Part shown: piece by piece, positions 1-64,000 of the stretch
Layout: the number at the start of each line of letters is the position of its first letter
How positions within the stretch are numbered: position 1 is the first letter of the stretch
Assembly: GCA_963922205.1 (NCBI GenBank)
Contig: CAWUHX010000041.1
Span: 868,001 to 932,000, forward strand
From: Romanomermis culicivorax
Lineage: Eukaryota; Nematoda; Enoplea; Mermithida; Mermithidae
Direction: 5' to 3'
DNA length: 64,000 nucleotides
Notes under the pieces: model-generated
The model's database searches: none
Told to the model about the DNA's origin: nothing
The model's input: the letters and a program-made list of their open reading frames with translations, nothing else
Position numbers and translations under genes: made by a program

Positions 1-3000
1 CTGAAAATGGTCCGATCAGTTACAAGTTGGATAAGAATGTATATGTCGTCGGCTTCGGCAAAGCAGCCTACGGCATGGCGCTAGCCGTCGAGGAATTGCT
101 CAAACCGCACATCCGTGAAGCTATAATCAGTATTCCCTTTGGAACTTTCGACCTCTTAAGGATGTCCGTTTCGGGGTATGTTTCATACATATCTGGACAA
201 ATACTGTCTGATCATCTGGTACCAGTCGATCCAGAAAGTGATTTGGTTTCCGAATCGCTTCCGTTGTTTCCATGCCAAGTAGGTGTAGAAAACAAGATGT
301 ATCGTACAGACAGCCCCATGAGGAGGAGTATGAGAGGGGGTATTACCCCCACCTAAAGTCCTGAGAATTGATCAATGATTGCCTAATTTGAGACAAAATG
401 AAGTGTCAAGTGAACATTTAGCTACATTATTGCCTGAAATTTTCAACTTTACCCCTGAAAAATCTGAAAAAATCTGGTACATCTGGTATCATAGGTACAA
501 AATACTTGGCCCCTAAAATTCATGTCCTCCCACTCTAGAGCCAAAACGCTTAGAGCTAGAACCTTGGGCTTTTTCTCATAATTTCGGGTAAGGCAAACTA
601 TGGGATGCCTGTTGTCATTTCGGCTCTATCTGCAAGTGGTGCTCGGTGGGGCCCCAAAAACATGCCAAAAAACGCGTTTTTTAAGGGCCCCCGGTCCCAC
701 CATGCCCCACAATGGCTGTGCCATATCCAAGCTTCATATTTCGGCCTAAGCATCTTGGGGAGCAATCTCAAATGCTTTTTTTAATTTTTTTTTAAATATG
801 GCCTCAATTCAATTCTACGGTGGTCCGAAGTCCCGCCGGGAACCGCGAAATTCTGAAATTTTGTTACATAATACTGATGGCTTCAAAAAAATATTTTTTG
901 CAGCATAATGCACTACGGTGTCAGAATTTTTTGCAGTTTCAATTGAGCCAACAGCGTTATTGGGATTTGTAGGGAGTTAGGGCTTTCGATCATGGGAAAT
1001 TCAATGGACGCGGTCACTTTACATAAAAAATTATCCTGAGTGTAAGGAAACGTGTTTCCGCGATTTGTGGGGAGGGGTTTCTGACGATGGAGAATTCAAT
1101 AGACGCTATTACAGAAATTGAAAGAGAAAATTCCTCTGCTAAATTACTAAATAGGGTGACGATATGACAGACGGCTGATTAAAATCCGTCGATGACTATG
1201 GTCGAATCGCCGCTTCATTAATCGGAGATCAAAGTCGAGCTGAGGGCAGAAAGGTAGCAAAAAATTAACTTTCAACTTAAAGCTGCCACTAAAATGTAGA
1301 AAAAATCGAAAAATGAAAGTAATTTTTCCCGGGGCTTCAGAGCTGTTTTAAATTTTGAAGCAGACCATGTTTCTTGGTCACGACTCCGGTAGAAATTTTA
1401 CAATTTTTCTGTAGAGATATTCCTTAATTTAAATAGGACCATTCTATGATTTTCTCCTGCGTTTCTTCACGAGGTTTCAATAGAATTTGTAGATCGATTG
1501 TTCTATGTTTGTGAAGAAGTAATTTTTGACAATAAATAGTTGTGTGAAAAATCCGCTGATTTCTTTACTATCATAGGTCTACAGTGATCCTTCAGCAATT
1601 TCAAAATGACCGAACAACAGTAATATCGATTTTTATTATCTCCTAGCTTCATGAAACTGAACCATGTTTCTTCGATATGGTGTTTCTTCTATGTAACCAC
1701 TGGGTTCTATTCTTGCCTTATTCATCGATTACTGTGGTTCATTGAAGTCATTTTGAAAGGAAGTGGTTTTTGAGACACTTTGCGCTTAGTATAATGGAAG
1801 AAGTCCAAATCCGGTGGAAAATCTTAATTAACAATCACGGAATTTGGCGAAGTGACCGATAGTACTTAAACATTTCCAAAAAATGCCAGTGCATGCAAGT
1901 ATCGTATTATGTATATGATGTTTGTGGTGAGGTCAAAAAGGCATGAATCATCCACTTAAAAGGGCGATATCTCAATTTCTGATCCACTCCAAACATAAAC
2001 CGCCCCTAAAAGACTGAACGAGTGTAGTTTAGTTTGTTTTTCTCAAAATGCTTGCAATGAAACCAGTTAGCTATTTCATGCAAATTCCTATAAAACAGAA
2101 AATTGGCAAATGAATTACTGTTTTTCGAGTGAAAAATTGTACTGCAAAACGACAACATCGACAAATTTGACGGCAGTAAGTACTAAAACACATAGGAAAA
2201 GCTTACAGTCACGTAAAATAATCAATAAAAGATCAGCAATTGTTTTTTGGTCTGATCATCATTAATTTACAGTGTTGATGAGAATGGTGAGCAGTACTCG
2301 TGCTAGAGCCACGCGGAAGTCTCATATACATGTGGTAGATTTGGATGTACATTACAATAAATAATTTGATGATAAATGCATAATCATTCATAATTTTCAT
2401 ATAATTGAAGTGTGGATACTACACTACATCGTTTTAGCTAGAATAATGAACTACTATACTCCAATGTCCAATGATCGATGCACTGGTCCGAGTTTTGACA
2501 AACCCAGCCTTACTGGAGATCAAGAAATCAATTTCTATACCCTTTAAATCTTTAAAAAGAGTGAAACAGTGGTTGTCATGAAAGAAAAATTCATTGAATA
2601 GAGTCAACGAGCCTTCCATAATTTTGGATAAAAGTTTATTTGCACTCTCGAAGCATTGCTCATTCCGAAATGATCGATGCTATACAGCACATGCTTGAAA
2701 AAGAAATTTACTAGTGTGAAATTTCTGTATGCTGTCTTCTGTAGTGGAGAACATTGACCATGGTTTGGTACATTAATCGATATTATATGATTTCGACTCT
2801 GGAATTTGAAGGTTATAATATCTTCAAAATATTTGAAAAAATCAAAATTAGTAGGTACATATAGATAGCTAAGGAGAGGAAGATGTGACAATGTGCAATT
2901 CGTTTACTAAATATACAATTAATATGTCGTAATATCAACTTTATTGAATAAAAATGCAAGAATACACCACTCCAATGCGAGAGTTAACCAATGATATGTC

Positions 3001-6000
3001 TTTCAGGGCGGTTTATGTTTGGAGTGGATCAGAAATTGAGATATCGCCCTTTTAAGTGATGATTCATGCCTTTTTTACCTCACCACAAACATATATACGT
3101 AATATGCTACTTGCAAATATCTCCATTTTTAGTGCTTTTTTCGGAAAAGCAATAAATCGGAGCTTTTCATATCAATCTTGCAGCTATGCATTGCTCAGTC
3201 GCAAAGGGCCAAAAAAGCCAAGAAGTTTTTCATCAAGAAAGGAAGCTTCCAGGCGGGCGAACCCCACCGCTAGTTTATTCCTAAAATAAGACCCAAAGCC
3301 TCTGTGATACATACAAAAAAAGCAACGACAATGCAAAACTGAAATATAAATTTTTTTAATGCTCCATCAGTCTGCCGGTTTATTTTTCAAAACGACCAAT
3401 TTGTCTATGGAATCATTAGCTTCGATTTTGACCCTATTCGGATCGAAATTAGCTTGAGTGCCTCCTTTCTCTGGACAGAGAAAAGAAAAAAATCAGTGAT
3501 TAGAAAAACTCAATACTCCTGAGGAATAGTCAAAATACTATATTGAATACATTGAAATTCAGGGCCCTGAATTCATATCAATTGGAAAAATGACAATAAT
3601 AGAGGAAAAAATGGTCGCGACTCAAAAATATTTGTTCCTGAAGAATTCCTTGGAAGATTGAAATTAAACAGAGTACTCGAATCAGCATAAAAAATTTTCA
3701 AAAGCGAAAAATAGTTAATTATAGCCCTTAGGCAATAATTTTGTCTCTCACCTCCTTTAGCCGTGATAATTTTTTATTTGTCATCTTCACAAATGAGAAT
3801 CAAATCTAACGATATCCAAAGTCTGAAATTTGAATAGAAAACCAAGGCGAATTTCTTAAAATTTTTACCAGAATGGATCTTCTTAGATTTGAACTCCCAA
3901 AATTTTTTTCAACAATTAGAAGCTCGCCAAAAATTTTTTCCTCATTTCCAATTTTTTTCTCGAAAGACACCATTTGAGGAAAAACGGGTGCTTCAAATTT
4001 CAAAATTTTTTTGATTTAAATGAATTAACGCCGCTTTAAATACCAGAATATTTGAAAAAGCTGAAAAACGCTTATATATAGCGTATATGAGCTTTTAAAA
4101 CCGAAAAAACGGCTCGGGAAAAATAGGGAAGCAAATTTTGGCCCCTTTCCGCACTTGGATAAACGCCGGTGGGAAAAAACAGTGATTGCGACAGAAAATT
4201 GAGTATAAGAACAAGAAAAATAGCTTCGGCTCGTTTACTTTGCCAAAAAAAATTTACAGCATCAAGAAACATGCGAAATTCGCTCCGATTTCGAAAATAA
4301 AAATTTAATTTTTCCGCCGGAGTGCGAATGTAGGCGGACCATTCAAACCGAATTTTTTTGCGCGACACAATTGAAATGTTTCAGTTCGGTCGGTTTCCGT
4401 TGATAACATCAATACTTACCATCCTTTTTCACGCGATGAAAATTGTCATACTTGGATGAAAATTGCTGTACTTGCTCACCGCGCGGAAAACCTGCTTCTG
4501 TCCGCCGATAAAGACAATTATAAATGGGTTCTAGGACAATTCGCCCCCAGCAATTCGTCTCCCACAATTCGCCCCTGGTAATTCGCCCCCACTGCAGTTC
4601 GCCCCCAACACAATTCGCCCCTCAGCAATTGCCCCCTCCCCCCCCCCCAGTAATTTGCCCCTGGTACTATACTTGCCTGGTTTTAGAAATTCCATGATAT
4701 GCTATGTAATATATCTCCAGATTTTCTTTTTCCAGCTTCATTTCTTGTAACTTTTTATCGGGATCTATGGAGAGCAGTTAAGATTATGACAAAGTATCAC
4801 AATTATTCTACGTGTGACTCTATTGTGTTCTTCACTATCTTTTTTGTGACAACTTTGCGGTGTACCAAAAACAAAAAACAATAAAAATAGAAAAAATAGA
4901 AGAAAAATATAGAGAAAAATCAGAAAAGAAGAATGAGTAAAAAGTAATAAAAAATATAGAAGAAACTAAATAAGAAGGATAAAAGACAAAAAAGGAATAC
5001 AAGAAAAAAATTAAACGAAAAAAGAAACAAAAAACATAAAAAAACAAATGCAGATCGAAGAACATAAATGACTCGCAATTCTGCCTATGATATCCGTGTT
5101 ACAAATTAAAGTTCTGCGTAAATTGTCCCATGTATTCACGCCATTAGACTAAAATTTGGCATGGTTTCTGGGGATTAGGACACCATCATTACAACCTTGA
5201 AAAAATATGAATTTGCAAATTGCCAGTGTTGAGATTTTTCACAAATTTTTGGTCGAAATTGATTATTTTCAGTCAGATAAACTTTAGCTGCAAGCTTTCT
5301 TTTTGAACTCGGCCACACATTTTGTTTCAAGTGGAAAAGCAACCGGCCACTTCAATTCTAAGGAACTACTGCTCAAACGCTGTATTGCTGACTGTACGAG
5401 TAAAAAATGCTTATACTGACTTAGTAGTAACCGCATCAGTAAAAAAATCTTACATTCAAAGAAAATTAAAAAAAATTATTTGTGAACATATATTTGGAAC
5501 ATTGCTGTAGATCAGACTACTCCATAAGGAGGGGTATGAGGGGGTATTACCCCTGCCTAAAGTCCTAAAAATTGATCACTAGTTGCCTAATTTTAAGACA
5601 AATGACGTGTTTAGTGGACATTTAGCTACACTACCCCGCAAATTTTCAACTTTGCCTTACCTGAGAAATCTGACCTTGGGGACCTCTACTGTAAATCTTT
5701 TTCTTCTTGTACATAATATTTGCACTCTGCATGCAGAATTCATAAATAAACATGCTGGGCTGGGAAAAATCTCTTGGTATTGTGTATGGATGTGTGGAAA
5801 TGCTATTACATAACTGCTGACAACTTGGTGGAATTATTTTTAAATCTGAATTTTTTAGATTAAAAAACAGTGAATTGGGGGCCAATTACTGGGGGAGAAT
5901 TGTGAGGGGGCGATTTGCTCAGGGGCGAATTGACCGGGGCGAATTGTGGGGGACGAAATACTGGGGGCGAATAGTCCGCATCCCTATAAATGACCCTTAA

Positions 6001-9000
6001 ATTATACAGGGTGAGCCAAAAAAAGCGACTGGTACTGAATTTCATAGCCTTCAAAAGGGTGAAGCTTTTCTAATGCGATTTACTGCCCCATCTGGCATAA
6101 AAACAGTAAAGTTTCAGCCAGATTGCTCGAATATTGACTGACTAGAATCAAAAATACTAAACGTCGGTTTTTTTCAAATAAATTTGGAAAAATTGACAGA
6201 AGTTGACAAAATCAATATGTTTTACAACAGAAAAGTACAATACATCCAGTCATAAGAACCATATAACAGCTGGAAACTAAAGGAGAAGCGTTTTAATGTG
6301 TCCTTCTTTCTGTTTCACCAATAATTTTAATCGTTTTTCGATCTGGTCAATGGACAGAATTGATTTTGCTTTGATTTTGCTTTTTTTCAATTTAAAAACA
6401 AAAGCTCGAGATTTTCGCGAAATTTTGCACATATTGAAACAAGAATTTTATGACTTTAAATTACGTGTAACTTACAAATCTGGGTAATTTTTAAAGTATT
6501 ACTGTATGTAAACAAAATTTTTTTCACAAAAGGACAACTTTTACTTCTTGAAAAATGACCACTTTTACTAAATTTCTGTTTGTACAGTAACCGTAAGTGC
6601 TAGGAGCATAAAATTTGGGCCTTATAACGAAGACAAACAGAGCATTGTAACGCAGCAATCCGCATTATAAAAGGTTCATCCGTTCTAAAGTTATCAAAGT
6701 CAGCACCAGTCGCTTTTTTTGGCTCACCCTGTATAAACAAAAGAGATGAAAAATAACATTTTCTTCATTTGACTTGAGCCACTCCGTGACAACGTCCCCC
6801 GAGAAGGGAGTGGCATTTTTGACTTACATATCTCTCTTTTGCTTGCTTACGCAGTACACGATTTTAAAATACTCACATTTCATGTAGGAAATTACTTTAA
6901 AAGTTTCTTTTCCTTATTAGATAAATTTGTAGATTGATTATAAAATTATTGAAAAATTGATATTTCGAAACTCGAAAAAACGCGTGCTAAGTCAGATTCG
7001 ATCGCGGATCATAGTTATATCGACTCGGCACCTCGGCACCATATCACTACACCACACCTACTTCTACCGATCAATAAGTATGCTACGTCATGGCAAGCGC
7101 CAAAAACGGAGTGAGTGGCACACTGATGAAAAAATTCGCCAATCTTAATGCCGTTTCTCGTGATGCACGAATCGAAGAACAAAAAATGTTGCAGCATCAG
7201 ATGCGGTTTCAAAAGCGCTTTCCATCTGATCGGGTCAACATTATAGAACGTGGAAGGAAAGTCAAAAAATCAATTTTTCGTCCGAAAATTTTCAAAACTT
7301 GGACGCATTTTACGGATTACTAACTGAGTATTGTAGATCCAGAGGAGTACTATGCATCGATGAGAAGTCCATCCAATTTAGGAGTGCCTTGGCGGAGTAG
7401 TTTTTTTATTTTCGCCTTTGTTCGTGAAATATTCGGATTCGAAAGAAACCATACTGCAAAAGCGCGGCACACCACATCCTTAACTTCAAATTTGAATAAC
7501 TGACTACCATGAGAATATTAAGCATTTTATTTGCTATCAGCAGATAGAAAATTGAACGCTGAATTCAATGAAACAAGTTTTAGACTTTTATCTTTAATAT
7601 TGGCAAAGTTATGCAACATATTCCACGAAAAAAAATTATGGTCTAGATTTCTCGATAAACATGTCGGTGATAACGTAAATCTCAACATTATAACAATTGA
7701 ACATCAGATTCTGATGTAACTTTTTACGAGGAATCTAATGAGCATAATTAATTTTCTGTTCAACCAATCGTTCGTTATCTATCGAGCTTTTTTTCGAACA
7801 GCTTACTGTAAAAATCACGAATTTTCTGACATATGACTCTATGACGATAGCGTACTTTACTGTTTTCTCTCTACATGTGCCTGTCAGATTAAAGATGAAA
7901 TCACTCGAAATTTTGAGACATCCTCTTCAACGCAAAAATCGGGTTATAATGTTCAAAAAAAAGTAAATGAAGTACTTTTGAAGAGCTATCGAATGACCAC
8001 TAAGCCATCTACCAGAAGCATTTGGATGTTGTGTAAAATGAGATCACACTTTTTGATCTTTTTTCTGTAGTGTAAAGTGAATAACTTGAGATGTAAACGT
8101 GAGCTTTGATAGTTCAAACGATATTATAGAAGTGTATTCAATTATCTATCTAATGGTCTTTTTTTAGTCTAAACTCCCTACCGTTCTTGAAATTTTTGAG
8201 TTCAAGGAAAAGAAACTCACTTTTTCGCACAAACATAATGTGCTAGCGCCGCTGCCGCGCGCAGCACGATACTGGTATATTCTTCCACAGAAGCACGTGC
8301 ACTGCTCGGTATGACGTGTCCAAACCAAACTAGCAGAGAATGTAAAAAAGTTTTCATTGAATGATGGGAGAGAAGCCAACATTTTGTCCTTGATGTCAGC
8401 TTTGGCAATCTCCGATTAAAATGATATTCTTTTATACTGACACTCCTTAATCAACGTTCTGTCACACACAAAAAATAAGTAGAGTTTAATCGGCGATTCA
8501 GTCGGAGATTGGTTGGTCAATCTTCTGTCATCCAGCTCTGAAGGAAGTTAGAATTTAACGAATAAATTAATTGATTACACCCTGATTAAAAAAGATAAGA
8601 TCAATTATAAATTTTAAGCTCTACATATCGATCGAGCGGATTTCCATATTTGGATATTTTTTCGTTTATTCTCAGTTTTTGTATTCCATTTTAGTCATCA
8701 GACAAAAAATCTTTATACATTAAAAATTTTGCTTTCAAATTTTCTCAGATTCCTCATGAATACATGAATTTATCAAGCTTAATTGTTCCTCGTATCATTA
8801 TAACTAGAGCAAATATTGGAAAGTTTTTTCATAACTGAAATTAAAGTTCATTTGCTGTTCTCGCTTTTCCTGATACGTTTTATTGAGCATGATGCCTCAG
8901 GTTTTCGCTGCCGCCGTTGAACTCCATTTTGCAATACAGAGAAGGTGCTAGAAATAATATACCCGATAACGACTCGTTAAAAGCTGCCACCGAAATCAAA

Positions 9001-12000
9001 AGTTTATGCTCAAGACTCAAGGAATCCGATATATTGATCGTCCTCATTTCAGGTAACTCTATTCAAATATTTTTGTGAGCAGTTTTAGGTTTGTCGAACA
9101 AATTTCAGTCAATTGGCGGTGACAATTGACAATTGATGATAACAATTGACAACTGACAATTACATTAATTCTTTTATACCTATTGGCACACTGGTGAGTG
9201 AGTTCAAATCTTTAAGTTGTAAGAATGATAACGTTTTAATCTTCCGTTTTTTATCTTGATCTTCATGAAACAACGCATCAAAAGTTGTCATTTTGAATAG
9301 CCGTAGTCTTCTGTATAATTCTTGTACAGTTCGAGCTGCTTGAGTCTTTCATCGTTTAAGTGTGAAAATATTAATAAAAAACATAAAAAAGAATGCTGGA
9401 AAAAACAAAACATCAAGAGAAAGGAAACGTGAACAAAAATGAAGACAAAAAATAAGTGAAAATAGGTAGAAAAGCATTAGAAAAAGAAAGAAGAGGCAAC
9501 GTAGAGAAAACAACAATAAAGAAGGAAAAAATGTGAAAAAAGAAAGAATCGGGAAGGGTTAAAAGCAAAAACACTAAGATGAAAAGTAATGGAGAAAAAA
9601 TCAAAAGGGATAAAACTATATATGAAATAGAGCGTGTCGAAATGTATAAGAATTATACGGAAGATTATGCTTATAAAAAATAACAACTTATAATTTATTG
9701 TTTCATGAGCAAAAAAGAAAAAAGTGGATGAAAAGAAAAACGAAAATAAAAGAAAGCAGAGACAAAATATAAAAACGTAAAAACATACATAAACGAAAAC
9801 ATTAAAAATACACACAAAAAAACGAAAGAAAAAATAAAAATATGGGAAAAATATAAGGTAAAGAAAGAAAACATGAAAAAAGTTTCATTAAATTCTTGAT
9901 CGCTCGTTTGGAATCGCCCAATAGGGAATTCGCCCAATTGGGAATCGCTCACTTGCGAATTTTCTCAATTGGGAATCGCTCAATTGGGAATTCGCTCACT
10001 TGGGAATTCGCTTACTTGGGAATTCGCTCAATTGGGAATCGCTCACATGGGAATTGCTCAATTGGAAATTCGCTCTCTTGGGAATCGCTCACTTCAGAAT
10101 CGATCACATGAGAAATAACTTCTCACCATTGGCCAATGTCGGGGCACGTGTAACGATCCCGATCAGGGCTCAACGAAAATAGGCGGGTTCGGAACACGAA
10201 ATGTTGTATGTTACCATACAACAAACGTTTGATCGCGCCAGTCCTGCAACAGTAACCTGTAACTTATGTAATACAGACCCCATACCAAAAACCGGGGCTC
10301 CTGAAGACCCGGCAGATTTTGATTGATACTCAGGAGAACCCACTCCCCAGCACTGACCAAGAAGTTGATGAAGGAAAGTGAGAAAAAGAGAAGTGAGAGA
10401 CGCCATTAGAATGAAACTGATGAATTTTAACGAATTTTCTAAATAAAGCATACTCGATTCCAAAGAAGTAACATCAAAACTTTTAAAAGTGCTGACCAAA
10501 TGAATAGTTTCATATATTTGACTAATACAGATGAGCTAATATGCTGCTTAGATGTTAGAATACCTTTCTTTTTGTTACCAATAAGGAAAAAATTTTATAT
10601 CTCACCCCTGTCCTGGCTGACCTCAGCAGAATTTCCATGCTGTGCATATATATAAAAATCTACTGCGATTAGATTCATTTTGTTTTCGAACTGCTGATGA
10701 GATTGAAATGAAAATTTCATTAGTTTTTTAGGTGGCGGTTCAGCCCTGTTACCTTGTCCGCCGTCAGGTATAACTTTGGACGATAAAGTCACTTTGATTA
10801 AACTGCTCAGCAGTCGTGGAGCCGATATTGTGCAATTGAATACCGTAAGACAAAAGTTGTCCGATTTGAAGGGTGGCGGATTGGCCATACTAGCCAAGCC
10901 AGCAAAAGTAAATCTCAATGGCGATTTCGTTTGTTCATACTTGATATCTAGATCATTATTCTTTCAATCATCGTGAGTTAATGCCCGAGCCAAGGTCCTG
11001 CCATAAAATGCGAAAGATGGAACACAGTCAATCCTCATTGTATTTGATTTTGGTTTTCAAATATGGAAGTCATTTTTCCCCCAAATATGACGTCAACCAG
11101 CAACCTCCACTCAGAGATTTAAAGTTTACTTCAGGATCTGGTGATCATAAATGTACTTTTATTTTCTTGACTTGGTCACATAGTGGGACTCATCAGAAAA
11201 ATTCTGTTCCATTACACCATAGGTCAAAATTATCAGAGCTGAAACTTCATCTTGCCATCTTGCAGTGCGACTCGCTAATTTGCTTCTTCTGGTGTAGAAT
11301 TTAGATGAAAATAATTTTGTTTACTTGTCACGAAAAAAATCAAATGCTTGAGAAATTCTTCTTACCAAAAAAAGATGAAGGAAAATGAGAAAAAATGGAA
11401 AGATGTCTTTAGAATGACAATGATAACGGTTTTCCTTAACAAAAATACTTGATACCAATGAAGTAACATTAAAACTTTAAAAATGGCTAACTTTTACTAA
11501 TATAGACGAAAGAGTATAATGCTTGGATGTTGACCTATCTTTTTGTTATCAAGGAATAAAAAAAATTCTCCATCCTTGTCCTAGCTGACCACCAGCAGAA
11601 TTTCTTGCGTGTATGGGTACAAGCTATACAGCCGAAAACAAACAACAATACCAACAAACCAAAAGTATTTTGAAGCTCATATTTTCTACAGCAGAAACTA
11701 CCTTTGCGAAATTGTGCAAATTACACCCTGTGTATTGTAAAAGCAAAATAATTATATGCAAAAAACATCCTGGAAAATCTGAATCCATGTACGGCAGGGT
11801 TACGACTGTAGAAAATCGTCGGTGTTTCCAAGAAAATCACGTGAGACGTTGTAATTTAATAGAATCTTTTTTTGGGATTTCTTAATGTTTTGCTTTGTGT
11901 TATGTTCCGCTTGATGACACCAGCCATCCGATCAGGCTTTTTTTTAGTCATTTTAGGAGCCTGGGTCCCTAAAAGTTCGGAAATGGCTCTTAAAATTTTA

Positions 12001-15000
12001 GGTCTAGGAGCCATTTTGGCTCCTGAAATTTTGACATATTCATTTATATTATAGTGAATTGTAGCTGTTTTCATTCAATTTTAGATTTGAAGTAAGTGTT
12101 TTACAGGCTCTAAAATCATAAAACTTCGAAAATTTTCCGGCGCTTCGCGCCGGATCTTATTATATAATTTTTTTAATTAGTCTATTCACTGTTTCTCTAC
12201 AAATCAAACTTTCTGGAAAAAAATTCTCGACGAAGGGAAAAAACATGGGGGTTCGACATGGAAAAGATGAATTTTGGTGCATTTGGTGCAAAAGAATTCT
12301 GGTGATCAAAATCTCAATTTTTCCATTTTTGTTACTATTATTTTAAATATGGAGCCGAGTTTGAATTCATGATTATTATGGGATGGAGGTGATTTTCATA
12401 AATTTCAAGTTTAATTTGAGCTTGTCAAACTTATGAAAGTATGAACATATTTTTTAGTTTGTAAAATGATATAATACATGTTTTCGAACCTTGTATGTTT
12501 ATCGAATAAGTTATCCTTAAATTGATTTTCCAGCATTTAGAATGTCAAAATCTGAAAAAAATCGTTGCATAGCGCCGGAAAGATATAGGAAACAACAGAA
12601 CAATGAGAACAGAAGCTGCAATTTCAAAACCCTATACTTTTGAGTCGGAAGGAAATGAACTCAAGTGCAATCTTGGATGAAGACTTGTGCAAAATTAAAC
12701 GAAATATCGCGTTTTTTGCATAAAAAATTTTCTTTGCACAAAGATTTCTCGGCCGATGTTTGTACGTGTGGAAATATGCCTGTAACTGAAAATGTTGGGT
12801 GGAAATCAAATTTTGAACAGTGATTTTTTAAAACTCGTATCAACTGATTGAATATCTACATAATTTAATTATATAGTACGTTCTACAGTGTGTTACAAGC
12901 ACGCTTTTCAATATTCTTCAATTAAAAATTTTTGGCTCCCAAAATTTTAATTTGGCCCCTAAAAATTTAGGCCTAGGAGCCATTTGGCTCCTGGTTTTCA
13001 AATCAAAAAAAAGCCTGCATCCGATAGCATGACCCTTTTCCTGATTTTTTAGCTATTTTGTATTTTCGTCAATTTTTCTGCTACATTTTATTTGGCCAAT
13101 GGAAAAAATATATTTTATTGGACCAATGAGACAAAATAGAAGAAGAACAAAAAAAGGGAAACATATATTAATATTTATTGATAGAGTGAATCAAAACCCT
13201 GCTAAAATACTTAACACAATTTCACAATTTTTTTGCTTCTACCAGCGGAATTTCAAAGACAACTGGCATCAAAACCAAAAGGTCAATGACCTTCAATCAG
13301 GACCGCTGTCATAAAGTGAAAGATGAAGCAAAGAAAAACATTAAGACATTTCAAAAAAGATGCCAAATTACAATTTCTCATATGATTTTCTTGGAAACAC
13401 TGACGACGTTCTGCAGTCTTCACCCTAATTATTTTGCTTTTTCAGCAAATAGTGTATGATTTGGTGAATTTTACAAAAATAATTCCTGATGTGAAAAATA
13501 TGAGCTTTAAAATATTTGTGGTTTGTTGGTATGTTTTTGGCAGTAGAAGAATTATAAACGTGTACGATACTTGCACAGCATGGAAATTCTGCTGGAGGTG
13601 AACCAGGTCAGGGTATAGAATGGAAATTTTTTGTTTCTTGATAACAAAAAATGAGTTTTCTTACATCCATGCATTATATTCTTCCATCTATATTGGTAAG
13701 ATATGTCACAGTATTCGCTTGATCAACAATTTATAAAGTTTTAATGTTACTTCCTTCGTATCAAGTATGCTTTGTTTTGAAAAATCGTTATCATTGTCAT
13801 TCTAATTACATCTTTTCATTTTTTCTAATTTTAATTTATCGTCGTCCTTATCGACGCTGGTTGGTCTAATCTGCTGAATTTATCAAGAATCTGCTGGGGG
13901 TCCATCTAAATCTGCTTGGGGTCCAGACCTCCCTATGTGCATGCATATGCTTGTATCAATATTCATTTTGACCGAAATTACAATATTATGCATTATGAGG
14001 TGACGTACTTTTATGCACTATAGCTCAATAAAAAGTGTTTTTATTTTCCTTATTTCTGGTTCATTGAAGGCCATATGGTTGCTCTTCAAGCTGACAAAAT
14101 TTGGAGTTCGGCCCGAACCTGTTTGAGTTACTGTAGGCCAAAATGTGCAAAATTTCAACAGATGAATCTTTAAATTTCTGCGTTCTTTTGTTCATATAAA
14201 TGCCAACGAACAATTTTTTGTTGTGAATATGACATATAAATGAAGCGCAACATATGCTCTATCATTTAAAGAAAACCCGAACAAAATGTAATACAAATTG
14301 AGAGGACTGTACGTGAAAATGCAACATCAAGCATTTTTGCAGTTTTCATATAAATTTTTGCAACTTTAAATGCCCATAACATCGCGAAAAAAGGAGTTTT
14401 GTGTAAAATGATTGTTATCATCGTAATCAGCGTCTAAAACTAAACACAGTAAGTAAAATTCGGGGCAACTTTTTTTAGGTTATCGGACCTCGCGGTGATC
14501 CTTACAGAAGGTGACTCTTAATGCTCAGAAAAATTTCACGTTATCCTTGCATTCGATAGAATCTTACGCGTCTATAGTCTATTTTTCTTGAAAGGCTTCT
14601 AAATAATGAAAGTGAAAAGCAAGTAGTACGATTTTCAGCACGATTTTCTGGTAAACCATATAACATATAGGACTGGAAATTTGTGAGCATAATCAACTTA
14701 AGCATACTTAAACAATTTTTTGAGTGAAAATTTTTGCGGTAAGAGCTCTATGTAAACGATTTTAATGACAGTACTGATTTGTGTCACTTTTCTATTTGGA
14801 AGCATTTTTTAAAAAAGACTATACGTCCTGCTTTCACATTAGAGTAGTAGTGCAAATCATGTCTTTATTCTTGTCAATGACTGTGAATTAATATGATGAT
14901 TCGCTTACTAGTCGTTAGAAAACTAGCTAGCAAACTAAAACTATATATACTCATAAATTTATGAGTTATTCATATTGAAGAATGAGTTTTTTTCAGGTCA

Positions 15001-18000
15001 TATCTCTTATCATATCAGACGTGATTGGTAATAATACGCAAATTATCGCTAGTGGTCCAACAATTCAAAGTTCTTATAATGCGGAAGATGCGTTAGGAAT
15101 CATCAACAAGCTTTGTAAGCCGGATGAAATTCCAGAAACAGTCTTAGAATATTTGAGTAAGTTTATAGTGAGACCAATAGTTTTACTACTTTGTATCTGA
15201 GTTTTTGCAAAAGATAGTTGATAATATGACTTTTCTGCTGTCAATCTCATTATAAGGGGCGCATTTCCTGTGTGATAATCCAAATAAGGAGGAAGATCCA
15301 CAAAATTAGGGTCGTATTTGAATTTCACTGTTAGTTTTAGCAATGTAACGCAGGTATCGAAAGAGTACACGACTCACGAACTTTGTAATAGTATCAGTTG
15401 AGTCTGTTGAATCTGATGTGGCTTGGCACTTCCAATCGTTTTCGTAATTAGGTTATTTTATTCGATCACTCAGATCCAGATCTCCGTTCGTGTAAAAGAT
15501 GTTTTGGGTCATTGGGTCATATAGTGTAGAATACAATCCGGATTTTACTCTTATATCGCTCTATATATCCATACTCTGTTGAAAGGTATAATTTTAGAGA
15601 AAACTTCGTCAGTACCGCCACTAGATTCGTCGGCATTCAATCACGTGACCAACGTTTTAATCGGCCATAATGGTTTGGCTCTGAACGCTTGTAAAAATCA
15701 CCTCGAGCGAGTATACGATGTGGACTGTATCATTTTGTCAACAGACGTCGCTGGCAACGCGGCACCAATTGGCATTTTGGTAGCGCAATTTTTGAACAAA
15801 ATCGTCGAAGTGAACAATCGTGATAAATTCGATTGGCTAAAGCCGCCATTTTGCGAAGAAATTTTTAGCCAAAAATACGACGAACTACGTCACTTTCTAA
15901 TAGACAAATTATCAAAAGACAAATTCAAAATCGGCGTACTTTTCGGTGGTGAAACCACCGTCAAAGTGAGAGGCACGGGAAAAGGAGGTCGTAATCAAGA
16001 GATGGTGCTCGCATTCGCGATCAAGGTTTGTGTCCAGAGGTAACAATTCTTATTGGCTGCTTCGCAATCTATAGACTTCTCTGAAAACTCAAGATCAAGT
16101 GCTGCTATAGTACTAAAATTTACAAACCTCGGTATCATGAAAATGTTCCGCCAATTCTTCAAAAATCGCAGTAATATGCTGATTTATGCAAAAATTTGTC
16201 ATTTTCATATGTATATCGTTTATTTATATAGTTCGGATTTGATATTTTTAGTTTTAATTCAGGTCACATTATTCAGTTTAGCAAGCACATTTTCTGTAAT
16301 CAATATCCTCGTCATCCAGGAACCCTATTTAGTCACGTCCTATATTTCCATGTTATGTTCAACAAAAGAGATTCCAGTCTACGTTTTGTGTTAATCTGTC
16401 ACAGCATGGAAATTTGTTGGCACTGTTTTGCACGAGATTCACTGTATTCTGCTCAAAACTTACCTTTCAGTATCATCAATGCTTTTCATTGGCTTGGCAA
16501 GTTCAAATTGTGACAAAATCTATGTGTAAGGATAAGAAATCGATGAAAGTGTAAAAAATTCTTGAACGTATAATTTATCTGACAACTGTTAAAACAATAT
16601 CAACAAGTTTAGAAGTATGCTGAGACGCCAATTTTAAATTTTTCAATCTTTTTTCAGGCATGTCTTGAAAAATGAGCTGATTTATTGAAAAATGAGCTGA
16701 TTTACAAATTTTTAAAGGAATGTAATGAGCTTCAAATCTAGGAAAGAATTTGAAAGATGATACCGTATTCTATTGGCGTGCGCTTAAGTGAAATAATTCA
16801 GTTGTCGACCAGTGATGAAAAAGAATGTAGGAATTCCGATTACTAGAAGCGTCTGATGTTCTAACTACTCTTTATTCTTTAGCATTAATGTTTTACTAGA
16901 ACTTTAATCATGAAATATTCTAAAAAGCGAAAAAGCATCCATATTTAATTGAGTTCGTATTATGTAGGCGAAAAGATATCCAAGCACTCTTTCCATTCCT
17001 GTTTTAACTGCGCGTTGCATACAAATTTACTATCCTCAAACACGTGACGCGTCACTAGGATGCAAGACATTAGGACGCAGACAATAGGACGCAGACATTA
17101 GGACGCAGGGACATTAGGACGCAAGGACATTAGGACGCAGAAATTTAACCCCAGAATTTGTGAAAGTCAATCTGAAGGGTATTATTCACTGTTCTGGAGG
17201 CTCACTTAGAAGTGGGTTCAAAGAAACTGAAGAGTCTTGAATGCCTCCCACATTGCAACTTTTTCTGCTTTCGAATGAGTTTGAAAAGCAGTGTCAGTTC
17301 AGACATGGATAGAATATCTATTTATTTTTCAAAGCCTTAAGTACAATTCAGCTAAAAATCAAAATTGTATGAACACCTACGCATAAAATCAATTAAGTTC
17401 TGGTTTTCATAATCAGCTATGAGATTCCATAGACGTTGATTGATCAGCCGATGGATCGATTTCGTAAACATTGGAGGTTGATAGCCAGCATTAATCTGTT
17501 GCCTGTGAGTTTCCATTAGCGATTGCTCTACTCTAAGTGCTTCTATCAACGGGTAAATGGTAGGATGTTTCAAGCCAATTGTCATCTGAAAGAGATTATA
17601 ACTTTAGACAGCGTTTTGAAAACATGTTGCAGCTCAAAAAAATAGGTGGGGGAAGGCCAAAATTTGGGGGCAGTGGCTATTTTTTTAAATGAAATTTTTG
17701 CCCAAAAATGCAAGAAAAATTAATTTTCAACTAGAGATGCAAAAAAATATTACTTTTTTGGACCACAGATGTTTCCGAAATGTCAATTTCAAGTTAAAAC
17801 ATCGAAAAAGGTGCACTTTTTTCTAAAAAAATTTCGAAAAATTGGGACAGGTAAAGTTTTAAAAATCTGGGTGGGGTCCCAAAACCTGGAGATAGCTGGT
17901 CCTTGGGTGGGGGTCCCCCACCCATCCCCCTCATAAGATGTATGGCTTTTGTAAATTGAATAAGCAAATAGTGTGCATACCTGAAATGCACAGTGCCAAC

Positions 18001-20780
18001 CCTCGATATTGTTGTTTGTTCGTGGTAAACGATCAATGACCATTTGATGGCAATTCCATAGAGGCAGTAGAAACGTTGGATCGTGACGTCCATTTCATCT
18101 TAATCGGCTGATATAATTATCTTCAAAGTAATCCAGCACGACTAAAAAAGTATACTTTCCAATACAAACGGGATATTTTTATTAAAATTTTGTGTTTATG
18201 CAAGAGATCATTATCCTTTTTGAATACATCTTGTAAAGTTTCAAAACAACCAACGACATCAACAATTCGAACAAAGGCTAACGACACGATCATTTTTACA
18301 CTGGTTCTAAATTGTTCATCGACGAGATAATGCTGTTGAAAGCCTAAGCTTTGGACATGGCGCCAAACGTTTTGAGCTAGGTGAACAAAGCACCCATGAA
18401 CTTGAGCAGTTGGAAATTGTGCCTGAAAATAATCGCTTATTGTTGAGAACTGACAGAACATAAACATAATATATTACTTGTAAACTGTTTATTGCTGCCT
18501 GTTCAAAATCGCAAATTATCCTCTGGGGCTGAAGCACTCTGTTTCCAAACAGGGCGAATAAGACACGTCTATATAATTCTTGGGTCTTTATCGTCATTAG
18601 AACATAAATTTGTGGCAACAACGCATTTCCCAGGAAAGCATGAATTGACCACAATTGATAAAATAATTCTGGGCCCGGCACATGTTAAATGTGCCGTCGC
18701 AGCTCCACATCTGAAATAAAGAATGGCTAGTAACATGGTGTCTACAAGTATATTTGGCAATATCATAATACATCCACACTCTTGTCACTTTGGACAGTGA
18801 TAAAATTTCCCCAAAAGCTTTTAGATTCTATGAATTTCTTGGCTTTTAAACAATTGTATAGAATATATGTATATAGATATAGAATGGTACTTACAGTCTA
18901 CTGAATTTTTGGGCAATTTTATGACTTTTAGCTGTTGGGAAATTTATTTGACTAAAGTTAGAAATTTTCCAAAAAAGTAGAAATTCTGGGTGATCAGCCG
19001 AGATTCTGTTGACAGTCAGCCAGGGTTCTACAAGGGGTCAGACAGAACCCCCAGCAAATCCTTCTCTTCGTTAACATGTATGTTCACTACCATTGGAAAT
19101 GAAGAGCACACTAAGAAACATTTTATAAAAACGAAGTTTTAGAGCATTGTGATCACTTTTGAATAAGTTCTAACTACTTAATTTCAGTGAAAAAAATGTT
19201 ACTGTTTTCTTTAAAATTTCTTGGAAAATTTGAATACATTGAAATTTTCAAAATTTGGGTGGGGTACTGAAATCTGGGGGATAGCTGGCCGAACCGTCCC
19301 CTTTTACAACGCCAGCTTTGATTTTAGGTTTTAAGAAATAAGCTTGCCAAATTTTTCACAATAATTCAAAATTTTTTTTAAATTCACCTGACTGTTTTGT
19401 AGTGTAGATCCTATAAATGCCATTCTGAAAGTTTTCGATAATTGCATCCATAAGCTTTACCTTGCAATACAATTTCCCCTCGTGAAGAAACTTATCAAAA
19501 TTTTTACAAGATTTGACAACACCAGCCATATTATTAAAAAATTTAACAACTGAACTGCCAAAGGCGGTAGTTTTACCAGAAACTGAACAGGAAAACGATT
19601 CAATTTTTAGACAAAAAGAAAGCTGTGTATGTACCGTGGGAAACTAATGTTCAGTATATGTTTAAACGATATTGGAAAAGTCCCAAAACGCCACATCCTG
19701 GAGTCTTATGGAAAAAGTCTTACGAGCAGTTTGTTTTGCAAAATAATAGGGAACCATAAAACTTTAGTGGGAGCCAAAAAATAACAGAAAGTGCTAGAAT
19801 TGTAAAAATTCATCAATATTTGTTTCTCTCATGTTAGCATTTGGACATGCAAATGGATCAGGTGTGTCACTGGATCTCGAAAAGATAAGGGCTTGATTTT
19901 TCTTGAGTGTCACTTTCTCTCATTAGAAAAAATTAAATCATAAACACGAAATAGTACATTATTAACACATATCTTTCATATAATAAAATTAATGCTGGGA
20001 AAAATTTCCATGCAGCAATAAATTCGATTTTTTGTGACACGATTATATGTTTTAACGTCCTCGGATGTTAAAAGTTCTGCGTCCTAGTGTCTTTGCGTCC
20101 TAATGTCCTTGCGTCCTAATGTCCTGCGTCCTAATGTCCTTGCGTCCCAATGTCCTGCGTCCTAATGTTCCTGCGTCCTAATGTCTGCGTCCTAACGGCA
20201 TAGCGCCCCTCAAACATGCTGCGTTTCACTTTTCATCGTCAATTAATAGTGTCGTGAATTTTTCATAATAGAACATTTAAGAGTCTCTTTCACACTATAA
20301 TTTAAAAAAGATAGATTGTATTATTTTGGACCATTCTGTTGCTTTAAAAGATGTCAGGCGATCTAAATAGGCTAAAATGTGCAAAAATCAAATCAATTTA
20401 CGTAGAAACATGCAACTAAAATTCAAACTACCAAAAATTTTGATTTTTCAATAAACAAGAACTTTTGCTTGCCTAGCACTGACCTCAAAACTGCTCTTCT
20501 TTTCAGAATATATGCCCTATCGGAAATCAACTTCGCGTTTGCCAGTATGGGTACGGATGGCCAAGATGGCCCTACGGACGCTGCCGGTGCAATCGTGACA
20601 AAAAATCTGCTAGATCGATGGTCGTCGCGCCGAAATGTCAAAAAAATGAAGACGTACTTGGCCAACAACGACAGCTATAACTTTTTCTATAATGTGGACT
20701 CTTCGTCTTTCGTTCATTTCAAACCCGGATTTACCGGTACTAACGTCATGGATATGCAAGTTTTACTCGTGTACAAGTGA
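1..20780 (+). CDS. GLYCTK: Glycerate 2-kinase (class II), 5' partial, six exons
   Basis: Phosphorylates D-glycerate with ATP in serine and fructose catabolism. Coding exons: <1-175, 8901-9052, 10732-10907, 14997-15156, 15598-16039, 20507-20780 (stop TGA 20778-20780). Every junction is GT..AG and all phases agree, giving 458 residues in the window. The vertebrate enzyme has about 523, so about 60 N-terminal residues lie upstream. Landmarks in order: VVGFGKAAYGMA (exon 1), EGARNNIPD and LISG|GGSALLPCPPSG across exons 2-3, LNTVRQKLSDLKGGGLA, ISDVIGNNTQIIASGPT (exon 4), FGGETTVKVRGTGKGGRNQE (exon 5), GTDGQDGPTDAAGA and TGTNVMD near the C-terminus. This covers the DUF4147 N-terminal domain and the MOFRL C-terminal domain. 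The exon 5 donor at 16040 (CAGAG|GTAACA) was chosen over GTTTGT at 16026 because only it restores phase into exon 6. The introns are large and carry a nested gene and a MULE transposon. Confidence 0.93.
313..480 (+). repeat. Dispersed repeat R1, copy 1
   Basis: About 168 bases that recur in the same orientation at 5523-5690. Shared blocks include the GAGGGGGTATTACCCC stretch, CCTAAAGTCCT and CATTTAGCTACA. A weaker relative starts near 60428. No coding content. Confidence 0.7.
490..1120 (+). repeat. Dispersed repeat R2, copy 1, ending in two minisatellite units
   Basis: This is a diverged copy of 49035-50290. Shared blocks include AGAGCCAAAACG, GCTCGGTGGGGCCCCAAAAA and CCTAAGCATCTTGGGG. At 980-1110 it carries about two units of the ATTCAATGGACGCGGTCAC-type minisatellite that is greatly expanded in the other copy. 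It lies in GLYCTK intron 1. Confidence 0.75.
1870..3145. mobile_element. Non-autonomous DNA transposon with long (about 140 bp) inverted ends
   Basis: The left arm at about 1870-2016 reads as the reverse complement of about 3001-3145. The clearest shared block is GGGCGATATCTCAATTTCTG followed by ATCCACTCCAAACATAAACC. Interior frames on the minus strand (2434-2619, 2604-2891) show no recognisable transposase. A related interior piece (GAGCCTTC..ATAATTTTG, AAAAGTTT) recurs near 56555-56610. Exact outer ends and target duplication are not resolved. Confidence 0.7.
3367..3784 (-). CDS. Small protein of 44 residues nested in GLYCTK intron 1
   Basis: Two coding exons on the strand opposite GLYCTK: 3784-3752 (ATG 3784-3782) and 3468-3367 (stop TGA). 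The donor is GAG|GTGAGA and the acceptor CCAGAG|AAAGG, both phase 0. The product starts MTNKKLSRLKE and ends LVVLKNKPAD; the middle contains GGTQANFDPNRVKIEAND. It is charged and soluble, with no signal peptide or membrane span. An in-frame TGA lies just upstream of the ATG. A probable untranslated leader exon ends with a strong donor GTAAGT at 4419-4414, and an acceptor (TTTCAG) lies just upstream of the ATG exon. I do not recognise the family. An acceptor two bases upstream would shift the frame and end after about 22 residues; that version looks less protein-like. Confidence 0.45.
3752..4500 (-). other. Possible 5' leader exon and intron of the nested small gene
   Basis: Reading leftward from about 4500, a relatively GC-rich stretch ends in AAAAAGGATG followed by GTAAGTATT (donor at 4419). 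The next acceptor in this strand, TTTCAG, lies shortly upstream of the ATG exon at 3784. Together they look like a non-coding first exon plus a roughly 600-base intron. Open frames at 3806-4003 and 4072-4368 are then intronic and show no domain. The right edge at about 4519 abuts the transposon at 4527. Confidence 0.3.
4527..5984. mobile_element. Foldback-like element with tandem-repeat inverted arms (unit CAATTCGCCCC)
   Basis: The left arm (4533-4670) holds about nine imperfect units of ATTCGCCCC(C) type. The right arm (5875-5984) holds the same array in reverse complement (GGGGGCGAATT). The direct repeat TATAAATG sits at 4519-4526 and 5985-5992, so it is a likely 8-bp (perhaps 9 with one mismatch) target duplication. 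A purine-rich A/G tract occupies 4862-5055. No transposase is seen inside. A copy of repeat R1 lies at 5523-5690. Confidence 0.8.
5523..5690 (+). repeat. Dispersed repeat R1, copy 2, inside the CAATTCGCCCC foldback element
   Basis: Parallel to 313-480, with the same order of blocks (GAGGGGGTATTACCCC, CCTAAAGTCCT, CATTTAGCTACACT). Its position within another element means it is either part of that element or a nested insertion. Confidence 0.7.
6007..6731 (+). mobile_element. Mariner-like MITE (CAGGGTGAGCC ends), copy 1
   Basis: Begins CAGGGTGAGCCAAAAAAAGC and ends with its reverse complement, with TA on each side (6005-6006 and 6732-6733). It is 725 bases. The inverted ends are about 40 bases, with looser similarity further in. 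No intact transposase is visible. TA target duplications and this end sequence fit the Tc1/mariner superfamily. A second copy in reverse orientation lies at 61981-62722. Confidence 0.85.
6740..8890. other. GLYCTK intron 1 remainder; no supported gene
   Basis: Two stretches look mildly coding. One is a plus-strand frame at 7090-7323. The other is a minus-strand stretch at 8217-8410 that ends in a GTGAGT donor and is open in two frames. Neither has a recognisable domain or a spliced partner. The ATTAATCGGAGAT-like motifs around 8400-8510 also occur near 1220, so part of this stretch is repeat. Otherwise AT-rich and unremarkable. Confidence 0.4.
9366..10112. repeat. Purine tract followed by tandem array of GGGAATTCGCTCAATT units
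   Basis: From 9366 to about 9890 the plus strand is almost all A and G. It is followed by about twelve imperfect 16-17 base units alternating GGGAATTCGCTCA and TTGGGAATCGCTCA (9899-10112). This is the same tract-plus-array arrangement as the foldback elements elsewhere, but I find no inverted partner array in the window. It may be a solo arm. Confidence 0.65.
10330..10600 (+). repeat. Dispersed repeat R3, copy just upstream of GLYCTK exon 3
   Basis: About 270 bases recurring at 11355-11620 (same orientation) and at 13570-13840, about 43640-43890 and 55625-55875 (opposite). Shared blocks include AGAAGTAACATCAAAAC, TTTTTGTTA and CAGCAGAATTTC. No coding content. This copy ends less than 140 bases before exon 3. 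Confidence 0.65.
11355..13940. mobile_element. 2.6 kb element with about 500-bp inverted arms built on repeat R3
   Basis: The left arm at 11355-11860 and right arm at about 13340-13940 are reverse complements along most of their length. Matching blocks include GAAGCTCATATTTT with AATATGAGCTTTAAAA, GAAATTGTGCAAATTACA, and TTTCCAAGAAAATCA with TGATTTTCTTGGAAA. The arms include R3. The loop contains a second, unrelated inverted-repeat element. No transposase is visible. It lies in GLYCTK intron 3. Confidence 0.6.
11932..13022. mobile_element. Nested inverted-repeat element (AGGAGCCATTTGGCTCCT arms)
   Basis: The left end (11932-12040) and right end (12930-13022) share GGCTTTTTTTT, GGTCTAGGAGCCATTT and GGCTCCT in inverted order. 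It lies within the loop of the 11355-13940 element, so it probably inserted later. The interior contains a short GC-rich hairpin-like motif (CGGCGCTTCGCGCCGG) near 12140. Confidence 0.6.
14573..14825. mobile_element. TATAGTCTG-family palindromic MITE
   Basis: Starts TATAGTCTATTTTTCTTGAA and ends AAAAAAGACTATA, about 250 bases. Internal blocks GTAAACGATTTT, GACAGTACTGA and GTGAAAAGCAAGTAGTA recur in the other short copies. It sits in GLYCTK intron 3, shortly upstream of exon 4. Confidence 0.7.
17352..18710 (-). pseudogene. MULE transposase, decayed
   Basis: Cut-and-paste transposase of the Mutator-like group. Minus-strand blocks in order: 18710-18478 with DGTFN then PELFYQLWSIHAFLGN and ICDFEQAAINSL; 18422-18156 with AQVHGCFVHLAQNVWRHVQ; 18141-17981 with LDYFEDNYIS, LPRTNNNIEGWHCAFQ; 17585-17352 with LKHPTIYPLIEALRVEQ and QQINAGYQPP. 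The presumed catalytic triad is visible as D in DGTF, D in CDFEQA and E in NIEGWH. Clear GT..AG introns lie at 18477-18423 and 17980-17586. It is broken by a one-base frameshift near 18680 and an in-frame TGA at 18097-18095 in place of an arginine. The junction near 18150 is unclear. A minus-strand ATG at 19529 may begin the N-terminal exon. Confidence 0.85.
17640..17945. repeat. G/C-run-rich repeat inside the transposase intron
   Basis: Contains TGGGTGGGG..CCCCACCCA-type runs and CTGGAGATAGCTGG. A related stretch is at 19250-19310 (AAATTTGGGTGGGG, GGGGGATAGCTGGCC). It is non-coding and lies in the last transposase intron. Confidence 0.4.
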
Positions 20781-20793
20781 ATTAATGAAAAAT

Positions 20794-20799
20794 AATAAA
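20794..20799 (+). terminator. Polyadenylation signal of GLYCTK
   Basis: AATAAA 14 bases after the GLYCTK stop codon. Position and sequence fit a cleavage signal; a very short 3' UTR is inferred. Confidence 0.5.
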
Positions 20800-21339
20800 G
20801 CCAAATTCAGTTTTTATAACAATGAGAGAATACTCGTGACAAAGACTTCCCTTTTTATATTTTTTATCCATAACGACGAGTGTTTGCTATTCTTTTTTCT
20901 CATAATTTTTCTTTCTTTTTTTGCCTCGATTCTTTTTTCGTCTCTTATACTTCTTCAATTTTTTTGGCGTAAAACATGTTTTCAGCCTTCTTGAATATAT
21001 AGGAGCAATATCGGTACAGAAATAAGACAACATTTTCTCGCATGCTCCTATGCTTTAAAGGTCTAAGCCTCATCATCAACGTTCCAAGTTATCGATCCAA
21101 ATGTAAAATCTATAAAACGTTGAGGTCTCATTGGAGACAGCAGAACTATATATTGTCTTCAAAACTGACAATTTTTCAACTTACTGCTCTTCTGTAGGTA
21201 TGCACGCTGTACCGCTGTTTTTAGCTCACTTTGGCTGCGGACTATTTGGGATACGAGGAGGTCATTTGCTCAAAAACATATTAAATTGTTTTTAAATTCG
21301 CTGTAACATGATCCGAATTCAGTCAAGAAAGTTCTTATA

Positions 21340-24300
21340 ATGTTTTACACTGTTTTTGTTGCGCTGATTATTGTCTGCAAGTTCGACTACTCGCTTAGCA
21401 AAAAAGTGCCGTTTACGCCAAAAGAGTAAGAGCTGATGCAGTTAAAGTTGGCCACACCACCACTTTAGAATTTTTTATATAATAATTTACAGTGAAAACC
21501 CTATGTTTTTAATACATATTTGAGTCATTTGTAGTTTTACAAGCATTTTTTTAAAGAGAGACTAGGTATTTGGGATTCCTCACTTCCCTGACGAATGATA
21601 TGGTTTTTATATTTGTTTTGCAATGAAAATTATTTTACAGAGTTGGACAATGGGCGACTAATCTTGGTGAAGAATTATATAGATTAGCCATGTTTTCTAC
21701 CGGTGCCGCAGAAGTTGTTCAGGTGATTTTGGTCTGTGTGAACCTGTAAAGTTCTAAAGAACTCGACTGATTTTGAGATTTATTTTTTGTGAATTGTGGA
21801 AGAATTATTCATGCTGTTTGACGATGCTTAAAATCAAAACATATTAATGATTGTTATGTCAATGCAATGTTCAGTGCACGCCATAAGCTACTAAAGCAGG
21901 TACAGTCCGTGTTCTGTTGGGACAACAGTCATTTTCTATTGAATCTAAAAATCAAATTTTATCACAGAACATATAATTTTTCAGAGATATAGGGACGAAA
22001 ACGCCAGGGTGGAAAAATACGATCCAGAGGACGTTCTGGACGTCATGGCCGAGAGACTGTCAAACTATTTGGACCGGCGTAGAACTTTGGCGCAAGTGAT
22101 TCCTCTGTCGTTTCACATTCGAGTACTTTCAGCGTTTATATTACAACTTTATAGAAACTTAAGTCGAGTCTTGAAGTAGGGAGCAGCGTTTACAAGCCGC
22201 CCAGCAAAGATTTATTGAACAGCTTGGATTGTTATAACGGAACAGTTACGGAGAGACTTCAATGTATAGAAAAAGTTGTGCGATTCGACGTAAGTAGAAA
22301 AAATTCAGATAAAAATAAATATACACACAAATTTTAACAGATTTTCTTGTACATCGTGTTCGTCCGTCCTCTAGTTATTTATTTCTTATTCTACATCTTT
22401 TTCCTATTTCTTATCATTTACTTTTGCTTGTGTATTGCATTTTCACCCTTTCACTTTCGTCAGCTCTTCTGTACATTTCTCTTTACCGGTAAATAAACCA
22501 TCTTCGATGCCAAATTTTATTCAATGTTAGAAACTTGTCCAGTGGGAGGCGTTGTCGACCAAAATGGGAAAATTAGTATACCGTTTTTTACTTCAGTTGG
22601 AATGTAAAACGGTAGAATATTGTCACCATATTCGGACTTCTTGAGCTCGAGCCTATTGACTTTTTACTAAATGGAATTTTTCTGTGGTGGGGATATTCAT
22701 GCCATCTTCCTTTCGGCAAAATTTTGTTAATTACAGTAAGAACTTATTCTGCAAGATATGCTAGTTGATGCTGCTCCATAACATAAATTCTAAACTGTTC
22801 TAATGGTACGGCTTAAGAGGAACGCTTTTCCTCATGATTTCCTTGATAATTTCTCCTAAATCAAAATATTAAATGGTGTTTTATCCCGTATAGCTTCTCT
22901 GCTTGCATAATATTTGAAAACCGAGTGTTAAGGCCCTGTCATACTTCACCGCGCGGTACCGCTTTTGAAGTATGAATAGGTTTTTGTAATTTTTGCGGCG
23001 CCGCGCGGCGCCCCATCAGGTTTCAACTAAACCAATACACATTTTTTGAGAAGAGCACCGCGCGGCGCCGCCTCTTAGTATGAATAGGACAACCGGCGCC
23101 GCGCGGTGAAGTATGACAGGGCCTTTACAGTATACAGAACAATGTTTTCTGGCCTATTTCAATTTTCCTCGAATTTTTTTTTCGAATTGAACTGGTAAGA
23201 ACTTTGATACTATCTTACAGTATCGTTTTGTCGACGCAAGACCGGACGACGTTTACAAGGATCCGGAATTTATGTCGGCGGACAATGCCACGCCGACCAA
23301 TTTCCAAATTCGCGGTGTACCCAACCCTAATTTCTACAATTTGAGCGTCGATACGAATAAATCGGCGGTTCATGTTCCCACGCCGATTTATAAATACAGT
23401 TGAGTTTCTCAGTTCCATCAAGGATTCATATTTGCAGCTGTGCCAAAAACCATTATGTAGAGAGGCAAAAGTAGCTTATCCGATGCTCTGAAATATATTC
23501 TGCGGATTCTCTTTCTCCAATAAGATTAAAAGAAAATATATTTTGTGTCCAATATATAACCTTTCAGTGTTTCCATATTTATGATATAGATACGTAAAAC
23601 AATTTACTTTCAGATCCTTTACTCCTGGAGGAAATTCATTGGTCCGGCTTTTATTTGGATTTCATTTTCAAAGACAATCGTCAAAACGACTTTCCCGGCG
23701 CCAGTTGGCAATTTTATTGTTCGAAAAACGGTTTCATGCGCTTTTACCCGGCCTTCGGTTGGAATTTGGAAATGGTGGGCAATAGAAGCCCTATTGATTT
23801 GTTCGATTGCCGGAACGCTGAATGGTGAGCTAGGGTAGTTTTTCTTACAAATTCCAACAGGTGTGATCAGTAACTGATTTTTTCTCTAAAAATTTCATGG
23901 AAAATACGAACGCCTCCTAGACACCATATAGAATTCGATTTCGGGTTTATCGATTCTCGAAAATATCAAATTTCTGCTTATGGAGAACAAAAGGCAGAGC
24001 AACATTAAATGCCCTTATCGTTTTCTAAACTATTTCTTCAATGAAGCTTGATAACAAACCAAAATACGCGTTCAGTTGCAGCTGACTTTCGTTTCCAACC
24101 GTTTTTTGATTTTCAGATGATTTCTGTACTTTCTTTTAGTTGATTTTCGATTCCATTGTATATTTCAGGTATATCGATGCAGCGACCAACACCAAAAATG
24201 TTATCATTTTACTGGACATGAGCGGCTCAATGTTTGGCCAACGATATGAAATAGCTAAGCAAACTATCGAGTCTATTCTGGAAACGTTGTCCGAAAATGA

Positions 24301-27300
24301 CTTTTTCAATATTATTATGGTAAATCATAGAAAACTTTGCCTTGGTGGAAGTCGTAGAAAATTTATCAAATACTAAATGATTTATTACAAAAAACACTGA
24401 CCTTGAATTTAAATATTGAGGGATCGAAAAATTATACTAAAAAATATTCTAAAATAAGTGTCTGATGATTTTTTCGTTTCAGTACAACCAGAAGCCAGAC
24501 TTTTTGATTCCATGCTTTAGCGGTTTATTGGTTCAAGCAACGCTCAGAAATAAACAGGTGTGTAGCAGTTTTTCCTTTACTTACATGTATTCTTTGTTTA
24601 TTTCTCTTTCACTTTCACAATTCCTTGATTCTTTAATACATTATTTTGTTTTTTGAATCTTTATAGAATGGCGAGTTTTGGGTTCATTTTCGGTTTTAAT
24701 CTTCGATTTTAGCTATGTAGACTGTTCAATTATTCATCATATTTTAGCTTATGCGAGATCAGCTCAGTACTCGAGAGCCTGAAAACGTAGCCGATTTAGA
24801 AAAAGCCTTGAAAGTCGCTTTCGAAACTTTAATTGGGGTGAGCTAAATTTATAATCCGTTTTTGGTGAAAATTCTGTTAAACCAAATATGCATTTTTAGT
24901 TGAACATTTCTTCCAACTGGACTGCTCCAGAAACCAGTTTGAACCCGCACGACGAAGAATTAGAGCCGGAAGAGCACGCCGCCGAAATGGAAAAGCGATA
25001 TCTAGAATATGTTGAGCGAATGGTTAGTATAGTTACCGCACAAGGCTGTGAAAATCATTTGCACTTAGAACGTACATATACAGGTACGAAATTTTGTGGG
25101 GGACCTGCCATGTTCTTTTTCAGTTTTAGCAGGAAAAAAATAAACTTTTTTGTAATAATTTTTAACATTTTTGTATGAAATTTCCAAATTTTCATGTGAA
25201 AACGCAATAAATTCAAAACAATGAAAATTCTGTTTGGGATCAACCAGATTTCTGCCCGGCGTCAGCCAGGATTATCGAACTTCAGGACTCCAAAATCCGC
25301 AGGTACATGCATGCAGTTACGGCCTTCAAGTAAAACTGGAAAATCTGAAAAATCCGTGAAGAGATAGTTTTTAAATTTTATATTCCTGCCAAAAAATATG
25401 ACTTCTGTCAGTCTAGAATCAGTTCAGCGACGTCGGCGGCGTCGGCCATTTCGGCTTCAGCTATTTCGGCGCCTGAAATTATATGATTTCATATGCAAAA
25501 ACAAAATAATAAAAAATCAGCAGTAGTATTTCCCCTGCCACTTTCTGAGGTTGTAGTAGTTGCGTAAAAGAGTATATAAAGAAAGAATGAAGTGCAGTAC
25601 TAACAAGAGAAAGAAACAGGCAGGAAAAGAGTGCAAAAATAAAAATTTATTGCAGAAAAGGAAAAAGACGTTTTTCTACTGAAAATTTCGACAGTTATGC
25701 TATAGAAAGCATATGCATAAAGTGCAACAAATAAAAAGCAGCTAAATACATTCTTTTTTCTTAAAGTGCTTCCATATAATGAGAGTGAAAAGGAAGTATT
25801 TCACATTTCTGAGATTGTCAGCCAAACTATTTGTCACATAACACCGAAAACCTGTGAGCTACCGAACTAACCTTCAGTTTTTTTTGAATAAAGGAATTTT
25901 ATTGTCAAAAAATTGTGTAAACGATTTCAACGACAGTGCTAATTTTGTCAATTTTCACTTTAGAAGCATTTTGTAAAAAACGGACTATAGGTAAAGCAAC
26001 TTCATTTCCATACAGAAAAAGTATCAGGCAAAACAAAACATAATCATATATTCACTTCAAACTTTTTGCTATCGTTTTTCGACAGAAAAAAATACAAAGA
26101 AAAATATAAGATAGAGAAGGAATAAGATCAAAAAAGAAAGAAAGTAAAGAAAACGGAAGAAAATATATAAAATTTTGACGCCAGAATGGCTGGCGATGAA
26201 AAAGCCGGAGCGATGGCGGCACCGAAACGTTCCTTTGTGGTCTTCTGGACCCGGAAGCGTCGAAAGAATTACAATTTCCAAGCCAAAAGCCCTGTATAGT
26301 CGGAAATTTTGAAAAATATTCAGTTATCAGTTCAAAACCAATGTGGATAATTTTACTTTTCCATAAGCTGAAGTCCACGGTCGTTTAGCTCTCAGATCTT
26401 TGTGACCAGTAAAATATACTTCCCGATTTGAGTGAAAATTCATCGCTAAAATAAATGTGTATCATGAAACATTTTCAGTATTTTTATGTTTACTGTTAAC
26501 TCATACATCCCGATTACTGTGACTTCAAATGATCTCTTCAGATGGAAAATCGAACTACTACTCTCGGATGCAATAGTGCCATATTGTTGATCACAGACGG
26601 CGCGATAGATTATTATAAAGATATTTTCCAATCTTTTAATAAGGATAAAAAAGTATTTGGTGGATACAGAAATAATCTTCCGTTTTTCGAAAATAATCTT
26701 CCGTTTTTCGAAGATTCGATTTTTCTCCTTTTTGATCGGCAACGACGTCACTCAAAGGAGAGAAGTTGAATGGATGGCCTGTAACTACCGCGGTTATTTT
26801 GTGCACATTTCGAATTTGGCGGATGTACAAGAAAAAGTTCAAGTCCATCAGCATAACAGACTGATTTGATTTTGCTATGATAACCTCGTTTTACTTGCTT
26901 CAGAAATATCTGCAAGTCATGAGCCGGCCTATAGCCAAGAGGGGTCAAAATCAAACTAAAGCTATATGGACCGGAGCTTATTTGGATAAAATGGTATATT
27001 TTTTGTTTTCGAGTCAAAATGACTCATATTTTGATATCCCACAAGACGGGAAAAGTATCTAATCTTGCATTATCTGTACATATAGTTCACAGAGCAAGAA
27101 GTTCGTCTGATATCCGTAAGTTGCGACGAGTGTTTGCCACACCTTTCTACGCCTATGATTATTTGCTGATGCTGAGGCCGAATTGTCTATAAAGATTTCC
27201 TAGTTTTTATTTTTCGATGAAAAACATCGCAATGACCACATACTTTCAGACTCAAGGCCTGTTCGTACGCTACTCATTTTCAGTCACAATTCAAATCTTT

Positions 27301-30300
27301 TGTTAACAGAAGAGTTGGTCACTTTCAAAAATATTCCATGCTTGATTTTTCCACTTAATTTTCTTTTCTACCCGAATCAGTGCACACTTTTCTTACCAGT
27401 TTCCGTCGTGTAAATATTGAAGTTGGACTTTGTTTAATACAAATAGTTCGTTCCAATTCTAAAATATGCCGAAAGTATACTTGCCGTAGCCTATGAATAA
27501 AACCTCCAAGCATATGCTTGAAATGGGCTAGTCATAGAAACCCCATCCGAATTGAAAATTGTTGATAGAAAAATTTTTGAACAAAAAATGATCAAAAATT
27601 CAAGATTAAAATAACAATTTACAATTATGGAAATCGCGCAAAAAGTTAACCAGCGTTTCCAAAGAGGAAAATTATGAACAATCAATATCAGAATTAGAGG
27701 CATTAAAACACAAAATTAATGAAAATGTGTAGCATTGATATTTTTTATGAATTTGGGAAATATCAGTGAACTCTCAGTCAAACAAAAACAATATCAGATT
27801 GCAGGCATCTTCACGTTCTCTTGATACGTCTTTAAATTTCTTATTTCCTTTAACTTGACTTATGGAAGACTTGAATTTCAAACCTCTTCCTGTAGATATG
27901 CGGTCATTGTAGTCTTTTCTGTTTGGAAGACTATTTTTTCTTTCCTATCCTTGTCGTTTGCCTTGTATTCTTTCACCTCACCTGTCTCTTTTTTTATGAA
28001 CTCCATCTATCTTTGCTTTCTTCTTTCTATTTGCCTTTTTACCCTTTTTTAGTATAATAACCCGATCACCGGACCGCAAAGCAAGGTAACGGAATGCAAA
28101 TGTTCCTTTTAATTCTTACCCCAGCTCTATCGAATTTTTACTTTTCCGGACAGTTGGTACGTTTAGCATCGTCTGTGAAGGTGGGTATATGGGAAGCATG
28201 CCTATATGGCTTGAGTATCCTGATGCAATAAACTCTTTGCGGTCAATAAGTTTCTGGATAAATTTTTAGGGTCAACGTCTGGTAACAACTGTGGCATATC
28301 CCGTGGTGGTGAAAGGTAATTTCACCGGCGTTGTGGGCGCCAGTGCTCCTATAACGGAATTGCAACAAATGGCGGCGGTTTATATGGTAATGAACTGATT
28401 ATGTTGCCCGGTTTATTTTTTTAGTCCACATTCTATGATGCCTGTAAATTCGGAAATTTCGACATAAAAATAGGTTCCTAAGCCACTTTCGCAGATATCA
28501 TTTATTGTAGAACATGCCAAGCAAATTCATCAAACTATTTGGTGGCGATTTGATTCAAATATTAGTTAAAAAGAGATTATTTCCTGATCTCATGAGTTAC
28601 AAGCCTTCCATAACATTGACAAAGGAATTAATTAATGGTCATTTTGGGAAATTAAATATATTTCGGCTGTTTTACTTGTTTATTTCTATTTATGGTACCT
28701 TCCCATTCGTTTTTTATTGTTTACTTTTGAGTTTTTTCACAGTGCCTTCTCAAGCAATTTCCATCTACTTTTTAGCTAGGGGCGAACGCCTACTCGTTTT
28801 TAGTCGATAATAACGGTTACGTCATGTTCCACCCTCAACTCAGATCGTGGGTAATTTGAAGAATTTTAAGGCAAAACTTTTGCACATTCTGTCGTTTTCA
28901 GTACAGGCAAAAAGCTAAGCCCAACTACAACAGTATGGATATAATGGAAATGGAAGTTTTACAATCTAAAACTATAGTAAGTTCTATTGTTTTTAAACTT
29001 CTGACATGACATTTTTCGTGACAGAGAGTAAAATTTCACTCATAAGACATCTACAGGGAATCAAACGAAAATGTATTTCAGAAATTGCTTTCCGTAAATT
29101 CTCGATTTGATAATCACTCTATCAGAACAAGCCTTTTTTTGTACTCGTGGATACAAATAACTTGAACAACTTTGTATACAAATAGCCTAATTTTATTCGC
29201 GAAAATTATGACGTTGATAATCCATTGGAAGATGACTTGTGCGATATACACTGTTACTATAAAGCTTTGATTGACTATCAAGCTTATGATCCCAAGACTA
29301 AGGGTCAAAGTCCATCAGGTTTCAAGGCAATCAATTTACCGATTTATGTAAGCAGTGAGCTTTGAAAAATCCCTTCATTGATACCCTTTGCTTCGACAAT
29401 CGGCTTCCTTCTCCATTTTCTCTACCCTTTGCTGTGCGCAAACGTTACAGTAATATTATTTCTTGACTTGGGGTAAAATCCAAAAAATATTACTGTAGCG
29501 GCTAGTTTTTATTGTGCTTTAAATCGCTCCCTCTATCATTTATAACAGGCTGAATCAAATTATTCCAAGCTTTACGCAGTCTTTCCCATCGAGTACGATC
29601 ATCAGGTGATCAATTTTTCTTCCAGTTTCTATGCTGATTCATTGTTCTTGTTTTGTTCTTATGTTGATCAATATTTTTGCATTTAAGCTAAGAAAAGCTG
29701 TGGTCAATGGAAGCAATAGCCGGATGACGTTGCCGAAAATCAGTTTGCAAGTTTTGTACGCCATGGAGGGCAACGAAGGGCTGGTACGTTCTACGGTCAT
29801 TCATCCATTTTTCAGTTAATTCATGATCTGTACAAAATTTTGAACTCCAAGAACATTCCGAAAAAAATTTTTGTCGACTATTTCAATTTACCCTCGAACT
29901 TCTTCATTTGACAAGTAAACTTTTTGACTGAAGCATTTCAGAAAACAGGAAATGTTCAACGAAATAATTAAACTCAAGTTTTTTACAAATCCCAAAATGA
30001 TCCTGATTTTTTTATTTATTACTTTTACAAAAATCGATAGAGAATATCAACAAATCCCAAAAAATGAAATTTGGTTGTTCTAGTTTGACTGATTACACTC
30101 CCTTTTGGGCCAGCCGTTTTTCTGAAAACCCGGTATCCGCAATATTTTTGAAAACATCCTTGAAAATTTTTCGTTAAAACTTGAGATAACCTTAAAGTAA
30201 CACACATCGCTTACAAAGAACGAAAGAGAATTAATTTCGTTTTACCAAGATTCAGATAATTTTTCTGAATTTTCTGGTGTCAAAATGTTTTAGTTATGTT

Positions 30301-33300
30301 GTAGTGTTCCATGTCAGTTGTGAAGATCTTCATTGCTATACAAGCAAAAATTTACAGAACCAAAGTTTTTACTTTCTACTCTGCATTGGTGTAGATCATG
30401 CTCTACTGTGCTGAACAGCAATATTCTTGTTTCTTTTTTTAGAGAAGAATCTACGAACAAACTAATTATTATTACTATCGAGGGATCAATGAGACACTAA
30501 TGACGTGAGTGGACATTTTCTTCCAATAGGTTACGACGTCTAATTCTCTTTTTTCAGCTTGGGTTTGGCCGTGCCCCCCGAGGCAGTTTATCGTATCACA
30601 TGGCCATCAGATAAATTTCCGTTGAAATCTATAGACCGTAAGCCTCTAAATGATGATCTTTATACCGTTCTTCCTTCAAAAATATGTTTCCCGAAGCTCC
30701 AAAAATGTCAAACGTGTTTCTCCATATCATTTATGGCAAATACTTTCTCATTGCTTCGGAAATGTCATCTTAAGCCGGTTCATAGCATTTTAAAATTATC
30801 AGGTCATGTAATTCAACTCAATTATCTGCATTTTTAGTCGATATCGTTTTCTTTCTTTTAGTGCGATGGTTTCACGGTTCACATTGGCGTCTTCATCCAG
30901 ACTGGTAAGTTTCTAGAGCGTAAGTTTCAGAAAATTAGTCAAATTTTTCGCAGTTCCAGAAAAAAAATAAATAAATGTAAATAACTTCTTGAAGATAAAA
31001 TAAGGAATATAGAATCTACAATTGGCTCGAGTTTGTTGGATTTAGTAATCCCCTATAAACCAAGAATGAAGATTATACCCGAACCTGAATTCGGGGATTG
31101 CTTCTTCCGCGTGTAATGTGTCAAATAAACTGCTTTTTGATTATAAAATTTGGAGAATTTCAGAAAATATTGAGCTTTCCGAGAAGCGTACATTTTGTTG
31201 ATTGCAGCAAACGAAAAAATGTATTGTTAACGTGAGTAACTTTTCTTGATTCATGAATGATTTCTACAATGTTCCTATTCAGATTAATATGATTTTTAGA
31301 TTTTTAGAAACTCGCAGTCTGAATACATAGTGTAACTACTGATAAGCAGAAATTTTTAAATTTATAATCGTAGGACTAAAATACTTGAACTATGGCTGAG
31401 AATTGTTAAATTTTAGTTCTGCCAGTTGAATTTGAAAGAGTTTCAGTGCGATATGTTTCATTTTCAGGCATTATTGTCGATTCAACGACTCAAATTCCAA
31501 AATATCGAAAGAACAAGTTTTCAATTTTTATTTGAAAACTATGAAAAATCGTGAATTCCTACCCGATAAGTGCGCCAATTATTCGTATTTAATTAGCAGA
31601 CTGCTCTACGACGCCAAAGTTACGTGCAAACAGGGCGCCTGCTGGGTCTCAGAATCTCGGCTCCATGATCCTAGGTGAGTTTATGTTCTGAGGAAAATTT
31701 AATCGTTGTTGATTCTTTCTCTGCAAAATATATTTTTCATTCTGTCTCATTGATAGGAAAGGTGTGCACTTGATTTATTTTGTGACACATAGTGGACTTT
31801 CGCGCACGATAATTAAGCGCTTTGACGATATATCGCATACGGCACCTCCTATAGAGGATACGATAAATATAAATGGTACAGTAACGAATTACTATTCAGC
31901 TTCCGATGAGTAAGTAAATATTCTATAGAATTTCTATGTAAATTCAAGTTTTTGCTCAACAATTCCATGAAAGGCTAAACGCTGAGTAGTCTGAATAGAT
32001 GGAATGTCAAAAATAGTTAATAGTCTCAGATTAATTGCACGGCGAAAAAGAAAAATGAACTGGACAAAATTTTGTATCATTTCTAGAAAATGAAATAGAG
32101 GACTGTTCAAAAGTCTGATTAAAAAGATAACTATATGTATGTACCGGGTGACCAATAGAAAACGCCCTCCACTTCTGCGGATATAATTTAGAATTTAGTG
32201 TGTTTTTTCACTACTATTACAGATAAATAATTTTTTATCGAACAGCGTAAATTTGGCACAATCGGTTTTAGTTCAATGTAGACTCCTGAAATTTTTTATG
32301 TGCATATTTACCTCTCTCTACGCGATGTTGTAAAAATACGAATCAAAAAAAAGATGTTCGAAACTTCTGTCAGTTATTTCGGTTTTGCTCTAGCTATACT
32401 TTGCCAACATTCGTGGTCATGTGTGCCAGAAAATTTTAGATCGTTTCAGTATACTTTCAAAAACGAGAAAAGGTAAAAAACCACTTCTCAAGTAGCGCCG
32501 AACGACCTGTTAAAAAGAGTCATGAAATCAATTTTTGGAAAAAATGACTTTGCTTGGAAAAATAATGTCAAATAGAAAGCGTCTTTAGATTTTTCATTTT
32601 TTCTAGTCTCCCGATCACCTTTCATATTCATGTTATTCAATTTGTTTTCAAAACTTACGTTGAAAGTAGCTTTTCGTATCTCTAACTTAATGATTTTTTA
32701 GGAAACCTTACGTCCCATTCCTAAGGCGTCATTCGAGAGGGTTAGACGAGAATTTTTACAAAAGAGCCATGAGATTCCCCGATGGAGAATTTATTTTTGA
32801 TGTTGATCCTCAAAGTAAATTTGGAATGAGTATACTGCTGATCAATTGATCATATTTAGTTTTTGAAGGGTTTCAAAACTTGTTGATATCTACCATGTTG
32901 AGTCAAAATCATCCTGCCTCGCATTTCTCGTTTTGATTGCATGATTATTCACGTTTGTTTTAACCTGATGATTCTAAAATATCAATTTTTTCAGATGCAT
33001 TGTATATCTCCAATGATTCCGCTAACTTCAAACATATCCAACATAGAAAGTCATTCATTGTTATGGCCAGCAAATCCTTATTCCTCAAAGAATCACACGA
33101 TAAAATGGCACCCATTGGAGTTCTCGGTTTGGAAATGTTGTACGTCAGCTTAGCTGAAATGATTCAAAATTTTACGGACAGCATATGCAAAGTGAGGTCT
33201 CGTGTGATTCTGAATGCAGCGTATTTCACAACGTGAGTTAAACGTGAAAAGCGCAAGTTTTTGATTCTGATTCAAATTAAAACTAAAAATACCGACAAGA

Positions 33301-36300
33301 TGATTCATTTAATGCCAACATTTTTATTCTCGGCAAGAATTATGAAACATCACTTGTAGTTTCTTTTTCTTACAATCTTGCAATCGAAAAGCAAGTACTG
33401 TTTCCTTATGCAAAGAACCATCCAGCAAAAACTTCGTAAGTACAATCAATTTTGAAGACCTTTGTACACTGTTGACTTCCCAGATTTGCAAGTAATTATG
33501 AAAAGAAGACTACAGGCATTCAAGCTGTAATGTAATTTTACAATCTATAGAGTTGGTTATTCAACCTTTTTTCAGCCAGAAGCAGACTTCAGATGTTATC
33601 TAATTGATGAACATGGCTACATTGTTTACACATCCGCAGTTTCAGACCCAGCACTTTTGGTAAAAAATAGTGTTTCCCAATATCTTCGTATTTTGATTTC
33701 TGGTTATTTCATCGCAGGCTAGACATTATTTGGGAAAATTTTTCGGACACGCGCCTTACGTGCCCGATTCGCAACAGTTTGATCAACTTGCTATACCGTA
33801 CGATAAAGCGGAAGCTTTGGCTTTCAATAAAATGGTCGATAAGGGATTTTACGATAAGTAAGCTTGATTTTGTTGGTGTTGGTACATATTCTGGAACCTA
33901 ATGATCAAACATATACACTCCTTCAGACGTTTCATGTGTGATTTTATGAGAAGACAATTTTCGGCAGCAGTACAAATTTATAGTGATTTCGAATTTTTGT
34001 TCCAAACTTTTTCTCCGATTTTTACCACTAATTCAATACAGATGAATTTCGAACTACCAATTGAAAAATGCTCGACGATTATTGATAATTCTGTAGGCTA
34101 AAGTCAGTATTTACTAGAGATGTGTCGGGTCCGAAATTTTGGAAATATCGGGTCCGGGTCCAAAATTTCAAGAATTTCGGGTCCGGGTCCAGCAAAATAT
34201 TCGGGTAATTTCGGGTCTCATTTCGGGTCTCGGTCCATTATACTTTTGAAAACGCTTATCTGTACGATATACGTGTATATCTTTACATAATAAAAACTGG
34301 AGATGTATCGGATCCAAAATTTTGAGCATATCGGGTCCGGGTCCAACAAAATGGTCGGGTAATTTCGGGTCACATTTCGGGGGCGGTCCCCGAAATAGTA
34401 TTTACGAAGGCGAGTTTGTCATAAAACGATCCCGGTTATATAATCTCGATTCAGGCCAACTTGAATATACGAATAACCAAAATATGTTTTATTTCTTGAC
34501 AATCTAAACTATTTTAGTTTTACCTATATTGACTTTCAAGCAATGTGCAGTTCTTCCGAATTCGGAGGAGAAATTAAAGTCGGTGCTTCTTCGCGTCTCT
34601 TGTCGGTGAGTTTTCCTGGAATAGGGAAACAATTAAAGTAAAATAAAATCTTATTTTTTCAGCCTTTCTCGTTTTTAGTCAAATTGCTCAGTTGGATTAT
34701 TCAGGAGTTTGCATTGTGAGTCCTCCTTATAATATTGTATTCTGTTTGGGATTATTCATTGTTCCGAAAACTTTATCTGAATCCACGATTTGGAATACTC
34801 TTGAAAATACAAATTTTTATTTCAAAAGAGTTCGGTTAGAGTAATATTTGCACTATTACTGCTAATGTTACATTCCCAGATTCGTTATTCACCTCGTATT
34901 ATGGAATTGGAATGTGAAATCTAGCGCAGGTCAGTTACCTTCACGATTTTGTTATTTTTCCCGAATGACCTCTTGGTCTTTTCCTTATGTATAGGTTATA
35001 CGCTTTTATTCCGAGATCTACACGAAGGTGGAGGTCCTTGCGATAAATGGTCGCCGTTCTATTTCTTGACGAAATCGAAAACAAAACCTGAACTTTTGTT
35101 CAATAGTGAAATCGAGTGCATCGATTCTTATAATAATAAGCACGGACCGTGCAGTATGTAAGTCGAATTCTGTGAACGAGACATCGCATCTATCATTGAT
35201 GTTTTCTAGAATATCATGAAAATTCAGCTTTATTTCTGCTGTTTTAGCATTTCTAGTTATTTTCTAGATACTGAATTTTCCGATCTTTTTTCGAATTATT
35301 GAATTTTAAGCAATTGTTGAAATATTGTCGAAATCAATTCAATTTATTATTGTAATAATTGACTAAACACATTACAGAATTCAGTTTATTATTGGAAATT
35401 CAATTTTTTCGTAAAAATAAATAAGTTTACTGGTTTTAATTCAGATTTCTCCAAATAAAATATACCTATTGCAAGAATTATTCTGTGACTGGTCTGCGGA
35501 AACAATGTAAACATGATTGAAATCTAATTTGGAATATGGCTATGAAGTACATGTATAGTTTGTTTTCTTTCAAATGCTCATAAATTACGAAACTGGAAAG
35601 CAAGTGCTGCTTGACATCGTTGTGTCTCATTACTCCAAGTGTCCCGTTACACCAAATGTCCCGATACTCCAAGTGTTCCGTTATTCCAAGAATACTATAA
35701 ATTTTTAAAATTGCAATAAGGTTAAAATCTTCATTTTGCTGCTAATCATTTTAAAAATATTTTAATATGCAAATGTGACTATGGTGCAATAGTTCGTCGG
35801 AATACTTTATGCACTGTCATTCTAAAACTTCCTCTAACAGGCACGTTTATTCAGACAACAGCGAATGGAAGTGTTCAAAAGCTGTTGCAGTTCTTTACCG
35901 AAAAAATTATTTCATAAAATGATGAACATTTATCAACTCATAGTTGGTATTTATTTTATAATTTAAATGATCTATAATGAACATTACACAATAACTATAT
36001 TATAATTATTTTCAATAGATCTATTGCTGATTTTAAAAATAATTTTTGGACTATTAAAAATTTATTACAAAATTATGACAAAATTCATATGATTTGACTT
36101 TTTAAAATAATTTTGTGAAAGTTTTTATTGCACAACACTTCCACCACTTTTGCATCCCTTGGTTTCCCACTAACTTTTACGCCTCTTTGCTTTGCACTGA
36201 ACTGCAAGATTGTAGAGCACACCGCTCAGAAGATAACGACAATATTCGGAACCATACTCAAAAAATGAGTTTTCTCAGGTTACACCGTAATGTAAATAAT

Positions 36301-38446
36301 GTAAATATAGTGTGCAAGTAGTGTAAACACATTACGCATTGTTCGGTAATGGCTATCATGTATAAAAAATGTTTGTTGTAAAGTGCGCTACAGGGGAAAC
36401 TATGGGTACAAGGGAAAGCACCAATGTTGCATCAAAAAATCAGGGTGTTTCATTTTTTTGATAATATATACAATCAAATTACTGAACTGAGCATTCTTGC
36501 TTTTCAATTTTCATCATTGCTTAACGATTTCCCTAAAGACTGACTTATGTAAAGGCCATGCAACGCGTTTCGGTGTCGCTATTTCGGCGCTCCCACTTTG
36601 GGCGCCAGCCAGTTTGGCACTGGCCATATCGGTACCAGCTATTTCAGTGCCGGCCACTTTGGCGCTGTTTTTCTTATCTTTTTATTTTTTTCTTTAGTCT
36701 TTTTTCAAATATTATTTTTCTTTGTATTTATTTTTCTTTTGTTTTCTGTGTCTTTGTTTATGTTTTGGTTTATGTTCATGGTGTTCTTCCTTTATCTCAT
36801 ATTTTTCTTTGTATTTCTTTTTTCTTTCGTTTTTCCTGTTTTTCTAAAAGTTTTTGTTTAAGTTGCTATCAGGCCTGTGGTCAGAAATTTTTTTCGGGGA
36901 GGGCACACATTTTTTTGACATTTCTGACTGAACTTTTTCTTGAAGAAAAAAACGAACGGTTTTGCTTTTTTGCTTTTTTTTGACACTTGAAAACTTTCGG
37001 GGGCCATGGCCCCCAACCCCACTGCCTACAGTTATTATGCTTAAGTACGGGAAATTTTAGAAGATTCATATTGCATTTTTAGAGTTACGGGACACCTCTT
37101 ATTTGCAAAAAATTGCATTACTTGGAGTAAGGGGATTTATAGCATTACCTGGAGAAACGGGACACGTGGAGTTACGGGGCATTTGAGGTAACAGGACACT
37201 TGAGGTAATGGGACAATGAGAGCATGCAATCAGTTGGCGTTTATTATTTTCTGATGAACCCCGCTTCGTATGTTGCTGAAAGATTTTCTAAATAAAAAAT
37301 TCTACAGTAGGAACTTTGTATAAACGATTTTGACGATAGTATTTATTTTTCATTTTTCAATTTATAACAGTTGATAAAAAACAGATTCTAGTTGATGAAA
37401 TCAGCTATTCCTACACCCATTTTTTCGGACGCCAAAATATGCTAATTTTATCTGTCTACTTCTGCAACTGTTATGTGCATGAATCACGATAGAAATTATC
37501 CTGATTGCTGTCATTTGACTGTCCTCCACTAAAGCATCAATGAAAAAATTCCATATCTTTGACGTTTTCCACATTTTTTCAGAATTATTTTGATCCTTAA
37601 TCTCAAATCTTATTCGTTTTTAATGTCTTTTCCTGTTTCGACTTGGACTTAATGTAGCAGAAACGATTCGCTTCATATAAAATAGTGCATTGTTTCATTT
37701 CGTATCGTGCAAAACTGTCTCAGGATGATGATTATGAAAGAAATTTCGATTTGAGAGCTACTACTCAGTTATTTCTGAAATTCTTGTAAATAATAACAGT
37801 GGAAAGCAAGCAGTATTTTATATTTTTACGTACGAATTTCTGCAGAATTACGTGACATAGGACTAAAAAATTTTGTGCGTGCTAAATCAACCTTTAAAAT
37901 TTTTCTGATAAAAAATTATATTTTAAAAACTTTGTGTGAACGCTTTCGACGACTATGCTATTTTTTGTTATTTTCATTTTTTAAAAACGACTGGAATAAT
38001 TCAAAATGGAGACGGAAAAGTCGGTATAGTATTGTGGCAGTGTGGAGTTTTTCTGAACAAAACTAGTGCCTTGCTCGCATGACTTAATAAATGAGGTCCA
38101 AGTTTCCCCGAGTTGCCTGATCACATCGCTAAGTTAAAATTTGTTTTATTTTAGATTATCTTATGCCGCTCGCGTTCCCAAAACCAATTTGGTTCTAGTG
38201 CTCATTAAGACGTCGATCAAAGACTGCGCCAATCCGGCCTGCATCCACACGCAGCGATCGAAAATGCCCCTTTTCGGCTTAAGCATCATCCACAACGCCA
38301 CGGATAAATTGACGGCTCAAACTAGGTGTGATAAACGAAAATACGAAGCTCGTTATCGGCGATCGCCCAGCGTATGTTTTCCCATGGAAGAAGGAGAAGT
38401 AAGACTCGATAGTGGCAAGGAATTCTTTCTGAGTGCTGGTCACTGA
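21340..38446 (+). CDS. CACNA2D3: Voltage-gated calcium channel alpha2delta subunit (alpha2delta-3 type)
   Basis: Extracellular, membrane-attached auxiliary subunit that promotes Cav channel trafficking. Thirty-five exons: 21340-21425, 21641-21722, 21985-22095, 22155-22289, 23221-23398, 23614-23824, 24169-24319, 24483-24557, 24748-24837, 24900-25022, 26542-26652, 26714-26842, 26904-26993, 28053-28085, 28154-28180, 28270-28386, 28776-28850, 28902-28976, 29186-29347, 29549-29605, 29688-29783, 30443-30504, 30558-30637, 30862-30904, 31468-31674, 31757-31909, 32702-32814, 32995-33191, 33576-33659, 33718-33857, 34518-34605, 34663-34715, 34880-34929, 34995-35157, 38155-38446. All phases agree; about 1312 residues. 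Order: signal peptide ([12 protein letters not shown]), [11 protein letters not shown], vWA with [22 protein letters not shown] and [10 protein letters not shown], then a Cache-like region ([15 protein letters not shown]). C-terminal landmarks are CYLIDEHGY and [12 protein letters not shown]. The CRNAEW context and vWA match alpha2delta-3/4 best. GTAAGA at 38399 is an alternative last donor. Confidence 0.93.
22931..23124. mobile_element. Harbinger-like GC-rich palindromic MITE, copy 1
   Basis: Begins AGGCCCTGTCATACTTCACC and ends with its reverse complement; TTA flanks both sides (22928-22930, 23125-23127). The interior is repeated GGCGCCGCGCGGCGCC palindromes, far more GC-rich than the surroundings. 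Length is 194. It lies in alpha2delta intron 4. TTA duplication and this tip fit PIF/Harbinger. Confidence 0.8.
25423..26262. mobile_element. Foldback-like element in alpha2delta intron 10 (unit around TTTCGGCGCC)
   Basis: The left arm (25423-25480) carries GGCCATTTCGGC and CTATTTCGGCGCC. The right arm (26178-26262) carries the inverse (GGCGGCACCGAAA, GCCGGAGCGATGG). A purine tract (26085-26165) precedes the right arm. A TATAGTCTG-family MITE sits inside at 25750-25989. The same arm units occur in the 36560-36665 and 61785-61880 repeats. Target duplication not resolved. Confidence 0.6.
25750..25989. mobile_element. TATAGTCTG-family short MITE inside the intron 10 foldback element
   Basis: The right end reads AAAAAACGGACTATAG. 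The left end is degraded (TTTCTTAAAGTGCTTCCAT). The internal GTAAACGATTTCAACGACAG and GTGAAAAGGAAGTA blocks match the copy at 14573-14825. Confidence 0.6.
26668..26713 (+). repeat. Tandem duplication inside a 61-base intron of alpha2delta
   Basis: The intron 26653-26713 contains two adjacent copies of AATAATCTTCCGTTTTTCGA. The second copy supplies the acceptor (CGAAG|ATTCG). The intron is among the shortest in the gene. Confidence 0.75.
26994..28052. other. Alpha2delta intron 13; no feature seen
   Basis: Just over 1 kb of AT-rich sequence between [12 protein letters not shown] and the 33-base exon 28053-28085. It is followed by a pyrimidine-rich run before the acceptor. I found no repeat arms, no coding stretch and no RNA gene. 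Confidence 0.4.
34113..34390 (+). repeat. Tandem GGGTCCGGGTCC-type repeat
   Basis: Two blocks (34124-34240, 34300-34390) of TTTCGGGTCCGGGTCC and TCGGGTAATTTCGGGTC units, in alpha2delta intron 30. They form a local GC-rich island. A related, more diverged stretch with GGGTCGGAC and GGGCCGGGCC lies at 56370-56520. Confidence 0.65.
35628..37221. mobile_element. Foldback-like element, unit CTCCAAGTGTCCCGTTA, copy 1
   Basis: The left array (35628-35690) has ACTCCAAGTGTCCCGTTA units. The right array (37079-37221) has the inverse (AGTTACGGGACAC, ACTTGGAGTAA). A second inner array (TTTCGGCGC type, 36560-36665) is followed by a pyrimidine tract (36665-36860). The segment 36115-37221 is matched, in reverse, by 61475-63075. 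It lies in the last alpha2delta intron. No transposase is seen. Confidence 0.7.
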
Positions 38447-38735
38447 CTGGATAGACTGTTATAGTTTTGTTCCTACTGTCACACATGTTATTGGAGGAAA
38501 ATCTCATGGCTCGTCAATCAAAAATATAGCGTAAAAATAGGTTATGGTCACAGACCAAAAAAACAGGGAAATGTAAATTTTCTAGCAAAAGGAATTCATC
38601 TAAAGAATCTTTTGAACATGGGCAAAAATTACAAACGTCCTCCTCTACGAATTTCGGGCGACATATGACACCGCCTATAAACCACCCCCGTCGATCACCA
38701 GACCTTCGAATATCGTTAGATTATTTATACTGTTG

Positions 38736-39284
38736 TATAGTCTGTTTTTTCTGAAATGTTTGTAATCGAAAAAAAGATGAAATTAAGCATACATTGTTTG
38801 TTCAATTACCGCGTGTGCGCACACTATACTGTATTACGGGATAAAACGCGGCAATAGAAATTTGACGGAATTGAAGGCTATTAGTTAGGAAAAAAGTTGG
38901 AAATGGGGAAAAAAATTCGAAAATGGTTTTCATTTAATGAAAAAAAATGTGGGAGTTGAGATCATGATACAATTGATGTGCTTTGGGAAGTTGAAATCTC
39001 AAAATTCGGCGCATCGCGCCTCAGCGCTGGTGATTTGCTGAGCTTTCTCTGCATAGAGCAAATATTTTTAGCCGCGTGAAAGTTTTTCTGACATTTCTCG
39101 CACTGGACGGATATTATTTTTGAGAGTTATCGAGTTTAATTAGGAGTTTAGTGGCGGTTTACCGCCGCCGGTTAATCAATACCTACATACAGTCAACAGC
39201 GATGTTATCTCGGCACGAAATTCTGCATGCGTACTTACTTTCAGCATTTTCGTGTTACAAGCATTTTGAAAAAACAGACTATAG
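38736..39284. mobile_element. TATAGTCTG-family long (about 550 bp) element, copy 1
   Basis: Starts TATAGTCTGTTTTTTCTGAA and ends TTTGAAAAAACAGACTATAG. It matches 53279-53836 in reverse along its whole length. Shared blocks include CAATTACCGCGTGTGCGCAC, CGGCGCATCGCGCC and TTTTTGAGAGTTATCGAG. The ends match the short palindromic MITEs, so the two size classes probably share a transposase. It starts 290 bases after the alpha2delta stop. Confidence 0.8.
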
Positions 39285-39388
39285 TTCCTGCTATTGAAAT
39301 TTTGTGCGCATATAACACAGTAACGTTGTGCGTACCTAAAGCAAACCTATGTAGAAATTCTTTACAAGCCATATGCATTTGCTGAACT

Positions 39389-40555
39389 ATGGTAAATTTT
39401 TTCGTCCTAGTCGTTCACTTCATTCTATTGGTGAGTAAATTACCGTTTTGAGCCAAGTTTTTAGCGTTTCAAATTTGTTGAGTATTTGAATATTTCAAAA
39501 TTTAGATGGAGTTCAATGAAAACTACGAACCTTTGAATGTGTTTTTTCAAAACTGATGAAAATGGAATATTTCCAAATATCGATATTGAGAAAAATCATT
39601 AGATCAATGTCGAGCCTATAATCAGTCGGCGGACTTATGAATATCTGACTTTTTTCTATGATAAATAAGTCTGGCGAATCTGTAGTTAGAAGGTAATGGT
39701 GTGGATGTTGACTCGAAATACGGATTTTATTCACAACATTTTAAGAGCATCTATCGGCCTCTGTCCTTGTTGAATATTTAAGAGCATCAGTCGGCCTCTA
39801 TTCCTGTTGTTTCATGATTCTTTGTCATCCAATAATGAAATCTTTAGTAAAATAAGACTTTTTCGACGGCTTTGCCTCATTTTGTTCCATCTTGATGGGA
39901 GGGGTTAAATCTGACTCTGAAATTGTATCGTATATGGATAGATGGCTGAGTTTCATATTTTTCCTCATTTTAAGGAAGACGAAGGTGGATGCTCCGGTTC
40001 TGAAACGATTTTCCAATTTAGGAATTTTGTGGCATATTTCTCGTGTTTTATTTTACTGTTGTCCTTCTGTGAGCATACTGATTAATTATCCGATGGATTA
40101 AATTATATTTTGCGTTCCTCATTATTTTTTCACCCTTGCTGATGTCAAGAAGTAACCCGGTGGATGAAGTGCGCCTCGTGCTCGCGTTTTTTGTAATATT
40201 TATTTTTTACGCACCCTGATTATGTTGTTACTTGTATTTTATAGAAGCCTTCAATGTTAAATTTTCAAGATTTTTCTGAATTTTGATGTGCAATTTTTTA
40301 AATTTAGTGTTGCCTATGGCGTTGCAGCAAGATGTAAGCCATAATATCTCACTTTTTGTGCTAACCCAATGTACAAATGACAAAAAACGTGAGAGAACAA
40401 ATATGTGCCTGCAGTACAAATCAAAATTTGTCCATACAGTTTTTTTACAGACTGCTTTCAAATTGAGAAATGACAAAAATCACTGCTGTCTTCACAATCA
40501 TTTTACACAAGATTTTTACAATAAGACTTTCAATGAAAAAATTGTTGAAGATTAG
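39389..40555 (+). CDS. Weak candidate: small secreted protein
   Basis: A short frame 39389-39430 encodes MVNFFVLVVHFILL, signal-peptide-like, and runs into a good donor GTGAGT. An acceptor (AAATTTAG) at 40307 opens a frame of about 80 residues ending with TAG at 40555. It contains four cysteines (TQC, NMC, NHCCLH) and two NxS/T sites (NIS, NKT). Exon 1 ends in phase 0 while the frame at 40308 needs two leading bases, so a further exon would be needed. I found none I trust. No family recognised; either half may be chance. Confidence 0.2.
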
Positions 40556-41184
40556 TATGGGCATGCTCCCAACTTATCAGTCTGATGTGAAATGTGGTTG
40601 ATCCGGAAATTGTAAAAACGGGAAGAAGAAATACGTGTGTTCCACTTTTATGTACAGGAACATTTTTAAGAAAAACGGACTGTCTCTACAGTCAATTGAT
40701 GTGAAAAAGAGCTCCTGACTGACGATGCAGGTTTCCTACATATTTGCATAAACATTCTCCTGTGTCGCCGAGGCTCCAATCATTCCCTAAAGTGTGACAC
40801 CGAACGCAGAGACTGCTCTAATATCTTTTTTCCAAATAAGCATATGCGCTTACGGAGCAGGTAAATATCATACCTGCTCATCTTTTTGGAATCAAGCAGA
40901 TTATGTCAAATGATCGTTATCTTAATTCAAGCTGGACAAAGATAAGTATGATTGTTCGATTCATCACTTGATTGAAAGTAAAAAAATCGCTATTGCAAAA
41001 TCTATTTGCGAGAGTTTTTTGGACAAACTGTATTTTTGCAAACGTTGGTAATAGTGTCCTACCGTAACACTGTCAGAGGCCATACTAGGCTTACTTACGG
41101 GCTGTACCTGTTTCACATTAATTTTCACACCAAAAAAAGCTGTTCGCAGTCAAATCAGTTCCCGTTAGGACCGAGATTGTTAAA

Positions 41185-41190
41185 TTTATT
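41185..41190 (-). terminator. Polyadenylation signal of the vWA-TSP1 gene
   Basis: AATAAA on the minus strand, 54 bases beyond the TAA at 41246-41244. Confidence 0.45.
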
Positions 41191-41243
41191 AATCCGAGTC
41201 ACAGGAAGGCAAGAAGTAAGTTTGTAAGAAACTGTGAATCATA

Positions 41244-44200
41244 TTAGTACATAATGTAAGCTCCGATATTAGCGTCGCTTTTTTTCGGCGCCGGCAATTT
41301 TCTCGCCGTCGATCCGGTATGAAATCCCTTTAAAGTCATATACCCAGGCGTCGTTGCCGCCATACTTTTCTTGTACGCAGCTGGCGGTTGTAAGTCCGCG
41401 TAAGTGGCCGCCACTTTCGATTGACGTCTTTGCGTCGTCGCTGCTTTTTTCCCAGTCGGCGACGGCGACCGTTGCGAAGTGGGCGGCGGTCGTTGCAATG
41501 ACGATTGTCGCGGCGCCGGCCATTCGTTCCGCGGCTGCGGCTCGCCGTAATCCCATTCGCCCTCGTAGCTCCTGCTTTGCGGCTGCTGTAGTTGCGAGTA
41601 GCCTTGCGATTGACGCGGTGAAGTCGCTGCGGAATAGGGACTGCCGCCGCCATAGTCGTATTCTTCCTGCGACGGGGCGGACGTCGTCGGTGATCGAAAC
41701 TGCGGCGGCGGCGCAGCCGCGAAATTGCTTCGTTTTTTGAGCTTTCCGCCGTCAAGCACGACCACTCGGCGTTTAGAACTCCCTTGGCCTTTGAAAATGA
41801 ACATCGTGGCGACGATGCAGCAAGCGAAGCTAATTATGCAAACGGCAGTCGCAGCGACGATCAAGATCGGAAAGCTCATGCCCATTACAATCCATTCGGT
41901 GGTTGTCGTAATTGTAATTACTGAAAAATGTTCTATTGTAGTTCATACGGGACAGTTTTATACTTTACCGATCCACAGTAGACAAACTTCTCGGAACATC
42001 TTTCACTTATAGTCTGTTTTTCATAAAACGCTCAGCACTATCGTCGAAAACGCCTAAACAAAGCTTCAACGATATAATCATTTTCCAGAAGGATTCACAA
42101 ATTTTCAGTCCTGACAGATATAGTTTAGCAGAAAATCCTATAAATATACAAAGTTACTAGCCCTCCACAGTTATTTTTTATAACTATTTAAAGAAAAACG
42201 AACTAGATGGTCAGCTTTTCTCGAAATGCTTCTAAATCATGGAACTATAGTCCGTTTTCCTCTTGAAATGCTCGTAAATCAAATTCTAGTCAAAATCTAT
42301 TATTTACTGCCACGAAACGATCGTTTAAAATTTATAATTTTTGAGCCCAAGCGGGTAACCCTCAAAGGTTTTCAGGAAAGAATTCTACACCAAAACCAAA
42401 GGGTAAATAATTGTGAAGACGGTAGTTTTTTGTCATCATTCAATTTACAGGCATTTTAAAAAGATCAGGTGACTAAATAATTTTTGAGGATGGTTTATGC
42501 TTCGACGCAAAAAAGCAAAGAACAGTTCCCATTTTGTTGCGTTTCCGATTTGTCAAAAAAATATAGTTATTGGTTCGGAAATCAGAGGTTCTGTGACAAA
42601 TACTTTAAATTCTAATTGGCACTAATTATACTTTATTAAAATGTCGAAGTGCGCATCAAAAAATGAGTTATTCGATCGAATTTGTATTACCAATTCTTGA
42701 TTAACATACAAAATTGTTTGTGGAGTCGATGACTTATCTCAAAAGTTATGGTATGTTTTTTATAAAATGCTTTAAAATAGAAAAGTGACACAAATCAGTA
42801 CTATCGTCAAAACCATTTACATAGAGCTCTTACAGTAAAATTTTTCGCTCGAAAAATTCTGAAAGGTTGGCCAACATGTTCACAATTTTCCAGTCGTATT
42901 TGATGTATTGTCTATGAGCAACTCGTGAAAATCTTAAACACTGCTTGCTTTCCTCTTTTATTATTTAGAAGCATTTCAAGAAAAACAGACTATAGTATAA
43001 AAACCAGGATTTGTAGTGCACTGTAAATAGATGATTAAATTTTTGGTCGAAGTTTCATTTCAGGACCAATCTAACAGTCTATTTAACTCAAACTGAGTCA
43101 AACTCACCTGTAGTTGCTTCGGTCATCGTACTAACGGAAGTGAGGGGTAGTGTCTCGACTGCGTAGTCCTCGTCAATTAGAGGAAACGGCATGGTCGTTA
43201 ATTTTTCGTATATTTTCGTCGGTCCGACCGGCTTGACGCACGCAAGGATATCTTGTTTTCTACAGCTTACGGTCCACTCGCTGTAGCGACGTCCACCGCT
43301 CGTCAAATTTCTCCTTGAACGGTGCTTGATGTCACCTCTTTTCGTAGAATAGCAAACCGACCAAGGACCCCAGGGCTTGAGATTGCAGTCTTTCATGCAT
43401 TCGCTATTGTCGCAGGGAATTGATCTGCGAAATGATGCAGACATGAGAATCCAATCTCGACTGTCGCAGGAATATTACAAACGCCATGATGAGTATTGAG
43501 TACTGTATATTCTCATAAAATCCGAGGGGATTGGATTATTTTTTCAGGCTTTTTGTGCTGGTTCTAATATTTTTTTCACAAATCATCAGTTTGAAAGCTC
43601 TCACAATTTGAGTATTAGGTACATAAATACAGAATCCGAGCAAAAACTATTTGCTTGGTCAGCCTTTTATGATGTTTTGATGTTACTCCTTTGGAATCAA
43701 ATATTCTATGTTAGGAAAAGTCGTTCAACTACAGCTTCATTTTCATTATTATGACGACTTTCTCTTCCCTCTTTCTCATTTTCCATCATCTTTTCGATTA
43801 ATGCTGGGGGGTCGAATCTGTTGGGGATAGCAAGAATCTGCTAAGGATCAATCGAAATCTGCTGAGGGGTTAATACCCATGTGCATGTGTCATAAGTCAT
43901 ATCACTGTTTCATTAAGTTCTCCCCTTGGAGCTACATTACCTAGTGTGACTGAAATTCTTGTTGAATTCCAAAAGAAGCACTCAAGTTCATTGAGAAACG
44001 TCCATACATTTACAGCAGACAAAATCTGCTGAGGGCAGACTTTATCGAGGGTGAGTGGACTTTTGCTGATGCACCATTGAAAGTAACACAAATAACACGT
44101 CTTACATACTCGTATATGTGGCGAAGAATCTCATATTCCATATAGATGGGTTTCCAAGATTTCACCACGATATAGTCAATAAGCTCGTAATCAATAATTG

Positions 44201-47200
44201 AAATATCACACATTTTGTGAAAATTGGAAGCTTTCTAAAGTCTATTGAATCCTAAACTCTGGTTGGGGTAGAATCTGCAGGAGATCAGCCAGCATATCCG
44301 ATTTTTCGTTGATTGCTACAGTCAACTAAAGAAAGAAATGCGTCCGTAAATCCAGGTTGTTTATTGTTTGGATGAATATTTCTCTGCGCTTCGATCCTCA
44401 TTTTAAAAAGTAGACTCTATCCATCGGCTTACGAATTTCCAAAAATTCATCTAAAGAAATGTTATGGTTTGTAGCAGGATTTCTTGAATTTCAGATTTGA
44501 TGGGAAAATTGTCATTCTGGCCTTATTATTTCATTCCTCTGCTCCACAGACTATAGAAAAATCTTACAGTAAAGAAAAAGTGCTTACAATTTCGCCAAGC
44601 AACTTTGCCTGTTCAGCGACTTGCGGTCTACTCGCTCGGGATCGGCGACAAATTTGAAAGTTCTGCTCACGTTTCGGGAGCACGTTTCACCGGCGGCACC
44701 CGACCGACGAGTAAAGTGGCACGGTACAGCTATCGACGTGGCGGTCCGGCATTCGCGTGATCTCGTGCATGCACAATGCAAAACGCGTTGGGCCAATCCG
44801 GATTCGAGGGCGGCGCCGGTTTCGAAATACGTATTCAGAAAAACGTCGCCGTCGGTGCCCAATCGGTCGTTATAGGTATGCAACGAAGTCCATAAATTGT
44901 CTTTGACCTGACTGACGGCCACGACGTAGACTTGCACGGCGACGTCCGTTATTTGCCGCCACTTGGCCAAAACATCCAGAATCCAATTTTTATGAATCTC
45001 TTTGTTGGGCAATTTTTGAACGAAAACTGAAATTGCAACGATGGTTAGAATATACTTAGTTCAACGATGATTAGAGTCTAGTATAAGTTCAGTATGAGTA
45101 TGCGAGAAAATGTTGCAGACATTTCTAAAAAATTTAATATTCAATGCGATCAATGGAACCTCATTGATGTAAAATGATTCAAAGCTTTGCTCCTTAGTTT
45201 TGAAATCAATGCTATCTCATTGGTTTATCGATCTTTTTGATATCACACCTGGAGTAGAGCTTTGTCATTAAAGCTGAGCATCGATTGGAGTAGCTCAGCG
45301 CTATGTATTTCGGCTTAAATTAAGCTGCATGCCGAGCATCGAGCATGGTCGGAATTTCATCTTATCAGTAATGCATTTTCATATGTTGTAATCGAAAGAG
45401 TTACAGGTCAACTGCTGACATTGTGTTACTTTCTGACACCAAAAAACACATTAGGTAGCGCAAGCTTTTACCGTAAGACAGACTCTTAGTGAAAAAATTT
45501 TACGGTCAAAACTACTAATCAGACTACGTTATCGAGAAGGGTAAGAGGGATCCCCTCTGAGTAGCCGATGTTGAGGAAAAATAGCTTATTTAGTAAACAC
45601 TTATTTTTTGAAATACTTCTGAAAAGCGAATGCGAAAAGCAAATATATCATATTTAACGTTTGTGAACATTCCTGCTGAACCACACTTCATATGGAATAG
45701 CAAATTTGAGCCAACTCATTTTAGCTTAGTTTCAGTTACGGAAATTTACGGTGAACGCTACGTGCAAATAACTTGCGAGACAGTTCTTTGGTCAATTTTT
45801 TATTGCACTAACGCTAAAACTGAAGAAGTCTGTAGTTCTGACAATAAACTGACGATATAATTCACGTTTTTATATAGTAGATCTAGGAAACAATTGAAAA
45901 AATGCCAAATCCTCGATAAACTTCAGTTCTATAAATGAAAGCTGAAAGAAGTCAGTAGGATTCCGTGTACAACCTTGTGATTGATAGACACACCAAAGCC
46001 AACTAATATATATGAGCTCCCAGGGGGACGAGTAGCTATAAAAACTTACGAATGACGATTTTTTGAACTGGCGACGACCTGGCACAACTGTAGAATTGTT
46101 TTTCAACTTCTCTGAGCATAGCAGGCACTCTGTTTTCTTGGCCGATGTGCTTCAACTGATTTGGCATCGGCAATTTCAAGGAATCGCCAGTCTTAGCGTC
46201 CGATGAGCTACAAATGTTTTTTAATACATTGAAGTTTTTGTCCGTAAAATAGAAGCCCAGACGGTGCCCGTTATCGGTATTAGACGTTTTTTCAAACAAA
46301 TTCCTCCACTCCAATATCGTGTGGTCGACTATGCGCTTTAATATATTGTAGCTGAGCAAGGTTTCGCTCAAATCTTGCAGGTCATTGATGAAGGACGTCT
46401 CACTGGCGATGAACCAATCGGCCGGCGCCATGTCCACGCAGCGCTTGCGGTTCGGATTCGATGTAGGGCACATATTGTCGCTGAACGTGACATATCGTGA
46501 TCATACATGTAATTGAGACTACAAACTATGTGGACTATGGAATTGGACTATCTGAACCTCCTTAGTGAAGAGTTTCCTATACCACGGTGTTCGTGATCGC
46601 ACATTGGCCAGAGGGATTTGGGGGATTTTGACCTCATCCGAAAAGTTTTTGACCTCACCCAGATAGATGTTTGACCCTAACCAAATATGACTTTTCAAGG
46701 CAAGTAGGAATATTTTTTCAAAGCGTAGCAAATTGAATATCAATTGATAGGTCTAGTTTGGATATATACAAAAACACGATTCAACATGATTTACTCTCAT
46801 TTTTGGTGTATCTATGGGTGGTTAAAGTTGGGTTAAAATTTGGCTGACTTCCCCTAGAGTTTCTGTGCTGCCGATGTGCGTCCGTGACCCACCCTATTAT
46901 AATGAACCGACGGGATACCTAGACTCAAGGAAATAAGTGCAGATGTCAGGATCACACCATTATCAGACCGAAACCTAGAATAAATGTCAATTTTGAGCTA
47001 TAAATTTCCGATTTTACAAAAAAGTGTCAAAAATGTAGATTTCTAAGGATTTTGTATCAACTTTTTGGACTTAATCGCGCATTTTCAGGACATTTTTAAC
47101 AATTTCTGATGTCAAAAACAGATTTTACGGACAAATTTGGCTGCATTAGCTGATTTTCGATTTACCGATTTTCCTTGCGATTTGTCCCAGACTTTTAGCC

Positions 47201-50200
47201 CCTCATTTGCGATTTGCCTCACGATTTAGCCCAGCATTTGCCCCTCGATTCATCTCGCCATTTAGAGCAGCAATGACCCATTGTTTAGCCCAAAAATTGC
47301 CCCATTACCGCATGGCAGAAAATGGGGCAGCTAGCCCAGCAAAAATGTGTTCACATGCTGGATTGAAGTGTTTTCACAGTGTCGGCAGAATGCACATGGT
47401 GCGAACAGTGTTTGTGTGATGAGTGGCATGAGCTCATGGTAATGGGATACCAACTTTTCCGTTTAAGAAGCATTTTTTCTCGTGGAATACATTGCCCAAC
47501 TTGTGAATACTTTGAAAAATGAACATTCATTGGCTGCAAAGCATTTCTATGTTGAGGCAACCTGTTCCCGCTACTCGGGGCTTCAGTAAAAGCTAGACTC
47601 AGTCCGGGACTCGAACCCAGGACCTTGCGGCTACCGTCTGAACGCTCTAACCAACTGAGCCAACCGAGCAGCTTGAAAGGTGCTCTCTTTTTGGAACAAT
47701 CCGTAGTTGAGGTGGCTGCTGTGGCCACTCTCAACATCTATAGTGAGATATCGATAATTATCCTGGTCTCTACTATATAATTTTTAGATATGCGAAATCG
47801 AAGTCAATAATCAAGGGTCCAATAGTAAACGATTGCAGCTTAGAGACTGTTGGGTGTATTGTGTGACAATAAAACAGGAATATACAGCAGATTAATTTGG
47901 TGATGGTTGGAACTCAAACAATGTAACTTCTTTGGTTACAAAGTTTGAACAGGTTCACTTGCATTGCCAAATTTAATGCATTATTTCAGTTGGTATGATG
48001 TGCTAGTTGATTTGAGACCATATCAATCATTTCACGAAGATACTTTTTCCAAATTCATATCGTAATTTGAACTCAATATTGTCGTACCTTTGGAACAGAT
48101 TTTTTCTATTTCTAATCAAAGGTCTCTCAACTTGATCTTCTCTCCAATTTTCATCCACCACCACGTTTATAAGATCTACTAGTAAATCCATTGTTTTATT
48201 CTTGAAACAATATCCTCTTTGTATTTTAGTCCCCACCACGCAGGACTATTTCGTGGGCTAAACTTTTACCGAAAAATGCCACAATTTAGCCTAGCCCACC
48301 TTTCGCCATACGATGGCGGGCTATCCTCTGTTTAGCCTGCCATTTAACCCCGGTTTGTCCCGCATTTTGGCTTCAGATTTAGCCTGCCATTTAATTCCAA
48401 TTTTGCCTCGCATTTTGGCCCGCAGTTTTATATTGACTATAGCCCATCATTTGGTCCGAGATTTACAAGATTTAAAACATATTTTCCTCCAAGTTTAGCC
48501 CGCCAAATAGCCCGCGATTTTCTTCACACTTTCACCCACGATTTGCCCTTAGCCCACCATTCGTCATTCGGCCCTAAAGAGCGCATGAGCAGTAGAAAAA
48601 AACTGATCTAGGGCAACGATTTCACCCCTATTCAGCGAAACACACAATAGCGAAACTCAAAATAGCGAGACTTAATACAGCAAGTCTCAAAACAATAAAG
48701 TCTCAATAAAACGATTCTCAAAACAGCGAAGTCTCAATACAGGGATCCTCAAAACAGCGGAGTCTCAATACAACGATTCTCAAAACAGCGTAGTCTCAGA
48801 ACAGATTCTCAAAAAATTTATCTTTAGAAAGGAAAAATGGAGATTGGTTGGGGTAGACGTTTCGACGCATAGCCTATTTGGTCCTCCATTTCCATCTGGT
48901 GGATGCCGGTTCTCACACATTTTGGCACCAATCGCCAGATTTCTGACATTATGGCTCTATAGCATGTGTTTTCATGACAATACAGCTTTTTATTCTGGTT
49001 TGTTCATTATCATAGGTGACGCGATAGCGTCAACCTATAATATCCTTGGCCTCCAAATTTCATGCCCCCCCCCTCCCCTAGAGCCAAAACGGTTAGAGCT
49101 AGAACCTTCGTGTCTTTTTCATAATTTCGAGCATAGGGGCAAACTGCGGGGTGCCTTTTGTCATTTCGCCTCTATCTGCAAGTAGTGCTCGGTGGGGCCC
49201 CAAAAACATACAAAAAAGAACTTTTTTAGGTCCCCCAGTTCCACCAGGCCCAGCAATGGGTGTGCCATATCCAACCTCCATACTTAGGCCTAAGCATCTT
49301 GGGGGTGCAATCTCAAATGCGATTTTGATTTTTTTAATATGTGGCCTCCATTCAATTATATGGTTGTCCAAAGTCCCGAGAACCGATAAATTTGACATGC
49401 ACCATTGGTGCCCGAATTTTTTGCAGTTTCAATTGAACCAGTAGCGTTATTGGGATTTTTTGGTTTGAGAGTTTTCGATCGAAGCGAGTTCAATGGACGC
49501 GGTCACTTTACACAAAAAACATCATCATTGATGTGAATGAGGTCACTCCTGAGAATTTTGTAAAACAGGGGTTTTCGAAAAAAGAGAATTAGATGGACGC
49601 AGTCACTTTACACGAAAAATTATTCCGGGTGCAAACAAGCATATTTTCGTAATAATTTTGTGAAAGGGGTTTTCGACCACGGGAACTTAATGAATGCGAT
49701 TACTTTACACAAAAAATTATTCCGGGTGTAACCAAGCGTACTTCTGCGGCTTTTTGGTGGAAGGGGTCTTCGACCGAAGCGAATTCAATGGATGCGGTCA
49801 CTTTACACAAAAAAATCATCATTAATGTAAATGAAGGTACTCCCATGACTTTTTGGAGGAAGGGGTAATTGACCATTGGGAATTCCATGGACGCCGTCAT
49901 TATACACGAAAAATTATCTTGGAAGCGTATTTTCGTCATAATTTCTGCCAACGAGTTTTGGGCCACGGGGAATTCAATGAATGTGCTCACTTGACACAAA
50001 AAAATATCCCGTGTGTAAACAAGCGTATTTTCGTGATTTTTTGTGGAAGGTGTTTTCGACCACGGGGAATTTAATGAATGCGATCACTTTACACACAAAA
50101 TTAATTTGAGTGTGTACCAATGTATTTCTGCGATTTTTGGAGGAAGAGGTTTCTGACCATGGGGAATTCAATGGACACAGTCACTTCACACGAAAAATAT

Positions 50201-52576
50201 TTCTGTGTGTAAACCGAGGTATTTCTACGGTTTTTGGGGTTGGAGGGATCTTGATCATGGGAAATTCAATGGAAACGGTCACTTTACACTATGTCTACAA
50301 CGTGTTTTAAGTTCTATGTATATTACACATCTTTTACTTTTACCGGAAGTGAGAATTCGTAGCTTTAAGATAGTTTTTTCATTGTTTCTTTGATGTGAAG
50401 ATGACCAAATTTAAAACTTCAATGTGCTTCTACGAAGGTTTTCATGCGTGGCTGAGGCCCACTAAAAAGAGGTGGACTAGTTTATTAGAAAATGTCCCGA
50501 TGGGGCAGAAAAAAAATATATACTTGCTTGGATCATTGCCAAGCTAGAAAAAGAAGTGGAAAAGATTTTTGAGAACTTGGGTTAAAGTTGGAAAAAAATT
50601 CATTTTCGTTATATTGGATTTTCATTCTTTTTCAAAAGAAATTTTCCATGTCTGTGAAAAAATATATTCTGCAGCTGAGTGCATCAGCACACTTTCCAAC
50701 CAAACATGTGCATCTCCGAAATTTCGAGGTGGGTACAGGAGTGGACTTTGGCTCTTGGCGTTTTTAAGGCAAAAAATTCAAAAAAGTTGACCAAAAATTT
50801 TTTTCCATAAATTTTCCAGTTCCAAAACCCTTGGGGTAGTTTGTACCGCCCATGCCCTCCTTCACACATGTGTGCTTCTTACTGCGTTGAGCCTTTTTTC
50901 TAAATTTAGTGTCAATAAAACAGGAATCAACTCTGGGAAAGTAACACATGAAATCCCACTCAGTTTTTTTAGAAAAGGCTATAGCACAAAGTTTTCTTAG
51001 AACTAAATCGATTGTGCAAGATATGCTTAATTCACTCATTTTATATAACATATCATATAGAATTCACTTTGTAAGTAACCAAGGCTCAGTTGCACTAAAG
51101 GGGTATAAGCTCGAGCTCAAGATTTTCTCGAGCAAAAAGGCGACTCAGTTTGATCTCAAGTTCGGCATAATTTGAATGTCATCAGGACTGTAACGAGCTC
51201 AATGTCCAGATTATAACTATAGTATGCCTCCCTCACCATTTTTCAACCAGTGTGAGAGGTAGAAATTTTGAATCGGTCGGGAGTTAGAATGCTATTGGTT
51301 TACCATTTATTTACATTTGATGTCATGTGCATATAATTTCCATATAGAAAAATTTTACTATAGTTGATTCTAGGGGAAGGAAAAAATGCATGATGCTGCA
51401 GAATATACTTTTTCACAGACATGGAAAATTTCTTTTGAAAAAGAATGAAAATCCAATGGAACGAAAGTGAATTTTTTCCAACTTTAACCCAAGTTCTTAA
51501 AAATCTTTTCCACTTCTTTTTCCAGCTTGGCAACTATCAAAGTAAGTATATTCTTTTTTCTGCCCCATCGGGGCATTTTCTAATAAACTAGATAACGCAT
51601 CTGCATGCATGTTTTTTGTTCGTTTTTCCTTTATTAACTTATTCCGTTTTATATTCTTATTTTGAGCCACTTTTTGTTCTTTGCCCCTCTGAGTCTGATA
51701 AACTTCCATTTAGAGAGCTCTATTATGTAAGATTTTGATGACGGTACTAATTGGTTCACCTCTCTATTTGGAAGCACTGCATAAAAAATAGACTATAGAT
51801 GACCAAATTCAACTAAAAATAGACTATCTCAACTTGCAAAACGATTTTAATATACCGGATTTGCTTATTTATTATAAAAATGTTATGTGCGTTTACCCCA
51901 ATGCATAGAACTTTTTACTATTCGCTGTATATTCGCTCTTTTGAGAATCGCTGCACTGAGATTCCGCTGTATTAAGGATCGCTGTTTTGAGACTTCGCTG
52001 TTTTGAGAATCGCTGTCTTGAGTCTCGCTATTTTGAGTTTCGCTGTTGTGTGTTTCGCTGTACTGGGGACACGCCGGTATGAACCGCGTGTATGGTGTAA
52101 AGAGCTAAGTGTAAAGTGAAAGCTGTACATGCCGTAATTAGCATAGTCCATGGACGAACTTTCGACGATGGGGATGGAGATGGGCGCTGGGTACTTATGC
52201 ACTTTATGACCTATCGAATTTTTCCTGTTTTTTTGCGCATAGGTTGTATGGTTTACACACACTAGGTTAGGCGTACGGCGCCGTACGGCGAAGTATAGTT
52301 GGCCCTTAATACGTTAAAAACCTTAGAAAATATTCAGTGGTCGCTAAAAAGAATAAGTGCCGACCTCTCTGCCCAACCATTATAGTAACAACGGTAGACT
52401 TGCAGAACAACAAAAAACAGAAAATATTCTCCAGAAGACAAATTCAAAAAACCAAGTAACAAAAAAATACTAAACCTTATTTTAATCCTCGTTTCCAACA
52501 ACGTTGAGCCATCGCTCGCTCCGAGGAGGATCAATAACACGACAGCGACTATCATTCCAGCAAGGAATGGTTGCAT
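41244..52576 (-). CDS. Type I membrane protein: vWA-like domain, TSP1 repeat, membrane span, Pro/Tyr-rich tail
   Basis: Five exons: 52576-52476, 46480-46050, 45026-44588, 43424-43108, 41920-41244; phases agree, 654 residues. Residues 1-25 are a signal peptide (MQPFLAGMIVAVVLLILLGA). About 35-260 look like a divergent von Willebrand A fold: hydrophobic strands (FIASETSFIND, KIVILFVQ, VAVQVYVVAV) alternate with helices, but the MIDAS position reads ASETS rather than DxSxS, so metal binding is doubtful. A cysteine-rich stretch (HCACTRSREC) and a TSP1 repeat (WGPWSVC, RSRRNLTSGG) follow. Then come a threonine-rich stalk (ITITTTTEW), the span ILIVAATAVCIISFACCIVA, and a 170-residue tail rich in P, S, Q and Y ending NIGAYIMY. 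The adhesion or guidance receptor role is inference. TSP1 and membrane span are firm; vWA is my reading. Intron 1 holds 6 kb of repeats. Confidence 0.75.
42008..42290. mobile_element. TATAGTCTG-family fragments in the intron of the vWA-TSP1 gene
   Basis: One end (TATAGTCTGTTTTTCATAAA) starts at 42008. A second, oppositely placed end lies near 42205 and a third (TATAGTCCGTTTTCCTCTTG) at 42246. They look like two overlapping or nested short copies. Internal ACTATCGTCGAAAACG matches other copies. Confidence 0.5.
42737..42992. mobile_element. TATAGTCTG-family short MITE
   Basis: The right end is AAGAAAAACAGACTATAG. The inner blocks CACAAATCAGTACTATCGTC and ATAGAGCTCTTACAG are the reverse of those at 14573-14825. 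It lies in intron 4 of the vWA-TSP1 gene. Confidence 0.7.
43640..43890. repeat. Repeat R3 copy with AATCTGCTG tandem tail
   Basis: TTTGGAATCAAATATTCTATG and ATGACGACTTTCTC match the 55625-55875 copy. It ends in repeated AATCTGCTGGGG-like units (43805-43872) that also occur at 13875-13925. Non-coding, in intron 3 of the vWA-TSP1 gene. Confidence 0.6.
47165..47345 (+). repeat. Degenerate tandem repeat of ATTTAGCCC/ATTTGCCC units
   Basis: About eleven units of GATTTAGCCC-like sequence. A second array of the same type lies at 48240-48570 in the same orientation. In between are a tRNA-like segment and a Harbinger transposase fragment. The equal orientation argues against a simple foldback pair. 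Confidence 0.55.
47596..47669 (-). repeat. tRNA-derived sequence (SINE head or tRNA pseudogene)
   Basis: On the minus strand the 74 bases fold partly as a tRNA. The acceptor stem GCTCGGT pairs with ACTGAGT (two wobbles), the D-arm is GCTC..GAGC with GTTGGTTA loop (A box), and the T-arm CTGGG-TTCGAGT-CCCGG contains a good B box. The anticodon arm does not pair (TTCAG against CCGCA) and lacks the conserved U33, so it is unlikely to be a working tRNA. The sequence continues leftward with no tRNA trailer, as in a SINE body. Confidence 0.7.
48027..48239 (-). pseudogene. PIF/Harbinger transposase N-terminal fragment
   Basis: A minus-strand frame contains LIRNRKNLFQRYDNIEFKLR then YEFGKSIF and stops. 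The RxR..RYD..EF..RY.FSK layout is typical just upstream of the DDE nuclease domain of Harbinger (HARBI1-like) transposases. Only about 50 informative residues remain and no DDE domain follows. It could once have served the Harbinger-like MITEs in this window, but that link is inference. Confidence 0.5.
48240..48570 (+). repeat. Degenerate tandem repeat of TTTAGCCTGCCATTT units
   Basis: Units of TTTAGCCTGCCATTT and CCCGCATTTTGGC run in series. It is related to the array at 47165-47345. Confidence 0.55.
49035..49460 (+). repeat. Dispersed repeat R2, copy 2
   Basis: Parallel to 490-960, with the same order of blocks (AGAGCCAAAACG, GCTCGGTGGGGCCCCAAAAA, CCTAAGCATCTTGGGG). It leads directly into the minisatellite, as copy 1 does. 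Confidence 0.75.
49465..50295 (+). repeat. Minisatellite, about ten units of roughly 80-90 bases
   Basis: Each unit contains a variant of TTCGACCACGGGGAATTCAA, then TGGACGCGGTCACTTTACAC and AAAAAATTATTCCGGGTGTA. Unit length varies. Only about two units are present in the R2 copy at 980-1110, so the array expanded or contracted after the copies separated. Confidence 0.75.
50463..51595. repeat. Long inverted repeat, about 230-bp arms
   Basis: 50463-50690 and 51365-51595 are reverse complements at high similarity. Blocks include AAGTGGAAAAGATTTTT, ACTTGGGTTAAAGTTGG and TTTTCCATGTCTGTGAAAAA. The loop is about 680 bases. Transcribed, it would make a strong hairpin. It sits within the 48625-52069 element. 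Confidence 0.8.
52262..52312. repeat. Solo Harbinger-like end
   Basis: GGCGTACGGCGCCGTACGGC followed by GAAGTATAGTTGGCCCTTAA resembles one terminus of the palindromic MITEs. It has no partner end nearby. Confidence 0.4.
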
Positions 52577-53278
52577 GGTTTTGGAGAAGATGGAGCCAAG
52601 GTTGTTCCGTCTCGAAAAATTCTACCTCCGTGAGCTGAGAACAGCCCAGTCGTTCAGAAGTATTTAGCTGTAAAGTTACTTTAAACGATTTAAACAAAAA
52701 GAGGTTTCCCCCTTTAGTGTTGTTTTTTTAATTGTTTGTATAATCGAGCTGGAAACGAAGTACTATTTGACATTTTTACAACTTCCTGCTACGTTTTAGT
52801 CATATTGGACTAGAAATTTGTGAGCATACCCATGCAACATTAATCATACATGTTCACGAGTGGCAAGGAGTTTTGACGCTATAGGGAGTATTGACATACG
52901 ATTTTTACGTTCGTCAGGTCAGTAAGTTATCAATTTTTTGACAAAATATGGAATAATAATAAACTAATTGATCAAAAACCGTACAAACATACTACACGAT
53001 GATATCAGAGTTATATCCCTTTTCTTCGAAATTTCAGTAGAATTCTTTTACATGTTCAAAAATTTTTGTGAAAATGTTTTACATACGGTACAACGCCCAT
53101 GGATCGTTGATCCGCGTTTAGACTGCTATGCATGTAAGCATGCAATTTTTATCGAAATAAATGGAACACCATTCACTTCCAAGAACTGTCGTCCGATTGA
53201 CCAACGTATTTCCGGTGTAACTGGACAAGAAAGAGTCGCCATTTCCGGTGTAACTGGACAAGAAAGAGTCGCCATTGC

Positions 53279-53836
53279 TATAGTCTGTTTTTTTCAAATG
53301 CTTGTAACGTAAAAGTGCTGAAAGTAAGTACGCATGCAGAATTTCGTGTCAAGACGATATCGTTGTTGACTGTATGTTAGGAGTCGATCAACCGGCGGCT
53401 GGAAACTATGACTAAACTCTCAACTCAACTCGATAACTCTTAAAAATACCTTCCGTCCGATGCGAGAAATGTTCAAAAAAAATCTGGCACGGCAAAAAAA
53501 ATATTCGCTGCTCTGCGCAGAAAAAGCTAAGCAAATGACCAGCACTGTGGCGCGATGCGCCAGATTTTGAGATTTCAACTTTCCAAAAGCACACCAATCG
53601 TATCACGATCTTGATTCCCGAATTTTTTTCATTAAACGAGAATCATGTGCGAAATTTTTTTCTGATTTCCAACTTTTTTCTGAACAAATAGCCTTCAATT
53701 CCGTCAATAACTTCAATTATCGCGTTTTTTATTGTAATACAGTATAGTGTGCGCACGCGCGGTAATTGAACAGGCAATGCATACTTCATTTCATCATTTT
53801 TTCGGTTACAACCATTTGAAAAAAAACGGACTTTAG
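53279..53836. mobile_element. TATAGTCTG-family long element, copy 2
   Basis: Reverse-orientation partner of 38736-39284. Begins TATAGTCTGTTTTTTTCAAA and ends AAAAAAAACGGACTTTAG. GTGTGCGCACGCGCGGTAAT and GCGCGATGCGCC correspond to the other copy. The copies differ at many positions, so both are old. Confidence 0.8.
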
Positions 53837-53881
53837 TATCAAGGTACAGGATCGTCTTTCTATTATTTTCCAACAGCCTTA

Positions 53882-54140
53882 AGGCCCTGTCATACTTCGC
53901 CGCGCGGCACCGCGCGGCGCCGGTTGTCCTATTCATACTAACAGGCGGCGCCGCTTTTTTACTTTTGGATTTTGCTCTTCTCAAAAAATGTGTATTGGTT
54001 CAGTTGAAACCTGATGGGGCGCCGAGCGGCGCCGCAAAAATTACAAAAACCTATTCATACTTCAAAGGCGGTACCGCGCGGCGCCGCTTTTTAATATGAA
54101 TGGAACAACCGGCGCCGCGCGGTGAAGTATGACAGGGCCT
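53882..54140. mobile_element. Harbinger-like GC-rich palindromic MITE, copy 2
   Basis: Begins AGGCCCTGTCATACTTCGCC and ends GGTGAAGTATGACAGGGCCT, with TTA on both sides (53879-53881, 54141-54143). 259 bases. The shared interior with 22931-23124 includes AAAATGTGTATTGGTT in reverse orientation. It lies between the two minus-strand genes. Confidence 0.8.
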
Positions 54141-54747
54141 TTAGGTTGTCCGGTATCTTGTTGGAGTTGACGACGGATTTTTCTTTAAAAATTTAGATTA
54201 GGAATTTACTCAAAATGTTTTGGATTTATCATTTCCCGGCTACGAGGTTGAATTTTCTTTAATTCCTGTCGAATGGTAGAAAACTGGCTATCAAAAGAAG
54301 CATACGAATGGATACGCATGCATATGTGTTGGTCCAGTGTCCGATACTAATCCTAATAAACATCTCTCGGTACCAATGCACTTTATGGCTCATCGAATTT
54401 TTCTTAATTTTATTCCACACGATTAGGCCCATGGCTGAGCCGGAGCCTAAGCCCAGTGTGTGTGTAAACCATATAACCTATGTGTAGAAATAACTTGGAA
54501 AAAATTTGACGGGCCATCAAAAGGTGCCATCACCCCTGCTAGACTCTCGGAAGATCCATCTAATGCGAATAAGTACTATCTTCAAAATCGTTTGTACGAA
54601 GCTTTTACTCTTTCTCGCATAAAAAAATTACTAACGGTTGGTTGAGTAAGCTGACAAAATTATAAGCTCTATAGGATATGGGGTTCAACAGAAAATTAAA
54701 AAAATACGAAATAGACTTTCCGTTTTCAAATTTTTGAAACATAATTT

Positions 54748-54753
54748 TTTATT
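54748..54753 (-). terminator. Polyadenylation signal of the Ig-like membrane protein gene
   Basis: AATAAA on the minus strand, about 20 bases beyond the TAA at 54775-54773. Confidence 0.5.
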
Positions 54754-54772
54754 CCGGACAAAAATTCGATAT

Positions 54773-57700
54773 TTATGTAATTAATACTACATTTGGCGTG
54801 AGACTTGTATATTCGAATTTAGCGTTTACTTTTCTTCTTGTTTTTAATCTCCTTAACGCCAGACAAAATCGAAGCCCTGAAAATAATACTTTTTTGCATG
54901 AAATCAGATGGGATCAACTTCGTAAAAGATTGCTTTCTCTCTCAAGCAGTGTACTGTAATCGATTCGAAATCTTTCAAATTTCAAGGAAATTTGTATCCC
55001 GAATTTAATTTTTTTACTTTTTGTGTTTATCATCTATCAGATTTTGTTGGTGTGAAATATTTTTCCTTTCTGCAAATAAAATAATCAAGAAAACGATGTT
55101 CCAGAAAATCTGAAGTATTCGGTGTGGTCAACAAAAAGGCCAAAAGTCACAAAGACCTCTTCTTACCCTCGATCAAACGTTCCAATATCTGTATCTGCTG
55201 TTGTGGATTTTCTGGATTTCGAACCGAACAGTTTATCTGAAAGTACAGACATTATCTGTAAAAAGACCGGAATGAGTTGTATACTATTTTTATCGTTTTT
55301 TTTCAAATTCCTACTGGATGCCGAAGCTATCCAACTATGCTGTGGGTTTTGGTGCTAGGAAATGATTGTCAAAAAATTGTGCGTGAATTTTCTGCCAATG
55401 TTACCCTGTGTCAATCCAATAGTTTTTGAGGTCAGTGTCATGGTATTACACGAGTAACATGTAATATCATGACTTGTGAATGATGCAAATGTAAACATGA
55501 AACTTGACTCATCTGAAACCAATTTATTTTAAATGAGCTTCGGAATGCAATAGAATGCAACTAATTCAATAGACAAGTGATGACCATGCATCGCAAACCT
55601 ACATTATTTTCAAGTTATAATTCTAATTGCCAAACATGCACAGCATAGAAATTCTGCTGGGACTAGATCTGTTTCTTTTTTCATAATGGAAAGGTCTTCT
55701 AATATCCAAGCAGCATATTTTTCAATCTATATCAGTCAAATATGTTAAACTATTCGCTTGGTCAGCATTTTATGAAGTTTTATGTTACTCCTTTGGAATC
55801 AAGTATGCTCTGTTTACAAAAGTCGTTAAACTACAGCATTATTTTCATTCATGACGACTTTTTCATCTCTAGTGCTTGTTCATGTATGCTGACAGCTACA
55901 GTCAATCTGATAAAAGAAGGTGGCCATTACGAGGTTCATTTGGAAATAAGACTATAGAAATTGCATTTTCTAGGATCATCGACGGCTGCAACCAGGAAAT
56001 TTTCTTCGTACCAAAGTTATGCCACACTAGACTTTCCTGATCATTAAAATACACAAAGGATTTCTTTTTTCCCCGCTGAATACATTATGTCTATTAATTG
56101 GCGAGCAACAAATGGAATTTACTGTATTGAGCCTGAAGTGTCTCTCCTTTCTTCATACTTTGAAAAGACCGAGAAAGCCCGAAAAATTTTGATGTGCAAG
56201 GTATAATTTTTAATTATGTTCGTCGTGATTATTGTATCAAATAAATTTTGTTTCTTCATCGACACCTAATTTTTTTAGTGTACCTGAAGAAAACCAAGAG
56301 ATTTTCGATTTTTCAATTTGTTTTAAACTTTTTAAGGTGCTTTTTAGTAAGTACACACATACAAAATTTTAAAATCGGACCTTCGGGTCGGACTTCAGGC
56401 ATTATTTTTTTAATCGGGTCGGACCTCAAATTTAAAGCCCGATTTCAGACCGGGCCGAGTTCGGGCTTCTAAAAAAAATTTTCGGGCCGGGCCGGAAGTT
56501 CAAGGCCCGATTCAGGCCCTACTCTGGATCATGGAGAAAAAACTTAATGATTAGAGAGCCTTCAATAATTTTGAACAAAAGTTTGGCTGCGACCTCGCTG
56601 CATCGATCATCTCAATATGAAAGGAGTAGCAGAAGCTCTTACTGGTTGAGTAATCTCAATTTTTGGCTAGCTGCCCAATTTTTGACTTTTGGCCACCCGT
56701 TTTCAGCTCGAAATTGATACAATTTTTGCTGTTTTGCCAGGATTTATGAAAAAATAGTGGATTTTTAGCCGATTTTTTTGGTCTTCTGGCCGGATGACGG
56801 CACTCCCTGGCTGGTTGAAAATACCCTGTACTTGTAAAGTACTCAAACTTACCGAAAACGTGGGTTTTCGTGGCTAAAAGAAAGCACACGCCTGCTAAAG
56901 CACCGCAAAAAATTATGGCGCCAAGTGCCAAAGCCAAATGCAATGCGAAGTCTAGAAAAACTAGTTTCTCCATCAGTAGTTGATCGGAGAAATAATTAAA
57001 AATTTACCACTACGTTTCAAATCTGCCGATTCGAGTTGAAAATGATGCACTGAACAAGTGAATGGTTTTACAGGAAAGATGCAAGAAGTAAAAATAACAA
57101 TAAACCTACATTGCTCCAAAATTTGTTTGCTGAGACCTGAAAAAGTTATTGTGATGTGATCAAGTTACCAATTGATTGGTTACCTACATTTGTATTGAAC
57201 TTTGAACGGTGCGCTGACCAATTCGACCAACGGGGCACCGTATTTCATATTGAACTGTAAAGGGTAAATGAGCGGCAGACGTACGTGACACTTGTATATA
57301 CCCGGTCCTCTGTACAAATGGAGATCATCGCCGGCGAGATGACTGCCATCCTGAAAATAGTAGTGCACCTTACCATTCCCGTGATAGACCACATCCGTCC
57401 AAATAATGTCAAACCAAACACTCCTCCTTGGTGAATCTTTACATTAGAAATTTGCATAACTTAATCAATCCTGATCCCAGCAATTGGAAACATTTACAGT
57501 GGCAATACGTATATCGATAGACTTTTACAAAAACTACAGTAAAGTTCATGTGGGAAAAAGACCTTTATTCCTTAAAATTTGAATTTTCACGAATTTTGAA
57601 AGCTGCCGTTCTACATACGTTATTACCCGGCTTTTGATATAGATGAATTCTACCAGGCACTTTTTTCCATTTGACTGTCGGTATTAGCGAAGCCTCGATT

Positions 57701-60700
57701 GTTTAGTATATTGATCCAAACTTTAGTTTATTTTATTTAGTATAGTTTAGTATATTAATGTAAAAATAGACAAAAAGGGAAACGATCAGAATGCCAACAT
57801 GCAGGTAGCATTGGAAGCACAATAACTCGTATAATTTTAGAATTTACACGAGTGAAAGTTAATTATAGTCTGCTTTTCTTGAAATGCTTGTAAATAATAA
57901 CAGTGGAAGTCAAGCAGTATTTCATATTTTTACGATTTTCTGTTGAATTATTAGCTAAGCTGTAACAATTTTTTGACTTAAAAATGCTATCGCAGAAGCT
58001 TTGTGTAAACGATGTCGACCGACACACGTACTACACGAATATCGTCAACTTTTGTCATTTTTCGATATGAAGCATTTACTAAAAAACAGACTCTACGCAA
58101 CGTAAGTATCCCGAAAATTATCGGTTATCGATTACAGAAAGCGACTGCTTTTTTTAAATGCTTGTAAAGTTGAAAATAACAAAAGTAGCATTGCCTGCGA
58201 AAATTACCAAATTAACAATAGAATAGTTTACTCCACAACTGTTATGGCTTTATTTGACTGCTCTCCCGAATTTTCAGTTCTACGTGATGTGTTGTTGAGC
58301 CAATAATAAAAAAAGTACTTCCTTTCCAATTTCATTATTTACAAGCTGTAAGAAAAGCAGACTGCATGTATAAATATCGAGGAAGCATTGAAGATCCGAG
58401 TACAGTGCTGCATAATCGGGCAAAGCAGCAAAAGTCACTAGAATCAAAATAAGAGGTGCATTATGAAAATCAAGAAATTGCTGTTCTAGATTAACGGTAT
58501 GCCTTTTCCTTGTTTCTGTAAGCAAACAAGATCAAAGTCGAGATCAGTGTTCACTTTCGCCAATTTGAATTTATCAGGTTGAATCCGAAAAATGACATCA
58601 TCGATTTAAACTGGATCTCGTAAACTAGAGTCAGAAACTGCCTAGCTCATAATAAAATTACAAGTCTTAATAAAAAGAAATGCCAGAATCAATTAAACTT
58701 CAAGATCACTTTCACCAATTTTTTATAGAAATATTTTTGTTACACATGGCACTGACGCATAAAATGCCAGTGCCAGCAGGAAGAACAAGAAATAGAAGAG
58801 TGATTTTAGTTTCCAAGTAAACTGCAAAAAATTAAAGCGAATCCAATTTAAAATTAATTAAATCGACGAAATTGTTTGCTTCCGTAGCAGAAATTTAAGT
58901 TAACACTGTGGCCTATTTAATTTAAAATGATAGACACCGCGAAAATCAAAAAAATTGATACGCAATTTTGATTAGGTGGAAAACTTGATATTGATGAAAG
59001 ACGGTTAATTTCTTAATGAGAATGGGGAAGGCCAAAATCAGTGAAAAAACATCATGTTTATCCACAGTCGATTTGAACAGAACTGTGCTGAGAGCGCTAC
59101 TCGACAAATTTTGATCACTCAACTAGGTTATTGAAGGAAATTTCTAGTTGTTCGGTTTGCCGCTCGCTCAAGAAAAAACTATTTCATTGATACGGCAATA
59201 GGCTTACTAGTTTCTAACGTAATGAACCTACTTTCATGAGACGGCTCCGTCGATCATTTCAAAACGAATGGAGGTCAACGATAATATTGTAACTAATCAG
59301 ATCGAAAGTAGCAAAGTCCCAAAAATTTCAAGAAAGTTTACTTTATGGGAGAAAGTAAAATTAGAGTGAGAAAAGCAAAAATTCCATTATGACCTTTTCT
59401 TATTTTCAACGAACTTACGATTCTTTCGGACGTTACGGAACCGTTCAAGGTCCATTCGAAACCGAACCGCACTTTAGAGCTTTCGGAAATTTTTAATTGA
59501 CAGTTTAAGTTTCTCAATCCACCGCACGATTCGCCTTGAGAAGCCTTGATGACAGGAACGATCGAAATGTCTGGAAGAAAACAGACAAAAAACGAAAGTT
59601 CCTCATTACAGTAATCAGATAGAAATATTATGTTTTTTTTAGATTTACGTCACATCAGTCACTATAGCAGTAGGCATCGTGTCGTATAGAGTCTCATGGG
59701 ACTTTGAAATTTAAAACTCGAGAAAGCTAATCGGAGAACCAATAACACTTCTCCAATTATTTTCAACATAATGTCTTTCAAGGCAGATTTCTAAAAAATT
59801 AACAGTTGCAACTTGATTCCGAAAAAAGAAATCGAGTTCATCTAGATTTCAAAAAAGAAATAAAGTGCATCATGATTTCGAAAGAAAGTCAAGTTACATC
59901 TTGATTCCGAAAAAAGGGTCATATTGATTTTAAAAAAAGAAGTCATCTTGATTCCAAAAACATTGATTAAAAATTTTTGCAACAAACCAATCAGAAGCGT
60001 TGCTCCGCCTCATATATGTAATACATATCGATCCCTTCAAAAACAATTTTCGAAGCAGGGGAACGACGAATAGGGAGCGATTCTTAATCTTACGAGCGGT
60101 GTTGTAAAGGGTGAGTGTCATTTCGTATGGAGAATCTAATGAACAAATTGGTTCTTCGCAAGGAAACTATGTAACAAGATTTTCGAGAAAAACAAAAACG
60201 TTTTTTACCCAAAATGTCGTATTTTCATCAAACTATAGATAGTTTCCCAATTCAATTTTAATTTTCTTCTCCAGTTTCTCCCTACACCTCATTTTAAATT
60301 AAATGGTCTATTGTGAGATATGTTAGAAATTGATCACTTTGCAGATTAACTTGCACAGGGAAAATTGACACAAAAAATGATCCAAAGTAGATCAGCATAA
60401 ATCGACAGCTACAAAAAACACATATGGTGAGGTATGAGGGCAGTATTTCCTCTATCTAAACTCTCAAAAATAGGCTTACTGGGCATTCAAAGTTGGCAAA
60501 AATATGCGGTAGAATTTGACCGAGAAACTCAGCTTTTAATGCCCTTTTCTCCAAAAATGAGTATTCGGGTAGAAAAATAATACAGCAGGCGACTAAATTT
60601 GGAAAATTGAACCCTCAGACTGTCAATTCTAAGTTTTAAACCCTACTCAGAAGTGAAATTGCCGATTTTCGCCGACTGTCACCAATTGTTGCCGATTGTC

Positions 60701-61336
60701 GTAGACAAAAATCATAGGACTTTTTCACTTCTGAATTGGGCTTCCTGCAAATAGCCGATTCATTCACAAAATTGCCGACTGTCGCCGATTGTCGGCGGCA
60801 AAAATCCTAGGATTTTTTCACTTCTGAATTGGCCTTTAGACCAATTTACGCCCTGCTGAGCCCCAGACCATTGTGATGTATGACAGTTACTGTAATTGTT
60901 TCAGATAAAATATTAGAGAATTCTACAACACTGTACTCACTCATAAATATTAGTCGAATCACACTTCGGGTAAAAGGAATCGAATTTTTCGTACGACGGC
61001 ATTCGACTTTTATCGCATCCATTCGTAGAACTCGGTCGATTTTTCTCTCAATATCGATGTCGTATAATCTAGCCCTACCGGTGTGAATTATTTGCTCCCA
61101 AAGTTGAACGTTCGCTCTCCGAATCTTGTTCGAAACGGTCAAATTAATGAAAATTGCATTCTTTTTGTCGGTTTTCGGAGCTACGAAACAAAACTTCGTC
61201 CGTTCGGACGTTATTCGAACGGGCGATTCTAAGTTAGTCGGTTCTAAATATTGTTTCAACGGCGATTCCGATATCGAATCGCACGATGTGCTCGGATTGA
61301 CCAACGGACTAACGTACAATATTGAATAGACAGGAA
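54773..61336 (-). CDS. Single-pass membrane protein with Ig-like ectodomain, N-terminus not found
   Basis: Eight phase-consistent exons: 61336-60941, 59570-59419, 57693-57627, 57436-57188, 57136-57110, 57049-57008, 56951-56853, 54876-54773 (stop TAA). 377 residues. The first exon seen begins with two bases of a split codon, so a signal-peptide exon should lie upstream. Ectodomain: an N-terminal part with spaced cysteines (TKFCFVAPK, IKVECRRT), a GESCGGLRNLNC segment, then an Ig-like stretch with VKWKKV, a long WFDIIWTDV strand, DDLHLYRGPGIYKCHV and FKVQYKC. The span is ALALGAIIFCGALAGVCFLL, followed by a basic tail (LRRLKTRRKV) containing YTSL, a possible YxxPhi sorting signal. The exon 57693-57627 acceptor (ATCGAG|GCT) is unusual but is the only one keeping phase. 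Family not recognised; the receptor role is inference. Confidence 0.65.
55625..55875. repeat. Repeat R3, copy in an intron of the Ig-like gene
   Basis: CAGCATAGAAATTCTGCTGG, TTTGGAATCAAGTATGCTCT and CATGACGACTTTTTCATC match the other R3 copies at 13570 and 43640. Confidence 0.65.
57864..58094. mobile_element. TATAGTCTG-family short MITE, well preserved
   Basis: Starts TATAGTCTGCTTTTCTTGAA and ends TACTAAAAAACAGACTCTA. It includes GTGTAAACGATGTCGACC and GTCAAGCAGTATTTCATATT. About 230 bases, in the intron upstream of exon 57693-57627. Confidence 0.7.
58100..59418. other. Intron of the Ig-like gene; nothing else supported
   Basis: About 1.3 kb, AT-rich. A partial TATAGTCTG-like end lies near 58140-58370. 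No coding frame with a recognisable domain. Confidence 0.35.
59810..59965 (+). repeat. Tandem repeat of CATCTTGATTCCGAAAAAAG units
   Basis: About five imperfect units of 28-32 bases (TTGATTCCGAAAAAAGAA, GATTTCAAAAAAGAAAT). In intron 1 of the Ig-like gene, downstream of its 61336-60941 exon. Confidence 0.65.
60662..60838 (+). repeat. Direct duplication around GCCGACTGTCGCCGATTGTC
   Basis: Two copies of a roughly 80-base unit. Each has GCCGA(C/T)TGTC repeats, then CAAAAATC(A/C)TAGGA and TTTTTCACTTCTGAATTGG. It ends just before the coding exon at 60941. Confidence 0.65.
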
Positions 61337-61474
61337 CTAGGAAAAGAATAAGTTATGTGGACTAGCAAATTTTCGATTCGGTAAACAATAGCAACAGTAC
61401 ATCAACAGTTTGTTTTCTATCAAATGTTTCTGGAAGGAAAAATGAAATGAAGTAACCCTGCCGACAATGATTGT

Positions 61475-63075
61475 ATTCCGTTACTTCAAGTATCCCGTTA
61501 CTTCAAGTGTCCCATTACTCTAAGTAACGCTATAAAACCCTTCACTCCAAGTAATGTAATTTTTTTGCAAAAAAGGTTGTCCCGTTACTCCAACAATGTT
61601 ATATGAATCTTCTAAAATTTCCCTTGGATACTTTAACACTATAAGACAATAACTTGAGCAAACAAAAAACACTTGAGCAAAACACAGAAAATAAAAAAAA
61701 TAATAGTTAAGAAAAGAAAATGATAAGAAATCAAGGAAATAAATAAAACTGAAGAAAAAAATAAAACGAGAAGAAAGGCAGTTCCGGAGCCCAAATGACC
61801 CAGTGCCGAACTGGCTGACGTCCAATCGGCGGCGCCGAAGTGTAGCGCCGAAACGGCGGCACCGAAATGCCTTTCCGTACCTTGCATGGTCTTTACATTA
61901 GTCTGTCTTCAGGGATATCGTTGTATAATGATGAAAATTGAGAACAAGAATATATGCTCGGGGTCAAAAACTTGATTATACAGGGTGAGCCAAAAAAAGG
62001 CGGCCAGTGCTGACTTCCATAACTTTTGATCAAGTAAATCTTTTTTGATGCGGATTGCTGCATTAGAATGCCCTGTTTATCTTTGCCACAATGGTTAAGT
62101 TTTATACTCCTAGCTTTTACGGTTACTGTACAAACAAGAATTTAGTAAAAGTGATCATTTTTCATAAGAAATAAAAATTGTCCTATTGTGAGAAAGGTTT
62201 TGTAAAGCTTTTCACACACAATAATACTTTAAAAGTCCCCCAGATTTGTAAGTTACACGTAACTTTAAGTCATTAACTTCTTGTTTCAATATGGGGCAAA
62301 ATTTCAATAAAACTTAGAGCTTTTGTTTTGAAATTGGAAAAAAGCAAATTCAGAACAAAATCAAATCTGTCATTGACCAGATCGAAAGACGATTAAAATT
62401 ATTGATGAAACGGAAAGTAGGACACACTAAAACGGCTTTCTTGTAGTTTCCAGCTGTTATATGGTCCTCATGATTGGATCTGTTGTACTTTTCTGTTGTA
62501 AAACATGTTGATTTTGTCAATTTTTGAAAATTTATTTGCAAAAAAAACGACGTTTAATATTTTTGATTTTAGTCGGTCAATATTCGAAAAATATGGCTGG
62601 AACTTTGCAGTTCTTATGCCAGATGCTTTGTCTATCGACAACAGAAAACCGCATTAGAAAAGCTACACCCGTTCGAAAACTATGAAAGTCAGTACCGGTC
62701 GCCTTTTTTTTGGCTCACCGTGTATAACTTGAAAAAAATGAAGCACCCTGATTTTTTGATGCCCTATGAGTGCAGGACATTACTCATAGTTTCCCCTGTG
62801 GCGCACTTCGCAAGATACCTTTTTTATACACGATAGCCATTTGGACATGCTATCGCACAACGCTTATTGTGTTTACACCGTTTGCACACTCTATTTGCAT
62901 CACGGCGTAACCTGAAAAAATCATTTTTGTGCATGGTTCCGAATATTGCCGTAATCGTTTGAACGACTTGAGGTTTAGTGGAAAGCAAGGAGACGAGGAC
63001 GACCTATAAGGTGGTGCGTAAAAGTTGGCGGGAAAGCGAGGGATGCAGCGGTGGTGGAGGTTTTGTGCAATAAGT
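61475..63075. mobile_element. Foldback-like element, unit CTCCAAGTGTCCCGTTA, copy 2 (reverse) carrying a mariner-like MITE
   Basis: Reverse-oriented homologue of 36115-37221. It has the TTACTTCAAGTGTCCC array (61485-61590), a purine tract (61640-61780), the TTTCGGCGC-type array (61785-61880), then AGTTTCCCCTGTGGCGC and CAACTTTTACGC further right. It is interrupted by the MITE at 61981-62722. Confidence 0.7.
61981..62722 (-). mobile_element. Mariner-like MITE (CAGGGTGAGCC ends), copy 2
   Basis: Begins CAGGGTGAGCCAAAAAAAGG, ends TTTTTTTTGGCTCACCGTG, flanked by TA (61979-61980, 62723-62724). Its interior is the reverse of 6007-6731 (GATCTGGTCAATG against CATTGACCAGATC). 742 bases. Confidence 0.85.
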
Positions 63076-63234
63076 CAAATCTGCATTTTGCCACAATTTT
63101 GTAATAAATTTTTGATGGTGAAGAAATTACTTTTGAAATTATCTGTGATCTAATGAGAATAATTATACATACAGTTACAGTGTAATGCTCATTACAGATC
63201 ATTTAAATTACAAAATAAAAATTTTAAAGCAGCT

Positions 63235-63533
63235 CATAGCCGGCGCCGGTTTCACGCTGCTATATTTCGTCTTTTTGATGACGGACGGCACCGGTTGTCA
63301 ATTTCGATTCAATCGAAATTTCTGAACCGTCACTACCCGTCGCGTATGTTATAACATGAATTATGGTGCGAAAAATGCATCTTGGTGTTTTATCACTTTT
63401 TCGTAGGTTTGTAGTAGGTATCTCACGGCCGGCACCGGATGAAGTATAGCAGCAAAAATTTGCAACCGGTGACGGCCGTCGCCGGTTTAAAATATTTCAT
63501 CCGGCGCCGGCCGTCGAAGTATAGCAGGGCGTT
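63235..63533. mobile_element. GC-rich palindromic MITE related to the Harbinger-like family
   Basis: GCCGGCGCCGGTTTCACGC at the left and CCGGCGCCGGCCGTCGAAG, then TATAGCAGGGCGTTAAC, at the right. Ends resemble but do not equal AGGCCCTGTCATACTTC, and the inner core is AT-rich. It looks like a diverged subfamily. Confidence 0.55.
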
Positions 63534-64000
63534 AACTTTAAAAAACACTGGTTTTCATGGTTATCATTTTGCAACTGACATGAAAATGAATAGTGTATAG
63601 TTAATTTAGTCCGATGTGGCACATAGTATTTTTAGAAAAAGATAATATGAAATCCGATTTTTTATAGAAATTCAGCATGGAACCTTTTCTGAATAATGAT
63701 GCATGTACGGGTAGAATTAATTTTGTCGAATGCTTGATATCTGCAAGGATGGAGTAGTCCTTCATGGGATATTCAAAAACGTAGAAAAATCAAGATTTCC
63801 ATAGATAGATTCACATCATTTCAGAAGCGTATGAAGTTTGGAAACATAATTTTCATGGAATGCCATGAAGCCTGGACCCATATGCATGTTATAGTGCGCA
63901 CCCGACGTGAGTAAGATTACACTAATCCATTTCGCCTTTGTTTACATTTTGCATATCTACCCTGATCGGGAATCATAACAGATACAAACATGCATGCTAA
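63534..64000. other. Right edge of the window; nothing supported
   Basis: AT-rich, no convincing exon on either strand. The missing N-terminal exon of the Ig-like gene should lie here or beyond. Confidence 0.3.

Follow-up and report, generated by a model that had tools for sequence, protein, structure and literature searches.

Probable foldback-type Mutator-like elements with unequal tips and ordered terminal repeat units in the nematode Romanomermis culicivorax

The inverted tandem arrays found in this stretch of Romanomermis culicivorax DNA very probably belong to foldback-type Mutator-like elements (MULEs) with two-part ends, in which the element would be cut at a short tip and the array behind it would be bound by the transposase. 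The assignment follows from the inverted arms, from target duplications of 8-9 bp and from a MULE gene lying between the same arms, the latter two being found together in families E1 and E3. Layout, tips, duplications, unit order and the MULE genes between such arms are read directly from the DNA. The window is the whole stretch that was analysed (64,000 nucleotides, C41:868001-932000), and the genome searched is the 359,112,060-base assembly in 595 contigs. Elements of the window are labelled E1 to E6 by unit type, F7 and F9 being further unit types beside MULE genes elsewhere. The window features are as follows.

4527-5984 (1458 bp), no strand assigned: E1, inverted arrays of a 14-bp unit
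4519-4526 and 5985-5992: perfect 8-bp duplication of E1, TATAAATG
4527-4539 and 5972-5984 (minus): E1 tips, GGTTCTAGGACAA and GGGATGCGGACTA
about 4540-4668 and 5871-5971: E1 arrays, 8 and 7 units (inverted arrays at 4537-4636 and 5876-5972)
9899-10125, minus: E2, solo arm, about 14 units GAGCGAATTCCCAATT (array 9899-10114)
17043-20207 (3165 bp), minus: E3, with the layout of the pairs named in the initial annotation; tips CGTGACGCGTCAC and GGCGCTATGCCGT, 13 nt
17034-17042 and 20208-20216: perfect 9-bp duplication of E3, CCTCAAACA
17056-17145 and about 20072-20194: E3 arrays, 6 and 8 units
17376-18710, minus: E3 MULE transposase remains, in pieces 17376-17585, 17981-18073, 18213-18422, 18478-18684 and 18675-18710
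25432-26230, no strand assigned: E4, decayed candidate pair, TTTCGGCGCC-type units
35612-37222, no strand assigned: E5, inverted arms of a 17-bp unit, tips of the CGTTGTGT and GATTGTGT type
35626-35691 and about 37120-37212: E5 arms, 4 and 5 units (inverted left array at 35622-35690)
36550-36864, no strand assigned: array of E4 type, then a pyrimidine-rich tract, nested within E5 and within the second E5 copy
48618-52075, no strand assigned: E6, arrays of 15/31-bp period
48618-48632 and 52061-52075 (minus): E6 tips, 15 nt, GATTTCACCCCTATT and GGCGTGTCCCCAGTA
48633-48814 and about 51925-52060: E6 arrays, 11 units after hand splitting and 9-10 units (inverted arrays at 48656-48814 and 51932-52061)
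49471-50289 and 50477-51591: E6 interior, a 97-bp tandem array and a nested TIR element
61470-~63230, minus: E5b, a further, partial copy of E5 in inverted orientation, with one arm (61470-61623) and a MITE (61976-62727) inside

The arrays of the window stand out from background, as inferred from 17 TRF rows (period 8-35, at least 2.5 copies, score at least 60) against 0 in each of 30 dinucleotide shuffles. At these settings TRF pairs just the arrays at 4527 and 48625, the remaining pairs depending on alignment, and with both approaches inverted arrays are evident in E1, E3, E5 and E6; long inverted ends with tandem units are present in these four families and in F7. The initial annotation had named four inverted pairs, of which those at 4527, 35628 and 48625 hold by TRF or alignment and that at 25423-26262 is too decayed to prove, and its list lacked both E3 (17043-20207) and the part copy at 61470-~63230. 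Its suggestion that the array at 9899 is a solo arm stands, as the array, with its roughly 14 units, is genuine and no partner array was found in the window. For the flanks, the chance level was estimated from 200,000 draws of random 25-nt pairs, of which 0.29% have a 9-mer in common and 1.05% an 8-mer.

In the window copies of E1 and E3, exactly 13 nt separate the duplication from the first unit core at both ends. Searched genome-wide, the E1 unit pattern gave 648 forward and 640 reverse matches and the reversed-pattern control 0 and 0; this and the other genome-wide pattern counts refer to units or two-unit patterns, several per arm, and not to elements. We analysed the first 20 distinct sites of the 100 places listed among these 1288 matches, 6 kb each, and array pairing revealed an inverted partner at 16 of them; both ends were found by their tips at 17. 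One GGTTCTAGGACAA-type tip (A1) and one GGGATACGGACAA-type tip (A2) are present in all 18 copies, that is, the 17 listed sites and the window. The 9-nt flanks at the exact ends of the 17 listed copies agree at 9/9 positions in 10 and at 8/9 in 5, the exceptions being L048 (7/9) and L050 (2/9); when left flanks are compared with the right flanks of other copies, 0% reach 8/9 or more and the best agreement is 7/9 (0.65%). The window copy scores only 3/9 in this frame because its duplication is 8 bp long. A further copy, C34:1349086-1352809 (3724 bp), has A1 and A2 tips, E1 arrays, a 9-bp duplication GCTACAGTA and, between its arms, a match to PF10551 (E=2.3e-9). The interior of the window copy yielded no Pfam transposase (9/9 ORFs of at least 55 aa scanned). 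Part of this interior (5513-5673, 161 bp) is 81% identical to 307-467, being a dispersed repeat or captured fragments, and two MITE copies that are 81% alike (6002-6736 and 61976-62727, ends CAGGGTGAGCCAAAAAA), which we take to be mariner-like, lie one at most 20 bp from E1 and the other inside E5b. Exons matching DUF4147 and MOFRL, presumably parts of glycerate kinase, were found at 3-353 and 15525-16040, so that E1 and E2 probably lie inside an intron of one gene; the window also has a weak VGCC_alpha2 match just below cut-off.

The E3 element of the window contains the remains of a MULE transposase: a single piece matches PF10551 at E=0.0064, and the joined protein, assembled from pieces in different frames, at E=1.3e-9 (38.8 bits, cut-off 27.6). 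Relatives of this transposase elsewhere in the window were not detected by tblastn, the best outside match (E=0.043, 49738-49785) falling within the 97-bp array of E6. The E3 pattern matched the genome 329 and 356 times (control 0 and 0). In a sample of twelve places, chosen because they were pairs, one CGTGACGCGTCAC and one GGCGCTATGCCGT tip occur in 10/10 of those where both tips can be read. Exact duplications of 8-9 bp flank 8/12, and in seven of these 13 nt precede the first unit on both sides; duplications are absent in 4/12, two of which have no readable end. An exact search for either tip next to a unit retrieved 79 places in the genome (38 A1 and 41 A2, counted by hand; control 0), and the 18 plus-then-minus neighbours within 5 kb have one tip of each kind in 18/18, two of these pairs also belonging to the sample of twelve. 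At L006:1287-1628 an E3-like array (CTGCGCTCTAATGTC) directly adjoins an E5-type array.

PF10551 matches in the assembly number at least 122 (150 of 248 candidates scored). At 30 fetched loci the gene is flanked by tandem arrays, inverted, on both sides in 9 cases and by an array on one side in 11, and has none in 10, in stretches that extend only 1.5 kb each way and with the 2.9-copy 21-bp repeats in L031 and L034 counted as none. At seven loci the F7 unit GACAATTGGGTGAA lies on both sides of the MULE gene, with one GGGTCTAC and one GGGATCCC tip (about 8 nt) in 7/7 and duplications of 8-10 bp in 6/7, L024 and L027 having the same flanks. The 18-bp unit F9 was found at two MULE loci, one with a 10-bp word common to both flanks and the other with a flank cut off. 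At L015, L017, L018, L023 and L025, a further array type of 15-16 bp (CGAGCAATTGTATG) adjoins the MULE gene; within the stretches fetched it was seen on a single side.

The arms of E6 are 82% complementary over 135 nt in the window, and its pattern gave 3002 and 2960 matches (control 4 and 0). In the first 8 listed sites after the C1 match, tips GGTTTCACCCCTATT and GGCGTGTCCCCAATA are both present at 5, one of each in 5/5, and no clean tip pair was seen in L073, L075 and L077. Duplications at the 5 listed pairs are exact in L074 and L076, agree at 7 of 8 positions by eye in L079 and L080 and are absent in L078, and the window copy has no flank duplication at up to 1 mismatch. L079 also holds an inverted pair of E2-type arrays; in the window, the outer end of E2 may lie at an imperfect palindrome (10109-10125). 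About 500 bp of the E6 interior (49036-50289) are 74% like 496-1030, within a region (307-1110) of dispersed repeat or captured fragments, the 97-bp unit being single near 980-1106 and tandem in E6; the nested TIR element has 199-bp arms that are 93% alike. A tRNA-Thr (GGT)-like gene is predicted by ARAGORN and Rfam at 47596-47669 on the minus strand.

The arms of E5 agree at 62/78 columns, TRF rows covering the left arm only, and its pattern gave 350 and 346 matches (control 10 and 9). Tips of the CGTTGTGT and GATTGTGT types occur one of each in 4/4 judged by eye. At none of 5 genome loci did the 40-nt flanks have an exact 8-mer or longer in common, and no duplication at up to 1 mismatch was found for the window copy. 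Just outside the left arm, 35554-35604 belongs to a dispersed family of repeats of about 240 bp, found also at 14572-14816, 25755-25992, 37284-37391, 42756-42995 and 57864-57950. The second arm of E5b was not found. E4 retains 2 units on the left and 1 on the right at a PWM score of at least 15, a score also reached singly elsewhere; no alignment of its arms reached the print cut-off, and the one 8-mer with one mismatch in its flanks is at chance level for zones of 66-71 nt. By its layout E5 is built like a MULE, and both E5 and E4 may be MULEs. Interior ORFs of at least 55 aa scanned against Pfam (E4 2/2, E5 10/10, E6 20/20, E5b 9/13) gave none above the curated cut-off, with a lowest E of 0.025 when E1 is included, and no transposase was seen between E5-, E6- or E2-type arms. 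The absence of a transposase claimed in the initial annotation therefore holds for the elements named there, whereas the window E3 and the E1 copy on C34 carry MULE genes. Its proposed genome-wide search bore out the pairs, as unit patterns number hundreds to thousands against 0-19 in controls and the inverted partner is present at 16/20 listed E1 sites; the 8-10 bp duplications it looked for occur in E1, E3, F7 and some E6 copies and are missing from E5 (0/5 loci, none in the window). Rarity of pairs and lack of duplications, which it would have taken as evidence to the contrary, were not what we found, E5 without duplication excepted.

Other inverted structures of the window are arms of about 120 nt at 1894-3115, 93% alike and 1.2 kb apart, without tandem units and by eye without duplication, and two short inverted-repeat elements with ends GGCCCTGTCATACTTC in common (22926-23129 and 53873-54149). 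There are also six 120-nt runs of at least 80% purine or pyrimidine, five in or beside the elements described here, one of these at least 265 nt from the E2 array, and one elsewhere (27927-28058). These runs may be due to chance or be a counterpart of the purine-rich motif in Tm1.

The internal organization of the arms was analysed at the level of single units, which in E1 and E3 are distinct types in a fixed order common to both arms; each family has its own unit, as initially annotated, but the units of an arm are not homogeneous. In the window, the same-position likeness of the two arms was reached in 0 (E6), 223 (E1), 3574 (E3) and 1155 (E5) of 10,000 permutations, being significant for E6 and E1 and not for E3 and E5, and in unit-level alignments the counts were 0, 47, 234 and 144 of 2,000, respectively. 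At the listed E1 sites, steps along the unit series are forward in 53 versus 11 cases in A1 arms and in 80 versus 13 in A2 arms, differences of 42 and 67 against at most 21 in shuffled arms, the unit types and their order being taken from the same listing. Alignments of arms at different places, carried out without typed units on 31 E1 arms (at least 3 units) and 18 E3 arms with 100 shuffles each, gave for E1 0.696 between A1 arms (shuffled-order maximum 0.406), 0.779 between A2 arms (0.284) and 0.687 between A1 and A2 arms (null mean 0.254, maximum 0.292). The corresponding values for E3 are 1.604 (maximum 1.265), 1.751 (1.369) and 1.673 (null mean 1.217, maximum 1.279). Likeness through descent accounts for the order within one arm kind; the same order in A1 and A2 arms indicates that the rows are copies of one series. 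Copies differ by unit loss or repetition, so that gain and loss of units does occur. As for the two arms of one copy, their likeness to each other compared with that to other copies is 0.130 versus 0.103 in E1 (1585/10,000 permutations, 14 copies) and 0.186 versus 0.233 in E3 (9700/10,000, 8 copies): own arms are no closer than arms of different copies, and hence no ongoing arm-to-arm conversion within copies is seen. Between families (36 pairs, nine typed strings), unit likeness was reached in 0, 0, 2 and 6 of 300 shuffles for the E2-E6 strings, in 3/300 for E1-E4, 4/300 for E6-Tm1 and 12/300 for E1-E2, and the E2-E6 likeness alone appears safe.

In these patterns an end consists of a tip, short in every family (13 nt in E1 and E3, 15 in E6, about 8 in F7), beside the 8-9 bp duplication, followed by some 4-16 units, each 14-17 bp long. 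An element's two tips differ, with one of each wherever both are readable, and in E1 and E3 the rows repeat, in inverted orientation, a single ordered series made of distinct units. Subunits of the transposase, we infer, occupy the units as an array and make their cut at the tips, possibly only if the paired tips are of different kinds. The many gene-less copies, which would have moved in trans, probably owe their transposase to elements that carry a MULE gene (the window E3, the E1 copy and other families). The initial annotation suggested a transposase that reads an array in place of a fixed end, which does not agree with the fixed tips, 8-15 nt long, that lie beyond the arrays of E1, E3, E6 and F7.

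An explanation by independent simple repeats, inverted by chance, might draw on the short periods and on the purine-rich tracts near several arrays, but we regard it as virtually without prospect in view of the 0 arrays in 30 shuffles and of the duplications and MULE genes; it is refuted for E1, E3 and F7 and possible for E4. Galileo-like elements of the P superfamily were also considered, as Galileo has foldback ends with repeated sites (PMC3688188); this assignment is most improbable, for a MULE domain lies between E1-, E3-, F7- and F9-type arms and the E3 pieces have no match to a P-type transposase or THAP at E up to 1, MULE being the sole match above curated cut-off.

Within the MULE assignment, the arms were initially proposed to evolve like satellites, units being amplified and gene conversion homogenising them within and between arms. 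Unit number indeed varies between arms and copies, and blocks of units are sometimes repeated, such as f-g-h in E1, yet in E1 and E3 the unit order is the same in either arm and from place to place, it is the same between the window E6 arms (0/10,000), and arms of one copy are not more alike than those of different copies, which makes this proposal very unlikely and, for E1 and E3, largely refutes it. A separate question is why the tips come one of each. Descent is the probable reason: families would have spread from few elements, no pairing rule being needed, and copies within a family are related and some families were sampled in small numbers. On the other hand, recombination between arms could create same-type pairs, and none occurs in 18 (E1), 18 (E3), 7 (F7) and 5 (E6) elements; in addition, the sole same-tip Tm1 element is without duplication (PMC3169594), which fits a pairing rule. 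Such a rule, similar to the 12/23 rule of V(D)J joining, can be put forward only tentatively: one A1 and one A2 tip would be needed to transpose, and the ordered row would serve both ends as a docking ladder, selection maintaining its order. If it were true, a recombinant with equal tips would be unable to move, and this would account for the lack of such elements even though the series is the same in both arms.

In raw sequence, transposon ends made of blurred satellites resemble those in which an ordered series stands behind fixed tips of unequal sequence; the MULE ends described here allow the two to be told apart. With several families, thousands of units and MULE genes flanked by matching arms all in one genome, unit binding and end pairing can be tested directly. 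In the bacterial Tn7, whose transposase is unrelated, the left end likewise differs from the right, and each has several sites for the transposase, the likeness being one of working and not of kinship. The Drosophila FB element has ordered 10-, 20- and 31-bp units. Foldback ends with tandem repeats are common to Galileo, which belongs to a different superfamily and has several binding sites for its THAP domain, a reading of repeated sites having been proposed (PMC3688188), and to Tetris, which has 220-bp units, unit duplication between alleles and no known transposase (PMC4079207). Marzo et al. 2013 state that for the tandem repeats of Foldback and Phantom elements binding was untested (PMC3688188). 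Plant MULEs with tandem TIRs also have repeated end sequences (PMC3310237), but they repeat whole long TIRs and not 14-17 bp units.

The mode of end evolution was initially suspected to be undescribed; in fact, tandem-unit MULE ends in several families are already in print (PMC5225508, PMC3169594). Among Muta1-Muta14 of Aedes aegypti, 10/12 long-TIR families have 9-15 bp tandem repeats; 8-9 bp duplications, a short terminal motif, a Muta1 of about 3.2 kb and non-autonomous copies of varying unit number are also on record (PMC5225508), so that many MULE families in one genome, short repeats, short tip and 8-9 bp duplications are common to both species. Of the Muta families, 13/14 have a FLYWCH finger (PMC5225508); for this finger, N-terminal in Phantom-type MULEs, the decayed candidate E3 pieces gave no match at E up to 1. 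A terminal palindrome occurs here at only 3/10 ends (about 6% or better, 13-22 nt pieces picked by eye), and was rejected as a general hallmark. The account of these Aedes families, as far as it extends (PMC5225508), held no mention of tip asymmetry. A similar layout is found in Tm1 of Meloidogyne, a Mutator/Foldback, Phantom-type MULE: its 7-bp tips, A1 and A2, are asymmetric and are followed by GGA and by 1-9 tandem units, mostly of 14 bp and differing in number between ends, and it has a 9-bp duplication and a purine-rich inner motif (PMC3169594). The tips of E1 can likewise be read as 7 nt (GGTTCTA / GGGATAC) followed by GGA and the array, and two different tips, one per end, are present in E1, E3, E6, F7 and E5. 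In Tm1 one tip of each kind occurs in 24/39 and 20/22 elements, and one element has equal tips (PMC3169594); its tip letters differ from those found here, and it has a single unit type. In the literature seen on such ends, Tm1 included, we met no mention of an ordered unit series common to both arms. The general layout is already known from mosquitoes and nematodes, and the repeats of the present elements are an ordered series and not a blurred satellite.
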